Origin: Morchella semilibera | Lineage: Eukaryota > Ascomycota > Pezizomycetes > Pezizales > Morchellaceae | Direction of reading: 5' to 3' | Assembly: GCA_009192285.1 (NCBI GenBank) | Contig: WBVU01000004.1 | Coordinates: 1,138,001-1,202,000 of the forward strand | DNA: 64,000 nt | Shown: in pieces, positions 1 through 64,000 of the stretch | How positions within the stretch are numbered: the stretch's first letter is position 1 | How the letters are laid out: every line of letters starts with the position of its first letter | Program-made: the position numbers and the translations under genes | The notes under the pieces: generated by a model | What the model was told of the DNA's origin: nothing | The model's database searches: none | Seen by the model: the letters and a program-made list of their open reading frames with translations, nothing else

Positions 1-1353
1 GATGCGCTGAAAAGAAGAAGAGCATATGGCAATTTATTCTCCAGAGGGAATATTCTTTCTATGCAGGAGGTTTTCAAGGGGCGAGTTCTTAATTATGGTG
101 ACGGATTGAAGTGGACAATGCTAATATAAAAGGCAGATGTTTTAAGAATTATCTAGCCAAGCTTGAATCGCTCCGGGCGGCTTCACCAAATGGAGTTGTG
201 ACCATGGTCCGCTGCTTCCGAGCATTAGCCCTAGATGTTATCAGTAGGTTCTCTTGCGCCAGCATGTTCACTAGGTTGTACTCATAAGAATGTCACAACA
301 GCCGAACTATCGTTCGGTGGCTTTTACAAAGGCGCTTCTGATCCCGATCACCAGATGAGGCTTCTTGATAACATCATGTCCGCCAACCTCGTGCAGCTTC
401 ACCTCGGAAATACGATATATAATTTCCTTAAATCGCTTCCCTGGAAGCGTCTTGACTGGGTGCGGGCTATGGAAGAATTCTGCAACATAACATCAGACTC
501 GACGGCTCTTTACCTTGCCAACCGCGCAGCCCACCCCGGAGTTGCTCGCAAAGATGCAGTCTCGCAGCTACTTTCAAGCGGACTGTCTACTCCCGCTTTG
601 GAGGGTGAAGCTTTAGCTGGAATGTTTGCCGGGACGGACACGACGGCAAATAGTATGGCGTTTATCACCTGCGAGATACTCAAGAAGCCGGAAGTGCATA
701 TGAGACTGTTTGAGGAACTCTTTAGAGTTTTTCCGGAGGCTGAGTATTGCCTGGGGGATATTATGGATTACAGAAAAGTCGATGCCGAATGTAAACTCCT
801 GAAGTGGTGTATCAAGGAGGGTATGCGGAGACACTCGTTGGCACCTGGACCGGCACTAAGGGTGACGCCTGATGAGGGGGTTGTTATTGATGGGATTTTT
901 ATCCCAGGGAAGGTTTGTGGCTTGATGACTTATTTCTAGTATGTATAATACGACTAACAATACGGTGATGACAGGTGAATATATTTGCACAATCCCATAC
1001 AGCCACCCATAATGAAGCAGCTTTTCCCCAGCCGGAAGAATTTTAACCCTGATCGTTGGGAGAATGAAACGAGTGATATGAGGACCCTATGGACGGTGTT
1101 TGGGTCTGGACCAAGAATTTGTATCGGTGAAAGGTACGCCCCATAACCCTGACGTCCCAAGAAGGTTAGTGGTGGGTGCTAATGAATCTCGGCTAGTCTT
1201 GCAATGATGGAATTACAGATGATGCTTGCGCTCTTATTTAGAAATTACGAGCTGGTCCAGGTTCCAGAGACAGATATGAGAATTACAGAGTTCTGGCTGA
1301 GAGGGATGAAGGCCGGGGAATTACATCTAAAGTTGGTTCCTAGGACTGCATAG
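1..1353 (+). CDS. Cytochrome P450 monooxygenase, 5'-truncated by the window edge, one frameshift
   Basis: C-terminal part of a fungal P450, a haem-thiolate monooxygenase that is usually ER-bound and uses a P450 reductase. Inferred exons: 1-84, 147-243, 302-912, 975-1133 and 1197-1353, with introns of 58-63 bp. Visible landmarks are the I-helix AGTDTT (about 625-645), the K-helix ExxR in KEGMRR (about 813-830), the NPDRW region (about 1045-1059) and the haem loop FGSGPRICIGE (about 1098-1131) with its Cys ligand. The end LKLVPRTA-stop is normal for the family. One flaw: exon 4 reads HNEAAFPQPEEF and then hits a stop, because four T (1041-1044) stand where three would keep the consensus EEFNPDRW in frame. 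That is either one inserted base in the sequence or an early pseudogene. Substrate and subfamily are not recognisable. The N-terminal membrane anchor lies upstream of the window. Confidence 0.85.
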
Positions 1354-1631
1354 TGGACTTTGGGGCTCTTTTATGATAATGATGGAATTGTTTTATCTAT
1401 GTGCCATTTAAAGTTGATCGACAGCCCAGACGGGAATTCATTTGTATGTGGTTTTATTATGAGGTAGCATTCATACCATACTCAAGACATAAGAAAGAAG
1501 AACAGTAATAGTGGTGGTAAAGTAAAAAGAAAAGGTAGAAGTAAAAGTACAGGTACAAGTACAGGAAGTCCAATTACGATGTAGCATCCCTTAAATAACT
1601 CTCTATCCGAAACGAAAATTAATAATCAGAT

Positions 1632-2060
1632 CTAGTACCGCCTAGTAGTCCTAGTAGTCGCATGGCTCCCTCTTCCATCAGTTCCTCTCATTCTTCTTGT
1701 TCCGGCAGCCTATAACCGAAAGAGTTAGCATCCGAATATGATGTTATACCATAGTACTGTTGCTAAGTATAATTATAAGGGGATTGTGTAATTTACCTTA
1801 ACACCAGGGCGTCCGGTCAAACTGCCTCTCAGCTTCAAAAGTGCACCGGAGATTTTGTCGCCAATGCTAGGGCGACGTCTCTGATGGTGCATCGGTGCCG
1901 CAGCGCGGGTACCGCGATGGGTTCGGCTGGTAGTAGTAGTGGTTGTAGTTGTAGTGGCATGGCTACGGGGGGCTGCACGGCGACCTGTGATGCGCGAGAA
2001 GAAAGAGGGCTTAGTGCGGGTGTTGGTCACTGGGATGGCGCGGCGGTGGGAGGTTCTCAT
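1632..2060 (-). CDS. Small basic fungal protein (113 aa) with conserved GTDGRGS tail
   Basis: Two exons, 2060-1797 and 1709-1632, joined by an 87-bp intron (GTAAAT..TATAG) in phase 0, give 113 residues. The N-terminal half is Ser/Thr/Arg-rich with a run of nine Thr and low conservation expected. The C-terminal half holds a block I recognise from many ascomycete genomes as an uncharacterised small protein: HHQRRRPSIGDKISGALLKL, then RGSLTGRPGVK, then AAGTRRMRGTDGRGSH. The intron splits exactly between the last two blocks and the frame closes on both sides, which supports the model. No signal peptide or membrane segment is seen; the protein is strongly basic. Function is unknown to me. A (TTTTG)n tract starts 8 bp upstream of the ATG. 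It lies tail-to-tail with the P450. Confidence 0.8.
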
Positions 2061-2067
2061 TTTGATG

Positions 2068-2101
2068 GTTTGTTTTGTTTTGTTTTGTTTTGTTTTGTTT
2101 G
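2068..2101. repeat. (TTTTG)n microsatellite
   Basis: About six to seven copies of a TTTTG unit directly upstream of the start codon of the minus-strand gene at 1632-2060, so on that gene's strand it is a CAAAA-rich leader. Confidence 0.9.
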
Positions 2102-2613
2102 TAGTTGATAGTGGGTAATAGTGGTTGTCTGTGTGTACTGAATAATGATATGTTTAAGATGGTCAAGAGGAAGTCTTTTATAGAAAGATTCGTCCCTGAA
2201 CGTCAGCCTAAAATCAGGTTAGAACTCTCTCATGACATGTGTGCCCAGACGCAAGTGCCTACTTACATGCAGTATTTTATTCAAGGAACAGTCCAAAGGG
2301 AGTTTCTAGAATGCCGATACGTACATATACGTGATAGGTACATTCGATCGTGAAGCTGCCTGCTTTGACGTTCAGTGGCTAGCGTCATCATCCTCCTCAG
2401 ATGCGCGTCATGGGAACATACAGGAAGGCCGTCACCAACGCGACGTTCTCAGCTAGGAAATAAATCAACGCACTTTAATTTTGCATATTGTATATGATCT
2501 TCTAGGCTAAGCGAAACCCGGCCTTAATATTTATTAGGCGAGTGATATGATGTCATGATGCTTGGCAATATACTATCAGTTGATAGCGAAGGTTAGATCA
2601 TCTAACTAGTAGT

Positions 2614-2708
2614 GTACAGCGGTGGGTAATAAGTCATCGGACTAGAATGCACGTTTGCAGGCAATATTGTGGCTAGGCTACCCGATGACTTATTACCCAC
2701 CACTGTAC
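2614..2708. repeat. Hairpin element H1
   Basis: Inverted repeat with arms 2614-2640 and 2682-2708: 27 bp with one mismatch, inner sequence GGGTAATAAGTCATCGG, and a loop of about 41 nt. The outer end begins GTACAG. It shares a GTAC-starting end with four other hairpins in the window, but the inner stem is different. Confidence 0.8.
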
Positions 2709-3374
2709 TGTTTACCACCATAAGAACGAAAAAATGCATCAGGGCAAGGATAATTTTTATGGACTGGCGATGAACAAATCATCCCTGTTTCAGTCACTTG
2801 CATTTTCTGGTTCTTTTCATGGTAAACGAGTAGCCTCAATCTTAGATCTCTATCAAGATAGATACATACCTAAAGTATATCGATGCTGAAACCTATGCAG
2901 GTCCAGACCAGCGTTATCCAGGGGGCACATCGAGGCGAGGATAGGAGTGTATCGAACTGATTCTAACTCGAAGGGTCTGCCTTAGGCTCCTTCAAGTCCG
3001 TACACCTATACCTCGAGTTACTTCGGTTGTCCTCGAGGTTTAGATATTTCAATAATCTCCGTTCTCCATTGTATGGACTCAGGCCACTGCTGGTATACAG
3101 TTCTGCGTCTCAAATGAGGCGAGATTGTCGGGTTGTGCGTGTTGATTTGCTTCACGGCGGTAATTTATGTCCTACGATACCCATAGACCTCACACGCGGA
3201 TTTGACCCCGATCCATGGACTATAAACTTCTAGACGTGAAAGTCTACTGATGTACCCGCCCTGAGAAGCTTTGGTATGTGGGCCAATAGTAGTCTCGTGC
3301 TCATCCCCTATTTTGGTGTGGCTAGTGCTATAGTATTTTTCTTATTAGTCCACACCAGCACCAAGCTTAAGAGA

Positions 3375-3403
3375 TATACCGATCGGATCTGGGAACGAGA
3401 CTA
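3375..3403 (+). repeat. Dispersed repeat with CTGGGAACGAG core
   Basis: ATACCGATCGG followed by the core CTGGGAACGAG (3389-3399). The same pair, ATACCGATC plus the core, recurs at 48821-48844. The core alone is found inverted at 4706-4716 and direct at 54648-54658. Confidence 0.6.
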
Positions 3404-4869
3404 GGCCGATAGCACCCAGAACTTCATCAATACCCAGGGAGAATGTTTTTACAATGCGCCGAATTGTAACGAAAGTATTACCCCTGAAAGACCCATAAAT
3501 CCCGGAGTGGACGTTATGGAGATTTGATGTTTGGAATGGGAGGGGAGCTAGAGGTCCGGAATTGGATGGTATAAATAGCGATATTGTATATATATATACG
3601 GATGGAAAATGTGAGGGCAGGGGCCGGGGCGGCAACACCAATACGATATTGAACTTCCTTGGCGCTATTTACTATACAGTATTTAATAACAGTTCGTTCC
3701 GAACTGTCGGCGAATATATATCCCCCCCCCAACTCTACCTAGCTTCTCCTCTATCCTGGGTACCAGGAGGGGCCTGGGTTACATTTCATCACCTCCTTGT
3801 TGACCCCCCCTGTCTCCTGGGTGAGGCCTTATTTACGTTAAATCTACCTCTCGTTGTCCCTTGAACTTTATACTTTTGACCTCCTCACAAGACAGGTTTC
3901 ACTCATGCCTTGAGCGGAGAGCTAGAGTACAGACTATTATTATCCATTATGCTCCGTTAGGGGTTAGGGGGTTACAGTAATCATACATCAATACAACAAG
4001 CTTCCCCTCCCCCTCAACCACCTCTCAGCACCCTCCCCATACGAGGAGAGCACTGTTTGTCTCTAAGTCGCATCCAAGGGGGCCACGGAAATCTTTCAGC
4101 ACCCCCCACGCCTGCAGAAAGGCAACGCCTTGTATTATCTCGTAAATATGTCTTGCTAGACACCGAGCGAGCAGGGAGCGAGAAAAGGTCGGAGATGTAG
4201 TACGCTAGAAATGTACCAAAAATGAAGTACTTACGGAGAATACGACCCCAGCGTTGATAAAGTGTGTAACCTTTCAGAGCCCATACTAAACAAACCTGGT
4301 GGACTAGATAGTGTACGTAGAAATGAATGGATCGATTAATTAAATAATGGAAGTAATGACTCAAAGTATATACAACGTCCACCGAGTGATTTTCCATGAT
4401 ATAGATACCTTCACGGGATATCACTCGACTCTGTCTGTGGTGTGTGTTACACACCTGCCGTATGTTGTTGATCAATTGATACATGTACCGTACGTGCGTT
4501 CCAGATTGTTTTAGGAGAGCAGGGGCAGAGTTTATAATCTATTATATATACATGTATATAATATAACAGGCTCCCGAATTAGAGGTTAAAATAAACAAAC
4601 TGTGTATTCAAGATGTCCAGCCGAAGTTTTGGAAGGCTAAATATAGTATACATACATGTATATAATCTTCTAGGGCTTGGTATTACATACATGTATACAT
4701 GCAATCTCGTTCCCAGACATAACTGGGTTGTGGTTGAAAATGATATAGGAGTAGCATTCTAACAAACAAATATATACTTACTGGTGGAGTCCAGACTCTG
4801 AGGTCGCAATATCCCATGGCCCACCCCCAAGTTTATCTGTCACTACCATTACATGTACAGCCGGCTCTT

Positions 4870-5035
4870 GTTATAGTGATACTTCATATAGTGATACTCT
4901 CGTTATAAGGATAGCAATCGGCGGTCCCGAAACACCCTTTTACCAGTATCTCCTTACTTCTTATAGTGATACTCGCCTTATAAGGATATATTCAGCACAG
5001 ACTTTTCGGTCCCAACCGTATCCTTATATCGAGAG
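4870..5035. repeat. Degenerate TATAGTGATA / TATAAGGATA repeat block
   Basis: TATAGTGATAC occurs three times (about 4874, 4890 and 4961) and TATAAGGATA twice (about 4914 and 4980), with an inverted TATCCTTATA near 5018. Repeated GTTATA/CTTATA half-sites in both orientations suggest worn ends of a DNA transposon. No transposase frame is nearby. Confidence 0.5.
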
Positions 5036-5446
5036 GCGACTGTACTTACCATAACCACCACCACAATAGCCACGTACCAACATCACACCGTATGGTTTGA
5101 GAATGGGACTATCCTGATACCAAGTCCAGCCAAGAAATAATATTAACCCCGGCCCGGGTAATGCATAAAGGTCAAAACAACGCCAAGGTAGTGGTTCACG
5201 CTGTAGAGATGACACGTAGGTACACCCCCTTCGGATCCTCCCACCCACTTTCTTAAAGAAAATCCACAAGATAAGGAGCGTCAATAGGGAAGAGCAAATT
5301 GCATAGGTATCAGGCTATGAGTCTCTTTAGAACTAATCACTGTAAAGTAAGCCGTGAATCAAGAAAGCAACCGACATTAAGGCTAACTTCATCATGACGG
5401 GCAGTCCTCCGGTCCGCTTCGAGGTGCAGAAACCAAGGCCACCCAT

Positions 5447-5470
5447 ATAATAATAATAATAATAATAATA
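5447..5470. repeat. (ATA)n microsatellite
   Basis: Uninterrupted ATA/TAA triplets, about eight units. Confidence 0.9.
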
Positions 5471-8400
5471 CCTCCAAGAAATATACGAGCTCGTGGGACA
5501 AAAGAATCCATGGCCCAGAACCCCAGGAGCCTACCAGAGGGTATCTGCGGTGCCTTACGCAATTGCGTAGAAATGCAAGAGCGCCAGTGCTACGTCGCAC
5601 TCTCTAGTCTAGAGATTGACAATATGGAAGCTTACGATATTGCCTCTATTTTCAAACTGACTCAAAGAACTCCATACAGATGGGGGGAAGCAAAAAAAAA
5701 TCGAGCACAAGCAGCATTCTAGATATTATTATACAAGTCCAAGAGTTAAATTTGTATCTACTTTATGGATTGGGACTTGCTGGAGGAAGAACGTATAAGC
5801 CATATCCATAATATATCACTCGATTATGTCATTACAAAAAAAAACAGGGTATATTCCATATAACCCGGTTCTTCCCCTAGTTCCAGACTCACTTATAGTA
5901 GACTTGGATATGATAGTCAATACAAATAAGGCTAAATTAAAATACTGCAAATATTAATCCACAACCATATGGCTATAGTATTGATCCCAGATCTACAAGT
6001 GGCGCAGGCGGGGTATCTCAATGCATACAACTACCGCCTTGATCCAAGCTTCAAACCTCGTTATCTCTACGATCTCGGCCGCGCCGGTGAGATACGCGGT
6101 TCTTTGTCCTCCTGACCTTGTTAGTTCTATGTAGGGGTGCGGTCAGGTCTTGTAGTCAACGAAACACTGACGTTCGGGCAGTCAAGTAAAAGCCTGCTTA
6201 TAACCTTGTGATTGATACGAGCCGGGTAATGAACGCCGGTCCACTAAAATGTTTGGGTTCGCGGCTGCTCCTTATAACCAACTGGTACATTTGGCCATCG
6301 TATTAGGCGCACATAAGGGCGGCTATAAGCGTTATGTGGGCTACCTCATGATAGCACCAAGATTAGACTTTTGGGCCCAATTAGATGAGTCATGTTATTA
6401 TGCATCTTAAATTACCTGCTGCAGAAGATCTTGGCCGTATATAAGGTGTCTGATGTATGTATACATATAGTATACAATGTCTTAATCTGTGCGCTGGGCG
6501 TGATATTTACGTACTCGCCCTCTCTGAGTAAGAGAATCTGATCCTGACAGCGTACCTATTGGTTCTCACTAACACGCGGTTCTCGGCCTCTCCACAGAAG
6601 CTTCAACGGCTATGCGCCATATACCCGATTCTCCAACTATACTAGAATGAGCTTACTAAGCTTAAGGTTGATTCTAGCCTTGCCTTGTAACGTCTGTCAG
6701 GCAATAAGAACTACAGGTACTTAGTCAAGGGGTCAATTTGGGCGGAAGGATACATGTATATTTTTGGACGGTGCTTTCCGTGGCTTAGGGCCGCACACAG
6801 TATTCTTTTACCTTCAAATCCCACGGCCCAATAATTAAATGGTTACCCCAGATATTCATATTCGAATCTATAGTCACAATTATCACCTGTTCCGATCGTT
6901 CATGGGTTAGATTATGGGAATTCATCAATTGTTCGTTGGGCCGCAGTGCATAGGCTTCCCCCACCTATGCATTGGTACTTAATTCTAGACTACGAACGCT
7001 CCATCATTGTACTCTGTCTATAGACTACAGTACCTTCACCTGCATGTGCCAAGGCGCATGTGCATATCTCTAGAACTACACAATTTACAACGATAATGAA
7101 AAATCCACTAAACCTTAGTGGTAGGTGACACGGGCGCTCAAGCCTTCAGATTTATTCATGGCTGGCAAGTGACGAATATCGCTATATACGATTTGCGCCT
7201 GCGCTTGACTAAATACTTGAATAGGCTTCTCCAGACGAGTTCTTGGGCGGGAAATGGGAGGGCCGCCTCGCCCCACTGCGTTTCTAAACCAGGCACGAGA
7301 GCCGCGTTACCCATGGTGCCACCACCCTGATGTCGCGGCACATAGGAAATTGATGGAACAAAGTAATAAGTAATCGATAGCCGACCAACACACCTCCACG
7401 GTCTACTTGGATGAAAATACAACTAATGCTGACGGTTGCCACCACACCGCGTTGTCAAAGCGTAAATGATGTGTATCGTGCTCACCCATAGAAGAGGTAC
7501 TCTACATTACATCCATGTACCTACATATACATACACTTCAAATAGAAAAGAGTAATCTTTATAAGGCTGGTGAGAAGACCCGTTTGGGATGGCCTGAGAC
7601 AGGTTGTAACGGAATCCGAGAGCTCATTGGTGGAACCAACCACACAAGTAGCAACTGGCTGTTCTGAAGCGGCGTGAAGCTGGAACCCTTCACACTAAAT
7701 CCTTCAGCTACATGTACTCTAGACACTCACAAAGGCCGCTTAGGGCGTCTCAGGACAGTTTTTCATAACATACTGGGCAAGCATCTCGCACCAGCACGGG
7801 TCATAACGCGACAGCCGCCTGCATAATGACTATTAGTTAAGTAGCTAGATACCTATCAACTACCCCAATTTTATTTCCGACTAATCTGTGCCATATGTGC
7901 ATCAAGACACAACTCAACACTTATCGAGTCCGTGTCGCCTTGTTGCTGTGGTATGTTGGTTCTTGGCCAACACCTCATGGAATACGATATGATCCATAGA
8001 TTACAAAGTAGTCGGATAATTCCATTATTTATGGTGGTTGTGGTGGGGTCTAGGGATCATAGACTATACTGACATAAATTTTGGTAGATTACACCTTTTA
8101 CTAGCGACCAACCACTCAGTGTTGGACAAAGGATTCAACCACTTAAAAAGACATTAGAAATTATCTCAAGATGGAGCTCAGAGAATTATAGAATTTTTGA
8201 GCCCACTTTCCAGGTGTGTGTGATGTGTTTTTCGTGGTCTTTCAAGGGTTTCTGACTTTGTATGTAAATTTTGCGTGGTGCAGCGTCGCCTGTCGCCTCG
8301 ACGTTCGATACCCTCCCAGTTAGAGCTGAACTCATAGATCGCGGGAATGGTAGTGGTTTGCCTCGAAGATTGCATGCATGTTACAGGCGGGCGTGTCTTT

Positions 8401-10352
8401 AAAACAATTTCCACTAAAGGTGGTGGCCAAGGCACCGAGTGCTTCGCTTCCAGCGTATGTCGGCTCTGCAGCTGTAAACCTCGCTTATTATAAGGATCTC
8501 GATCGACCACAACTGTGGGTGAGGATACGCATTTTTTGCAGCCTCTTCATTCGTATAAGCCTTCAATGACAATTTCAGCAGCCCCCATTTAAAATCAGGA
8601 AACAATCTGCAGACATTTAGCATATTCAATATCCCACAGCAACGGTCGTTCTGAAACACTCTTAATATTGCCCTGTACAGCTGTGGCCCAAATGAAAAAT
8701 GATGTGGATGGCCTGTGATACACTACATAACTTTAAATCTACTTTTACCTGCTCCTCGCAGAAAGAGTGATGCTCATAGACGCCGTGCCGCCGGTTAAAA
8801 GCTGTTTTGGTGTTTAAGGAAGTTGCCGGTAAATGACCTTCAAGTGGGCCAGTAACATTCCGCCCGGCCTTGCCCAAAGACCCAGTAAAGGGCTCAGTCG
8901 CCTATTATGTTACTCTACATACATGCCTGAGCAGAGTAGAGCACCAAACCCTTCAACTCTATATTTATTTATTCCCCCCCCATGCTTTCAATCGAGAATA
9001 GCTAATCAATGTGTGGCTCCCAATATTTAGCCTACATGGTAGGGCGCTAATCGAGCAACCGTGATCCAATTGAAAGCGGAATTTCAATTTTCACGAATCC
9101 TGTATCTTGAATTCGTAGTTGGATCGTCGTTGGCTTCGCCCCTGTTTATCTTCACGGAAAATCGGCAGTTATGGCCAAGCAAACCAAAGCAAGAACTTCC
9201 CCCACCTTTTCCCCTTTTCTAGGGTCAGAGATGGGGAGGATCTTTTCGCCTAGAGAACCTAACCACGGTCGTTCGCGCCATATTCTAATCGAAGTCTCAA
9301 CGGTTTTTCCCACCCGGTAGCAACCAAGCGGAACTCGTATCGAGCTTCGTGGTTATCCTTCTTTACTAAAACGAGTACATATCTATAATACTTTGTTTAT
9401 TCGAGCGGAGTCAGTACTCCCGATTGTGCGTGCATGTAGGATGTACTCAGCTGGCGCACCGCCATACCACAAAAAAGGGCCCAGATGAAAGAAGTCAGCG
9501 GCCAACCCTAGACTTTGCCACCGTGTTTATTTGCCTACGGCCACCACCTGTTTTGATGAAGATTTCCCCTGCTCTCTGTTGAACACATGTAGGTACATAT
9601 CTACATGTACCTGTATGTACCTAGTAGGGAGGTGGAGGTTAGTTCACGGTATGTTTGATGCCAAAAGATCTAGCTTCCAAAGGCTAGAACAAGCGAAAGC
9701 GGGCTTTCTCGTGAGTTAATTTAGTTCTCCTGGTCCTAGTCAAACCACGTTGAAGCCGCTTAGAATTGACGTAGTAGGTAGTTAGGTATAGGGCTAAAAC
9801 ACTGCGAAACTGCACCTATCAACCACGTGGTACTGGAGATGGGCTTACCTGTTAGAGCACCCGTTGGCTCTTGCGTCTTATTTGTTCCGGTAGTGTAAAG
9901 GGAATTGGAGCTGTGTGTGCGCGGTGGAGGATGGGGGTGGATGAATGAATGGATGGGTGGTGTGGGTATGGAATATGGGCCAGTTCAGCTACCGGTGCAT
10001 TAGTGCTTGCGCTTCAAGCGCATAGTTCTATCAAAAACCACGACAGGCGATTATCGGAAGTATCTGTGTATTTAAGTAATTAGGATCGAGATAAAGTAGA
10101 ATCATCTTGAATGAGTAGTAAATTTTAGATAAATGTTTGTACCCACTCATGTGCCGAAGCTGGTAAAGCTACATGTGCTTTTAGACTGGCCTTCCATCTT
10201 GGTAGAGGCGGAGTACGGGGTACATGCTTACACGATCGGTCAGGAAAAGATGCGCTGGTTACGCGGATAAGAACTTGCGCTAATATAAGTACGACTTAGT
10301 CTCGTACCCATCCCCTACGAGCAGTGCCGTACGACTTACACTACTAGTATAT

Positions 10353-10402
10353 GTACTACGGGGGGAGGAGAAAGCTGGAGACTTTCCCCTACCCCGTAGT
10401 AC
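10353..10402. repeat. Hairpin element H2
   Basis: Arms 10353-10374 and 10382-10402 with a loop of about 7 nt. The end is GTACTACGGG, matching hairpin H3; the inner part is a G-rich stem ending in AAAG. Pairing is imperfect, with one or two bulges. Confidence 0.65.
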
Positions 10403-11928
10403 TCTGGATCCTGAAATAAGCGGCGGAAGTAAAGGAGGTGCAATTACAATACGCGCGAGGTGCAGGGATATAAACGTACTACATAAAACAACCCCTGGTC
10501 CAAGTTACACTGTGTACATGTATTTTCGATACCAGCTGAAGTTCTCACTCAAGTGTGTTGTGGTATCAATAAAAATGTTTCTACCACAAACATATGATAT
10601 TAATTTCTATAGCCTTAATTCTCAGCTCAAGAGAAATCATTTCTAGGGAAAGTACAGTATATGTCAATAGATTTTGACGGCTGCCTGTATGGACATATGT
10701 ACATGTAGGTATTGTTAAAATATACATACATGTATAATATAATGTAGCTATTGCTTTCAGGATCAGTCGCAGCTATTTGAAGGAGACCATTTATATGCGA
10801 TTAAGATCCTAGGTTTCCATCGTCGGCGAACTAACGCATCCCACCATCGGTTGGGTTTTTTTGCATCAAAGAACCCTGGCTTCGAAAACATATTGCACCT
10901 TAGATTAGCGACGGGTACAGAAAACGTCGTTGGTATAGGGCCTATTGCACTAAGCCATTCGCAACAAGGTCACAATATTAGTGAGCAGATTCAGCCGGAT
11001 GCCTTTTCGTATCAGTAATCTTAACCATGTCATCTGCAAACTCCTCTCTCTGTTTTTGGATGAACCCCGAAGGATCTGCCGGGCCTGTCGGGTGAATAAA
11101 CGCGTGATTCCTGGGTTGAGTACCTACTATAATGAGTGCTGACCCTACTCGGGTTTCCTCGAGTCGGTATTTTTTTTTTAAGGCTGAGCGTCCCAGGAAA
11201 CCTTGGGTAAGTTATTTTTTTTTCTTTCTCGGAGGACCAGAAGATATGCCCTGCGCCGTGCATATGTGAGCAGTAAGTTTCCCCTAGAACCAAAGGACGG
11301 GGAAACAGGTGGAAGCCAGAGAGATAAATAGTGACAGGAATGCTTTTGCTGTATGTAGCTAGTGTATTGGGGAAATTGCAATTTGCTGCCCGCCGGGATC
11401 GATAATTGGTACGTGCATCCAAAATCCAAATAGTCAGGGAGAGCAATATTACTTCCTATCAGATCTTAGAGACGCTGGATGCGTGTGACGTCTTTTTGCC
11501 GCACGCTGCATTATCACAAATCCATCGTGTTTCGCGCCGCAAGACAACAGCACTAGTAAGTCGGATAACATACGCCGGTATGGTGTGGTGACGCGCGGGG
11601 TACCTTGCTTTTTTCCACCCTTTTTTCCTTTGAGTAAAATACGTGCAAAGAGGAGAGAAAGGTCTCATATTCTCCGCTGGCCCTGGCCTGCTGAGATGCT
11701 CGCTGTGCTGCTTCATATAGTAGCTGAGCGAGAAATTTCCGTGATTTTTATTTGGGAGGGTGGAGATTTGTGGAGTACCACCCGAAGGTGTGCTTGCAGT
11801 GGGAGGTGTCGCGCATGCTCCGGCAGATCAGGACGCTTGTGCGCATAAACTTGCTTCAGGAATAGATTTGGCCTCTTTTTTTTCTTTTTTTCCCTCGCCT
11901 TGCAGATCGGATCTTTTCGCTTGGTCGC

Positions 11929-11969
11929 TTTTTTTTTTTTCTTGAAAAAAAAAAAAAAAAAAAAAAAAA
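11929..11969. repeat. T12 / A25 snapback tract
   Basis: A run of 12 T (11929-11940), then CTTG, then about 25 A (11945-11969). This can fold into a tight T:A hairpin, and it accounts for the lysine- and phenylalanine-rich open frames around it. The exact run length is uncertain because long homopolymers are hard to sequence. Confidence 0.8.
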
Positions 11970-13081
11970 TTCGAAAAAACGGTTTATCGAGGTAAGTAGA
12001 GAGCGGTTTTTGCATTTTTCGGCCGAAGTCTTTATATAGTGCCTGTTTGTAATCCTTTATTGAGAAAAGGTTTTCCGGATGAGGCGGGAAATTTGGGTTG
12101 GATACACGAGCGAGCGACCCGCTCGTTGCCAGAAGAATTTTTAACGCAGGCCGGCTCGTATTTACAAGGACCAAGAAGCAAAGGTATGTACGCGAACTAA
12201 ATACTGACGTTAGTGAGGGTAATTGTACGAGATGTAAGGCTCCGTCTGGATCAGGAATCGTGAATCGGTGATAAAAAATTAAATTGGTCTAGATTGTAAT
12301 AATGTTTTCATCATCCCAACAGTTGTATTATTTTATTTTTGGTCTAGAGCTTTGAGAATTTTATTTAGAAAAGCTTGTTAGAGTACATGTAGTATGTCTC
12401 CAGTGGCAGTTCGCAACAGAAGGGGAAAAAAGTAGAATTTCCAGAATCATGATCCCCCCAGCTTCTTGAACTGTCACGATTTGGGTGGCTTCCAGGCGGA
12501 GCCTAAGACTTCTCGGGCCTCAACGGTCCAATAGCCCCCTGGTCAGGAGGAACAAAGTATACGCGTATGCGGGAGTACAACCCTTGAGAAGAACCGAATA
12601 GTACCGTTTCCCTCGGGGTATTTTTATTTCTTCCCCCACTCTCTATAAAATTGTACATATCCCCGTTCCATGTCCGGAGGAAGGTGCACAGAAAATCCGA
12701 TTATCATATAACGTTATGTAGGGTATATATATTATCGAGCTGGTGGGCCAACAATATTCCTTATTATCAACATTGGCCACAAAATGATGTATGTAAGTAG
12801 GTAGACCCAGTCCCTTTGGAAATGTTAGGAGGTTACATGTATTTTACACTTCGAATACTCCAGGCTAATGTACATGTATGTAAATCATGATCTTACTCAC
12901 AAGTTCTGTACTCAGCACTGTACTGGCCACGAGCATGACGACTACCGATGACTTGTAGGAAGATCAAGCTGCAAGAACAGTTGTATGGCGGAGGAGATCT
13001 GATCCAAGTTGAGTTCTCGGCTGTATGAAGTCTGTCTCGTGTTTCCCCGTTGTATTTAAATTCAATCTCTCCGAAGAGGAA

Positions 13082-13164
13082 GTACTATGGGTGTAGGGGT
13101 AAGTCTGTAGACTGCTGTTGCAGCCGCGACCACTGTCTACAGACTTACCCTACACCCGTAGTAC
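13082..13164. repeat. Hairpin element H3
   Basis: Arms 13082-13112 and 13135-13164 pair over about 30 bp with one mismatch and one bulge. The outer end reads GTACTACGGGTGTAGGG and the inner stem TAAGTCTGTAGAC. The 22-nt loop contains TGTTGCAGCC. The right end runs directly into TACATGTA. The loop closely resembles that of H4. Confidence 0.85.
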
Positions 13165-14459
13165 ATGTATATATGAAATGGGAACAACCTTCCGAGCCCA
13201 TAAGCGCCTACTCAATGTAACGGTGCGAGTCCAGGGTGGCATCCGGGCATTTATTGGTGATCCTTGTTCGCCTCTCGGTTATGCATGAGGTATATGGTAG
13301 TATCGGTATTTGACCTTTTGAAGTCAAAGAGTTCTTACATTGGGGGAAGGGTGGAGGGTCCTTTTCCTTTGCTTCATTTTGAAATCACACGCTCTTACCG
13401 TTCCCCAAACGCCGAAAATAGAGCAAGGGCTTCGAAACGCAGGAATTGGATCATAAGGGCACTGCCCTGCGGCAGCGCAACACCGCATCGTTCATTCAGA
13501 GGCGGCATCTTGTAGGTCAGCGGTACTTTCCTCATAATTTATCTCTCACTCATCCATTGGCTGACGCGGCATTGCTATTGGCTGGTTTCCCCCAGTGCAT
13601 GAGGGGTGATGTGGGTGGGCAACCAAAACCGAAGAAGACAGCAGACGACAAGACAGTAAGGCACCAGCCGACTCGCTGCCGCGGCGAGAACAGCGGCATG
13701 GGGGGGGGAGGGGGGGATGATGGGTATCTCGCGACTGGCGCCACTAGAACTGACTAGAGGAACAACAGAAACATCCAGTTCAGCACCACCCACCACCCAC
13801 CACCGAGTGCTTGCACAGTAGCGATTCGGAAATAATATCATACGTAGTAGGGTACATATTTTGAAGGATGAGAGACGAAGAGGGGGTGGGGGTGGGAGGG
13901 AACATCATTTTGTGCGGGAATATCTTGATCGAGACACGTATTTCAAATTAAATTAGATTTGAAATCCTTTATTCCCAAAGCGAAAAGATAAACAAGCGAC
14001 TTGAAGTATTTGCTGGCGCGGGAAGAAGGCTTAGGTGATCACATCATCAGTACGCCAGTACTTAGTGAGGTTCCGGTCCAAGAACGGGTATACATAGGTA
14101 TCACCACATTTGGCGCGAAGGACGCACGGACTTGGATAATCAGTCCGCAGCCGCGTTTGGCGCAAAGAAATGTGCGTATCGAAGCGGGTTAATGTATGTC
14201 ACACGCCAGTAGAAGAAACCTTGCACCGCGCTGCGCAGGTTTTGATCCTTGTAAGTCAATCCTAATATGCCACCCGTTCGCTGATCCTGGCTGGCTTCAA
14301 CAGAGGCCAGTTATCCCCCCCCCCCTGCAACAGCGCCAGACACTTAACTCCACGCGCTGCACTCATCCCATCAGGCCTTTCCTTTCTGCAGAACGCCTTT
14401 TGATTTTTTAGTGGCCTAGCTCCGCATCGTTTCGTAATACCAGTACCGCTCCAGCGTTT

Positions 14460-15111
14460 ACACCGCTTCTTCCTACACACCTACACACTCCCTTCACCTT
14501 CCGTTCTCACCTCACCTCCACCACCTCCACCACCCACCACCATACCACCACTACCACCACCCTTTCTCCCCCCCCCTCCCCTCCTTCTTCCACAACCATC
14601 GATTCACCGCGTTTCCGACCAGAATTCAATTTCTCAATCGTCAAACGCTCGCTGCACCCGACCACTCAATCAGCCTTCCAACAAAACCAATTTATTAGTT
14701 AATCAGTCCTCCACAAACTGGCCCTCCCCCAACCACCACCCTGACATTTTTTGTTTCATCCACTTCCTCCCCTCTTCTTTCCTCTTGCTACTGCAGGGTT
14801 TTTTTTTTCTTTCACGACCCTATTTTTCTGATCACTGCTCACCTTCGCTCATCACATTGATTCCTGCACTCCATAATTTGGGGCTTGCTGCGCGTCTTGG
14901 AGTCTACACTGTTGGTTACGACTTCCCGATAGGCCCATAAGCCTATTTGCGACTGCTATTACACGATAATTACTGGTTTCTATTACAGTCGCGTCTTTTT
15001 CTCAACACCAACCTTTACTCCTCACTCGTCACTTTAACCTTGCATTTAGCTTGTTACTACAGCACCTACTAAAACCACGACCGCGACATTGTTTCCTTCA
15101 CTATAGTAGAT
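14460..15111 (+). promoter_or_regulatory. Pyrimidine-rich leader of the Zn2Cys6-acetyltransferase gene
   Basis: Long C/T-rich and CCACC-rich stretches (especially about 14480-14780) precede the start codon at 15112. Such CT-rich leaders are common before highly or constitutively expressed genes of filamentous fungi. No clear TATA box was chosen. The transcription start is not determinable from sequence alone. Confidence 0.45.
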
Positions 15112-17300
15112 ATGCGGAACGATGGAGGCCCGACTAACCCGTTGCCTACTGATGATAATGAAGAGTCGAGATCGCAAAGGTTTACCGCTGTCAACAATGG
15201 AGGCGGAAATGGGAATGGGAGTCTCACCGTTGTGAGTCACCGACCTCAACTGCCACCGATAGTTTCTCAGCCCCAGCCAATTCGGGATGGCGGAAGTAAT
15301 GGTTCGGCTTCAACGGTCAACTCGTCCGAAGAGCAGTGGCGGCAAGGTGCTCGTTCTGGATCCGTGGAGATGTCGGGGACTTCGCAGAAGCGGAAAAGAT
15401 CACCGGAAATCTCAAGTCAGCAGCAGAGAGCAATTACCCCTACTACACAAGTCACACATCACCATTTAGCTGCACATGAAGCTGCCATGGCAGAAGAAAA
15501 CACAGGTAATGCGCATCACACAAACCACCGAAACCAATCTAGTTTGGGCCCCGATGATCACACTGGTAATTACAGTGTGGATGAAGAAATGAAGGGCAAT
15601 GATGATGGCCGTACAAGAACTGGCACTCAGGATGGATCTCCACAGCCCGGAAATACACACGGAGATTCCAAGAAACGGAAGAGGGTGTTCAGCAATCGAA
15701 CAAAAACTGGTTGCATCACCTGTAGACGAAGGAAGAAGAAATGCGACGAAGGAAAACCAGAATGTTCGTTTAGAATTTCTCTATTAGCTTTTCCCGGGGC
15801 GCGCAACATCATCATGATTTTGGCGTTTTGCATTCAGAACACCCCCCCTCCCCCCCCCCCCCCCAATTCTCCAAACATACTCCATAAATACCCTAACAAT
15901 AGACAGAGCATCACATTTCATATATTTTTGAAGCCTAATTTATACTCTATGGTGTAAGACTGACAGCAACGATTATAGGCAGCAATTGCAAGCGTGGCGG
16001 CTTTGTGTGTGAAGGCTACTCTGGGAAGATTAACTGGCAAAAGCCCCCGGGGAAGAGTGGAAACACTGGGACAACCCCCGTTAGTATTCAATCAAAGACT
16101 GAGCAGCCTGAGTCAACATCAGCTTCACCAACTCCGATTCATATACCAAATATGGTTCCAAAGCAGCTTCAGCATCGGTCGGAGGAAGTTCGAAGGACCT
16201 ATCCTACAGTTGCTACAATTGTGATCGACGAAGCCAAGCCTGACGACTCAATTACATCTATAAGGCAACAACATGTTAGCTCTTACCCAAGCGAACAACA
16301 GACTTCATCAGCTAGTCATCAGTCATATGCTCCTGTGCCGCAACAACAGCAGCACCAACAACCATCTATGACCCCCGCCCCAGTCGCAAATCATAATGCT
16401 CCTGTACCGATGACAGCAATTCCTACTGCTAGCAGCTCTAATCTTCCCCGTCAACGCACTGAAAAGGAAAAAATGCTTAATTCAGAGCTATATCAAGCTA
16501 ATGCGCCCGAACTTATTGAGGAACGTGAAAGATGCAAGGGTGCTTGTATCCGGTTCAACAACGCAAGTGATCCGAACGCTGGGGTTTCAAAGATCGAGAC
16601 GGGAAGGCTATTACTCGAAATACTCCGACCGGGTGAAAAATGGACGGTCATGATGCAAAATACTCAGGGGGCGCCCTCCAAATATGTCAATGAAAAAGGC
16701 GCCCCATGTGATATAGTTGATGTGAAAATTGACGCACCATTTACCTGTAGCTATGGGTACAACATCCGGCTAGGGAAAGATGTACACATTGAATTTGGCT
16801 GTACAATCTTGGATAGCTGTGCTGTTAGTTCCCCCAATATTCTTTTAGCGGGCTACTGGTTTTGACTGACTGCTTATTTATTAGGTCACTATAAAAGCGC
16901 GGACTATAATATCACCTAATGTCAGCATCTTCTCAGCTACACATCCTATAGACCCTAGAAAGCGCAACGGGCCCAGGGGCCTGAGGTAGCCAATCCAGTT
17001 ATTATCGAGGAAGATTGTTGGATAGGGGGAAATACTATAGTATTGTGAGTATTCTGGTTTATAAACTCATTAAGATCTATGCTAATTAATATTATCAGAA
17101 GCGGTATTACCATTGGGAAAGGGTCTGTTGTTGGCGCTGGCAGCGTTGTAACTAAGGTAGCTTCACACTCTTTACGCTTATCGTCAAATTAACTTATTTA
17201 CTAAATCCTAATTTTGCAGGATGTTCCACCGTTCACAATAGTCGCGGGCAACCCTGCCAGAGTTGTCCGTGGAATCTACCAGAACGGTATCGACATGTGA
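15112..17300 (+). CDS. Fusion protein: Zn2Cys6 DNA-binding domain + maltose/galactoside O-acetyltransferase
   Basis: Exons inferred: 15112-15763, 15979-16823, 16885-17044, 17099-17156 and 17220-17300. The N-terminal 200 residues are Ser/Gln/Gly-rich with a basic KKRKRV stretch. A Zn2Cys6 cluster follows: GCITCRRRKKKCDEGKPEC, then SNCKRGGFVC across intron 1. After a Gln/Pro-rich linker comes a maltose-acetyltransferase (Mac) domain, EKEKMLNSELYQANAPELIE. Then a left-handed beta-helix holds the FSATHP active-site histidine, IIEEDCWIGGNTIV, ITIGKGSVVGAGSVVTKDVP and FTIVAGNPARVVRGI. Known family members acetylate sugars with acetyl-CoA. The model needs one extra G at 16976-16979: AGGGGCC is present where AGGGGGCC would join DPRKRNGPRG to PEVANPV. 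Without it the helix is cut just after the catalytic region. I believe similar fusions are annotated in other ascomycetes but could not check. Both domain calls are firm. Confidence 0.88.
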
Positions 17301-18262
17301 GGGTTTTAGCACCGGCCCTGGTGAGAGGTTCCCGTGTGCATATAGTTCAGCTACAAGAATAGCATTGGAATTCGGTTAAAGGCTTGATCACCGACGGGAT
17401 CGAATCTTTTACCTGAAGAAACTTACTGCTGTCTTTTTCTCAATAACAGGGATCTCAGTCTTGGTCCCAGAGTAACGGGCTGGCGGAATCCCGATAAGGA
17501 CGAATATTATGAACTGTATCGGTGAACCATGATTGGATAGCAAATATAAATGAAAACAACGGAGTTTTGCAGGGGTTTGACTTTTTCGCTCTTCCATTTT
17601 GTTTATTATCTTCCCCTAAGATTTCATCGTTTTCACTTGCTTAATACGTCGATTTCGTCTCCTATTTATTTCATTTTTATCTGTTCTTTTTAGCTTGTGT
17701 TTCTATGTTCCCCTCTCTCCCCCCTCTCCTCATCTGGGTGGATTTTTAATTCAAGCTCTTCCTTTGTAGTCAGAATGCTGATTGGTAGGAGCGGGTAGGG
17801 ACATATCTCCCTTATATCTATCCACTCCGCTTGTTTCCCAATTTCTTCTTTCCCTTTTTTATAGGGCTATCTTTCATTTTTCATTTTTCTGTCTTGGTTG
17901 TTCATTCCGCACCTCAACAATCCCTTAGCCAGTTATTCGACCAGATGGTTCGGGTAGGGTAGGCGTAGAGCTTTTTCTCCTTTTTTTCTTTTCCCCGAAT
18001 ATTTTCCTAATCTGTAAAGTGTTACTGATATCGTGTTTCGTTTTGGTTACTTGTCCGGGATAAAACTGGGGGAACTAGGCAGCAGCAGGGACTGGGCGGG
18101 GGAGTACATAGCATGCACTGGTTTTTTGTATCGTTTTCTCAATGGCTATTGATTGTACATCAATTGACTTGATTTCATGACTTCCGTGCTCCTTGATCAT
18201 AACTGAAAATTGGTCCATGACAATAGTCAGAATATAATAACAACCATTGGCTACTAGAGTAC
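17301..18262. other. Intergenic region between convergent genes
   Basis: Two convergent genes end here. T-rich and C/T-rich stretches (17620-18000) are the only notable content. No gene is supported. Confidence 0.6.
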
Positions 18263-19389
18263 TTAAAATTCCTCTTTCCCGCCATGCCAAGCCCTATAAA
18301 CAATTTTGCTGCCATAAACCTGCCCTTTCTTAATAACAGTCATACCCTTCCATTCCTCCACGTTGGCGGCATTGACATATCTGCTCGGCTCAACACAGAA
18401 TCCCGCCCTTGAAACTCTGGCTGGACTGCCATCCTCCCTAGCATCGACATTAATGTATTTTCCAGTGTAGAATTGAAATGCAGGGTCCGTGGAAAGGACT
18501 TGAAGGTGAATTTTTGTGGTGGGGTGGTAGAAACGTGCGCACATCTGAAGCGGTTGAGAGCGTGTGTCTGGAGGGATCGAAGAGGGATCAGTGTTGAGGA
18601 CAAAGCAGTCGTCAACATCGGGTTCTGTAAGGCCGAGGGTGAAAGCCTTATTTGCAGTAAGTCCTGGGTAGGGCGAAATTGCTGTGGAAACTGGTATTCC
18701 AGTCGAATCGAGAGGCAGGTGATCGGTAGTTGTTAAGATGGCACGTGTGTCAGCGATAGTTTCGCTGCCACTGAGGTTGAAGTAGCTGTTGCGTGGAATT
18801 GTATTAGTATGGGAGTGATAAACTGTGACTGGCATGGATGGCTGTTGCGTTACCTGTGATTCGTCATGTTGATCGCCGTTTCCTCAACCTCATCCCCAAC
18901 AAGCTTAGCTTCGTAGTCCATTTCCAGAACCGTGACTTTAACTCCCTCTTCTTCACTTGTCTCCTCATACGCAGTGTAGGCCACCTCCACTTCAACTGCC
19001 CCTGGGAAAAGCTCGTCGTTGTGGGGACTGGAATATTTATACACCACTGTTTCTCTATCAACCCCTCTACTTTCAAGCTCGGGGCCAGTCCAATCCCTCA
19101 ACCCCCACCCCATAGGCCCGCCATGGAGCGAGTTCTTGCCATCGTTGGCAGTAAGTTGGTAGGAAGTTCCATTCAAACATGAGAGCTCTGCATCCTTCAG
19201 GCGGTTTGCTACACGTCCGATTGTCGCGCCAAAGTGGGCAGGGTTTTTACGGTATTGGGGAGCAGTGTTGAAGCCGAGGACAATGTTGCGGTTTTCGGGG
19301 CCGACTCTGAATTCTTGAAGAATTGCTCCTTGGTTGATGAATCTGACAGATGGAGATGACATAGTAAGCCTTTGGAGGGTCCTACGCAT
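18263..19389 (-). CDS. Aldose 1-epimerase (galactose mutarotase)
   Basis: Interconverts alpha and beta anomers of galactose/glucose at the entry of the Leloir pathway; cytosolic. Two exons, 19389-18854 and 18785-18263, with a 68-bp intron whose removal restores the family hallmark MTNHSYFNLSG. Other landmarks: NPAHFGATIGRVANRLKDAE near residue 45, then LHGGPMGWGLRDW, an active-site region EPDVDDCFVL with the conserved Asp, PAFQFYTGKY, and FCVEPSRYVNA carrying the catalytic Glu. The length is 352 aa from the first ATG, or 343 from the ATG at 19362 (MSSPSVRF), close to the usual 340-350. The second start is equally likely. No signal peptide. It is tail-to-tail with the Zn2Cys6-acetyltransferase gene. 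No frame problems. Confidence 0.93.
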
Positions 19390-20158
19390 AAGCTGATCTA
19401 CTGGGGGGAGCTGACACGTATTTTCGGATGGGTTGAGATAAGGTGTGTCCTTAGAAACGCTATTTGAATTGAAGGTTTACTTTTATAGACCCCGCACTGT
19501 AAGTACTTGGGATATGATGTAACGTCCCATGGTTCGTATTTCCTGATTTTTAGGCTGATATTCCAGCCGTGCCCCGCATTTGGGATTCAGTCTTTAACTA
19601 TAAAATACATGTATTGATGGAGCCTTCTAATAGCTCTATATATTTTATTCCTAAACTAATATGCCCTCTTGGTTGATAAATAGCCTGAAGGCCTTTTTTG
19701 CCGACTTTACCCACTAACTGTTTGTTATTGATTGGTCACTAGTGTTGTGGTTTTGTGCCACCAACTAAGTTGATTAATGCGACCGTGAATATTCAATGTC
19801 GATTAACAGGGCCTTTATGATACTATACAAACATAGTCAGGTTCGCTATGTGGTAGTAGAGGCAGCAGGAGTAAGTTAGGTCATGAAAGCTCACCCGGTT
19901 TTAGAAGCTGCACATAACTAATCATTTGTTTAATCCATTGATGGTATGTCATTGGCCGCACCACTAACATTACATGTATTTTTCTATCCCCGTATCTGCA
20001 ATTACGTTTGATCTCATAAGAACCAGTGTTTTATTGTTCAAATTCAGCAACCTACTATCCTACAGGAATATGATATGATGGTTCTTAAAGTCCCCAAGAA
20101 TGCTAACAAGTAGTACAGTATACATTTTTTCTTGACTCGTTCATAAAATCTGAGTACC
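19390..20158. other. Intergenic region
   Basis: Promoter side of the aldose epimerase gene and 3' side of the CON-6 gene. Contains two TACATGTA copies (about 19608 and 19973). No gene is supported. Confidence 0.6.
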
Positions 20159-20567
20159 TTAGTCTGCGCCCATCTCCTCCAGCTTGTGTCCAGCACGCTC
20201 TTTTGCCTCGCTAGAAACGTTCGGGTTGCTCATGGCACTGTATACATAAATTAGTATGATAAAAGTTTCTACGCGAAGAAAACGTACGCTTTGTATCCTC
20301 TAGCAACATTATCTGGGTTCTTTCCCGCGCTATTGCCGTGGCTCATGCTATGACTACCACTGGAGGTTTTGGTAGAACTACCGATATCTTCGAGAATTCC
20401 TTTGGAGTGATCCTTGGACTCCTGTGAAGTGTCTACGGATCTATTATTAACCACTCCAGTACCAAAACTATTTGCCATGATATAGTTAACTTACTTGGAT
20501 TATGGAGGTTGGCCTTGTGTCCTCCGATAACATTGCCAGGGTTCTTTCCTTCGGTGGCGGAATCCAT
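20159..20567 (-). CDS. Conidiation-specific protein 6 (CON-6) family
   Basis: Three exons, 20567-20495, 20432-20288 and 20237-20159, with introns of 62 and 50 bp, give 98 residues. The protein carries two copies of the CON-6 unit. The first reads NPGNVIGGHKANLHNPN followed by TSQESKDHSKGILEDI. The second reads NPDNVARGYKAAMSNPN followed by VSSEAKERAGHKLEEMG. Both introns fall inside a repeat, and both frames close exactly, which fixes the acceptors used. CON-6 proteins are small hydrophilic proteins made during conidiation and stored in spores; they are degraded on germination, and their molecular role is not established. A Ser/His-rich linker joins the units. No signal peptide. The 5' side contains TATA-rich sequence and a TACATGTA copy (20692). 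Confidence 0.92.
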
Positions 20568-21936
20568 TGTGTTAGATTTTTGCAAAGTATTTAGAGGATT
20601 ATAAGGGAGGGTTCTGAAATGATCATAAATAAGGATGTGGATGGAATTGGAAAAGAGTGATAGCAAAAAGCACGTATATATACGTATATACATGTACTTA
20701 CCTACTGTTGGATAAACACACCCGCCCTTCTCGGCGCCCCGCGGGGACATGATGTCAACCTGATGCCCACCCCAAACAGCATCTTGTCGGCCTGAACCAT
20801 GACGTGAACCATCTACACCCCCTCCACAGTGACGTTAAGAAAACGTCTATGTGCGGCTATCACGATTATATAAGTTGATATATACTTTACGACCACCAAA
20901 TAAGGGCTAGCTAGCCTGGTTACCAGGATTTCTTTTTTTCTCTTTCCTGGGCGTCCCTGGGACGGGTACGGGTACGGGTATGTAGATCTCGATGTGGGAT
21001 AGTTACCGTCCATTCCTCATCGCCGGCCGTCGACCTGAGAATTGCTTTACCAAAATCACTACCACTACAGGGCAAAGTAACCGACTACAGCGGGCAGCTA
21101 CCCATGCACGAGTATGTTGGTGGTAAGTGCCCAGACCCAAAACTTGAGGTCTGAACAGTAGAAGGTGGGCGTGTTGAGTTTTATTGGTTGATGGCGGTGG
21201 TGGTGCATGTATGATTGGTCGGGCTTGATCTTAACATCTCTTGTTAACGCATGCCCAGGACTTTGCTTTTGCAACTAGAAACAGGATTTGAAGCTCACGC
21301 GCCAGAATGTAAGGATACAAAAGTTTAATCACACTCTAGATATTGGATCGCGATCAGCCTGTCAGCAGCCTCAGTTAATTTCACGCGAGCGAGTGATAAC
21401 CAGAGGAACCGTGTCTATATAGACGTAAAATCCAAGGTATCAGAAGAACAACGGCTCGAGGGAGGGCCTAAGAGTTGTGAGGAGGCGTCTGTCGACCTCA
21501 GTTATATGATATGTGTCACTGTGGCTGAAAATTACTACCTAGCTAGCCGAACCGAACGTCGAGTGATATTACATGAATATCTCAATCTACACTTCTAGCT
21601 CGCTACCGTTGATTCTGGGACCAACTCATACTCACTCGTAATTGAACCACGAGTCGTTTTATGACTTTGTCTCGACGAGCAGATAGGTAGTTCGTCAATT
21701 ATGAAATAAGGGCTAGCTATTGTTTTCTAAACAAGGGCTGGTAAATATATATATATATGTGAACGCTAAGGTATTTGTGCCATAGGAAACGAGACAATTT
21801 GATCACTGGGCCAACACAGCGCGCTCGGATAAAAAAAAAGATCCAGAAAAAAAATAATAGAAGCAATGTACACCTTGGAATGATCACTATAGGACCGCTC
21901 CATCTCAACCCAACGTCTCCAAGAAACACAACTGGT
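20568..21936. other. Intergenic region of about 1.4 kb
   Basis: Upstream of the CON-6 gene and downstream of the complex I subunit gene. One TACATGTA copy and a (GGGTAC)n-like stretch near 20953-20980 are the only patterns noticed. No gene is supported. Confidence 0.55.
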
Positions 21937-22917
21937 CTATTTACGGTACCACATTCTCGTAATCTATCATGAGCATCCATCAGTATTATATCGCCATCCA
22001 TCAAAAGTTTCAGGAGCTAACCTTAGTGTGTCTCATCTTTTTTTGAAGTTGTAGAATTCCGTACATGAGCGCCTCACTGGTAGGTGGGCATCCAGGGACG
22101 TAGACATCTACGGGTACGATCCTGTCACAGCCCCTAACTACCGAGTAGGAGTAGTGGTAATAGCCTCCACCGTTCGCACAGGATCCCATAGAAACAACCC
22201 ATCGGGGGTCCGGCATCTGATCATAAACCTGGCGGAGCGCAGGTGCCATCTTGTTGGTGAGAGTTCCGGCAACAATCATAACATCGGATTGACGTGGGGA
22301 GGCACGGAAAATGATACCGAGACGATCCTGGTCATAACGGGGAGTGGAAAGGTGCATCATCTCGACGGCGCAGCAGGCGAGACCGAAAGTCATAGGCCAA
22401 AGGGAGCCTTGACGGGCCCAGTTGGTAACCTGATCGAGGGTAGTCCTAGGGTGAGAATAAATGTTAGTTGCTGTTACCTTGGGTTCATGATGTCCATAAA
22501 TTCCTAATGTGCTATTGCCCTATCTCTAACTCCTAGCATCAATCCGCTCACTTCTCTACCTTTCATCGCATCCATCACTCCGCTCCACTCCCATCCAATC
22601 CCATGATTACAACAGCTAACAGGTAAGTGTTATACTAACAAGGCAAACTGCATGGCACCTTTCTTCTCCTGCTGACTCGGCAATGGCACTTCCCGCCTAC
22701 CACTCCTGTCGATGCTCGACGCATCTCTCACAACCGGAGTAGCACTGTGTCCGGAGGCGCTTGAAGGCTTCGAGGTCGAGATCGCCCGGGTGGCGATCGC
22801 TGGTAGAAGAGTTCGCGCGGGAGTGGCTGCATCAAGCGTTAGCTGGGTATATGGGAGAGGGGTATAAGAGGGGCAATTCATACACCGCAGGCCGAGAGAA
22901 CGCGTTGTTGCAAGCAT
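21937..22917 (-). CDS. NADH:ubiquinone oxidoreductase 20 kDa subunit (PSST / NDUFS7), mitochondrial
   Basis: Complex I subunit that carries Fe-S cluster N2, the last cluster before ubiquinone. Three exons: 22917-22640, 22445-22022 and 21963-21937. The last encodes only ITRMWYRK and the stop, the usual end of this protein, and was found after a 58-bp intron. Total length 242 aa. Cluster ligands are visible in [12 protein letters not shown] (tandem Cys), MGSCANGGG and [17 protein letters not shown]. The first 75-80 residues, from [15 protein letters not shown] onward, are basic and Ser/Thr-rich, as expected of a mitochondrial import signal. The start at 22917 was chosen because the upstream in-frame extension does not resemble a presequence. 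Intron 1 (194 bp) is long for this window. It lies downstream of phosphoketolase on the same strand. Confidence 0.95.
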
Positions 22918-23439
22918 TATTAGGTTTTCAGAAAGAGTGGAGAGAAAAATTCTGCACGGGCTGGGAGAGGAAGGGATATTATATGGAGAGGGGCGATTGA
23001 TAAAGAGTTCGCGGTGATGGCGGGCGGGCGGCGACTGGTTGGGGTGGGTTCTAGATGCCAAGATTACTGCCGGCTGGCGGTCCAAGGATTACTTAGCCAA
23101 AGATCTGATTGGCAGAAGACCTGGTCTGGGTGCATGACAGTTATTACTACCACTCCTCCTTGCTTCTTTCCAGTTCAATCGTCCGGGACCACCGAGACTC
23201 CTAGCACTGAATAACGATTTAATGTTTAAAAGATCAAAATTGTGGAATGGCAAACGAGTGATAAATCATGACTCTGGTAAGGTGCTGTAGGTATGTACCT
23301 ACATGTATGTACGATACAAACACATGCATGCTAGAATCAGGATATACTGAAAATTTCATTCTTCGAGTATTACACGTGCGTGCTAGAGAACAAGTTTCAA
23401 GTCGATAAAAAAAAACCTACGTTGCTGTTGGATATACTA

Positions 23440-26233
23440 TTACTCAAAGCTAGGCAACTCGTAAGTGTCCTTTGGATCATCCTTGTGCTTTAGGATGTAC
23501 TCCTGATGCCTCTTAATCCTATGTTGGAACTCCGCCATCAGCTCTACCAACCGCACGCTAACCTTCTCGTTGAATTTGGCAGCACCCTTGACTGCTTGAA
23601 TTGCGACATGGTATCTTGATACGTGATTGCATAGCATCATCTGTCCCACCCGTCTACATTAGATTCCTCATATCTATTAAATAGGTAGCTGGTCTCAAAG
23701 AATACTCACATCGAAAGGCGTAGTGGTGCTGCCCTCTTCCCTGTACCCCTCGATACTCACTCTCTCCAAATTGGGCCTTCCAAATAACAAGCCTTTCAAT
23801 TCTGTTACGTATCCGTGATAATTGAAATGAATACTCCTATCGTTTGTGAAAATCGCGTCAAAAGCAGTATCGTCCATGGAATGTGGGTGCGTGTTCTCCG
23901 CACCAAGAACCATCAAATCTGTCACATTAACAACACGGACTCTGATCTCCGGGACTATTTTTCGAAGCAATGCCGCTGCAGCGATAACTTCGAAGGTAAC
24001 CTCAGTACCAATCCCACACAGCACAACATCGGGGTTCAGGCCTTCGTCCGTAGATGCAAATTTCCAAATTGAAGCACCGGCCTTGCAATGCGAATCGGCC
24101 TCTGGAGGAGAAAGCCAGACTGGCGTGGGTTGTTTCGAGCCTACCATCAGGTTGGTGTAGTTGCGCGATCGAAGACAGTGGGCCATTGTGGATAGGGCGC
24201 AGTTGGCATCTGGTGGAAGATAGACTCGCGCTGCTTCGGGTTTCAGGTTTAGGACAGCCCCAATAAAAGAGGGGTTTTGGTGTGAATGGCCATTATGTTC
24301 TTGCCTGGTCCATGTGCTGGTCTCGAGATAGTTCAAGCTTGCCGTGTCCTTTCTCCAGACAGTCTCTCGGCCCTGAAATATTTAGCATTAAAGGTAGCTA
24401 TAGCTAGGTTTCAGCGAGAAAGGGGTGGCTTGACTTACGATCTTTCTGAACTTACTGTATTGTACCATCATAGTGTGAATAATTCCCAAGAAACTTTCAT
24501 AAGATGGGAACAAAGCAGATCTTCCCGTAAGTGTATAACCCTGCATCATACCTGAATATCTGTTAGTTTATTATAAGGGGCGAAATAACTAAAGGTATCA
24601 AAAAAGTTTACCTTGGCACGTGTGCTCGCTCAAAATTTCAATGACTCTCCCGCCTTTCTGCCTCGAATGTTTATCCCACTGGAAATTTCTTCCAGTGTGC
24701 TTCAACACTGCATCTAATTTATTACTCTCCAGCTCATCAGGACTAAAAATCCTCATGTCATTTGGGTTTCTCTGCAGGACCTGGTCAAGTAATACCCCAA
24801 CGGTCTTCATGCTGCTAACTTGATGCCCTTTTTCCTCGCCCATCTCTGTCCAATTTGGAATATCAAGCGGTTTGTATCCAGCAAATGCATCCTTTATCAC
24901 ACCCATGCGCTTTGATGGGTCCTTCGGAATGATTTTTGTAACATTATCACTCGGCGACCCATCGCTTCTGAATAATGTATCCGGTTGATATTCTCTCAAC
25001 CACTCCTGGAGTTGCCTAAGCTCCTCATTATCACTGCTAGCTTTTGGTAGCGGAACCTGGTGAGAGTGAAAAGAACCTTCTACGAATTCCCCGTGGACTT
25101 TCTTTGGTGCTCCCCACCCTTTTGGGGTCCGTAGAAGAAGGACTGGCCAACGGGGCTTTATAATTGGGTTTCCGGAGCGAGCCGCCTTCTGAATATGTTG
25201 TATTTGAGAAACTGCCCAATCGATTGAAGCGGCAAAGTCATGGTCAATGCTCTCAAGGTCTTCAACGAAGCGGACTTGGTATCCATAGCCACTGCAATCC
25301 AGCGTAAGCATACCTTTTGTATTGTGGTGTTGCGAGGGACATACGTGAACAAAGACACAAGTTCTTCGTCATCCATGCATCCATAGATTGTCCTCTCACT
25401 GATCTTAAAGCCGTTTATATGGACAATCGGCAATATAGCACCTGACTCTGCAGGATCGATATATTTATACCCATGCCAGGCCCTGTCCATTTTAATTAGA
25501 AATTAATTCAGGTACGAAACTTTGAAACTTACGTCGCAGTAGGGCCAGATTCAGCCTCTCCATCGCCAATGACTACAGGGACGATCAAATCCTTCTTATC
25601 CATAATCGCACCAAACGCGACCGCTAGTGCGTACCCAAGCTCGCCGCCTTCGTGAATGCTTCCTGGAACCTGCGCATTGATATGGCTCGGAAATCCGCCA
25701 GGAGTGGAAAACCCCGTTATCAGGTTATCTAGACCCCTTCTATTCAACGGGTACTGTTCTGGGTAAAAATGTGCTAGCGAGCCCTCCAACCACAAAGTAG
25801 CTAGAATAGCTGGCGCTCCATGACCTACAAGTTACTAATGATTAGCCCTTATACTAGGAGAACTGCAGCTGAGTGTGGTAGGATGATAGATACCTGGTCC
25901 AATCACAAATAACATCTCAGATCCCCATTTTTCGATTGCTCTATTTAAATGAGAGTAAATTAGAGTTAACCCTGGACAGGTCCCCCAATGACCCAGAATC
26001 CTTGGCTTGATATCCTCTGCAGTAAGGTCCTTTTCCAGCAGTGTATTATCACGCAAAAATATCATGGCTGCCGCGATGTAGTCCGCTGCCCTTCGAAAAT
26101 CTTGAAGGGCTGAAACTTCCTCGTCTGAGAGCGCATTTTTAGTATTGAGCTTCACTGAAAGCTCCAAAAGTCCGGGAGGTAGATGTGAACGAGATGGTGA
26201 AGGGTTTGGTCTGTCAATTATTTGACCAGGCAT
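23440..26233 (-). CDS. Phosphoketolase (xylulose-5-P / fructose-6-P), thiamine-diphosphate enzyme
   Basis: Cleaves xylulose-5-P to acetyl-P and glyceraldehyde-3-P (or fructose-6-P to acetyl-P and erythrose-4-P). Seven exons: 26233-25894, 25824-25533, 25482-25345, 25291-24612, 24551-24439, 24372-23710 and 23640-23440. All six introns (50-69 bp) close in frame and give 808 aa, normal for the family. Landmarks: LGHWGTCPGLTLIYSHLNR; VIGPGHGAPAILATLWLEG; the ThDP motif GDGEAESGPTATAWHGYKY with NGFKISERTIYG; RTPKGWGAPK; TLTGRSALFPSYESFLGII; and TRQEHNGHSHQNPSFIG with VYLPPDANC. The C-terminal domain ends FDAIFTNDRSIHFNYHGY and SRYHVAIQAV. No targeting signal is seen, so a cytosolic place is inferred. 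Acetate kinase, the next enzyme, lies 3 kb upstream on the other strand. No flaws in the frame. Confidence 0.96.
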
Positions 26234-26981
26234 GTTTATTTAGTTTCTGCACGTTAAGAATGTATAAGGATGGATAAAGGCTCGGGTTTGAAAGGAAGAA
26301 GACCTGAGGATAAAAGAAGTGCCTATCTACCTTTTACAGAGCATGAATTATTAGCTTGCGTTTATCCTGATTTTCCCTGTCGCGAGAGATTTTTTTATTG
26401 ACGTCAATCTCTAACTAGCAAGGCAAAAACCCCTACAAGAAATGTAGGTACGTACATCGACGTCATAAGACTATATCTTTGTTCATGAGAAGAAACTAAT
26501 CGCACCGCCGAGCTAGCCTATGATTCCTGATCGTGGCGGTTGAGCAGTCGCCCTGAGCTTTCCGGGGATGCCAAGATATTAATGTGGGTTAGGGTCTCAA
26601 TGACAATCGACCCTTAACTACATGTACGGGTGTAGGTGGCGACAGTAGGAAGGAAGTGTTGCAACCACGGCCAGTGTCGCCCTACACCCGTACGTAGTAC
26701 TCATCGTTGCAACCAAAGTTCCGACTTTTTAATTAACGACTGAGTACTTACATGTACAATATGTCTTACATGTCCATAGAAAGCCCTCTCACACTGAGAC
26801 TTTCTGGTAATATCTTTTTGCAGAACAACTATATGTAGATAACATCCAGCCCCAACAGCTTCTGGGGTCTGAAGACTTTCTAACCATAACAGTCCTCTAA
26901 GAATTAGAATCAACACAAAGCACAGCAAAAATCCACAAAAGGACCGGAATTCCATCTTCGTGTGTGCAATGTACCGAGACA
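26234..26981. other. Phosphoketolase promoter region
   Basis: Upstream of phosphoketolase. Contains hairpin H4 and two TACATGTA copies (26619, 26750). A short TGACGTCA-like site (TTGACGTCAA, about 26398-26407) resembles a bZIP/CRE half-site arrangement; its use is inference. Confidence 0.45.
26624..26693. repeat. Hairpin element H4
   Basis: Arms 26624-26644 and 26675-26693, outer end GTACGGGTGTAGG, inner stem GGCGACA. The loop holds TGTTGCAACCACGG, matching the H3 loop. TACATGTA overlaps the left end and GTAGTAC follows the right end. It lies about 390 bp upstream of the phosphoketolase start. Confidence 0.85.
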
Positions 26982-27769
26982 TTAAGGTAGATCCTCATAT
27001 TCTTCCCTGTCATAGCGTCCCCTGTCACGGATCCAGTGACAATACAAATAGATTGGGAGGATTATGAAAAATGGAAAGATACAGACGACAAACGTACAAA
27101 TGCGCATCGTCTCCCAAGCCTCTCTTTTGATTAGAATATTTGAGGTCGAACATACCCTCTGTGTATTTGGGCCCATAGCTAGCACTATCTTGACCCCATT
27201 GTAAGAACCTAATTGCTCCTGTAGTATGTTGATTGCTTCGCCATAGTTCCTATTATATAAGGGAACCTCCCATTGCTAAAGAGCGAAGCTTAATACTCAT
27301 TGGAGTATTGAAGAAGACATTAAACTTACCTTGCTCATTGCCTGTGGGACGGGATATATAACCCCCTGAATACCGTTATTTCTGGCTCGACCCTTTTTAG
27401 AAGACACAAAGAGCACTGTAGTTAGTACATGGTGGTAAAATCAGGATAATGGATCTATAGATAACGTACAACATTCTCGAGCCCTAGTGGTATGTTAATC
27501 CAATTCCAACCAATGCGCACCAGGTGTTCACTGCAAGCGCCCTGAGAATAGAGGGACATCTTAAAGCTATCCTGGATTGAAAAAATCCCTGATGTAATGC
27601 TCAAGAAAGCCCCCAGAAAGACATAGATAGCTAGGCTTGAGCCAAGCATGATGGGAAAGTAGGGGGCAGGCGAGGCCATCGAATCTGTTCCTGGAGAGTT
27701 GCAGAGGTGCTCGGAAATCTTTGAGAAATTGAGACAGCTGATAATACTGGAAATTATGATTTTTGGCAA
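26982..27769 (-). CDS. Hypothetical membrane protein, three exons, 212 aa
   Basis: Not recognised. Exons inferred: 27769-27511, 27415-27330 and 27275-26982. The exon 2-3 junction is strong (AAG|GTAAGT..TTTAG|CAATGG) and joins VIYPVPQAMSK to QWEVPLYNRNYGEAINILQ. Exon 1 to 2 closes only with a weak donor (GTTGGA at 27510); the better-looking donors give the wrong phase. A good branch site, TACTAAC, precedes the exon 2 acceptor. Exon 1 has a hydrophobic stretch FPIMLGSSLAIYVFLGAFLS, and exon 3 has a second, CTFVVCIFPFFIILPIYLYC, followed by a charged tail rich in Arg, Asp and Glu that ends in DLP. The middle, KIVLAMGPNTQR, is soluble in character. Probably two membrane spans. It sits between phosphoketolase and acetate kinase; a link to acetate metabolism is only suggested by position. 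Confidence 0.5.
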
Positions 27770-29229
27770 CAGAGAGAACCTTGCTCTTAATTAACCATGA
27801 AACGAATTGCGTGTTAGGGTCGGTCTATAGATGGCCATGAGTGTACGATGATGGGTAAGTTGGTGGAGTTAGAGCGGGGCTGATGCTTTTCAAAAGTGTC
27901 TAGCCATTATCCCGAGATCATCATATGCATAAAGAGAGGAAGGGGAACTTTCAGGATAAAATTTTCTTAAAGATTTAGATCACACGTGGTCACTCGCTTG
28001 AGAGTTTTTGGCCAAGTCGGTTTAAAGTCTGGTCTCAAATCTTTGATGTACTTGGAACGTACATGTATGTATTATGCGGGGACTGTGATATACAGTACCA
28101 AAAAGAGGAGTGGGATCACTACGGTATTCTCGTTGGTACGCTAGCATTGCGGTAAGCATGTATTTGTACAGTACTCTTCCTCTAATGCCGATTTAATTCG
28201 GTATTTATCACTAAATTCCGTAGTCCTATGGTAGTGATTTCACCCCATCTTTTCATACTGTAGTTCGTGATGTGGCACAGTGAAATAGTACCGAATTAAC
28301 CCAAATATACCGTAAAAAAAAAGCTATAACGCTACCGCAGTCGAGGAGTGTTGATAAATACTCGATTCCATTACCTTTTCCGCCATTGTATATACACACA
28401 TACATGTCTATATATGTAGTAAGCCTGTAGACCTGGTGAAACAATCTGGTGACAATTTGCTCTCGCTGCGTGGGTGCATGATTATACGTAACCAACCCCC
28501 TTGGTGGATTTTCTGTTATGATGTATGTATTCATGTTATGGCATAATGGCGTACCGTAAATACATGTATACAAATAGCCCATTAATCGTATGGTAGATTA
28601 AATGAATTTAGGAAAGATACATGTATTATGTAGGTACATATGTACTAGGGGTTCCACCTCGCGACCGCGAGTTGTGTAGATTTTGGGGAACAGCGGTAAA
28701 CTAATCCTCTCTCTACGGTACGTACATGTAATTATGGGAGCCTTCGGCCCTCCCTCCCTCCCCCCCAATTCCCGCCAGTTTAACCTTTCATTGCCTTGTG
28801 ATACAATTCAGTTCACAGGTCTTGATGTGTCGTGCTTAGTCAATACCTCCGTCACTCTCAACCAATAAGGTTGCTATGCCAAGGAGTGCGAAAATGTCAT
28901 AATCTAGTACATAGTAGACCCCGGGGTACATGTATGTAAGTGCGTGTACTTTATGTAGTACTTAGAGCCTTCTAAAATTCCCCTCCAGTCCTATGAATTT
29001 TTGTACTGGTCCGGATAGCATCCGAATAAACCTAGCCCTAACGTGTATAATCTTGGTACGATACGTCATCTAGAAAACAACCACCTGTTTCCTTATCGAT
29101 AAGAGGCGTAGGTGACGACATCCGCGAAATAGCAACAAGGATACTCATGGTCTTTAGCTCATTTATTAAATCTGCCAGTTACCATCATGTCGTTAAAGAC
29201 CTATTGAACTTTCACAAGAGATACCGGCT
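27770..29229. other. Intergenic region upstream of acetate kinase
   Basis: Divergent upstream region of the hypothetical membrane gene and acetate kinase. Five TACATGTA copies (28060, 28562, 28619, 28723, 28928) in 0.9 kb, the densest cluster outside 4.4-4.9 kb. No gene is supported. Confidence 0.55.
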
Positions 29230-30795
29230 ATGTCAACTGTAAAGCTAATCCTCGCTATCAACGCTGGCTCATCCAGCGTGAAGTTATCCCTCTACTCATC
29301 AAACCCTCCCGACTCGGTACGGAAAGCAGAAGTCCCATGTCTTATCCTTCAGTCATCAATTTCAAACTTGACATCTCCACCTGCAGTTTTCTCTTATGCC
29401 CATACCGAAAACCCTTCTACGTCTAGCAATATAAAATCCAAGGAATTACCGGATGTGAATTCCCAAGAGGATGGGTTTAAGCATTTCCTCGAATATCTTT
29501 CCAAGGACTCTGATTTAAAGCAAGTAAACAGCGGAGAAGACATTACTTTTGCTTGCCACAGAATTGTACATGGAGGCGATTATGAAGGGCCAGTCATCAT
29601 TAACGAGAAGAGTTTAAACTATCTAAAAGAACTTACCGATCTGGCCCCGCTGTAAGGATCTCCATAAATGAGGTTATGCCGCTAGATAGGGTGAAAAGCC
29701 ATTACTAAGTTCAAACTGAAACCAAACAATAGGCATAACTCGCCAGCCCTATCACTCGTCCAGACAACGCTCAAACAGCTTCCAAAAACCACAAATATTG
29801 CTTATTTTGATACCAGTTTCCATACTTTGTCTATGCCCGAGCACATAAAGACATACCCAGTGGATCTTAAGCACGCACGCCGCAACAAAATCAGAAAATA
29901 TGGGTTTCACGGCATTTCTTACAGTTTCATCGTGGCGGAGGTCGCGGCATATCTTAAAAAAGTAGGGGGTTATTGATATTGTAAGAGAAGTGTAACTAAT
30001 TCGGATATTACAAAAGCCTATTGAAGAAACTTCGATTATTGCCCTTCACCTTGGGAGTGGCGCTTCTGCTTGTGCCATACGGAATGGAAAATCACTTGAT
30101 AACTCGTGAGTTTCAAGTACCCTCCCATTTAAGCCAAACCTATTATCATCCGGGCAGAGAAATGTGTTAATACCTTATATCAGTATGGGGTTGACGCCAC
30201 TTGAAGGGCTCCCTGGAGCGACACGTAGTGGCACCGTGGATCCGTCACTGGTGTTTCATTACACTTCCAACGCTGGTAGAATATCACACAGTGGCACTGA
30301 GGATATGCATATCAGTAAAGTACTTTAGTACCATCCATTCTAATACCTCACTTACTAATTCCCAGTAAGGCCGAGGAAATCTTAAATAAGAAATCCGGCT
30401 GGTCATCGATCATTGGTACGACCGACTTCTCGAAACTCAAATCAGATTCCCCTCCCCCGCACAGCGAACTTGTTTTCGACTTGTTTGTGGATCGTATCCA
30501 GAACTACATTGGTGCATACTTTGTGAAACTTCGCGGTAAGGTTGACGCCCTCGTGTTTGCTGGGGGGATAGGTGAAAAATCTTCTGAGTTGAGAGAAGCG
30601 GTCGTAGATGGGGTGCAGTGTTTGGGTTTCTCATTGGACAAGGATGCAAATGGGACAAAAGAGGACGGGAGTGGAACTGTTATGGATATTGGCGAAAGCG
30701 TGAGAGCTCCTAAAGTCTTAATTTGTAGGACGGATGAGCAGTTTGAAATGGCGAGAGAATGTTCAAGAGACAAGAAATTTTGGAGCGAAATTTAG
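29230..30795 (+). CDS. Acetate kinase
   Basis: Converts acetyl-P and ADP to acetate and ATP (reversible). Five exons: 29230-29651, 29733-29961, 30017-30105, 30184-30319 and 30370-30795; introns of 50-81 bp, all closing in frame, give 433 aa, as usual for the family. Landmarks: N-terminal LILAINAGSSSVKLSLYS (the NxGSSS phosphate site); CHRIVHGGDYEGPV; FDTSFHTLSMPEH; KIRKYGFHGISYSF; IALHLGSGASACAIRNGKS; LEGLPGATRSGTVDPSLVF; and VDALVFAGGIGEKSSELRE. The last acceptor is AAG at 30369, not the CAG four bases upstream, which would introduce a stop. No signal peptide or PTS1 (end KFWSEI), so cytosolic by inference. Pairs functionally with the phosphoketolase at 23440-26233. Acetate kinase is uncommon in fungi outside species that also carry phosphoketolase. 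Confidence 0.96.
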
Positions 30796-33790
30796 TAGTT
30801 GTTTGCCTGTAAGATGTAGCGAATACCTCAGTTGATTGTGTGGATTATCATCTAAAGGTTAGAAGTATGTAGCTGCCATTGTAGCTATGTTGCTGCGTGA
30901 GATCGTAGGTACCAGGTGTTGAGGGTAAGTGATCAGAATCTGATAAGTGAATGTTGCGGTGGATACGTGTAAATTCTCTTATCAGATTCTGATCACTTTT
31001 CGCTACACCCTAGTACATACAACTATTTCATGGGGCCCCGACGTTGCATAAAATGTAGAATTACTACGATCCATTGGATAAAACAACCCGCTATACACTG
31101 CTTACAACAAACGCTTTTGTTTTCATGTAGAAGAAGTGTAGAGGGCATTAGGCCAACTGCCGAAACGACTAGTTCGAAGGCATGTAGCCTGAAACGAGAA
31201 CCTTGTTTAACCGGTGCATACAGTACTTGCGGCGGAAATAAGTTTCCCCCAAGTTTGTGTGAGAAAACGCTGTTGCAAGACAGAAGTGGTGGCAGAAACT
31301 TATTCTCGAGGCAAGTAACTCCCACCATCAATTAATGTTTAGGTTCGCAGGTGTCGTATATGTATCCTAAGTATATCGTTTTCTGGAGAGGTACGACGTC
31401 GTACACACTTGCGCTGTATTCCTGAAAAGGGAGGTCCGTTGCACATGAGCAAAAAGGATCTAAAGAAAATTATGAAAATCTAGATGACTGAGTCTGATTC
31501 GTAGGCATATATTATATGATTGGATTTTCCCAGTATCCTATGGCAGCCCTGGTTTCTTCGATGCAGCAGTATGTGTGCCTCCAGTTACTGAGATCTTATC
31601 AATGCGTTTCAATAGATGTCTCAGACCTGAACATACAAGTAGTACAATTAAGCTAGAGCTTTGATACCTCGACGCCACAAAAATCTACTATAGAGTCCGA
31701 GAGAACGGCTGGCATTCTTCTTGGGGACATAATCACCCCCCCCCCCCCCCATAGTCATCAGTTGCACGGTTATAATATAAAGCTCCCAAGATCGATTTAT
31801 GCATGATAGAGGAATGGTCGCTCTTAAACAATTATAGGTAGATGATAGTACTAGCTGTAAGATTGGTAGGTAACATGTTAGAACTCAGTAATTGGAAGGA
31901 CTTGTGTAAGATGATGTTGTACATGTAGTTTAAGGGAACGATCATGTATGGAGTGCCAGAAGGTCAGGGGGACAGCGGCAGATATCTTGTACTACCTCGT
32001 ATGTGGTTTGTTTGGGTCTCAGAGTGAAGAGTTAGACTTTTAAACTTCTAGGACATGCGTACTGCCAATAATTGTTATTTTCGTAGATATAGCCCACACG
32101 GTTTATTTATCTCACTTGAGATCATCAGTATTACATGTAGCTCCTTAATTTCTAAATGGCACTATCCGCACAGCTTCATTCATCTATATCTGCTATGTGC
32201 GGATCCTTGGCTCGGCTGCCTACTCTGTGTCCAGTTCATCCTGAGCCACGGGAGTGTTATGCAGTGCCCTCTCGTATATCTGCTGCTTCCCACTACGCAT
32301 ACGCGGCGGTTTCCTTGTTGGTAATCCCTTACACCCACAGCCCTAGCACGCAAATGAAACATCGTCATGCAGATACTTAAATGCTCACCACCGTTGTTTT
32401 TCAGGTGGGACACAAGGCCTCCCAACGCACATCAGGCCCCCCAAGTACAACCTTTGACAAGCGACCGCATGGGTAGCGCGCGAGAAAAGCTGGAGGAATC
32501 CTTGTAGGTCCTAGGTACGGACCTCAAAGTTCTCTTTCCCCACCTCATCAGATCCAGGGTCCCAGGTAAATGGTCAAGATAGTCACAATGCATCACTCGG
32601 AGAACTGGGAGGTGACTGTGCACTGGGAGAGGCCCTTAGGATTTATGTGGGTCCTTTTACCATATATAAGGGATGCCCATCGACATAGAATGCCTAACAA
32701 ACAGTATATAGCTATGGGATACAATCGAATAAGGACGCCGGCGTCTCTACCAGGTACCAGCAAATGAGTACCTGCGTTCCCATAAAGTGCCCGGGGTAGT
32801 ATCTCCTCTATATTAGAGTAAAATTAAAATATGTGTATGCCACAGAGAGCTCACTGAGTTAATATTAATACTACCTGCCTCCTCTCTTCAAGGTGAGGTT
32901 GCTTGCTGTGGGAGAATTTCTCCGCATCCATAAAGACGACGTATCCGACAACTCTAGCCATGCACATTGACATCAATGAGGCCAATTAATGAGGCATGGT
33001 ACATACAAGTATGTCTTGAGGATGTAGGTATGTGATACGATGAAGAAATTATACAGTGTCCCCAGTGCATACTTTATTAGTATGTCTGTACTACCGAAAA
33101 CCTGATACGGCCCGCCATTGAATCGGAAGATACGAGAACTAGTGCTGTTAATATTATTCACTATATTAATACTAGAGTGTATAAAAAATCCAAGCAAATC
33201 ATACACAAAGAAAGGAAACTGAACCACATCTCAGTCAAAAGTCGTCTTTTTCACTGTTTATATCCCACCATCGGAGCTAGAGGATTGGAGGGGGGACTTG
33301 CCCAAAACAAGGGATAAACCGGGCAGCCAATGGCCCGGCTGTTGAGTCGCAATTCACAGCACAGGATTGGTTGTTGCTGCCATGGGGGGTGTAGACCGAA
33401 GCGAGTTGGACGTAGTAGTAGACACCTTGGTGGATACACCCCTCACCCTTTATGCTACCCCTAATGCCTAATGGGTGGTAGGTTGGGCACCTTGAAGGAC
33501 TGTGGATGCACCACCACCACCAGATAGATTTTTTCCCGCTCGTGGCACTCCCCCCCACCTCCCCCTCCCCCAAAGTTGTCCACCATTTCTCTCCTTCTCA
33601 TTCCTACGGACTCATGATAATCTGGCCCTGCATTCTCGAAAAACAATTCCTTGTCCTCTTATTCAAACCGTCATCATTTATTGCTAGTTTTCTAAACAAG
33701 TTCTGGCATTTGAAGGTTAAGGTAATATATATTTTCTGCCCTCTTTGGATTGGGTCTCAAAATCAAAATACTGACTGGCATCAACAGGAA
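30796..33790. other. Intergenic region of about 3 kb
   Basis: No supported gene. Contains hairpin H5, a run of 15 C (31736-31750) and two TACATGTA copies (31921, 32133). Open frames up to about 110 codons show no family signature and overlap each other on both strands. Confidence 0.55.
30909..31016. repeat. Hairpin element H5
   Basis: Arms 30909-30947 and 30978-31016. The inner 20 bp pair perfectly (AGTGATCAGAATCTGATAAG), while the outer end GTACYAGGGTGT-like part has mismatches. The 30-nt loop contains TGTTGC at 30952-30957, as in H3 and H4. It lies about 110 bp downstream of the acetate kinase stop. Confidence 0.85.
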
Positions 33791-33835
33791 CCAAGAACAC
33801 CAAGAACACCAAGAACACCAAGAACACCAAGAACA
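33791..33835. repeat. 9-bp tandem repeat, five copies
   Basis: CCAAGAACA repeated five times without change, 145 bp upstream of the ZIP transporter start codon; probably in its leader or promoter. Confidence 0.92.
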
Positions 33836-33859
33836 AACTAAAAGTACCCAAGAACACAA

Positions 33860-33919
33860 TCAAGCTTTCTCTGCATACGTCAAGCCTTCTCTGCATACGT
33901 CAAGCATTCTCTGCATACG
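33860..33919. repeat. 20-bp tandem repeat, three copies plus a partial fourth
   Basis: Unit TCAAGCNTTCTCTGCATACG, varying only at the seventh base, followed by TCAAGC of a fourth copy. It ends about 60 bp upstream of the ZIP transporter start codon. Confidence 0.92.
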
Positions 33920-33979
33920 TCAAGCACGGTTAACTAGAGACGCATAAAAAAAAATTCAACGAGCTCCCAAAGAAGAAAT

Positions 33980-35177
33980 ATGTCCGGCAGCGAATTTGTG
34001 AATTTGGTGCTGCGTCAAGTGGCAGAAACGGAGCCTGCAGAAGAGGTTCAAGACGCGGCGCCGGCGTGTGGTGGGGCGAATGAATATGATGGGAGGATGG
34101 GGTTGAGGATATCGGCGATATTCGTGATCTTTGTTGGATCAACTTTCGGTGTGTAGATTTCTTTGAGTATAGGGGGGACAAATATTGGGCTCATGGCTAA
34201 TAGGACCTGCTTGATATAGGTGCTCTCTTCCCGGTGATTGCGAAACAGCATCCTGGATTGAAAATTCCCGATTGGGCATTCTTTTTCACAAGATATTTTG
34301 GTTCAGGCGTTATTATTGCAACTGCTTTTATCCATGTGGGTGTTGTTAATACTAGTATCACTCTCTGTCGAGAACACACTAACCCCCTCAATAGCTGTTG
34401 ACACCTGCCAACGAAGCCCTCACCAATAGCTGCCTCACAGGCCCAATTACAGAGTATCCCTGGGCCCAAGGAATTGCCCTAATGTCTGTCTTCTCCCTTT
34501 TCTTCGTCGAGCTACTCGCCCTGCGCTTTGCAAAGTTCTCCCCCATTGGGCACAACGACAATGGTCACGGTGCTGCCGAGCCCTCGGCAACAAAAGAAAC
34601 ATCTACCGATCCCGAGAACCAGCAGGCTTCTGCTAGTGGTAACCCCGAATCCCTCAACTCGTTCGAGGAGAAGGAAATGCGCGCAAAAGAGTATGCCGCG
34701 CAGCTCCTGTCCATTTTCATCCTCGAGTTCGGCGTCATCTTCCACTCCATTTTCATTGGCCTGACGCTTGCTGTCTCGGGCTCGGAGTTCACCACCCTCT
34801 ATATTGTCCTCGTCTTCCACCAGACGTTCGAGGGTCTCGGTCTTGGGTCGCGGCTGTCGAGCGTGGTGTTCCCGAATAAGTGGACGCCGTACGTCATGGG
34901 GGTTGGGTACGGGATCAGCACACCCGTCGCTATTGCTGTCGGTTTAGGGCTTCGTTCGACCTTTGAGCCTGAGACGCAGACTGCGCTCATTGTAAACGGT
35001 GTTTTTGATGCCATATCGGCGGGTATTCTGTTGTATACAGGGCTAGTGGAGCTGATGGCACACGAGTTCTTGTTTGGGAAGACGTTGAGGGACGAGAGCA
35101 TGGGCAGGATCTTGTGCGCTTTCGGGTACATGGTTCTCGGCGCTGCGCTGATGGCATTGCTAGGGAAGTGGGCCTAG
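33980..35177 (+). CDS. ZIP-family plasma-membrane zinc/iron transporter
   Basis: Imports Zn2+ (or Fe2+) across the plasma membrane; ZRT/ZrfA type. Three exons, 33980-34148, 34220-34335 and 34395-35177, with introns of 71 and 59 bp, give 355 aa. TM1 is LRISAIFVIFVGSTFGALFPV across intron 1. Then come FFFTRYFGSGVIIATAFIHL and YPWAQGIALMSVFSLFFVELLALRF. A variable loop with HNDNGHG follows, then the metal-binding TM4 EFGVIFHSIFIGLTLAV and TM5 VFHQTFEGLGLGSRL with the conserved His and Glu. TM6-8 end at MVLGAALMALLGKWA. The N-terminus is short and acidic with a Cys (ACGGANEYDGRMGLR), typical of this fungal group. Two tandem-repeat blocks lie in the 200 bp upstream and may influence expression; that is inference. 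Confidence 0.95.
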
Positions 35178-36289
35178 AGGATTCAAGGATTCAGAGGAGC
35201 GATGGTTTGCTATTATCCTTTGTTCTTTCTTTTCGGTACCAACCGACTCGAGTAGCCGGTCAGGATAAATCCGTGTTATTTACTATATTTTAGCTTAAAT
35301 TTCTGTATATTCTATTTGCTGCTCGTTTGGAGTTTTGTGGGGGGGGGGGGGGGCGGTCTATATTAGAATTGCGTTTATTATGGGCTAGTAATGTGGTTAA
35401 TAATACGATGTCGAGTACTCCTACGTTCTATGTATCAAGGATATAAGTATTTACAACTACAATATCATGTGCAATTCAATGGCCTTCTAATGAAAGAAAA
35501 TAACCACAGGCCCTATATACATGTTTGGAGGGTGGGAGGGTGAGGAGGTTTTGCGGACTGATCCCGTTGATGTGTTCTCCGACAAGGGCAGTAGGCAGGC
35601 AGTACATGTAGAATATATGGTGTATGTATTTACCTACAATGTACATGGTACTCTATTTATGTATGCACGCTTCTCGATCGGGCCAGGCCCCATGAATTAT
35701 TCCAAATTTAAGCTTGACCCGGATCCCCCTTGTTTATTGCGCTATAGTATCCCAGGGCACGCACAGACGGCCAGTACGTGGGGCGAGTGATATTTTGTGA
35801 TCCCAACCGCCGGGGAAATTGGCGCACCCCCCCTTAAGTTTTGGCACTTTTTCTTCTAGGAATGTTTTGTGCAAGTGGGTGAAACAACATCTAAAACCGA
35901 CTCATGGCGCTGGGGGGGGGGGGAGTGTGTCGTTGAAGGGGCATGATAATTATATTATAAGCTCCCACTCCGTCTACACTGGCCATGGCTGCTCGCCGTA
36001 GTGGATATATTTATTTACGCTTATAACTACAGCTGGCTAGCTTTGGTATATATGCACCTCACTGCTCCCTTTGAAAAACAGTCTCTGTTTTTTTATGCCG
36101 TCCATTCACAGATTATCACTCGCTGCAAACGTTAGAGGGGGGGGAGGGTGTCATGCATGTGGTGATTACTTGTATGTCTTGTGTGAAATTGTAGTACTTC
36201 CACGAGCCCTGAAACCGGCTATTTTGAAAGGGGTAGGCATGGGTGATTCCATACCAAGGCTATCGTTTCCCCAAGGGGATGCCGGGCCC
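35178..36289. other. Intergenic region
   Basis: 3' side of the ZIP gene. A run of 15 G (35339-35353), a second G run near 35914 and one TACATGTA (35606). No gene is supported. Confidence 0.55.
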
Positions 36290-36862
36290 GTTTTGCGTGT
36301 GCCCAGGCCAGAATTGCGTGCTCTGGGACCAGGGTTTCAAATCTATAAGTACCCCACTCGCCAAACGTCTCCTCCACCAGCGCCTTTTCGCCCTCGCCCT
36401 CAAATTGCTCCCAAAAACGACCGGATTCAGGACCCCCGCCCTCTCCGGCGGCCACACCTGCACCTCCGCGCTCGGGGGCGCCCCGCTTGCCGCTACTGCA
36501 GCTTGACATGGTCCGAGACCGATACTTCCTGGTCGCTCACGCCGAAGTAGTAGCCCACTGCGCCGCGCCGCCGCCCGGCGTCAGGGCCTCCCCGAGGAGG
36601 GGCGTGCAAGGTCCTGGACGTGCACCGTTGAGCTGGAGTTGGCGCCGGCGCCCACTGTGAAGCCGGTGCCGGCTGCGAGGAGCGCGTCGCGGAAGAAGTC
36701 GGTGGTGAGCTTGTTAGGGCTACGGGCGAGGGCGGTGATGTGCAGGGCCGGGTAGGCTGGCGGAGGACTGTGCCGCCGACAAAACCGAGACTGGGGGTCC
36801 GGGGATTAGTGGGTGGAGGTTGTGGGGTTGTGGAGGGGGGCTTACAAGAGGGCTTTGGTCAT
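36290..36862 (-). pseudogene. Decayed NAD(P)-binding epimerase/dehydratase-like (SDR) gene
   Basis: Reading leftward from ATG 36862 (MTKALL), a possible intron leads to GFVGGTVLRQP. After a frame change comes PALHITALARSPNKL, then directly TTDFFRDALLAAGTGFTVGAGANSSSTVHVQDLA. After another frame change follow RLLGEALTPGGGAAQW and GYYFGVSDQEVSVSD, then a stop, and finally a stretch resembling the family's C-terminal GSNLRARAKRR. Fungal SDR-type proteins of this kind have the same blocks in this order, but with roughly 100 or more residues between the N-terminal RSP block and the RDAL block; these are missing here. At least two frameshifts, an internal stop and a large deletion make it non-functional. 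The segment is clearly more GC-rich than its surroundings, consistent with former coding DNA. The exact left end is uncertain. Confidence 0.55.
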
Positions 36863-38001
36863 TTTGTACACAAGTATTTATTTATTGACTAGTTGTATAT
36901 TGACCATAGGCGTTGGATGTAGTAGTTTTTCTGTCAAAGGTTGAGGATGAGAAACACAGACTTCCGCAGTGCCCTTTTATATCACACCTCCATCCATACG
37001 CACTTCCTGGGTAGGGCATCAGCACCGGCCATGATGCTATCCCCCCGGAACAGCACACTTCCCGGGCCCCGCCCACTTCACATCAACACAGAACTCCGGA
37101 CTCACTCATATCCCTTAGTCCGGATCACCCACCCATTGGGGGTATGAAGTAATAAATAAATAGAACCCACCCACTGGGGCACATCATCACATCACCGAGT
37201 AAGCCTCCATGACGCAACCCTAACCCACGCTTTTGCTTTTTTGAGGGGAGGGAGGAGGGAAAGTCTTAACTTTGGAGGTTGGGGGTGATTACTATACGGA
37301 AGTCTTCGGGACACGAAGGGTTTGTATTGCGGATCGAGTGGTTGGCTGGCTGGCTGGTTGGCTGGTTGTGGAGTTGAGCTGATTCGGCCACGTGTGGGGG
37401 GGGGGCGAGGAGGTGCGGTGGGCAGTGGAAGGCGTTTGTGTAGAGGGGGATTGGAGGAACGGTGTCAGTGGAGGGGACGGATTGGAGGTGAGGTTGGGGA
37501 CGTGGATGGATGGGTGGGTCATGGTGTGTCACTCGGGTTCTGGTGAGATGCTGTGATGGACGGTCGTGGGCAGCTGCAGTGGGGGCTTTCCCTCCCTTTG
37601 TGGGGTATGCTTAGATAGTAGATAATTAATTCCAAGTGACTCGTCCAGCTCCTGGTTCTGGGACCAGCCATCTAGAGTGTAGGTACGCTCATCAGTCGAC
37701 TGACTGATGATACTTCAAACGCTCAAAAACTTCAGTGTCCGTAGCCAGCCACCCCAATCCGGAAACTCTAACATTTATATGCGGTGAACCCTAACCCTCG
37801 GTGTTGTTACCCCCGAGCGAGTAAGCAAAGCAATTAAGCGGCTCGGTTAAAACAAGTAGAGATTTGAGGTAACTACCGGTGGAGATCTTTACTTTAGTGA
37901 TAAGCTCAGTCTTTCTCATTCTCATTCTCCTCATTCTCATCCCCCTCCAACAGTTAAGCACTCAATCAGCAAGAGGAGACTACTACTACTACTACTAAGC
38001 C
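36863..38001. other. Intergenic region
   Basis: No gene is supported. The (ACT)n triplets at about 37979-37997 lie just before the next start codon. A GGTTGGCTGGCTGGCTGG-like repeat is at about 37340-37366. Confidence 0.55.
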
Positions 38002-39678
38002 ATGGATGCAAGGGAAGGCGAGTTTAAAAACGACTTAAGAGAGGCATTTTGGAGAGACTGATTGTGAATTGCTACATAGTCGCAAAGCACAACTCCCGGG
38101 AATCGTGCTGGGTTGTTATCAATAATGTGGTTTACGACGTCACGGGTTAGTAACATAGCTCTTTGCTTCTGTTTCTGTTTCTGCTTCTTGCGATGGCTTG
38201 TTAACAGATTGGACCGCTCGCAGACTTTCTGGATTCTCATCCAGGAGGATCAAAGATAATCCTCAAGCTTGCAGGCCGCGACGCAACCGCCGAATACGAC
38301 CCAATTCACCCCCCAGGCACCCTCGAAGAGAACCTCAAGCCCTCCCAGATCCTCGGGCCCCTCGACCCCAGCACCATCCCCACCTCCAACGCCTCCCCCA
38401 CCTCCACCTCTACCCCAACTTCCGTAACCTTACCCCTCCCACCACTCGAGGAACAGCTCAACATCGACGACTTTGCACGCACCGCCCAAGCCGTCCTCGC
38501 GCCAAAATCATGGGCCTACTACTCCTCCGCCTCCGACGACCTCCACACAAAGAGCCACAATAACACCGCCTACCGCCAGATACTCCTCCGCCCGCGCATC
38601 TTCCGCGACGTCCAACACGTCGACACATCAACGACGCTCTGCGGCTCCCTCAGTCGCCTGCCTGTCTTTGTGGCGCCCGCGGCAATGGCTCGCCTGGCGC
38701 ACCCGACAGGCGAGGCAGGCATTGCCAGTGCCTGCGGCGCCCAGGGAGTCATACAGTGCGTATCCAACAACGCCTCGCTGCGACCCGAGCAGATTTCAGA
38801 GGCCCGGGGGAGCCCGGACCAGCCGCTGTGGTTCCAGCTGTATGTGCAGATTGAGCGCGCAAAGTCGGAGGCATTGCTGCAGAGGATCAATAACTTAGGC
38901 TTTACGGCGATCGTGCTGACTCTCGATGCGCCGGCACCGGGGAAGCGGGAGGCGGACGAGCGCGCAAAGTTTGATGGGGAACGGGCGGTGTCCGGGACCT
39001 CTGGCGAGGGGGGCGCAGGGGGTGCGGCCAAGGTGAAGAGTGAGGGTCTTGGAAGGGCTCTGTTCGCGGGGACGTCGCCCAGCTTGACGTGGGAGGACCT
39101 GAAGTGGTTGAGGTCGCAGACGCATCTACCAATCATCCTGAAGGGGCTGCAGACGCATGAGGATGCGGCGATGGCGGCGAGTCGGGAGTGTAGGGAGCTG
39201 GGGGTCACGGGTATCATTCTGTCGAACCATGGCGGGCGCGGGATGGATACGGCGCCGCCGCCGGTTTATACCCTGTTGGAGATACGGAAGCATGTGCCGG
39301 AAGTGCTGAGGAGGCTGGAGGTGTATGTGGATGGAGGCATCCGAAGAGGCACGGATGTGGTGAAGGCGCTGTGTCTGGGCGCAAAAGCGGTAGGGATCGG
39401 AAGGCCGGCGCTGTACGGGTTGTCAGGGTATGGGCCCGAGGGAGTGGAGAGGGTGCTGACGATCTTGAGGGAGGAGATCGAGACGGCAATGAGGTTGTTG
39501 GGAGTCAATAGGATCGAGGAGCTGGGGATGCAGCATGTAAGTCTTCCAGGAACCATGACGTCGTCGGAGATCATGGCTAATTGGTGGGTGTGAACAGATT
39601 AATGCGAGAGCCTTGGAGGGGTTGATTTATATTCCCGAGCCAGAGCACCACGGCGGCTTCACCAGGGCAAAGCTGTAG
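38002..39678 (+). CDS. Cytochrome b5-FMN 2-hydroxyacid dehydrogenase (flavocytochrome b2-like) with PTS1
   Basis: Oxidises an L-2-hydroxy acid such as lactate. The b5 domain reads VAKHNSRESCWVVINNVVYD (38080-38145), joining through a 78-bp intron to DFLDSHPGGSKIILKLAGRD; both haem histidines are visible (HPGG and DPIHPPG). The FMN barrel starts NIDDFARTAQAVLAPKSWAYY and includes LRPRIFRDV, PVFVAPAAMARLAHP, WFQLYVQ, LPIILKGLQ, ILSNHGGRGMD (catalytic His and Arg) and VYVDGGIRRGTDVVKALCLG. After a 61-bp intron the protein ends INARALEGLIY..FTRAKL. AKL is a good peroxisomal PTS1, unlike classical mitochondrial cytochrome b2, and no presequence is seen. The first exon (MDAREGE) is uncertain: donor 38022 and acceptor 38079 leave the wrong phase by one base, although E-VAKHNS is the family consensus. 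The C-terminal intron is 39537-39597. Confidence 0.88.
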
Positions 39679-40943
39679 GGGGGAGAAGGGACTCGTTTAA
39701 TTGGCGTAGGACATAGTTTTCTGGGATAAGTAGGGATTGTTAAATAGATGTTTGGTGTTTTAAATAGCAATAGTGGTTTATTTACACGCAGAGCATGTAA
39801 AGGAGCATGACAAATACAAGTATCATGATGGGAATCAACACCTACGGTCCACAGAGGTCCTCGATTTGCAAAGCCAAGGGTAGAGTATCTGAATAACATG
39901 GTTAGACAGTAACTACTGGTAGATGTGACGTGATACCGGATAAGCCGGTAGGTACATGTAAGTAAATGTAGAGTAAGTAAACTAACCACGCTTGGGATGG
40001 ACCTGTTGTTGAGGGTTAGGGGTCACCAACAACCACATCATCGCTCAGACCCTGATCTAAGGCACATCATATAATTATAGGCTTTGCAAGCGAGAAGTCG
40101 CAATTATCTACTGTATTTTCTTTTCTTCCGAGAAAGACTGATCTCCATCAACAGGATGCTAAGCTTTTCAGACTTTTTTAAAAAAAGAGGGAGGAGAAAA
40201 AAAAAAAAAAAATCAAGAAACACCCTGTTACGATTATGCAGCCTGTCGTCGTCGTCGTGCTCCCTCCCTCCCTCCTGCAGGCGCTCGGCTCCGCAGTATG
40301 CAAAGGAAAGGGATCGAAAAACAGGGAAGGGTGGGGAACAAGAGTGGCTTATGTTCTGCACGACGAGTGTGTGTGGGGGACGAGTATGTAGATGTCCCCC
40401 ATAAAAGAGTCTTCTTCTTCTTCTTGCCGCGTCATAGGACCAAGAAAGCAAAAAAACAAAAAGAATTTCTGGAAACTACGCCTTTTCCCTGCTGTCCCCC
40501 CTCGAATCGATCAGCAGGATGTGACGTATGGAGAGAGGGAACAGGGGGATTCCATTGGCTGGAGACCATTCCAGAGAAGAAACGGAGATCATAAGCAGTG
40601 GGTGGTGGGCAAGGCTGCAGTCGAAATAATACTGCTCCGCATGTAAGTTTTTACCAGCAGACCTCATCATTCACCAACCATCACTCAGCCTCGATCCAAC
40701 ACACACACACCGGTATGAGTCTGCTCTGCCCGGTTCACAAGGCAGACGTCATCTGCCCAGGTCGGTGGGGATATAGGTAGCCCTTTCTGCCCTTTTATTC
40801 CCAATATCCTCGAGATCACCACCACCACCACCACCCAGTATTGTCCCTACAGCTTCTTCGATTCAACTTCTCGGTAATAATAGCAATAATAGTAGTAACA
40901 GATTCTTATCTAACCTTTTCGACAATCCAGAACATCAGAAAAC
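39679..40943. other. Intergenic region
   Basis: 3' end of the dehydrogenase and promoter of the DUF3824-like gene. Contains one TACATGTA (39955), poly-A (40198-40212), a CTT triplet run (about 40408-40424) and CACCACC triplets (40817-40834). No gene is supported. Confidence 0.5.
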
Positions 40944-42644
40944 ATGCCTGTTATTCTTGAAGATGATATGCTCATCCCGCCCTCAATGAGGCGCAAGAGA
41001 TACTTCAACACAGGCACAGAAACAGTGATTTCAGCAGGCTCCGCGGGTTCAGCAACGACTATTGAGCTACCGTCCCATCGGACTACCCCTCCTCATGATC
41101 CATTAATTATCCATGAAGACCACTACGTCCCCGTTTATGAAGAACCGGTCCGTGAATATATCTACACTACTACAGCTGGCCCTGGCCGATCATCCCACTA
41201 TCGGAGAGTAGGAGGGGGAGGGGGTGCCGAGCTGGATGGCCTATCTCTAGGGGGTCTTAGGGGGGCACATTATGTTCGGTCTAGGAGCGTTGGTGTATCA
41301 CCATCACCCTACGACCCTTACGACTCATATGAGGATGAATACTATCTCGAGGATGGAATTAGACATGGTGGGAGGAGAGCACGCTCACCGAGGAGACTCG
41401 AACACCACCACCGCATCGCTGATGCTAGTGCCGGGTTAGTTGGGGCGCATGAGGTTGTGAAAGCACACAGGAATCACAGGTCTCGCTCCCAGTACCGCTC
41501 GCCCTCGCGCCACAGATCGCCTTCTCGCAGCACTGAGCACTCGCACCGTGCAAGGCATCTCGCCGAGTCCGGTTTAGCCGCAGCGGGACTGAAGCATGCT
41601 ATAAACAACCACAGACAGCGTTCCCACTCTCGCGGCCGCCGGGGTTCCGAGAGTGCCATCTACTCGACTGGAGAGCACCACTCGGGCTGGCACGACGACA
41701 GCCATCGGGACCACCACCGCCGCGCGCTGCACCTTGCGGAAGCTGGTCTCGGGGTTGCAGCTGCCGGCGCAGCAAAGGAGATCTATGACCACCGCAAGCA
41801 CGCGAACCATCGCCGCTCTTCCTCGCTATCGTCAACCTCATCAACCGATGCTCAGACCGGGCACCAGTCCCACTATGGCCGCAATGTAGCTGCTGCCGCC
41901 CTTGGGGCCACAGCTGCTGGATTAGCACACCACAAGATGCGCCACCACAACGAACGACGCTCATCCTCGGTTTCATCCTACTCCTCGGATGACGAGCGCC
42001 ACTCAAAGCACCGTGGCCGAAAGGTTGCCGGTGTAGCACTCGGCGCTGCAGCCGCTGGAATGGCAGGAAAGGCCCTCCACGATCATTACCGCCGGGGCTC
42101 CCGCTCCCGTTCAAGCTCCTCCTACTCGTCCTCAGATGAAGACCACCACCGCCGCCACAGACGCTCCAAGAAGATCCCTGCGGCAGCATTGGGAACCGCA
42201 GCGGCGATAGCAGCCAAGAGGCACCACGACCACAGGAAAGAAAGCCGCTCACGTCACAGATCGAGGTCGCGCTCGCGGTCAAGCGAGCGCCACCACCGCG
42301 GGCCCATCCAGAAGGCTGGCTACATGATGGCCGGCGGCCTCGCCGAAAAGCACCACCGCAAGAAGGAGCACGAGCGCAGGGCCTCAAGCGTCGATGTACA
42401 CCACGAGCACCGCCACCGCCGGTCTTCGGAGAGCGGTGGGAGCCACAGTGGGGGGCATCGTCCCAGACGGGGGAGCATGGCAGGACTGGGCGGGATCGTA
42501 AACAACGTCATGGGCGGCGCGAGGGGGAATGAGCAGCAGCAGCACGCTCCGCCTCCGCATAGAGGTATCGGGGAGAAGGTGGCGTACAAGCTTGGTGAAG
42601 TTGTTGCCGAAGAAATCGCCGGGAGGAGGGCAGGAAGGAGATGA
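40944..42644 (+). CDS. DUF3824-like His/Arg/Ser-rich repeat protein, 566 aa
   Basis: Single exon of 566 residues. The N-terminal third is acidic and Tyr-rich (MPVILEDDMLIPPSMRRKRY; YVPVYEEPVREYIY; YDPYDSYEDEYYLEDGIRHG). From about residue 200 come five to six imperfect modules. Each has an Ala/Gly-rich helix (for example RHLAESGLAAAGLKHAI, NVAAAALGATAAGLAHH, KVAGVALGAAAAGMAGKAL, KIPAAALGTAAAIAAK), then a basic His/Arg stretch, then a Ser/Arg or Ser/Asp stretch (SRSRSSSSYSSSDED). The C-terminus IGEKVAYKLGEVVAEEIAGRR repeats the helix theme. This architecture matches the fungal DUF3824 family, which has no known biochemical function. The Ala/Gly helices could associate with membranes or with each other; SR-rich stretches often serve as phosphorylation sites. 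Both ideas are inference. No signal peptide. Confidence 0.85.
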   Translation: MPVILEDDMLIPPSMRRKRYFNTGTETVISAGSAGSATTIELPSHRTTPPHDPLIIHEDHYVPVYEEPVREYIYTTTAGPGRSSHYRRVGGGGGAELDGLSLGGLRGAHYVRSRSVGVSPSPYDPYDSYEDEYYLEDGIRHGGRRARSPRRLEHHHRIADASAGLVGAHEVVKAHRNHRSRSQYRSPSRHRSPSRSTEHSHRARHLAESGLAAAGLKHAINNHRQRSHSRGRRGSESAIYSTGEHHSGWHDDSHRDHHRRALHLAEAGLGVAAAGAAKEIYDHRKHANHRRSSSLSSTSSTDAQTGHQSHYGRNVAAAALGATAAGLAHHKMRHHNERRSSSVSSYSSDDERHSKHRGRKVAGVALGAAAAGMAGKALHDHYRRGSRSRSSSSYSSSDEDHHRRHRRSKKIPAAALGTAAAIAAKRHHDHRKESRSRHRSRSRSRSSERHHRGPIQKAGYMMAGGLAEKHHRKKEHERRASSVDVHHEHRHRRSSESGGSHSGGHRPRRGSMAGLGGIVNNVMGGARGNEQQQHAPPPHRGIGEKVAYKLGEVVAEEIAGRRAGRR

Positions 42645-45600
42645 GGTATGAGGTATTATGTGTCATGAACTTACGATTTTGTTGTTTGGAAAAAGATAAA
42701 TTCTTGCCCTTTGTTTCGTTGAAATTGTTTTTTATCATGAGTTTAATCTTTCTGCCCTTTCCTTGGAGGGGTTTTCTTTTTTTCTTTTTTATTATATAAA
42801 GTGGGGTGGTGTTTAGCGTGGGAAACCATTTTTTTAACCTGTAACAATAGCAATTCTGTGCGTGGAATTTTTATTTAGGATATTGAGTTCTTTCTCGGTT
42901 TTCGGTGCGTGTGTTGTACTGTTTGAATGAGTGATTATATATCATTTTACATACATTATTCCTTCTGCGTTTAGTAAAAGAGATTTGTGCAGCGGGGCAG
43001 TTTTCACGGCCTTTTACTGAACGCCTAAGTAAAGTACATACTCGTATTTACCCTAAGCTACATACCTAGGCGTACGCGTGCATATATAGTAACGGAGCTC
43101 CGGGTGTAGAACAAAACGACACATATCTAATCCTGACCCGGGAATACTGCACTGGATAGCTCTAAAGCCTGGTTTGGACACACGTACTCGGAACTTTGGG
43201 TTGTTGATCGGCCGAATGTTTCTTTCGGTGTTTCACGAATGTAATAGCTGAGCCCTAGTATAGGCCTTAAGCTTTAATTTGTTAAATTAGGCGTCGTAAG
43301 GGTAGAAGAAGTTGCAAAAAGGTACGCCCTAGTGAAAACCGGGGCCGCCAAAACTTGCGGCCAAGGAGTGTTTGTATGGCTGGTCGAGCAGGGAAACGTA
43401 ACTTCTATCAGCATGTATTGATTGATTGATTGATTGATAGCTCGTGCATGTATGCGACCCGGAAGTTATGGTGGTAAATCTATCATGTCACCGTGTATCT
43501 CTACCCACCCAAGTGCCGGGTCGATGAGCGGTCTCTTCTGGGCTGTTCTGTTAATTGATCAGTAAAATGCTGACCCCCCCTCCCCCCCAGAAGAAGAAAA
43601 TTTTGTGTGCCTTGATCGACTAGGAGATCCTGTTATCTCCTTTATCAAATAATAGATCTTCCATATTATAGGGGGATCAGCATTGACAGCTAGATGGATG
43701 GGTACGTAGATATACCCTGTTCTAGTTACAGATTGATATAGTTGGTAAAATTTCTCACCAAGTACTTAATGTATGTAGCACATGTAGTAACTTTACAGCC
43801 CTCAGACATATGGCATTGGTGGCGAACATTTCGGTTTGTGATTCTTGTAGCAATATTGTAGCGGTATTGCCACTATAGGGTTACTGAGCGGCCGTGGCAC
43901 AGGGTTCAGCGTGCGGTTCAGAGACCCTTGGTGGTATGTATCCATGAATGGAGTGGCTACGTAGAGCATACCGACATGTATACTGTACGAATGGCGGTCT
44001 CCTCTCCTGTGTTTAGTTTGGCCGGTCCGTACCTCACCCCTTTTGAGGGAACCAACAACACCCTAATTACAATAAAGTAGAGGGGTGAATGATCCGACTC
44101 ACTCGCGATAGTTCGCCTCGAGTCCTCCGAATTTGGCCGGCGTCCGAGCCAGCACCTTCTCGCAAGGTTGTTTATTAACACCTTGATTTCGAGAAGCTCC
44201 TGTCCATCTAACGGATCCTTTCTGTCCGGCTCCGGCGCGGTCAACATTGACAGCATGCGTGTATTCCTGCCGATCCCTTAGAATTAGAAAAAATCTTCCA
44301 CCAGCCGGCCTCGAGTGAGAACTCATGAAACAGCCATTTTCGGACCCCCGCAAACATTGCCGATCCTTGGCACCCGGGCGGGGGGGTCGCGCGCTGCCCC
44401 TAGATTCTCAGCTAGGTGAGTACATATGAGCACTATATATGCGTACACGTGTCCGGTCGCGGGCTAGCCTTGGAATTAACAGGCCTTTAAAAAAAAATCG
44501 TTCGTCCCATGGCCTAGGCTATAGGGGAGCTCCTGGAATAAAAGCTTTACTTGGCAATAATCTCCATAAATTATTGTGCTTTTCAAAAGCCCCGAGTGCC
44601 GGTCGGAGTTATTTTTTTAATATCAACAAAGGGATTTAGAATACGCATACCCATGAGGTTTTGCGTGTGCAGCAGATATTGACAGGCCAGCCCTGGATGG
44701 GAAAATGTAGAATTCTGGTTATGGTATCTTGGCATGACCAGCCTTTTCGTTTCAGGAGCTGGGTTCTATTGACCCCCTCCGTAGGAAGGAATTTGGTGCC
44801 TAAAATTTGCGGGGTGCTGGTGTTCGTACCATGATGCATTCTGTGTAACTAGCCAGACGTTAGATTTATGGTTATGGATCGATATCGTGCACCACATGAT
44901 CTGACAAGACAGCTGCTGCCAGAGCTTTCGGGCCGTTAAAGCTGCACTTTGCAAAAAAGCAAAGTTCGTGTTTCGGTTCTCGGTCTATTGTATGTTGCGG
45001 TCTGTGAACTACATAGTCAGCATTGTGTAGGTCAACGTTCCGGTTCAAACAAAACATTTTGCTAGCTTTGTATCTCCTACATATAACGGAGAGTGGGGAA
45101 AATTGCCTCATTGTATGTAGGTACATCCCTAAAAACAAAAGGGTCCCAGTGGTTTCTCCGGGCCGCTGGTATCTGGTCCGGAGACATTGCGTCTCTCTAT
45201 TTTCATCAAGAAGTTTTTCGCGAGGAAATTGATATGATGATTGAACCCCTTGCCAAGCTTAAATATAGGGTTTTATCTTTACTATATGTACGTTGCCAAA
45301 CTTGACAGGCATATGGGTGGATACAGTATCTATATCGATCATGTTGAACCCTGAAGTAGGTATAGATGCGCCTAATATACATAGTGTACTCTACATGGAT
45401 TAAGGCTTTTCCAGTTCAACTCAATAATACGAAGACACATTCACTGAATCTGAATTTTTATGGGTATATCCTTACTTACCTACACATACTTTGTTGTTAA
45501 CGTTCTCGTGTGATATCCCGTTACATATAAGGTTTATAACGGTGTGTTGATAGAACTTTCGCTCTATTTGTGTGTAATTAATTAGCTTGGCGACGGAGGT

Positions 45601-46538
45601 CCTCCGTTGCTGACGTTACCCAATTCTCGGATGATCTGCGACCAATGCGCATGTTTTGGACCTTACGGGTCCTTTCCACCCGAGAACTGGAGATGGGGAA
45701 GTTTCTTTGGGGACGATTTAGAGCTTGTTCTCCCGAGAAGTACCCACCAAGCGGCTTACCACTCCTTGTATTCCGGGGGTTAGCGTTCTCCAGTGCAGTA
45801 TCACTCTTGGCGCCAAGATTAATATGTAGACCTCAGCCAATTTCAGTACTGTTGTCTCTCCAGTTTGGACCAAGTAGAGAAATGATCAACGGCGTTGTCG
45901 TCCCCTTAGCCAATCACAAAAGCCCCGGAAGGAAATCAACCACCCTGAAATTCCGAAGCTATACAGGGTCAAATTGTTTGGATGATACCCCGAAAGTAGT
46001 ACCTGCGTTTGTTGGAGGCTTCATTCAGTACAGACCGCTGTAGACCCCGGAGGAGCGGGGATAGTTTACCGGTAGCAGGCTGTTTCGAGATTTTTGTTTT
46101 CAAGAGAGTAGACAAGGCTATTGCCTGAAGAGGAATCGAAACCTGATACTACAGGGGCCGTGAGCTTAATCTATCGATATTTGTTGCATTAGCTCATATC
46201 TGCTCTCAGAGAGACTACATGTCTTGTGGAGTAACAGAGAAGTAGTTAGCCCAACGCTGGACTTCTGGATGAAGCTCGAACCGTGCACTCTGACCACCCC
46301 CATTCCTCGTAAGGTCAAGGATAGATTAGATTGAAACCCGTTTTCGGTGTCGTAGGAGTATTCTGGCCAAGTTCCCCGAGAGCTTCTGAAAACAGATATA
46401 AGGACGCATTATTTCCACCTCGATTCAATTCTTCATCCTCTCCAGTTCACTATCAACATCAGTATCACATTCATTAGCTCCAAATTCAAAAAAAAAAAAA
46501 AAAAGCTTTACGATCCTTTGTATACAAAGACATCCACG
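42645..46538. other. Gene-poor region of about 3.9 kb
   Basis: No supported gene. A 132-codon open frame at 45645-46043 (+) lacks any recognised motif or partner exon. Includes a GATT microsatellite and CT-rich sequence just before the pectate lyase (46430-46490), with a TATAAGG box-like site near 46396. Confidence 0.5.
43416..43438. repeat. (TTGA)n microsatellite
   Basis: Five to six copies of TTGA/GATT. Confidence 0.9.
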
Positions 46539-47428
46539 ATGCAACTTCTTACCTTGACTGCCCTCGCCGCGGGCACAATCATTCCCCTCGTCTCTGGTGC
46601 CGCCACTACTACCTTCCCTACCGCTGCCGGTGCGACCACCCTCTCTGCGCCTATGAGCATCACCGGTACCTACGATGGTGGTATGAAGCGTTTTGGACGT
46701 GGTCTCTCTCCCTGCTCTGAGGCCGATGGTGGTTCAATTGGTGCAGTCTTCATTCTTGAGAGCGGCGCGACATTGAAGAACGCCATCATTGGAGCAGACC
46801 AGTTCGAGGGTGTGCACTGCAACGGTCCTTGCACCATTCAGGTATGGCTTTCTAAATATCGTGTATTTTGGCAAGATTTCATGCTGACCGAGACCGCGAG
46901 AATAGAACGTTTGGTGGGAAGATGTCTGCGAGGATGCTTTGACTCTCTTGCAATCATCTGGTACCTCCTACGTTACCGGTGGTGGTGCCAAGGGTGCTTC
47001 TGACAAGGTCATCCAAATGAACGGAAAGGGTACCGTCGTGGTCAAGGACTTCTTCGTCTCCGACTTCGGAAAGCTCTGGAGAAGCTGTGGAAACTGCAGT
47101 GGCAATGGAGGCCCGCGCAAACTTATTGCTGACGGTGTCGTTGCTACTGGTGGTACTGTCATTGGTGGTGCCAACTCTAACTATGGAGGTTAGTTTTGAT
47201 CCACACAAGAGTAATCTAGCTAGGGTGGACGTCTTTACTGATTCGTGAATTCTACCTTCTTTAGATACTGTTACTATCAGCAACACCTGTGGTGCCGCAC
47301 CAGCGAAGATGTGCCAGGTCTATGAAGGATGCGACAAATCCCAGGGAAGCTGTGAGAGTGAGAAACTTAGCACTGGATTCGATGGAGTTACTTGCATCGA
47401 CGGTGGCGGGAACAAGGCGACTTGCTAG
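46539..47428 (+). CDS. Secreted pectate lyase, polysaccharide lyase family 3
   Basis: Cleaves de-esterified pectin by beta-elimination outside the cell. Three exons, 46539-46841, 46906-47188 and 47265-47428, with introns of 64 and 76 bp, give 249 aa, the normal PL3 size. The start at 46539 ([20 protein letters not shown]) gives a clean signal peptide with cleavage near GAA; an in-frame ATG seven codons upstream would spoil it. PL3 landmarks: [104 protein letters not shown]; and a Cys-rich end [16 protein letters not shown]. Conserved cysteines suggest disulfides. The enzyme points to plant-material degradation or plant contact. It stands alone between two gene-poor stretches. Confidence 0.95.
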
Positions 47429-50400
47429 ACGATTTTTGATTCTATCTCTTCGTTTGAAGATGATAACTCAGGGGTTGGGTATGTCAGTTGATTTGTGGTA
47501 TTAATTTTCTTTGTGTTATTATTGTTTGTTGCAAGGACAACAATTAGTTTTATAAAAAATCGAATCTATAACCCTAAAAGTTATCGACATTGTTATCTTC
47601 CGAGTGATATATCATGACAAAGCATACCTATACATGTAACCTCTTGCGACCGTAAGGTAAACATTAATGTATGATCATACATAGATCTTGGGCGTAGAAT
47701 AGATGCTGCGCTGATGAATTGATCTCGGTAATTTAGATTGATCAGATAGGATTGTGTAGAGTATATCCATAATTACGTGTATCCCTGAGTTGGCATCCAC
47801 ACGGTAAAATACGTATACATGTAGCTAGCCTGATATATATCCTGTGTTTGCGAAGATCTCGGGATGCATATAAATACATAGGAACGTGGAAGGAATTAAG
47901 CTTTTCACATTCTGAATAATTCCCTGGGCCTGACTTCTTTTTTTTTTTTTTTTCCCCGCTGTGATCGCCTTGGCGGGTATTATAAGTACGTCGTTAACGC
48001 GCAGCTAGGTCCAGATCCGTATCCCCAGCTTGTAATTTACCCGAAGCTAAATGATGGCCAAGTTTAGGCACACGCGCACTTCAAGGGGTATCTTTATCGG
48101 TGGGAGATCCACTAGTGCATACCCTGCATACATGTATGTAAAATTACCAGTCGTGGCATGCACTGATCCATTTGAGGGGTGCTAAAAACGACGCAGTGTC
48201 AAGTCAAAAATATGGACCTTCAGTTAAGTGAATGGTCAGATATATACATGTATACATATAGGAGTAGCTAACCTTACTCTGGATCCACCACCCACATCTC
48301 TTCCCCCAAATCCATGCTCAACTGTTCATATGGGGCTTTATAGGTACTTACGCATCTGTGGTCTTGCACCTGAGAAGGTATCGAGGGTAACCGGCCTAAA
48401 CTCAAATAGGCTGCTAAACCAGCAAAGACTAAGATAGATCATAAATGTATAAATCTCACAAGAAGAAAATCTCTGGTGATTCTCGTGGGAGGAAGTAACA
48501 AGTTTAGTTTAGGTAGGTGTAAATGCAACTTTGGTTTGACCTTGGATTTCTGTGCAAGGGGCAGCTTCGTGAGGTCTTATTTCACTTTGTACAGCTTCGA
48601 AATATTCTTTCCCCTAAATTGCTCGCCACTTTTACGGAACACCAGCCATGTGACTACTATAGTAACTTTCGTGAAGGGTTCTATCCAAGATTTTTAAGGG
48701 TTTGTGGTAAGAAAGTTTTCGTACTCTAAATTCGGTCATAATTTGGTCAGTTTAGTCTTGTGGACCTTTAATCATTATGTGTATATGGTTATATAGTCTT
48801 TATTAGTTCAACCAAAAGACATACCGATCAAGTCTGGGAACGAGGAGCGGTAAATACATGTATGTCAAAAGTAATATTACCAACGGTACTACCGGTGGTA
48901 TAAACGCTGAATTTCAGTCCTTGTGCCAGTATAAACGCTGAATTTTAGTCTTTATTCTGCGCTATAAGCGCCTACATAAAGAAATTTTCAATCACTAATG
49001 CCAACACTTATGAAAGTTTCCCACCCGTGGTGAAATAACTGCCACTGGGGGTGAAATTCCCCACTGGTGGACAATGTTCATATATACTGTGATTTATCAC
49101 AAAAATTGGCGTTACAAGGCATAAATTCTGGTACTATTTTCACCACTAGTACTGGTAGTAAGATATTTGGAATTTGGTACCGTTTGTAAGATTACTTTTA
49201 AATTTCGACACATTTACCGCTCCATACCCTTATGGTGAAGATAGGGGGGGCCCGGGGGCAGTTCGATATTTTCAATTCGAGAACTCCACTGGGATTAAAT
49301 ACTTATAATTGTGTAAATGGCACGTAGAATCTGATTTCGGCCAATCAGGATCCTTTTCAAAGCGATGTCTCTTAACTTATAAGCTGGTCGGATTTCCTGG
49401 CGTCTCGGTTTTATATATATATGCAGGTATGCATTTCTCTCCACCTCCCCCGTATAGTGGCGAGCAATATATATACTCGGTGATACATGTTAGAACTTAT
49501 CCATTCTTCCCCCCCCGAACATTTCCGGGTTTGGGCTCGGGAAACAAAAAAGCTTGTGTCTACATCATGTAAAAGAAGCCAGGTGTAGGGCTGCTGGTCC
49601 CCGCATGAACGCAAGTATAGATGCAAGGAGTACATGTATATAACGGGACTCACATCGAGCGGATCGATCAGATACACCAACCAACAACCGTGCAACCACA
49701 TTTTCAAATTTGAGCTCAAAGGGCTCTTGGCGGGCTAATCACACCAAAGTCTGGACCCCAAAAACTAAATACATATTTGCATGGACTAAAAAGTCAGTTG
49801 CTAAAAACACTCTACTAAGGAAACTAAAAATCATCGATAGATCCATAGATGTACCTCTTATCTGCAAAGTCTCCTAGCTAGGCAACATATATACATGTAA
49901 GTACATACATGTACCATGTATACATATTATGCTCTTAGTAATGGGGCAGGGTTTTGTGCAGCTACGATGTGCATGCATATATGATGTATATATCGACAAT
50001 CGGGGTTCTAATTTGTTTATATCTTAATACCTACATGTTATACATATATGCGTCGATCTCGGAATGACGAGACTGCCTGGAAATCCCATGAGGAACGATT
50101 GCGGGGTTTGGTGGCGGGTGAATTAAATGGCATTGTAAGAAAATATTAATGTACCAACTGTATTGCATTCTTACTGCATGATGAGCGCATCGATGGGAGT
50201 CTCCCAAGGCTAGAGGGCCGAAGAGATCCGTATATAAGTAGGGCGTGCTTACGCACAGAATAATCTTCTGAAGTCGGGCGGCGATGGGTTGTGCCTGGTA
50301 GGAGGTTAATGTAATGAGGTTAAAAAAAGAAGGGCTAGCGCTCTATCTGGGCCTGTGTGTACAGATATCGAGAGGTGCTCTCTCTCTGTAGGGGCGGGAT

Positions 50401-51057
50401 TTGTCGCTTGCCTTATACACATTATAGTCAGCTTATGAGATAGCAATAATCGGTATTCTTGGACATACACAGTACTATTGTAACTTTATTTGAGCTATTT
50501 CACTACGCCTAGCCTCATTTGTCCACCGCGTCAACAACCTTTTTTCACAAGAAGACCTTTAGAACTCTAGAATGACAGGCGTCTGCCCGTATCAATAGAC
50601 TGTTAACTTTCCATAGATTATCTCCGGTGGGACTTATAGCCATAGATAAACATAGAGATTAAAGTCTACCGAAATGATCAGCTACCACTCACACCTCAAA
50701 CCAGTAATTAACCCTCCTCATGTGGCTCATTATTTTAGCTAGGGTATACATATCTGGGGATGAGGATAAAGTTCATTGTGCGGTGTTGCTAAGTTACAGG
50801 AAGGCATAAGGTCTGGATTTAATGATAAGGCATGATAGTAGGATACGTTTCATGTAGTTCCTCCCAGAAGTTGCGCCGCGCCGGGTGACTAAGCGAAATA
50901 GTATGAAATAGGAAACCTACAAAATAAAATATTATGTAGATCTACATGTAACTTACTTATCTAGTAGTTACGATAAGCAGGTATCCGAAATGTATGGAGG
51001 TTGCTATCCGAACCTTGTCAAGTGTGCTTTGTGCAGAGGATCGACTAAACAGCCCAG
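47429..51057. other. Gene-poor region of about 3.6 kb rich in TACATGTA
   Basis: No supported gene. At least nine TACATGTA copies (47632, 47818, 48131, 48246, 48856, 49632, 49892, 49906, 50946), one CTGGGAACGAG repeat (48834-48844), and a T run (47938-47953). Two identical ATAAACGCTGAATTT motifs near 48900 and 48931 form a short direct repeat. Confidence 0.5.
48821..48844 (+). repeat. Dispersed repeat with CTGGGAACGAG core
   Basis: CATACCGATCAAGT followed by CTGGGAACGAG; matches 3375-3399 over both parts. TACATGTA follows 11 bp downstream. Confidence 0.6.
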
Positions 51058-53351
51058 ATGCCACGCGAGGAAAGTCAGAGGCTGAGCGTCATCGTCACCA
51101 CTGTTACCATACAATACATCCATCATCCCCATGAACTCATTCGTGGGCAACTACTCCCATTCGCATACTCCCCCCACCACTCTACGCCTCAGATCTTGCT
51201 TCCGGTACATAGTACAATGTCTGGGCGTGTCGGGGAAATTAGAAAATCACTGGTCGAAGTTGTTTCTGAAGAAGTCAAGCGCAGAGTCGCAACTGATTCT
51301 TTCCCTAGTCTCGAAAAGAGCGAATTTATACCAAGACCCAGCAGTGAATTTCAAGTAAGCCTCGAAGTCATGAACGACAGGGTTTATGGGACAGAACTCA
51401 CTATGCCCCTACTCCAAGATGGAGAGCCAGGCGGCGTGTCAATGAACGGCTACAGAAATACGGAGGTCGTTGCATCCCCAGTAAAGCAAGTCTTTTCAGG
51501 CGCATTGGGTTCCTCTGAAGCACAAACCGAAGCCCTTCCAACTGGCACCGCCGAACGGGAAGTGGTTTTGGCGGTGGGGACACAAAATTACACGAACAAG
51601 GCATCGAAGTTTATCAATGATATGCCACCAGAAATCTCCGATAATATCATGCTGAAGGTGCATCTATATAATCTACAGCAGTTAATAGTGTATTCGGGGC
51701 TAACGTTTAGGTGCCCACAGATCTGTCGTCCGAGAGACCTAGCCTCCCTTTGTCTCACATCCAGGAAGCTAAATGCTTTGGCAGCACCAATACTATATAA
51801 AGACATAAGGCTAGGGATAACACAAGGGACAATGTTCAATCCACGATTGCTACACTGCCTTATAATCCCCGAACAACGTAACCTAGTCCATTGCAGAGTG
51901 ATCGGCGTCTACAACGAATTCAAGCGGGGTATCGTCGAAGACACTGGTCAGACTAGCTCCGCTACCGAACACATGTATGGAATGTGTTTGCTTCTCCGAG
52001 ATGTATTAAGGAAAATACCAAGGGATCATCTTCAAAGCTTCACGTAAGTCAATCTCGTTTTGCGTTATTAATGCCATTCATTAAATTACGTTTTGAAAAA
52101 TAGGTGGTATCCCGATGCATCCCCACACTCTATGATCTTAGAACATCTCCGAAGATTTCAGACGAGGATTGAAGAGCTTGTGGTGTTCATGCCTCTCTTC
52201 AATCCAGATTATCGAATACTTTCAAATATTGGTGGCTGTACCTCGTTGTCCACTCTCATAGTTGGAAACATCCGAACAACTTCTCATTTAATCCAACTCA
52301 ATAAACTACTCGAGAAATGTTCCAAGATCAAGTCATTGAGTTTAAGAATAGAACCCTCGATGTCACTTCAGGATCGTCAGAAACTCCTCATTCCAGATAA
52401 CCTGGTGCGACCAGACACAAAACATAAACCGTCAGTCGTAGAACTGCGTAATTTCTCGATTGCCCAGATACCTCAAACACTGAAATCATATATCAGTTTG
52501 GACAACTTGAGGATACTTATGTTGGTATCGTGTGAAAACGATAAGGAGCTTCTTGCAGCAATAATGGCTTCAGGAAAGAAGGCTAAGCTTGTCAGGTTTG
52601 ACTTGGTCACACTCACTCCAGAGGGCATTCCCGAGTTTTTGTCAAGCCTCCAAAGCACACTGAAATGCCTTCATTTGTACTTCAAAGAGATGGATGCTGG
52701 CTTTAGCAATGATCTAATCGACTCTATAGTATCCCATAAAGACTCTTTGGAAATCTTGACAATCGATGGCCGGTTTCAAACCACTAATACAGCTGTTGCG
52801 CCAAGTAGAGATCATTTGCTGTCTCTGAAAAAGCTCTACCGCTTGAGGGAGTTTGCCTTTTCCCCAGAACATTATAGCTCCGATAGAGAGGTGATATCCC
52901 TGAACCCCCATTCTTTGGCTGGGCTAAATTGTACAATAAAACCCAGATCCGAGCACTGCATGCACTATTACCTTGCTCTCTCCGTTCTCTCAACTGTCGC
53001 ATTAAGTTCAATAGTCAAATGGATCTTCCACATTGGGCTAACGGTTATGCGCTGTACTTCATAAACGCCTGTTTAAAGTCATATTCCCGGCCTCTGAACA
53101 CAGATGAATGGGGTGCTTCGTTTGGCATTAGCGGGTTCGATGATTATCCAGAGATTCATACTAAAGGGTTTAATCCTAAGCAACTAGAAATATTTGTACT
53201 TGGCTATGTCTCGGAAATAGGAATGATCTACGAGGTTCAAATCGTTAAGGACCGGCATGGTACAGAAAGACCACTTGTAACTGAGATTACACAGGATGAA
53301 GTTAGTTATATCTGTGATCAATACCCCCAGTTCCTCAATCTTGTATATTGA
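51058..53351 (+). CDS. F-box protein with leucine-rich C-terminal region
   Basis: Probably a substrate adaptor of an SCF ubiquitin ligase. Exons inferred: 51058 (or ATG 51217, MSGRVGEIRKSL) to 51657, 51721-52043, 52104-52890 and 52947-53351, giving 704 or 651 aa. Removing a 63-bp intron (51658-51720, branch GCTAAC, acceptor CACAG) makes a clean F-box: FINDMPPEISDNIMLK then ICRPRDLASLCLTSRKLNAL then APILYKDIRLG. That intron has no stop and is a multiple of three, so retention would add 21 residues. The last intron (52891-52946) joins EHYSSDRE to IRALHALLPCSLRSLNCRI and restores the frame. The C-terminal part has irregular Leu-rich segments (STLIVGNIRTTSHLIQLNKL; LKCLHLYFKEMD) but no canonical LRR consensus. 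Substrate is unknown. Fungi have many such fast-evolving F-box proteins. Confidence 0.8.
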
Positions 53352-54246
53352 GAAGGTGGAAATATAATATGATAATTAGATCGCTTTTGAAATACATGAT
53401 ATTGGGGTGTGATGTGGCTGCTTTCCTTATTTTCTTTAATCCCATTTCTTTTTTATGGAATAGAGTTCTGTAAGTTCTGTAGATATCTATTCCTGCGTGT
53501 ACTTGAGCGTTCATTGGGCGGAGAGCCACTACTGTAGGCGTCCCGGGCGCGACCATATAGTAATTAGGAATTACATGTAACTTGTGAGGTTGAGATCTTC
53601 AATGATAGCTGGGGAAATGCAGGGTTAACGGCGAAAAAACTGCTCGTATGATTTTGTTGATCAATAACATTAGTCCCTGAACCTGATTGCTCAATCACCT
53701 TCATAAACTATGGGATATATACTATTCGGTCAATTATCTGCGCCTAATTTCCTCGGGGCGGGGTATATGATATTAAATTAACACCAGAGATCTGAACACT
53801 GTTCCTGGTGCGGTGGTCTAACTCCTTGCGACAAGCTTTGCCTTCTGACTTTCCCTCTCGAATAGGATATTCGCAACAGGAATGTTATTATTTAAGACTG
53901 CATAGAAGATCACAGCGGGATATACTACAAGTAATATCACCGGTATCGATTTCGGCCCCGTGGTCCAACTACGGAGGACTTTCATTGGCAAAACCTTTCA
54001 GAAGCTGTAGATTAAGGCTCCACTCATACTCTTTTTCCCTCCCTTCCGAGGGCTTAGGAAAGTTCTTCATGCAACATATACTACATTTAGTTTCAGCTCC
54101 TGGACACCACAAACTCCGTCCAGGAGATCTCTCTAAAAGGTACGCACGTTTGACAACAATCAAACGAATGACATATAGCCATATACGTATATATATATAT
54201 TGGATATCTTGATAGTAAGTAGATGGTTGTTACTTGTTTAGCATAC

Positions 54247-54296
54247 AGCGGGGGGAGGGGGTTCCTGGAGGGGGTTCCTGGAGGGGGGGGGGGTCT
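54247..54296. repeat. G-rich tandem repeat
   Basis: AGGGGGTTCCTGG occurs twice in tandem and runs into a G11 tract; several G runs of at least five could form a G-quadruplex. Confidence 0.75.
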
Positions 54297-54389
54297 GAGT
54301 AATTCCTGAGCCAGAATCCTGTTGAGAATACTTACACGTTACATGTAGGTACTTGCATATATGATTAATATCAACTTGAAAGGTAGACC

Positions 54390-54658
54390 CGTTCCCAGAC
54401 CCCAGCGGTATTTTTTTGGTTGTATGGTCCAATACCGGAAGGGTCTGCTGTGCTTGCCCAAAGGGTTTGAACCAGTCCTTTTTTTGCCTGGTTGCTATGC
54501 CAAAAACTCCGGATTCTCTACCAAAAAATGTCCGGCGGGGTTATTTAGAAACCCGAAAGGTTATTGCTCCAGACCCTACTGTGATGAACCTAAATTATGC
54601 ATCTATCGGCCACAACCACCACCACCACTAACACCACACCGTATGGGCTGGGAACGAG
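54390..54658. mobile_element. Possible small element with CGTTCCCAG / CTGGGAACG ends
   Basis: Inverted ends CGTTCCCAGAC (54390-54400) and CTGGGAACGAG (54648-54658) enclose about 270 bp with no conserved gene. The right-end flank CACACCGTATGG plus a GGAACGAGACTA-like sequence recurs in degenerate form at about 5085-5110. No target-site duplication was confirmed, so this is tentative. Confidence 0.3.
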
Positions 54659-57600
54659 ACTACTTGAAAGGATACATGTAATTTAACTGTAAGGCTTGGG
54701 GCCTAGGGCATAACCCTCCATAAATCGAGTAGGATTATATAATCATCTATAGAATACATACGATAAACCTACATAATATTATCCTTAAGGCCTTAAAAAG
54801 ATTAAATATAGCTATAGCTAGCTTTTGATACCAAAAAACAAACTGCTGTGCATGTGAAAGATCTGTATGAATAATACCCTCGGCGATTGCTTTTGCAGTA
54901 CCCCTCGCTTTCACACACCATGACGGGCCATACAACAATGGATCCTGCCATAAGCGGCGGGTCCGTCAATGGCATATACCCATGAGGAGATCTATAGACA
55001 ACGGAGTTTCGGGGGCATGCATCAATCCGAAGACTAACATGGACAGATCGCACGCAATTCTAGGGCCCATTCTGATATGCACTGAAGTTCTCACCGACCT
55101 GAGCATATTAAAAGCTTGTTTTTATTGGCATTTATAGACCCTACTGGCTCCCGTGTACGTCATATATGATATGGGTACATGTAGAGGTTTGACATCGGTC
55201 ATAAAGTCGGCGTTTTTGGAATGGACTGGGTTTGCATACAGCAATCAGATAGCTAGCTGCATGAGGGCCCGGATTTTGGATGTATGCAAATACCGTCCGT
55301 TCCAGAGACACCTAATATAACGTTTACCAATCAGAAGCCACAGAACTCGATCCTTGAAGATATCAGAGTAGCTGATACGTATATGGGGCTATCTTTTGAA
55401 TCTTTTGGGGAGCGCGGCTCAAGGCAGACTTTTACTACATTGCATAGTTTTCATTGTCAGCACATGAGGTGTCAATTAGATCTTACAACTGAGTTTTTTT
55501 TTTCTTTTGGAGGAACGAGTGAAACACTCGGTCAATCTTCCTAGATCCGCTTGCATCCGACTTCCCTGATAGATCTTGCAGCAGCGCAACCCGCTTTTTG
55601 GAGAGGTTTTCTGGAGATCCAGTCTGCAACTCTTGGAATTAATACCAAGATATACCAAGACGGAAATTTCTTGGGACCAATATATTCTATATTATAATAT
55701 ATATATATATACTCGAGAGCCCCAATCCTTCGATATCGCAACACCATTCGGATCAATTGGAACTTAGCTATCCCTCTACACCCGTCAAACGTTTCGAAAA
55801 CGACTAGAGTAGGCGTCAGTACAGTTAATTAGCGAGGCTTCCCCGATCCCAAGTGACGTCGTGCCAAGTTGTATATTAGTGTAGAGCGCGCTTGAGGTAC
55901 ATGTATATAGAAACAAACTACATATACCTGTACCCATGCATAAGTTCGTGCATGTCAATGAGATGTTTACCAAGTCTCACCGAGACAGTATTGTGGGTAA
56001 GGAGATATGCAGAAACCGATTAATGGTACGTAGGTACATTCTACGGTTAATATAATTTTCCCTGATAATAAAGCTTTCTTAATTTGCTGAACCGGCGGTT
56101 CATTAATCTGATTGTACTTACATATACATATACATACATGTATATGATGGGTACTATGCATATATGTAATAACCCGAAAACCCAGCAGGAAGAGTCAAAA
56201 ATGTGTCAATGTTCACTTTTACCAATAATTTTGAAAGGGGCGCTCCGCTCAGTGGGTTGTGGTTGAGGGGCACAGGTCTACCCTTATTTCTGTATCAGCT
56301 CCGTGAGAAAGGATGACACCTGAGGCTCTGAGTGAAGATCCAATATGCATTTCACCAGCTAACTCCCCTTGAAATCTCTACTCCATAAGATTAGTTTCTC
56401 ACATGGATATGGTATCCGGTACGCGGCTCACCGCTGGTTATACTGATCACTGGGTACAAAGTGACCATAGCAGCACTGTGCGCATTGGTATTACAATATG
56501 TAGCCCACATGGTAGGTTTACAGGGCGGATCACCCCGCCGTTTCACTCTCAAACGTAGAACCCCATGGCCGTAATGATCACTATTCGGATGATTGTGCCG
56601 AGAGGTACGTAGATCGCCATCGCTCCGCAATCGGCACTTGACGCATGGCATGTACCTACTCCTCAAAAGGCCTACCGCTGCATGTTAAAATAATGGCTGA
56701 CATGCGGAAAAATACATACCTATGTATCCGGCAAAACTGCGTACATAGTTTCTGGTGATAAAACTAGTGGCCCTTTGAGGTGCGTGGGTACGTACGTACG
56801 CATCCCATGCAAATTTAATGCCCCTAGTTCTCTTGTGTCACAGGGCAGGCGGGAGATGCTCCGAAGGGTTCGAGCTAAAAGCTTGTCTACTACTAAAACG
56901 TCTTTATACCCGGGAATCTAGGATACTTGACGTTGCGCCTTCTCCACTGTTATGGGGTGCTTTTGTGAGCTTTTTTCGAGGGGATTCTCTGGGCAGGGGC
57001 AACGCGCCATATTTAACACCGCCAAGTATCAAAATTCGGGACGACAAAACAGGATTGAAAATAGGTCAAGTGGAGGGAGGGGAGGGGAAGGGAGGGGGAG
57101 GGGATTTCTAACCTTACTGGTAGGCATGCATCCCCAAAGTGAATCATAAATAAGCCCCTTAAGAGGCCTCGGTCATAGAATATCACTCGCGCGCCAAGTA
57201 AAGGTACAGTATCTGATTTCCGATGTCAGTTCCTTGTTCGAGTACATTATATATTCGTCCGTGCATGTCATGTTTGCATGGATGTCATGACTGTGCTGTA
57301 CAATAATCGTCACCGCGCTCGAATTATTGAAGCCACCTCCATCTTTTTACCACGTAGGTGCCCTGCAGCTGTTTGACCAGCACATTATGATCGGGAAATT
57401 CTCCAGATTGGATAGAGCCTTATTTTTCCCCGGGCAGTTATACACCTTCTTAAACACGGTGTGCTGACATCTGGTTGGGATTGCTGGAGGCTTGATTTTT
57501 CTCCTGTGGCTATTGGAACCGGCTCCAATGCAAGGATACCGTGGGGGTTTATGTAAAAGTATGTCCTGTTGTATTTATGAGGACAGCACAGTTGAGCACC

Positions 57601-60128
57601 ATATGAGACCTGAGGGGAGAGAAGCCAAAGAGGGGGGGGGGAGAGATACGATATTCAGCAGGCCTAGGACGGGTGTCAAGCTGATGCAGAAGGACGGGTG
57701 TTCTCGCGGGGTAAGGATCCCACTTAGTGGCAAGATATTCGTTGAGGTTAGCGGTCCGCAGAGCTTGAAGATCCAAACTCCCAATTAGCTGATACCACAG
57801 AAAGACCTATTTGAATTCAGTTGGGTTCTGAGTACAGAACAGCCTGTCTACCTTGGGGTGCTATTCTAATCGATTTGTAGAATTATATCGATAATCAACC
57901 CTTCTTGCATGCCTTGCCTCATTGATTGAGTTTAGCCTGTAGATAACACAAAGAGTAAACAAGAGCTGTTTATATCAGTATTTCTTTCACCGCGCACAGC
58001 TGATTATATCTAATCCGAATAAGAGTTTTTCCGCTACTGAGGTCGAGTTTGAAAATGCCAAGACTCGGTCGACATCACAACCAATACGCACGCGTTCACC
58101 CCATATGTCCTCTCCTCCTTTTTTAGGTCCACTGAGTGTGTACCACTCACTAGAAGGCTTTATAGCCACTTAGAAGATTTTCCGGGATGCCGAGACTTTG
58201 TAGCGATCACATAGGACAACAGCAGAGGGTCAGGAGCAACGGTTGCGGGTGCCGGTTTCGCTTCCGAAACAAATAAAGTGAGGTTTCCGTACTTTACTCT
58301 GAACGAAGATCCCCCCGAATCAATATACTTCTAACGGCTGTGCACTGGGAGTTAATATCTAAGAGCACTTATTACCGGATCCAAGACTCTATTCGACCTG
58401 GATGTGGTCCACCTGAGCCGAGGTCTGCGGCACATTGCGTGCGAACCACAGGCTCGAGTGAAACTGATCGTACCCGTTGTAGGAGTTGGATACATGTATT
58501 GAACCCACATCTTAGGCTCTTTTTGGCCTTGCTATAGCAAAGCCGGCGAACCTAGAATAACATACAGTGGTTCTGTGTGGCCTGGTACATGTAATTTTGT
58601 TGGCAGAATAGTAACTAGAATTCAGCTAGGATATTAGAATTTATAATCTCTCTGTGATATATTGGGTGGTTAAGGAATTATTACGTATAAAATTGTTGTA
58701 ATTGATATCCAACTGCCGGACGACTTCGTGTGTAGGCATAGTATATAGCTGGGAAACTGTGTAAGAGATTGTATGCCTCTACCGAGGTGATCAGCCTTTT
58801 TTTTTCTTTCGCTTTGTTACGATGCTCCACCGATCTCGGAAAAGTATAGAAGAATCCCTACATTAAGCTAGTTTAACCAAAGTACCAATACCCTTTGGTG
58901 TTTTGCAATGGATAAATACAGCCGGTTTGATACTTCTCTGGGGTTTTGGCCAGTTAAACTAATTTCCAAAATAAGTATGTTCTGCGGAAGAAGTTCCTAG
59001 ATCCCGTCCTAGGAGCTGGTATTCAGATGAATCGAATCGGGGGACTTGAAAGGGCGACATACTCCTCTTACTTGCTAGTACTGCTATCGGATCGAGTGCG
59101 GTAGTAGATACGTACCGTACATAGCTAGCTGCCTTTAGGCCAATCAAAAATAGTAGATGAGCGTTTGATCAATTTGTCAAAACTGTGGGGTTTTAGTGGC
59201 CTAGCTCACACACAGAGCTCTCAGGGTCTTTATCAATCACTGGACCCTGCCTACTGCCTTTTACCGTTCAATACCCCACAGATACTGGGGGACGGGTATC
59301 CCACGTGGTGACCTTGGTCAATCAATGCAGTGTGCATTGTTCTTGTAAGTGTATTAGTGGATGTGAGGGTCTTGAAAGGCGCAAAGCCTATTCGAAAAAA
59401 GAAAAAAAAGGAAGGGAAAAAAACATGCCTTTGGATTCCCCTCGAATGGCCCTCCCCGAGATCCGGCACGATCTCTCGATGCAGAATTTCCTTTTTCTAA
59501 GCAATTCGTTAATTGGATAGTACCCTCCCCCCAAAAACGTGGTAATTGAACCTAATCACTAAGGACCTGATTTGATTCAACAAAGGGTGTGAAATAAAGA
59601 TTCCGTATTCAGCGCCATCCATTCTGACCCTTCTAAATAATATCTCGGTGGGTTGTAATCCCTGCGAGCTCAAACTTCTTAGCGATAGCTAGCTAGGAAG
59701 ACTATGTGATGAGGCCTTTCGAACATCCATTCTTATTCGATACCATGACGACACAGTGCTGGTATGCATCAATTCCTACAGATGATTGCTGACCCAGTTT
59801 TGAAAAAATGCCGCCCAAGTACAGTAAGCGGGCATTGAAGAATCAAATCGAGATCTTAGTGCATGATTTGAATCAATCAAAGCATCAAGGCCCAGATCAC
59901 CCGCTGGAGATCAACATCCGCTGCCGCAAGCTCCAGCAAGAAGGTAACTCCCGAGGCGTAGCTCGCGGCAGTTATTGATTCCGTAAATCATATACGATGT
60001 CTCCATCAAGGTTCAATATATATCCCCATGTTCTCCATGCCTTATTCAAACTTCCACTCCCTGGATTCAAATCAATACACTATAAATCATATCTCCTCAC
60101 CTGATATCAGATTGAATAGCAACCTTCA

Positions 60129-63064
60129 ATGTCTGAACAACCTGAGATCCAGTTCCAGCCTCGAAGGCGGGCAAGTTCCAACCGTCAACGTCCTAAAGTT
60201 CGTGATGAAGATAGAAAAAGAATCGCAGTAGCGTTTGTCTCCCTTCCCCCCAAAATGGCGATTAAAAAATTGTAGAATTGACAAAAGACTATGTAGCTGT
60301 GATCACTGTAAGACACGGAAGATCCGGTGTAAGTTTATTATTTCTCGTTAGCTTGTGTCCCATATACCCTTGGGAACTAACAGTGTATGATATAGGCACT
60401 GGGGAGCAACCATGCCGACAATGTCATCTTGCAAATACCCCATGCAATTATCCACCCGCCTCTGCCAAAATTGTTGTCCCAGAGCTTTTTGTAGACAAGC
60501 TTCAAGCCAGGATATATGCACTTGAGAAGGCTCTTTATGAGGCAGTGCCGGATCAAACTCTGCGTGAAGATATCGTCAGCCGTTTCGGCATCAGTTTTCA
60601 AAGTCAAAACGGCAGTATATCTTCAAGCAGTGGAGAGCCGTCACCAACCTCCCCTAGGACAACAGGCTGGCTAGAGAATGGATCCTTTAGCACAAGAAAC
60701 CGAGCTATTGCAGGCGAAGATCTCGAGGCAGGTGATGAATTAAACAAATTTCAAAGCTATTCCGAGGGATATTCAAGTAAGTTTGATGTTTCTAAATGAA
60801 ATATCAACGGTTGAAGCTGATGGCATTAACAGGCTTCATTGGAGATTCCGCTGGAGCAACTTTCATAGACAAAATCCGGGAGTTTGTTAGATCCTCGTAT
60901 CCACACATACCTCGGAATATGTCGTACATACCTAGTCATAGCGTTCCTGTCGACCCTGTATTCTCGTTCACGTCGGCGGCATCTTCTTATTATACCCATG
61001 ATAGCCTACCACTATCCTTACCCGTCACCGATCCTTATACCCTTCCCCATAAGGCAACTGTTTTAAGACATTTGGAAATCTTCCTCAAGCTATGCGCTTC
61101 CGGCACGTCTGCTCACCCTGTAGATGGTGGCGGTATATTTCATTGGTTCAACCCATCAAAGATCTACCTGGAAATCGAAGCGTTGTACGAAGTCGCGAGC
61201 TACAGCTCTTCGCTCAATGGCACAGTCTCGCATGTAGACTATACCTCTCTTTGCGTCATAAATATGATACTCGCCCTCAGCTGCCAGGCAACAGCAACAA
61301 CTGGCACAAGTTCTACAGCTGAGGATGAGTTGGCCGGTATCTCAGCACACTGGCGTCATTTTGTAGTCGGATCAGAACCAATATCTCCTCATACGCATGT
61401 AGACCAGGCATACCACAATACGCGCGAGAACTCAGCCCCTCAATATGCACATAATAGCGCAAATACACTCCCGGGAATGACATTTTTTGCTCGCGCAAAA
61501 CTACTCCTTGTCAATCCAGTAGAGGAAGCTTCTTTGCCGTCTCTCCGCATAATCACTCTAATGTCCTATTATCTTCTTTCTGCAAACAGAAGAGATGCAG
61601 CATACATGTATATTGGCCTTGCCGTAAGGATGGCTGTATCACACGGGTTGCACCGAACTTGGAGGAAAGGTGAATGGGTTTCTGGAGGGGTCGGGCGTTA
61701 TAACGGTCCCGGGCCGCAATATTTATCAACATCTAGTGCGGAAGATCAGCTTCGCAAAAGGGTGCAGTATGAAGAAAAGAAACGAGAATTCTGGAACATT
61801 TACATCTTGGACAGGTGGGATCCCTTATTAATTATCACGGAGCATCGTTCTAAACCTGCACTGGATGTATAGGATATTTAGCTGCTATATGGGTAGGCCA
61901 GTTATGCTTTCTGATGAGGATATAGATGTTGATTTGCCCTCAGACATTGTGAGTAAAATATCAAGTGAAGTTTGTGGGTTGAAGTGTAACTTACTGTGAT
62001 GAAGGGCGATTCATTACCCTCAGGCGCAGGGCTGTCTGCACATGTTCGTCTTAGCAAAATAATGGGTGACGTTGTCAACAGTAAGTCATTAACTATGTGC
62101 CCCAGTACCTGTGTTAGTTTCTAACTGCTTCAGGGGTTTACCGCGTCCGAAGAACAACCAATGGTTTTGGGAGGGAAATTGGCGATGTTGTCGGTGTAAT
62201 TGAGAATATCCATAATGACCTGCGATCCTGGGAAGAAAGTCTTCCACCAGAACTTAAACTTATTAACGGTGTTGCTCGGGAACGTTCCGTTCTCCTCTTG
62301 CACTTCCTATACAATCAGGTAATTGCACTCCACTCAGGAGATTGGTTTTTGTGACGCCTTATCTAATGTTGGTGAAGCTTCATATCTTAACAACCAGACC
62401 CTCCCTCTTACTGGCAGCCAAACAACGGACAGCAGCCTTTTGTGTTTCTTCCGGAAAAATTCCTCAGATGCCACCACATATTGAACAGCACGTTATTATC
62501 TGTTCAAATGCCGCTCGTCGGAATATAGCCTTAGGAAGACAGCTTGAATCTTCTGGGTGGATATCTCATCACTCTTTCACGGACTATCATTACCTCTTTA
62601 ATGCAGCCATAATACTCTTGCTGAGTCGTCTATTTGGTCAAGAGATGCAAGAATGTACTTGTGCTACTGGTGCCTGCAGCACGCCAAGTAATGATGAAGA
62701 TGACATACATTTTGTCATCACGCTCCTCTCTAGCCTCGGTGAAAGAGGTAATGAAGCGGCGGCTGCGAGCTCAAAGACAGCCTCAGAGCTTAGTTTCATT
62801 GTGGAAAGAATGATTTCTGCGAGAGATAATACTCCCCCGGTTCCTGTCTCCCCACCAAGTCCAACCCCATACCCAAACCACGAAGTGTCAAATGTCGCTA
62901 TCAATGGACAATTTGAGGTTCCTGGCTATTTTTCAAGCCACTACAGCGTTACAGGAAACCCTCCGGATCCGGTAATTGGTTACGCAACGAAACAGTTGTA
63001 CCATCAGAATCTTGAAGTCGAGGATGTTTATGCATGGCTTCAGAGTGGCCATTTCGATAGGTGA
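60129..63064 (+). CDS. Zn2Cys6 transcription factor with fungal-specific regulatory domain
   Basis: Eight exons: 60129-60232, 60297-60328, 60396-60776, 60833-61814, 61873-61948, 62005-62080, 62134-62318 and 62378-63064. All seven introns close in frame, giving 840 aa. The DNA-binding cluster is assembled from three exons: DRKRIAV, then ACDHCKTRKIRC, then TGEQPCRQCHLANTPC, with six Cys in the classic spacing. The linker VVPELFVDKLQARIYALEKAL may form a coiled coil for dimerisation. The middle-homology region (fungal_trans) includes RHLEIFLKLC, FFARAKLLLVNPVEEASLPS, YYLLSANRRDAAYMYIGLAVRMAVSHGLHR, FWNIYILDR, and after intron 4 IFSCYMGRPVMLSDEDIDVDLPSD. Later blocks are LRSWEESLPPEL, LLLHFLYNQLHILTTRPSLLL and WISHHSFTDYHYLFNAAIILLLS. 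Nuclear by family. Target genes are not evident; no cluster partner lies within the window. Confidence 0.92.
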
Positions 63065-64000
63065 TCTTTTTTTTTTTTCTCAGCGCGGAGCTCTTTTCAT
63101 AGGCGTTTTCATTTTGGTCTGTTGCATTTCTGTACCTCATCCGGGGAAACCCCATTCCCCACAATTTCCCCATACTTGAATTTTTTGATGTCTTTCCGCT
63201 ATGCCTGTAAGGAGAGCGGAGTTGAATTTTTTGAATGGCGTTAGAATCTCCTCAATATCTCGTTCTACCACATTCTTCCTTGTTTTATTTATATGCGTGT
63301 AATCGTGGACCCTGAGAAAAATTGTTTGCTGTGGCACCAAGAATTATGGGGGCCTATGGTTATTTCTTACATGGATTTTCGAAATTGTTTATAGTGGAGA
63401 TATGTATCGTTTTTCTGAGTTATCGAATTGTATTTGAGACTGAACTTGAATTTGTTGAGCAGAGCAAGGGCCTGTTTGTTTTTGTGTTTTGTAACTGGAG
63501 ATTATTGCGCTCCATAATGACTTAAAGCATAAAGAATGCCCCGTATGCGTACTTTCAAACTAATCTTTGTACATTGAGGTCGCATCCTTCCTTCGGGGTC
63601 TTGGGGTAGATATATACGAGTACCGTAGCACGGGCCCCCTAGATGGAATATTAGTAGGCTTAGAGCTAAAGATACCGGACCGATTTCACCCGACAAGGCA
63701 GAGTGTTTCAATTGTACCCATGCAAACAGGAGAGGTTAATTGGTGGCGGTTGAGCTTTAGTGGTCCTGTTTTCTATGTCGAGATGAAAGCGGGAGGAACG
63801 TATGTACGTATTTCAAGCAATCAAATTTTCTCCGGCCTAAATCCTAGCGTTTGCCTCCAGATTCATTTACCGTTTCTCCGAAATTATAATCGGCAATAAG
63901 TTAGCTTGTACAACGTTATGGCGAACAGCGTCGGTTTTTCTTTCTGCAGGTCCACTCCAAATTCATTCGGTAGCGCGTAACTGCATGGAACTTTCCGTAA
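63065..64000. other. 3' flank; no supported gene
   Basis: T-rich 3' region of the regulator gene. A 110-codon frame (63567-63899, +) has no recognised motif, and its start context and neighbours give no support; it could be an exon of a gene beyond the window. Confidence 0.45.

Follow-up and report, generated by a model that had tools for sequence, protein, structure and literature searches.

The genome described here, that of an ascomycete-like fungus, carries short foldback elements, designated family A, whose related subfamilies are unusual in that most of their differences are paired, a change in one hairpin arm being mirrored in the other as if copied from it. Copies are dispersed and share common ends, the loops of subfamilies A1, A2 and A4 are related, and stem differences are mostly two-armed between subfamilies, whereas within them they are nearly all one-armed. 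With some reserve, we consider it probable that these elements are MITEs of the Tc1/mariner type in which one arm is now and then made to match the other, template switching across the hairpin being the likeliest route, before the element is amplified. How transposon ends stay matched during sequence change is an open question. Here, subfamilies whose commonest length is the same coexist in one genome; their outer ends are the same, their loops are related in part, and their inner stems differ from one subfamily to the next while matching between arms, so that hairpin-templated homogenisation can be tested against selection by ancestral reconstruction.

Hairpins of the window and their families

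The first-pass annotation of the window (the whole 64-kb stretch of DNA analysed) placed five inverted repeats at the positions listed below for H1 to H5, and all five were confirmed there; I5 is a further short foldback outside the five.

H1: 2614..2708, unstranded; family B element, 95 bp, with 27-bp arms GTACAGCGGTGGGTAATAAGTCATCGG
H2: 10353..10402, unstranded; 50 bp, left arm ending in GGGGGGAGGAGAAAG, right arm CTGGAGACTTTCCCCTACCCCGTAGTAC
H3: 13082..13164, unstranded; family A, subfamily A1, 83 bp, stem GTACTAYGGGTGTAGGGGTAAGTCTGTAGAC
H3 loop region (approximate limits): 13113..13133, unstranded; core TGTTGCAGCCGCGACCA
H4: 26624..26693, unstranded; family A, A2-type, 70 bp
H5: 30909..31016, unstranded; family C, 108 bp, perfect 21-bp inner stem AAGTGATCAGAATCTGATAAG
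I5: 31224..31317, unstranded; further short foldback, starting TA-CTTGCGGCGGAAATAAGTTT

The single-stranded DNA folds of all five hairpins were better than those of 200 out of 200 of their own shuffles (z of -5.2 to -9.4). Scanning the window for paired GTAC-ended hairpins recovered H1–H4 and one more at 56114-56154, with none in any of 20 versions of the window made by a first-order Markov model; H5, with its asymmetric outer ends, was missing from this list. The five have terminal inverted repeats (imperfect at the outer ends of H5) and lengths of 50–108 bp, below the 500 bp bound for MITEs and with no room for a transposase. H3 is 7 bp shorter than the usual family A length of 90 bp. By eye, the left arm of H4 is short of about 8 bp and its right arm of about 10 bp, so that this hairpin is read here as a shortened A2-type copy; H2, compared by eye with the element at C1:504822, looks like a relative of A4 that has undergone an internal deletion. 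The layout of I5 resembles that of L059:1396-1480, with an end match reached by 23 of 2000 shuffles.

The five hairpins had been described as one family with unrelated stems. We reject this reading, because H1, H3 and H5 each fall in a separate multi-copy family (B, A and C, respectively), with 40 scored places each in the 56.8 Mb genome, duplicated contigs counted (for family B, 40 among 74 candidates). The copies found with each of these three hairpins carry that hairpin's own stem and, duplicated contigs aside, are dispersed with unrelated flanks. The H2 search returned H2 itself alone and hence no dispersed copies, and H4 was found at two places in the genome only, with one other close relative (L032 at C21:2873219). 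The ends of families A and C are related (0 and 6 of 2000 shuffles), no relation between the A and B ends was detected by shuffling (1015/2000), and the ends of A, B and a family D are unrelated to each other.

Further copies, on which the annotation had made its proposal depend, do occur genome-wide: allowing three mismatches at most, the 23-nt A end by itself matches 477 places (reversed control, 0). The two-ended A pattern matches 67 places (control, 0) and a looser layout, GTAC...TAAGT...ACTTA, 460 on both strands (control, 91); all three counts take in duplicated contigs, and a single element may yield two places in the counts of 477 and 460. From the two-ended pattern we took 45 of the 50 listed of 67 places, omitting five on duplicate contigs (C10, C13). 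In all, 74 A-type strings were collected; L009, L016 and L025 were omitted as duplicates, and L001–L003 were left out of the second collection step, as they were already in the two-ended set. For family B, five of the 30 loci were dropped (four duplicates and one truncated), leaving 25 copies.

GTAC flanks both ends of the elements, with TA inside it, and the GTAC common to the hairpins is probably the insertion site. The first base is G at the left end in 28 of 29 A loci and at the right end in all 29 (L002–L030, duplicated contigs included). Insertion probably duplicates TA or GTAC, two possibilities that are inseparable because the empty site reads GTAC either way. In 12 locus pairs on C12/C13, C21/C22 and C9/C10 the element is present in both members of every pair, so these pairs, which showed no empty site and could not have done so, served solely for removing duplicates; over about 3 kb, 11 of them have no mismatches and one has two, and three contain gaps (34, 23 and 14 bases).

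The families of H1, H3 and H5 are well supported as MITEs, short foldback non-autonomous DNA transposons, and they are probably of the Tc1/mariner type. Compared with the mimp end motif as given in the published extracts available, the B1 end matches 13 of 16 positions (chance about 5e-4), or 14 with a C-to-T variant present in several copies (about 9e-5), and the A and C ends match 7 and 8 of 16. Transposase matches in the genome comprise 96 DDE_1 and 69 DDE_3, and 57 of the DDE_3 matches exceed the cut-off; among the A-end matches listed (100 of the 477, inspected by eye), none framed a transposase match as an autonomous element would.

Loops and stems of the family A subfamilies

Family A comprises at least four subfamilies (A1, A2, A3 and A4) of equal commonest length, with the outer arm GGGTGTAGGGGTAAGT in common. 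Their inner stems differ, yet both arms match within each subfamily, and the loops are of about 26 nt. With loop strings picked by hand, each pairwise comparison of A1, A2 and A4 gave 0 of 2000 shuffles, and A3b against A4 gave 4 of 2000. The A3a loop showed no detectable relation to A1 (1931/2000) or A2 (1947/2000), and A3b was not clearly related to either (219 and 179 of 2000). The loop-sharing reported in the window holds for H3 and H4 (A1 loop against H4 loop, 0/2000), but the TGTTGC of H5 is at chance level as a common loop (C against A1, 792/2000; C against H4, 295/2000). The contrast drawn with ordinary MITEs, in which ends and loop are kept and the stem is replaced symmetrically, likewise fails for the five hairpins as a set, since they belong to three families; it survives among the genome-wide A subfamilies, where it is invisible from the window: equal ends, a related loop in three of the four subfamilies and mostly two-armed inner-stem differences.

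The central loop that A1, A2 and A4 share besides their ends, and the inner length of 76 nt that is the most frequent one in all four subfamilies (54 of 70 strings, although just 3 of 8 for A2), would not be expected if each subfamily had been born independently from its own autonomous element with a long terminal repeat, with no conversion inside the MITEs. The unrelated A3a loop and the unrelated ends of A, B and D would fit such births, as would the many DDE transposase matches and the long terminal repeats of fungal Tc1/mariner elements (36–70 bp in Sclerotinia, in the available portion of PMC4188875); on balance, we regard separate births as quite unlikely.

The arm changes were counted in 45 of the 74 strings (27 A1, 3 A2, 10 A3 and 5 A4), after omission of 16 strings of other length, nine duplicates and four unclassified strings; in copies found through the pattern, the search itself dictated the outermost 8 bp. 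Among paired columns 9–25 of the 76-mer, eight differ between the A1–A4 consensuses, and seven of these (17, 18, 19, 20, 21, 24 and 25) change from one Watson–Crick pair to another on both sides, a count biased towards two-sided columns by the definition of the stem through pairing. Column 12 of A4 is the only one-sided one; column 4, outside the counted range, is likewise one-sided in the A4 majority (five copies). By contrast, single copies of A1, A2 and A3 compared with their own consensus gave 34 one-armed cells and one two-armed, and the 25 family B copies gave 30 and one, that is, 64 against 2 in total; A4 was kept out of this count because its majority mixes outer ends. Fisher tests (7:1 against 2:64, p = 1.6e-7; adjacent columns merged into four blocks, p = 7.5e-5; family A alone, 7:1 against 1:25 distinct changes, p = 1.2e-5), all counting column 12 of A4, give values that are too small, as the cells share descent; the tests also set columns against cells. 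The neighbouring positions 20–21 change together on both sides between A1 and A2, and B1 and B2 have four differences, each in all four arms of two B2 copies.

In an alignment of 17 rows chosen by hand, 97.2% of cells pair (87.3% in shuffles) and the covariation score is 0.224, against 0.050 in shuffles and at most 0.051 with slid partners; column 20 carries AU, UA, CG and GC, all four Watson–Crick types. Weaker measures were less distinctive: the number of two-sided pairs was reached by 16 of 500 shuffles and that of pair types by 52 of 500. Strong covariation and stable folds are what conserved RNA hairpins or small-RNA loci, the latter raised by the annotation, would display. However, the window has no Rfam match at gathering score, the copies are scattered, each bounded by GTAC on either side, and their flanks are unrelated except on duplicated contigs, and the mismatches have no G-U bias (15 G-U among the 34 one-armed cells of A1, A2 and A3). 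A small-RNA-like locus is thus unsupported, and we consider the RNA reading very improbable; a DNA transposon can yield strong covariation, which alone is no proof of a functional RNA.

The two-armed pattern also fits selection, as it does separate births. Were both arms binding sites of the transposase, or the hairpin itself required, one-armed mutants would amplify poorly and it would be mainly compensated sources that found subfamilies, and differences two-armed between subfamilies and one-armed within them are expected if matched sources alone amplify well. However, six of the 32 A1 strings, each from a different place, carry the same one-armed A-to-T change at position 61 (for five of them the visible flanks are unrelated), and family C was amplified despite unequal outer arms (24 of 24 readable loci of 30). 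Symmetry is therefore not strictly needed for mobility, which makes selection for pairing a less likely cause; the two-sided A1/A2 change at positions 20–21 would, moreover, require four point changes. We find selection for matching arms rather doubtful.

Proposed homogenisation of the hairpin arms

Template switching or arm-to-arm conversion, already suggested in the first-pass annotation, is also the explanation that we favour; how the arms are homogenised, the involvement of a transposase, the switch of template and the succession of events are all inferred. The elements would insert at GTAC sites, probably duplicating TA or GTAC, and the outer 16–20 bp of each arm would be held constant by a requirement of the transposase, while the inner arm and loop drift. 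Occasionally, as the DNA is replicated or repaired, a switch of template from one side of the hairpin to the other would copy one arm onto its partner, altering both members of several stem pairs together and leaving the ends and much of the loop in place. A hairpin repaired in this way might then amplify as a new subfamily (A1, A2, A3, A4; B1, B2). Among the copies compared, none was caught in mid-conversion. Loop inversion was considered as a template-switch footprint in family C and rejected, with none inverted among the 27 loci of 30 readable by string test, all in one orientation. More tentatively, foldback MITEs may evolve by jumps, a possibility to which we give limited credence: a single template switch would symmetrically rewrite both transposase-facing inner arms, bypassing an unfit one-armed intermediate and driving a radiation of swapped-stem subfamilies.

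Comparison with known systems

The double-hairpin elements of chytrid mitochondria are mobile and have stems that vary with compensation, as here, but they are mitochondrial and are not known to have transposon ends. The family is described in none of the available portions of PMC8794818, PMC4188875, PMC5579170, PMC4168063 and PMC2229807. The mimp elements of Fusarium, mobilised by the Tc1/mariner element impala, are, according to the extracts available, likewise short, non-autonomous elements with inverted ends in a filamentous fungus, and the start of family B is close to their published end motif. However, mimp elements are about 180–220 bp, whereas those described here are 50–108 bp (mostly 90–108), and, unlike mimp, almost wholly hairpin, with GTAC at both ends and swapped inner stems between subfamilies; given these lengths and a best end match of 13–14 of 16, we rejected identity with mimp.

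Template switching has been reported, in the accessible text of PMC8794818, to fix stems with the loop retained. In the RNA-gene hairpins of that study (Monttinen and Loytynoja 2022), as here, several stem pairs change together and the loop may stay; those cases are RNA genes enriched in 4-nt loops, whereas here a DNA transposon would be the substrate, its loop measuring about 26 nt, and the copies compared include no ancestor–descendant pair. The foldback transposon Galileo of Drosophila, as presented in the accessible part of PMC4168063, belongs to the P superfamily and has target duplications of 7–8 bp, unlike the hairpins described here, but its ends are also more conserved than the remainder, and an insertion in one of its terminal repeats later becomes part of both.

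Three families of foldback elements

The assembly containing the window (C20:1138001-1202000) comprises 56.76 Mb in 23 contigs, and six of the ten window proteins scanned had Pfam matches, including Zn2Cys6, Fungal_trans and P450, which points to a filamentous fungal host, probably an ascomycete. The five inverted repeats proposed in the first-pass annotation were confirmed at the following positions:

H1, 2614-2708, family B element
H2, 10353-10402, putative A4-type element
H3, 13082-13164, family A element
H4, 26624-26693, putative A2-type copy
H5, 30909-31016, family C element

In single-stranded DNA folding, each beat all 200 of its own shuffles, and a scan for GTAC-ended hairpins found H1, H2, H3, H4 and one other in the window, with none in 20 random Markov versions. 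The loop described as common to H3 and H4 was present in both, but TGTTGC of H5, put forward as a shared loop core, was no better than chance.

The five hairpins had been regarded as one family. However, H1, H3 and H5 represent three separate families. The copies retrieved by each query (40 scored places each, among 74, 125 and 85 candidates, respectively) had that query's stem, as in ordinary MITEs. The H4 query yielded one close relative, and visual comparison suggests that H4 is of A2 type, with arms shortened by ~8 and ~10 bp. H2 matched only itself; compared by eye, its sequence resembles that of an A4-type element with the left arm running straight into the right arm. Raw copy counts are inflated by some contigs that duplicate each other almost exactly in the parts compared. 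Over 12 compared pairs of 3-kb stretches, contigs C12/C13, C21/C22 and C9/C10 were near-identical at similar offsets, so the assembly either retains duplicates or represents very similar nuclei.

A genome search in which GGGTGTAG and CTACACCC were the sole fixed parts of the pattern matched 67 family A places (control, 0), and the outer arm GGGTGTAGGGGTAAGT was mostly common to the 50 listed. Four subfamilies differ in inner stem, and 70 of 74 A-type strings were classifiable (76 nt long in 54 of the 70).

Inner stems of the family A subfamilies
A1: CTGTAGAC
A2: CTGGCGACA
A3: GAGAAGACACC
A4: CTCCAGAACTAYGGCC

The A1, A2 and A4 loops were related (0/2000 shuffles for each pair). Of the two A3 loop variants, A3b was related to A4 (4/2000), without clear relation to A1 (219/2000) or A2 (179/2000), and A3a showed no relation to A1 (1931/2000) or A2 (1947/2000). 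Two A-like hairpins, at L083:1601-1688 (inner stem GAGTAGAACG) and L089:1816-1904 (inner stem GAGAAGTCACC, different outer arm), hint at more subfamilies.

Other repeats were also observed. The 64 kb window contains 48 copies of the palindrome TACATGTA, where base composition predicts ~1.3, and genomic loci L001-L094 (251 kb, duplicates removed) contain 170; in each of the two sets, just one 8-mer is commoner. A short foldback beginning TA-CTTGCGGCGGAAATAAGTTT lies at 31224-31317, ~200 bp from H5, and L059:1396-1480 has a similar layout.

Arm changes between and within subfamilies

Single copies decay on one arm, whereas steps between subfamilies mostly involve both. Eight of the paired columns 9-25 differ between the A1-A4 consensuses, and seven are Watson-Crick on both sides. 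In the A4 majority (n=5 copies), columns 4 and 12 differ on one side only, which counts against the two-armed pattern; column 12, the exception among the eight, makes the contrast slightly weaker without altering it. By contrast, A1, A2 and A3 copies showed 34 one-armed changes and one two-armed change from their own consensus (~0.9 two-armed expected by independence in A1 and A3), and the 25 family B copies showed 30 and one. The four positions differing between B1 and B2 were found in all four arms of the two B2 copies compared. Fisher tests of the contrast gave p = 1.6e-7 (columns versus cells), 7.5e-5 (neighbouring columns merged into blocks) and 1.2e-5 (distinct changes in family A alone), with the caveats that cells are related by descent, that the search pattern itself fixed the outermost bases and that pairing defines the stem in the first place. 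In a 17-row alignment, the covariation score was 0.224 (shuffles, 0.050; slid partners, <=0.051) and one base pair carried all four Watson-Crick types; for two weaker measures, the observed value was reached by 16/500 and 52/500 shuffles. Concerted arm change between subfamilies is a real feature.

Distinct changes from the majority in A1 and A3 stems comprised 17 A-to-G or T-to-C and three G-to-A or C-to-T, a bias opposite to that of repeat-induced point mutation, which may reflect which state is ancestral.

Proposed mobilisation and arm copying, with precedents

These elements are dispersed, with matched arms and GTAC at both ends, which fits target duplication and GTAC preference alike. When duplicates were excluded and only loci retaining GTAC at each end were considered, 37/114 insertion ends had AT in front of GTAC, versus 33/271 GTAC sites in the window, suggesting a ATGTACAT-like target preference. 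Mobilisation would be by a Tc1/mariner transposase, given the 96 DDE_1 and 69 DDE_3 matches in the genome and the likeness of family B ends to the mimp motif. By-eye comparison of 100 of the 477 A-end places tied no autonomous element to these ends.

One-armed lineages amplify, as one such change is carried at six A1 places, and selection therefore does not strictly require perfect pairing. The outer arms differ from each other in the abundant family C (24/24 readable of 30 loci). Together with a published mechanism, these observations suggest that one arm may be copied to the other by template switching, which is reported to remake the stem while keeping the loop (PMC8794818), although the cases known so far favour 4-nt loops. 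No converted copy alongside its direct parent was found among the copies compared, and no inverted loop in 27 readable of 30 family C loci.

The elements are ordinary in kind, being MITEs. As far as our literature searches went, concerted hairpin-arm change between subfamilies is undescribed; the nearest precedents, from partial accounts, are Galileo, with an insertion in one terminal repeat and later in both, and RNA hairpins maintained by template switching.
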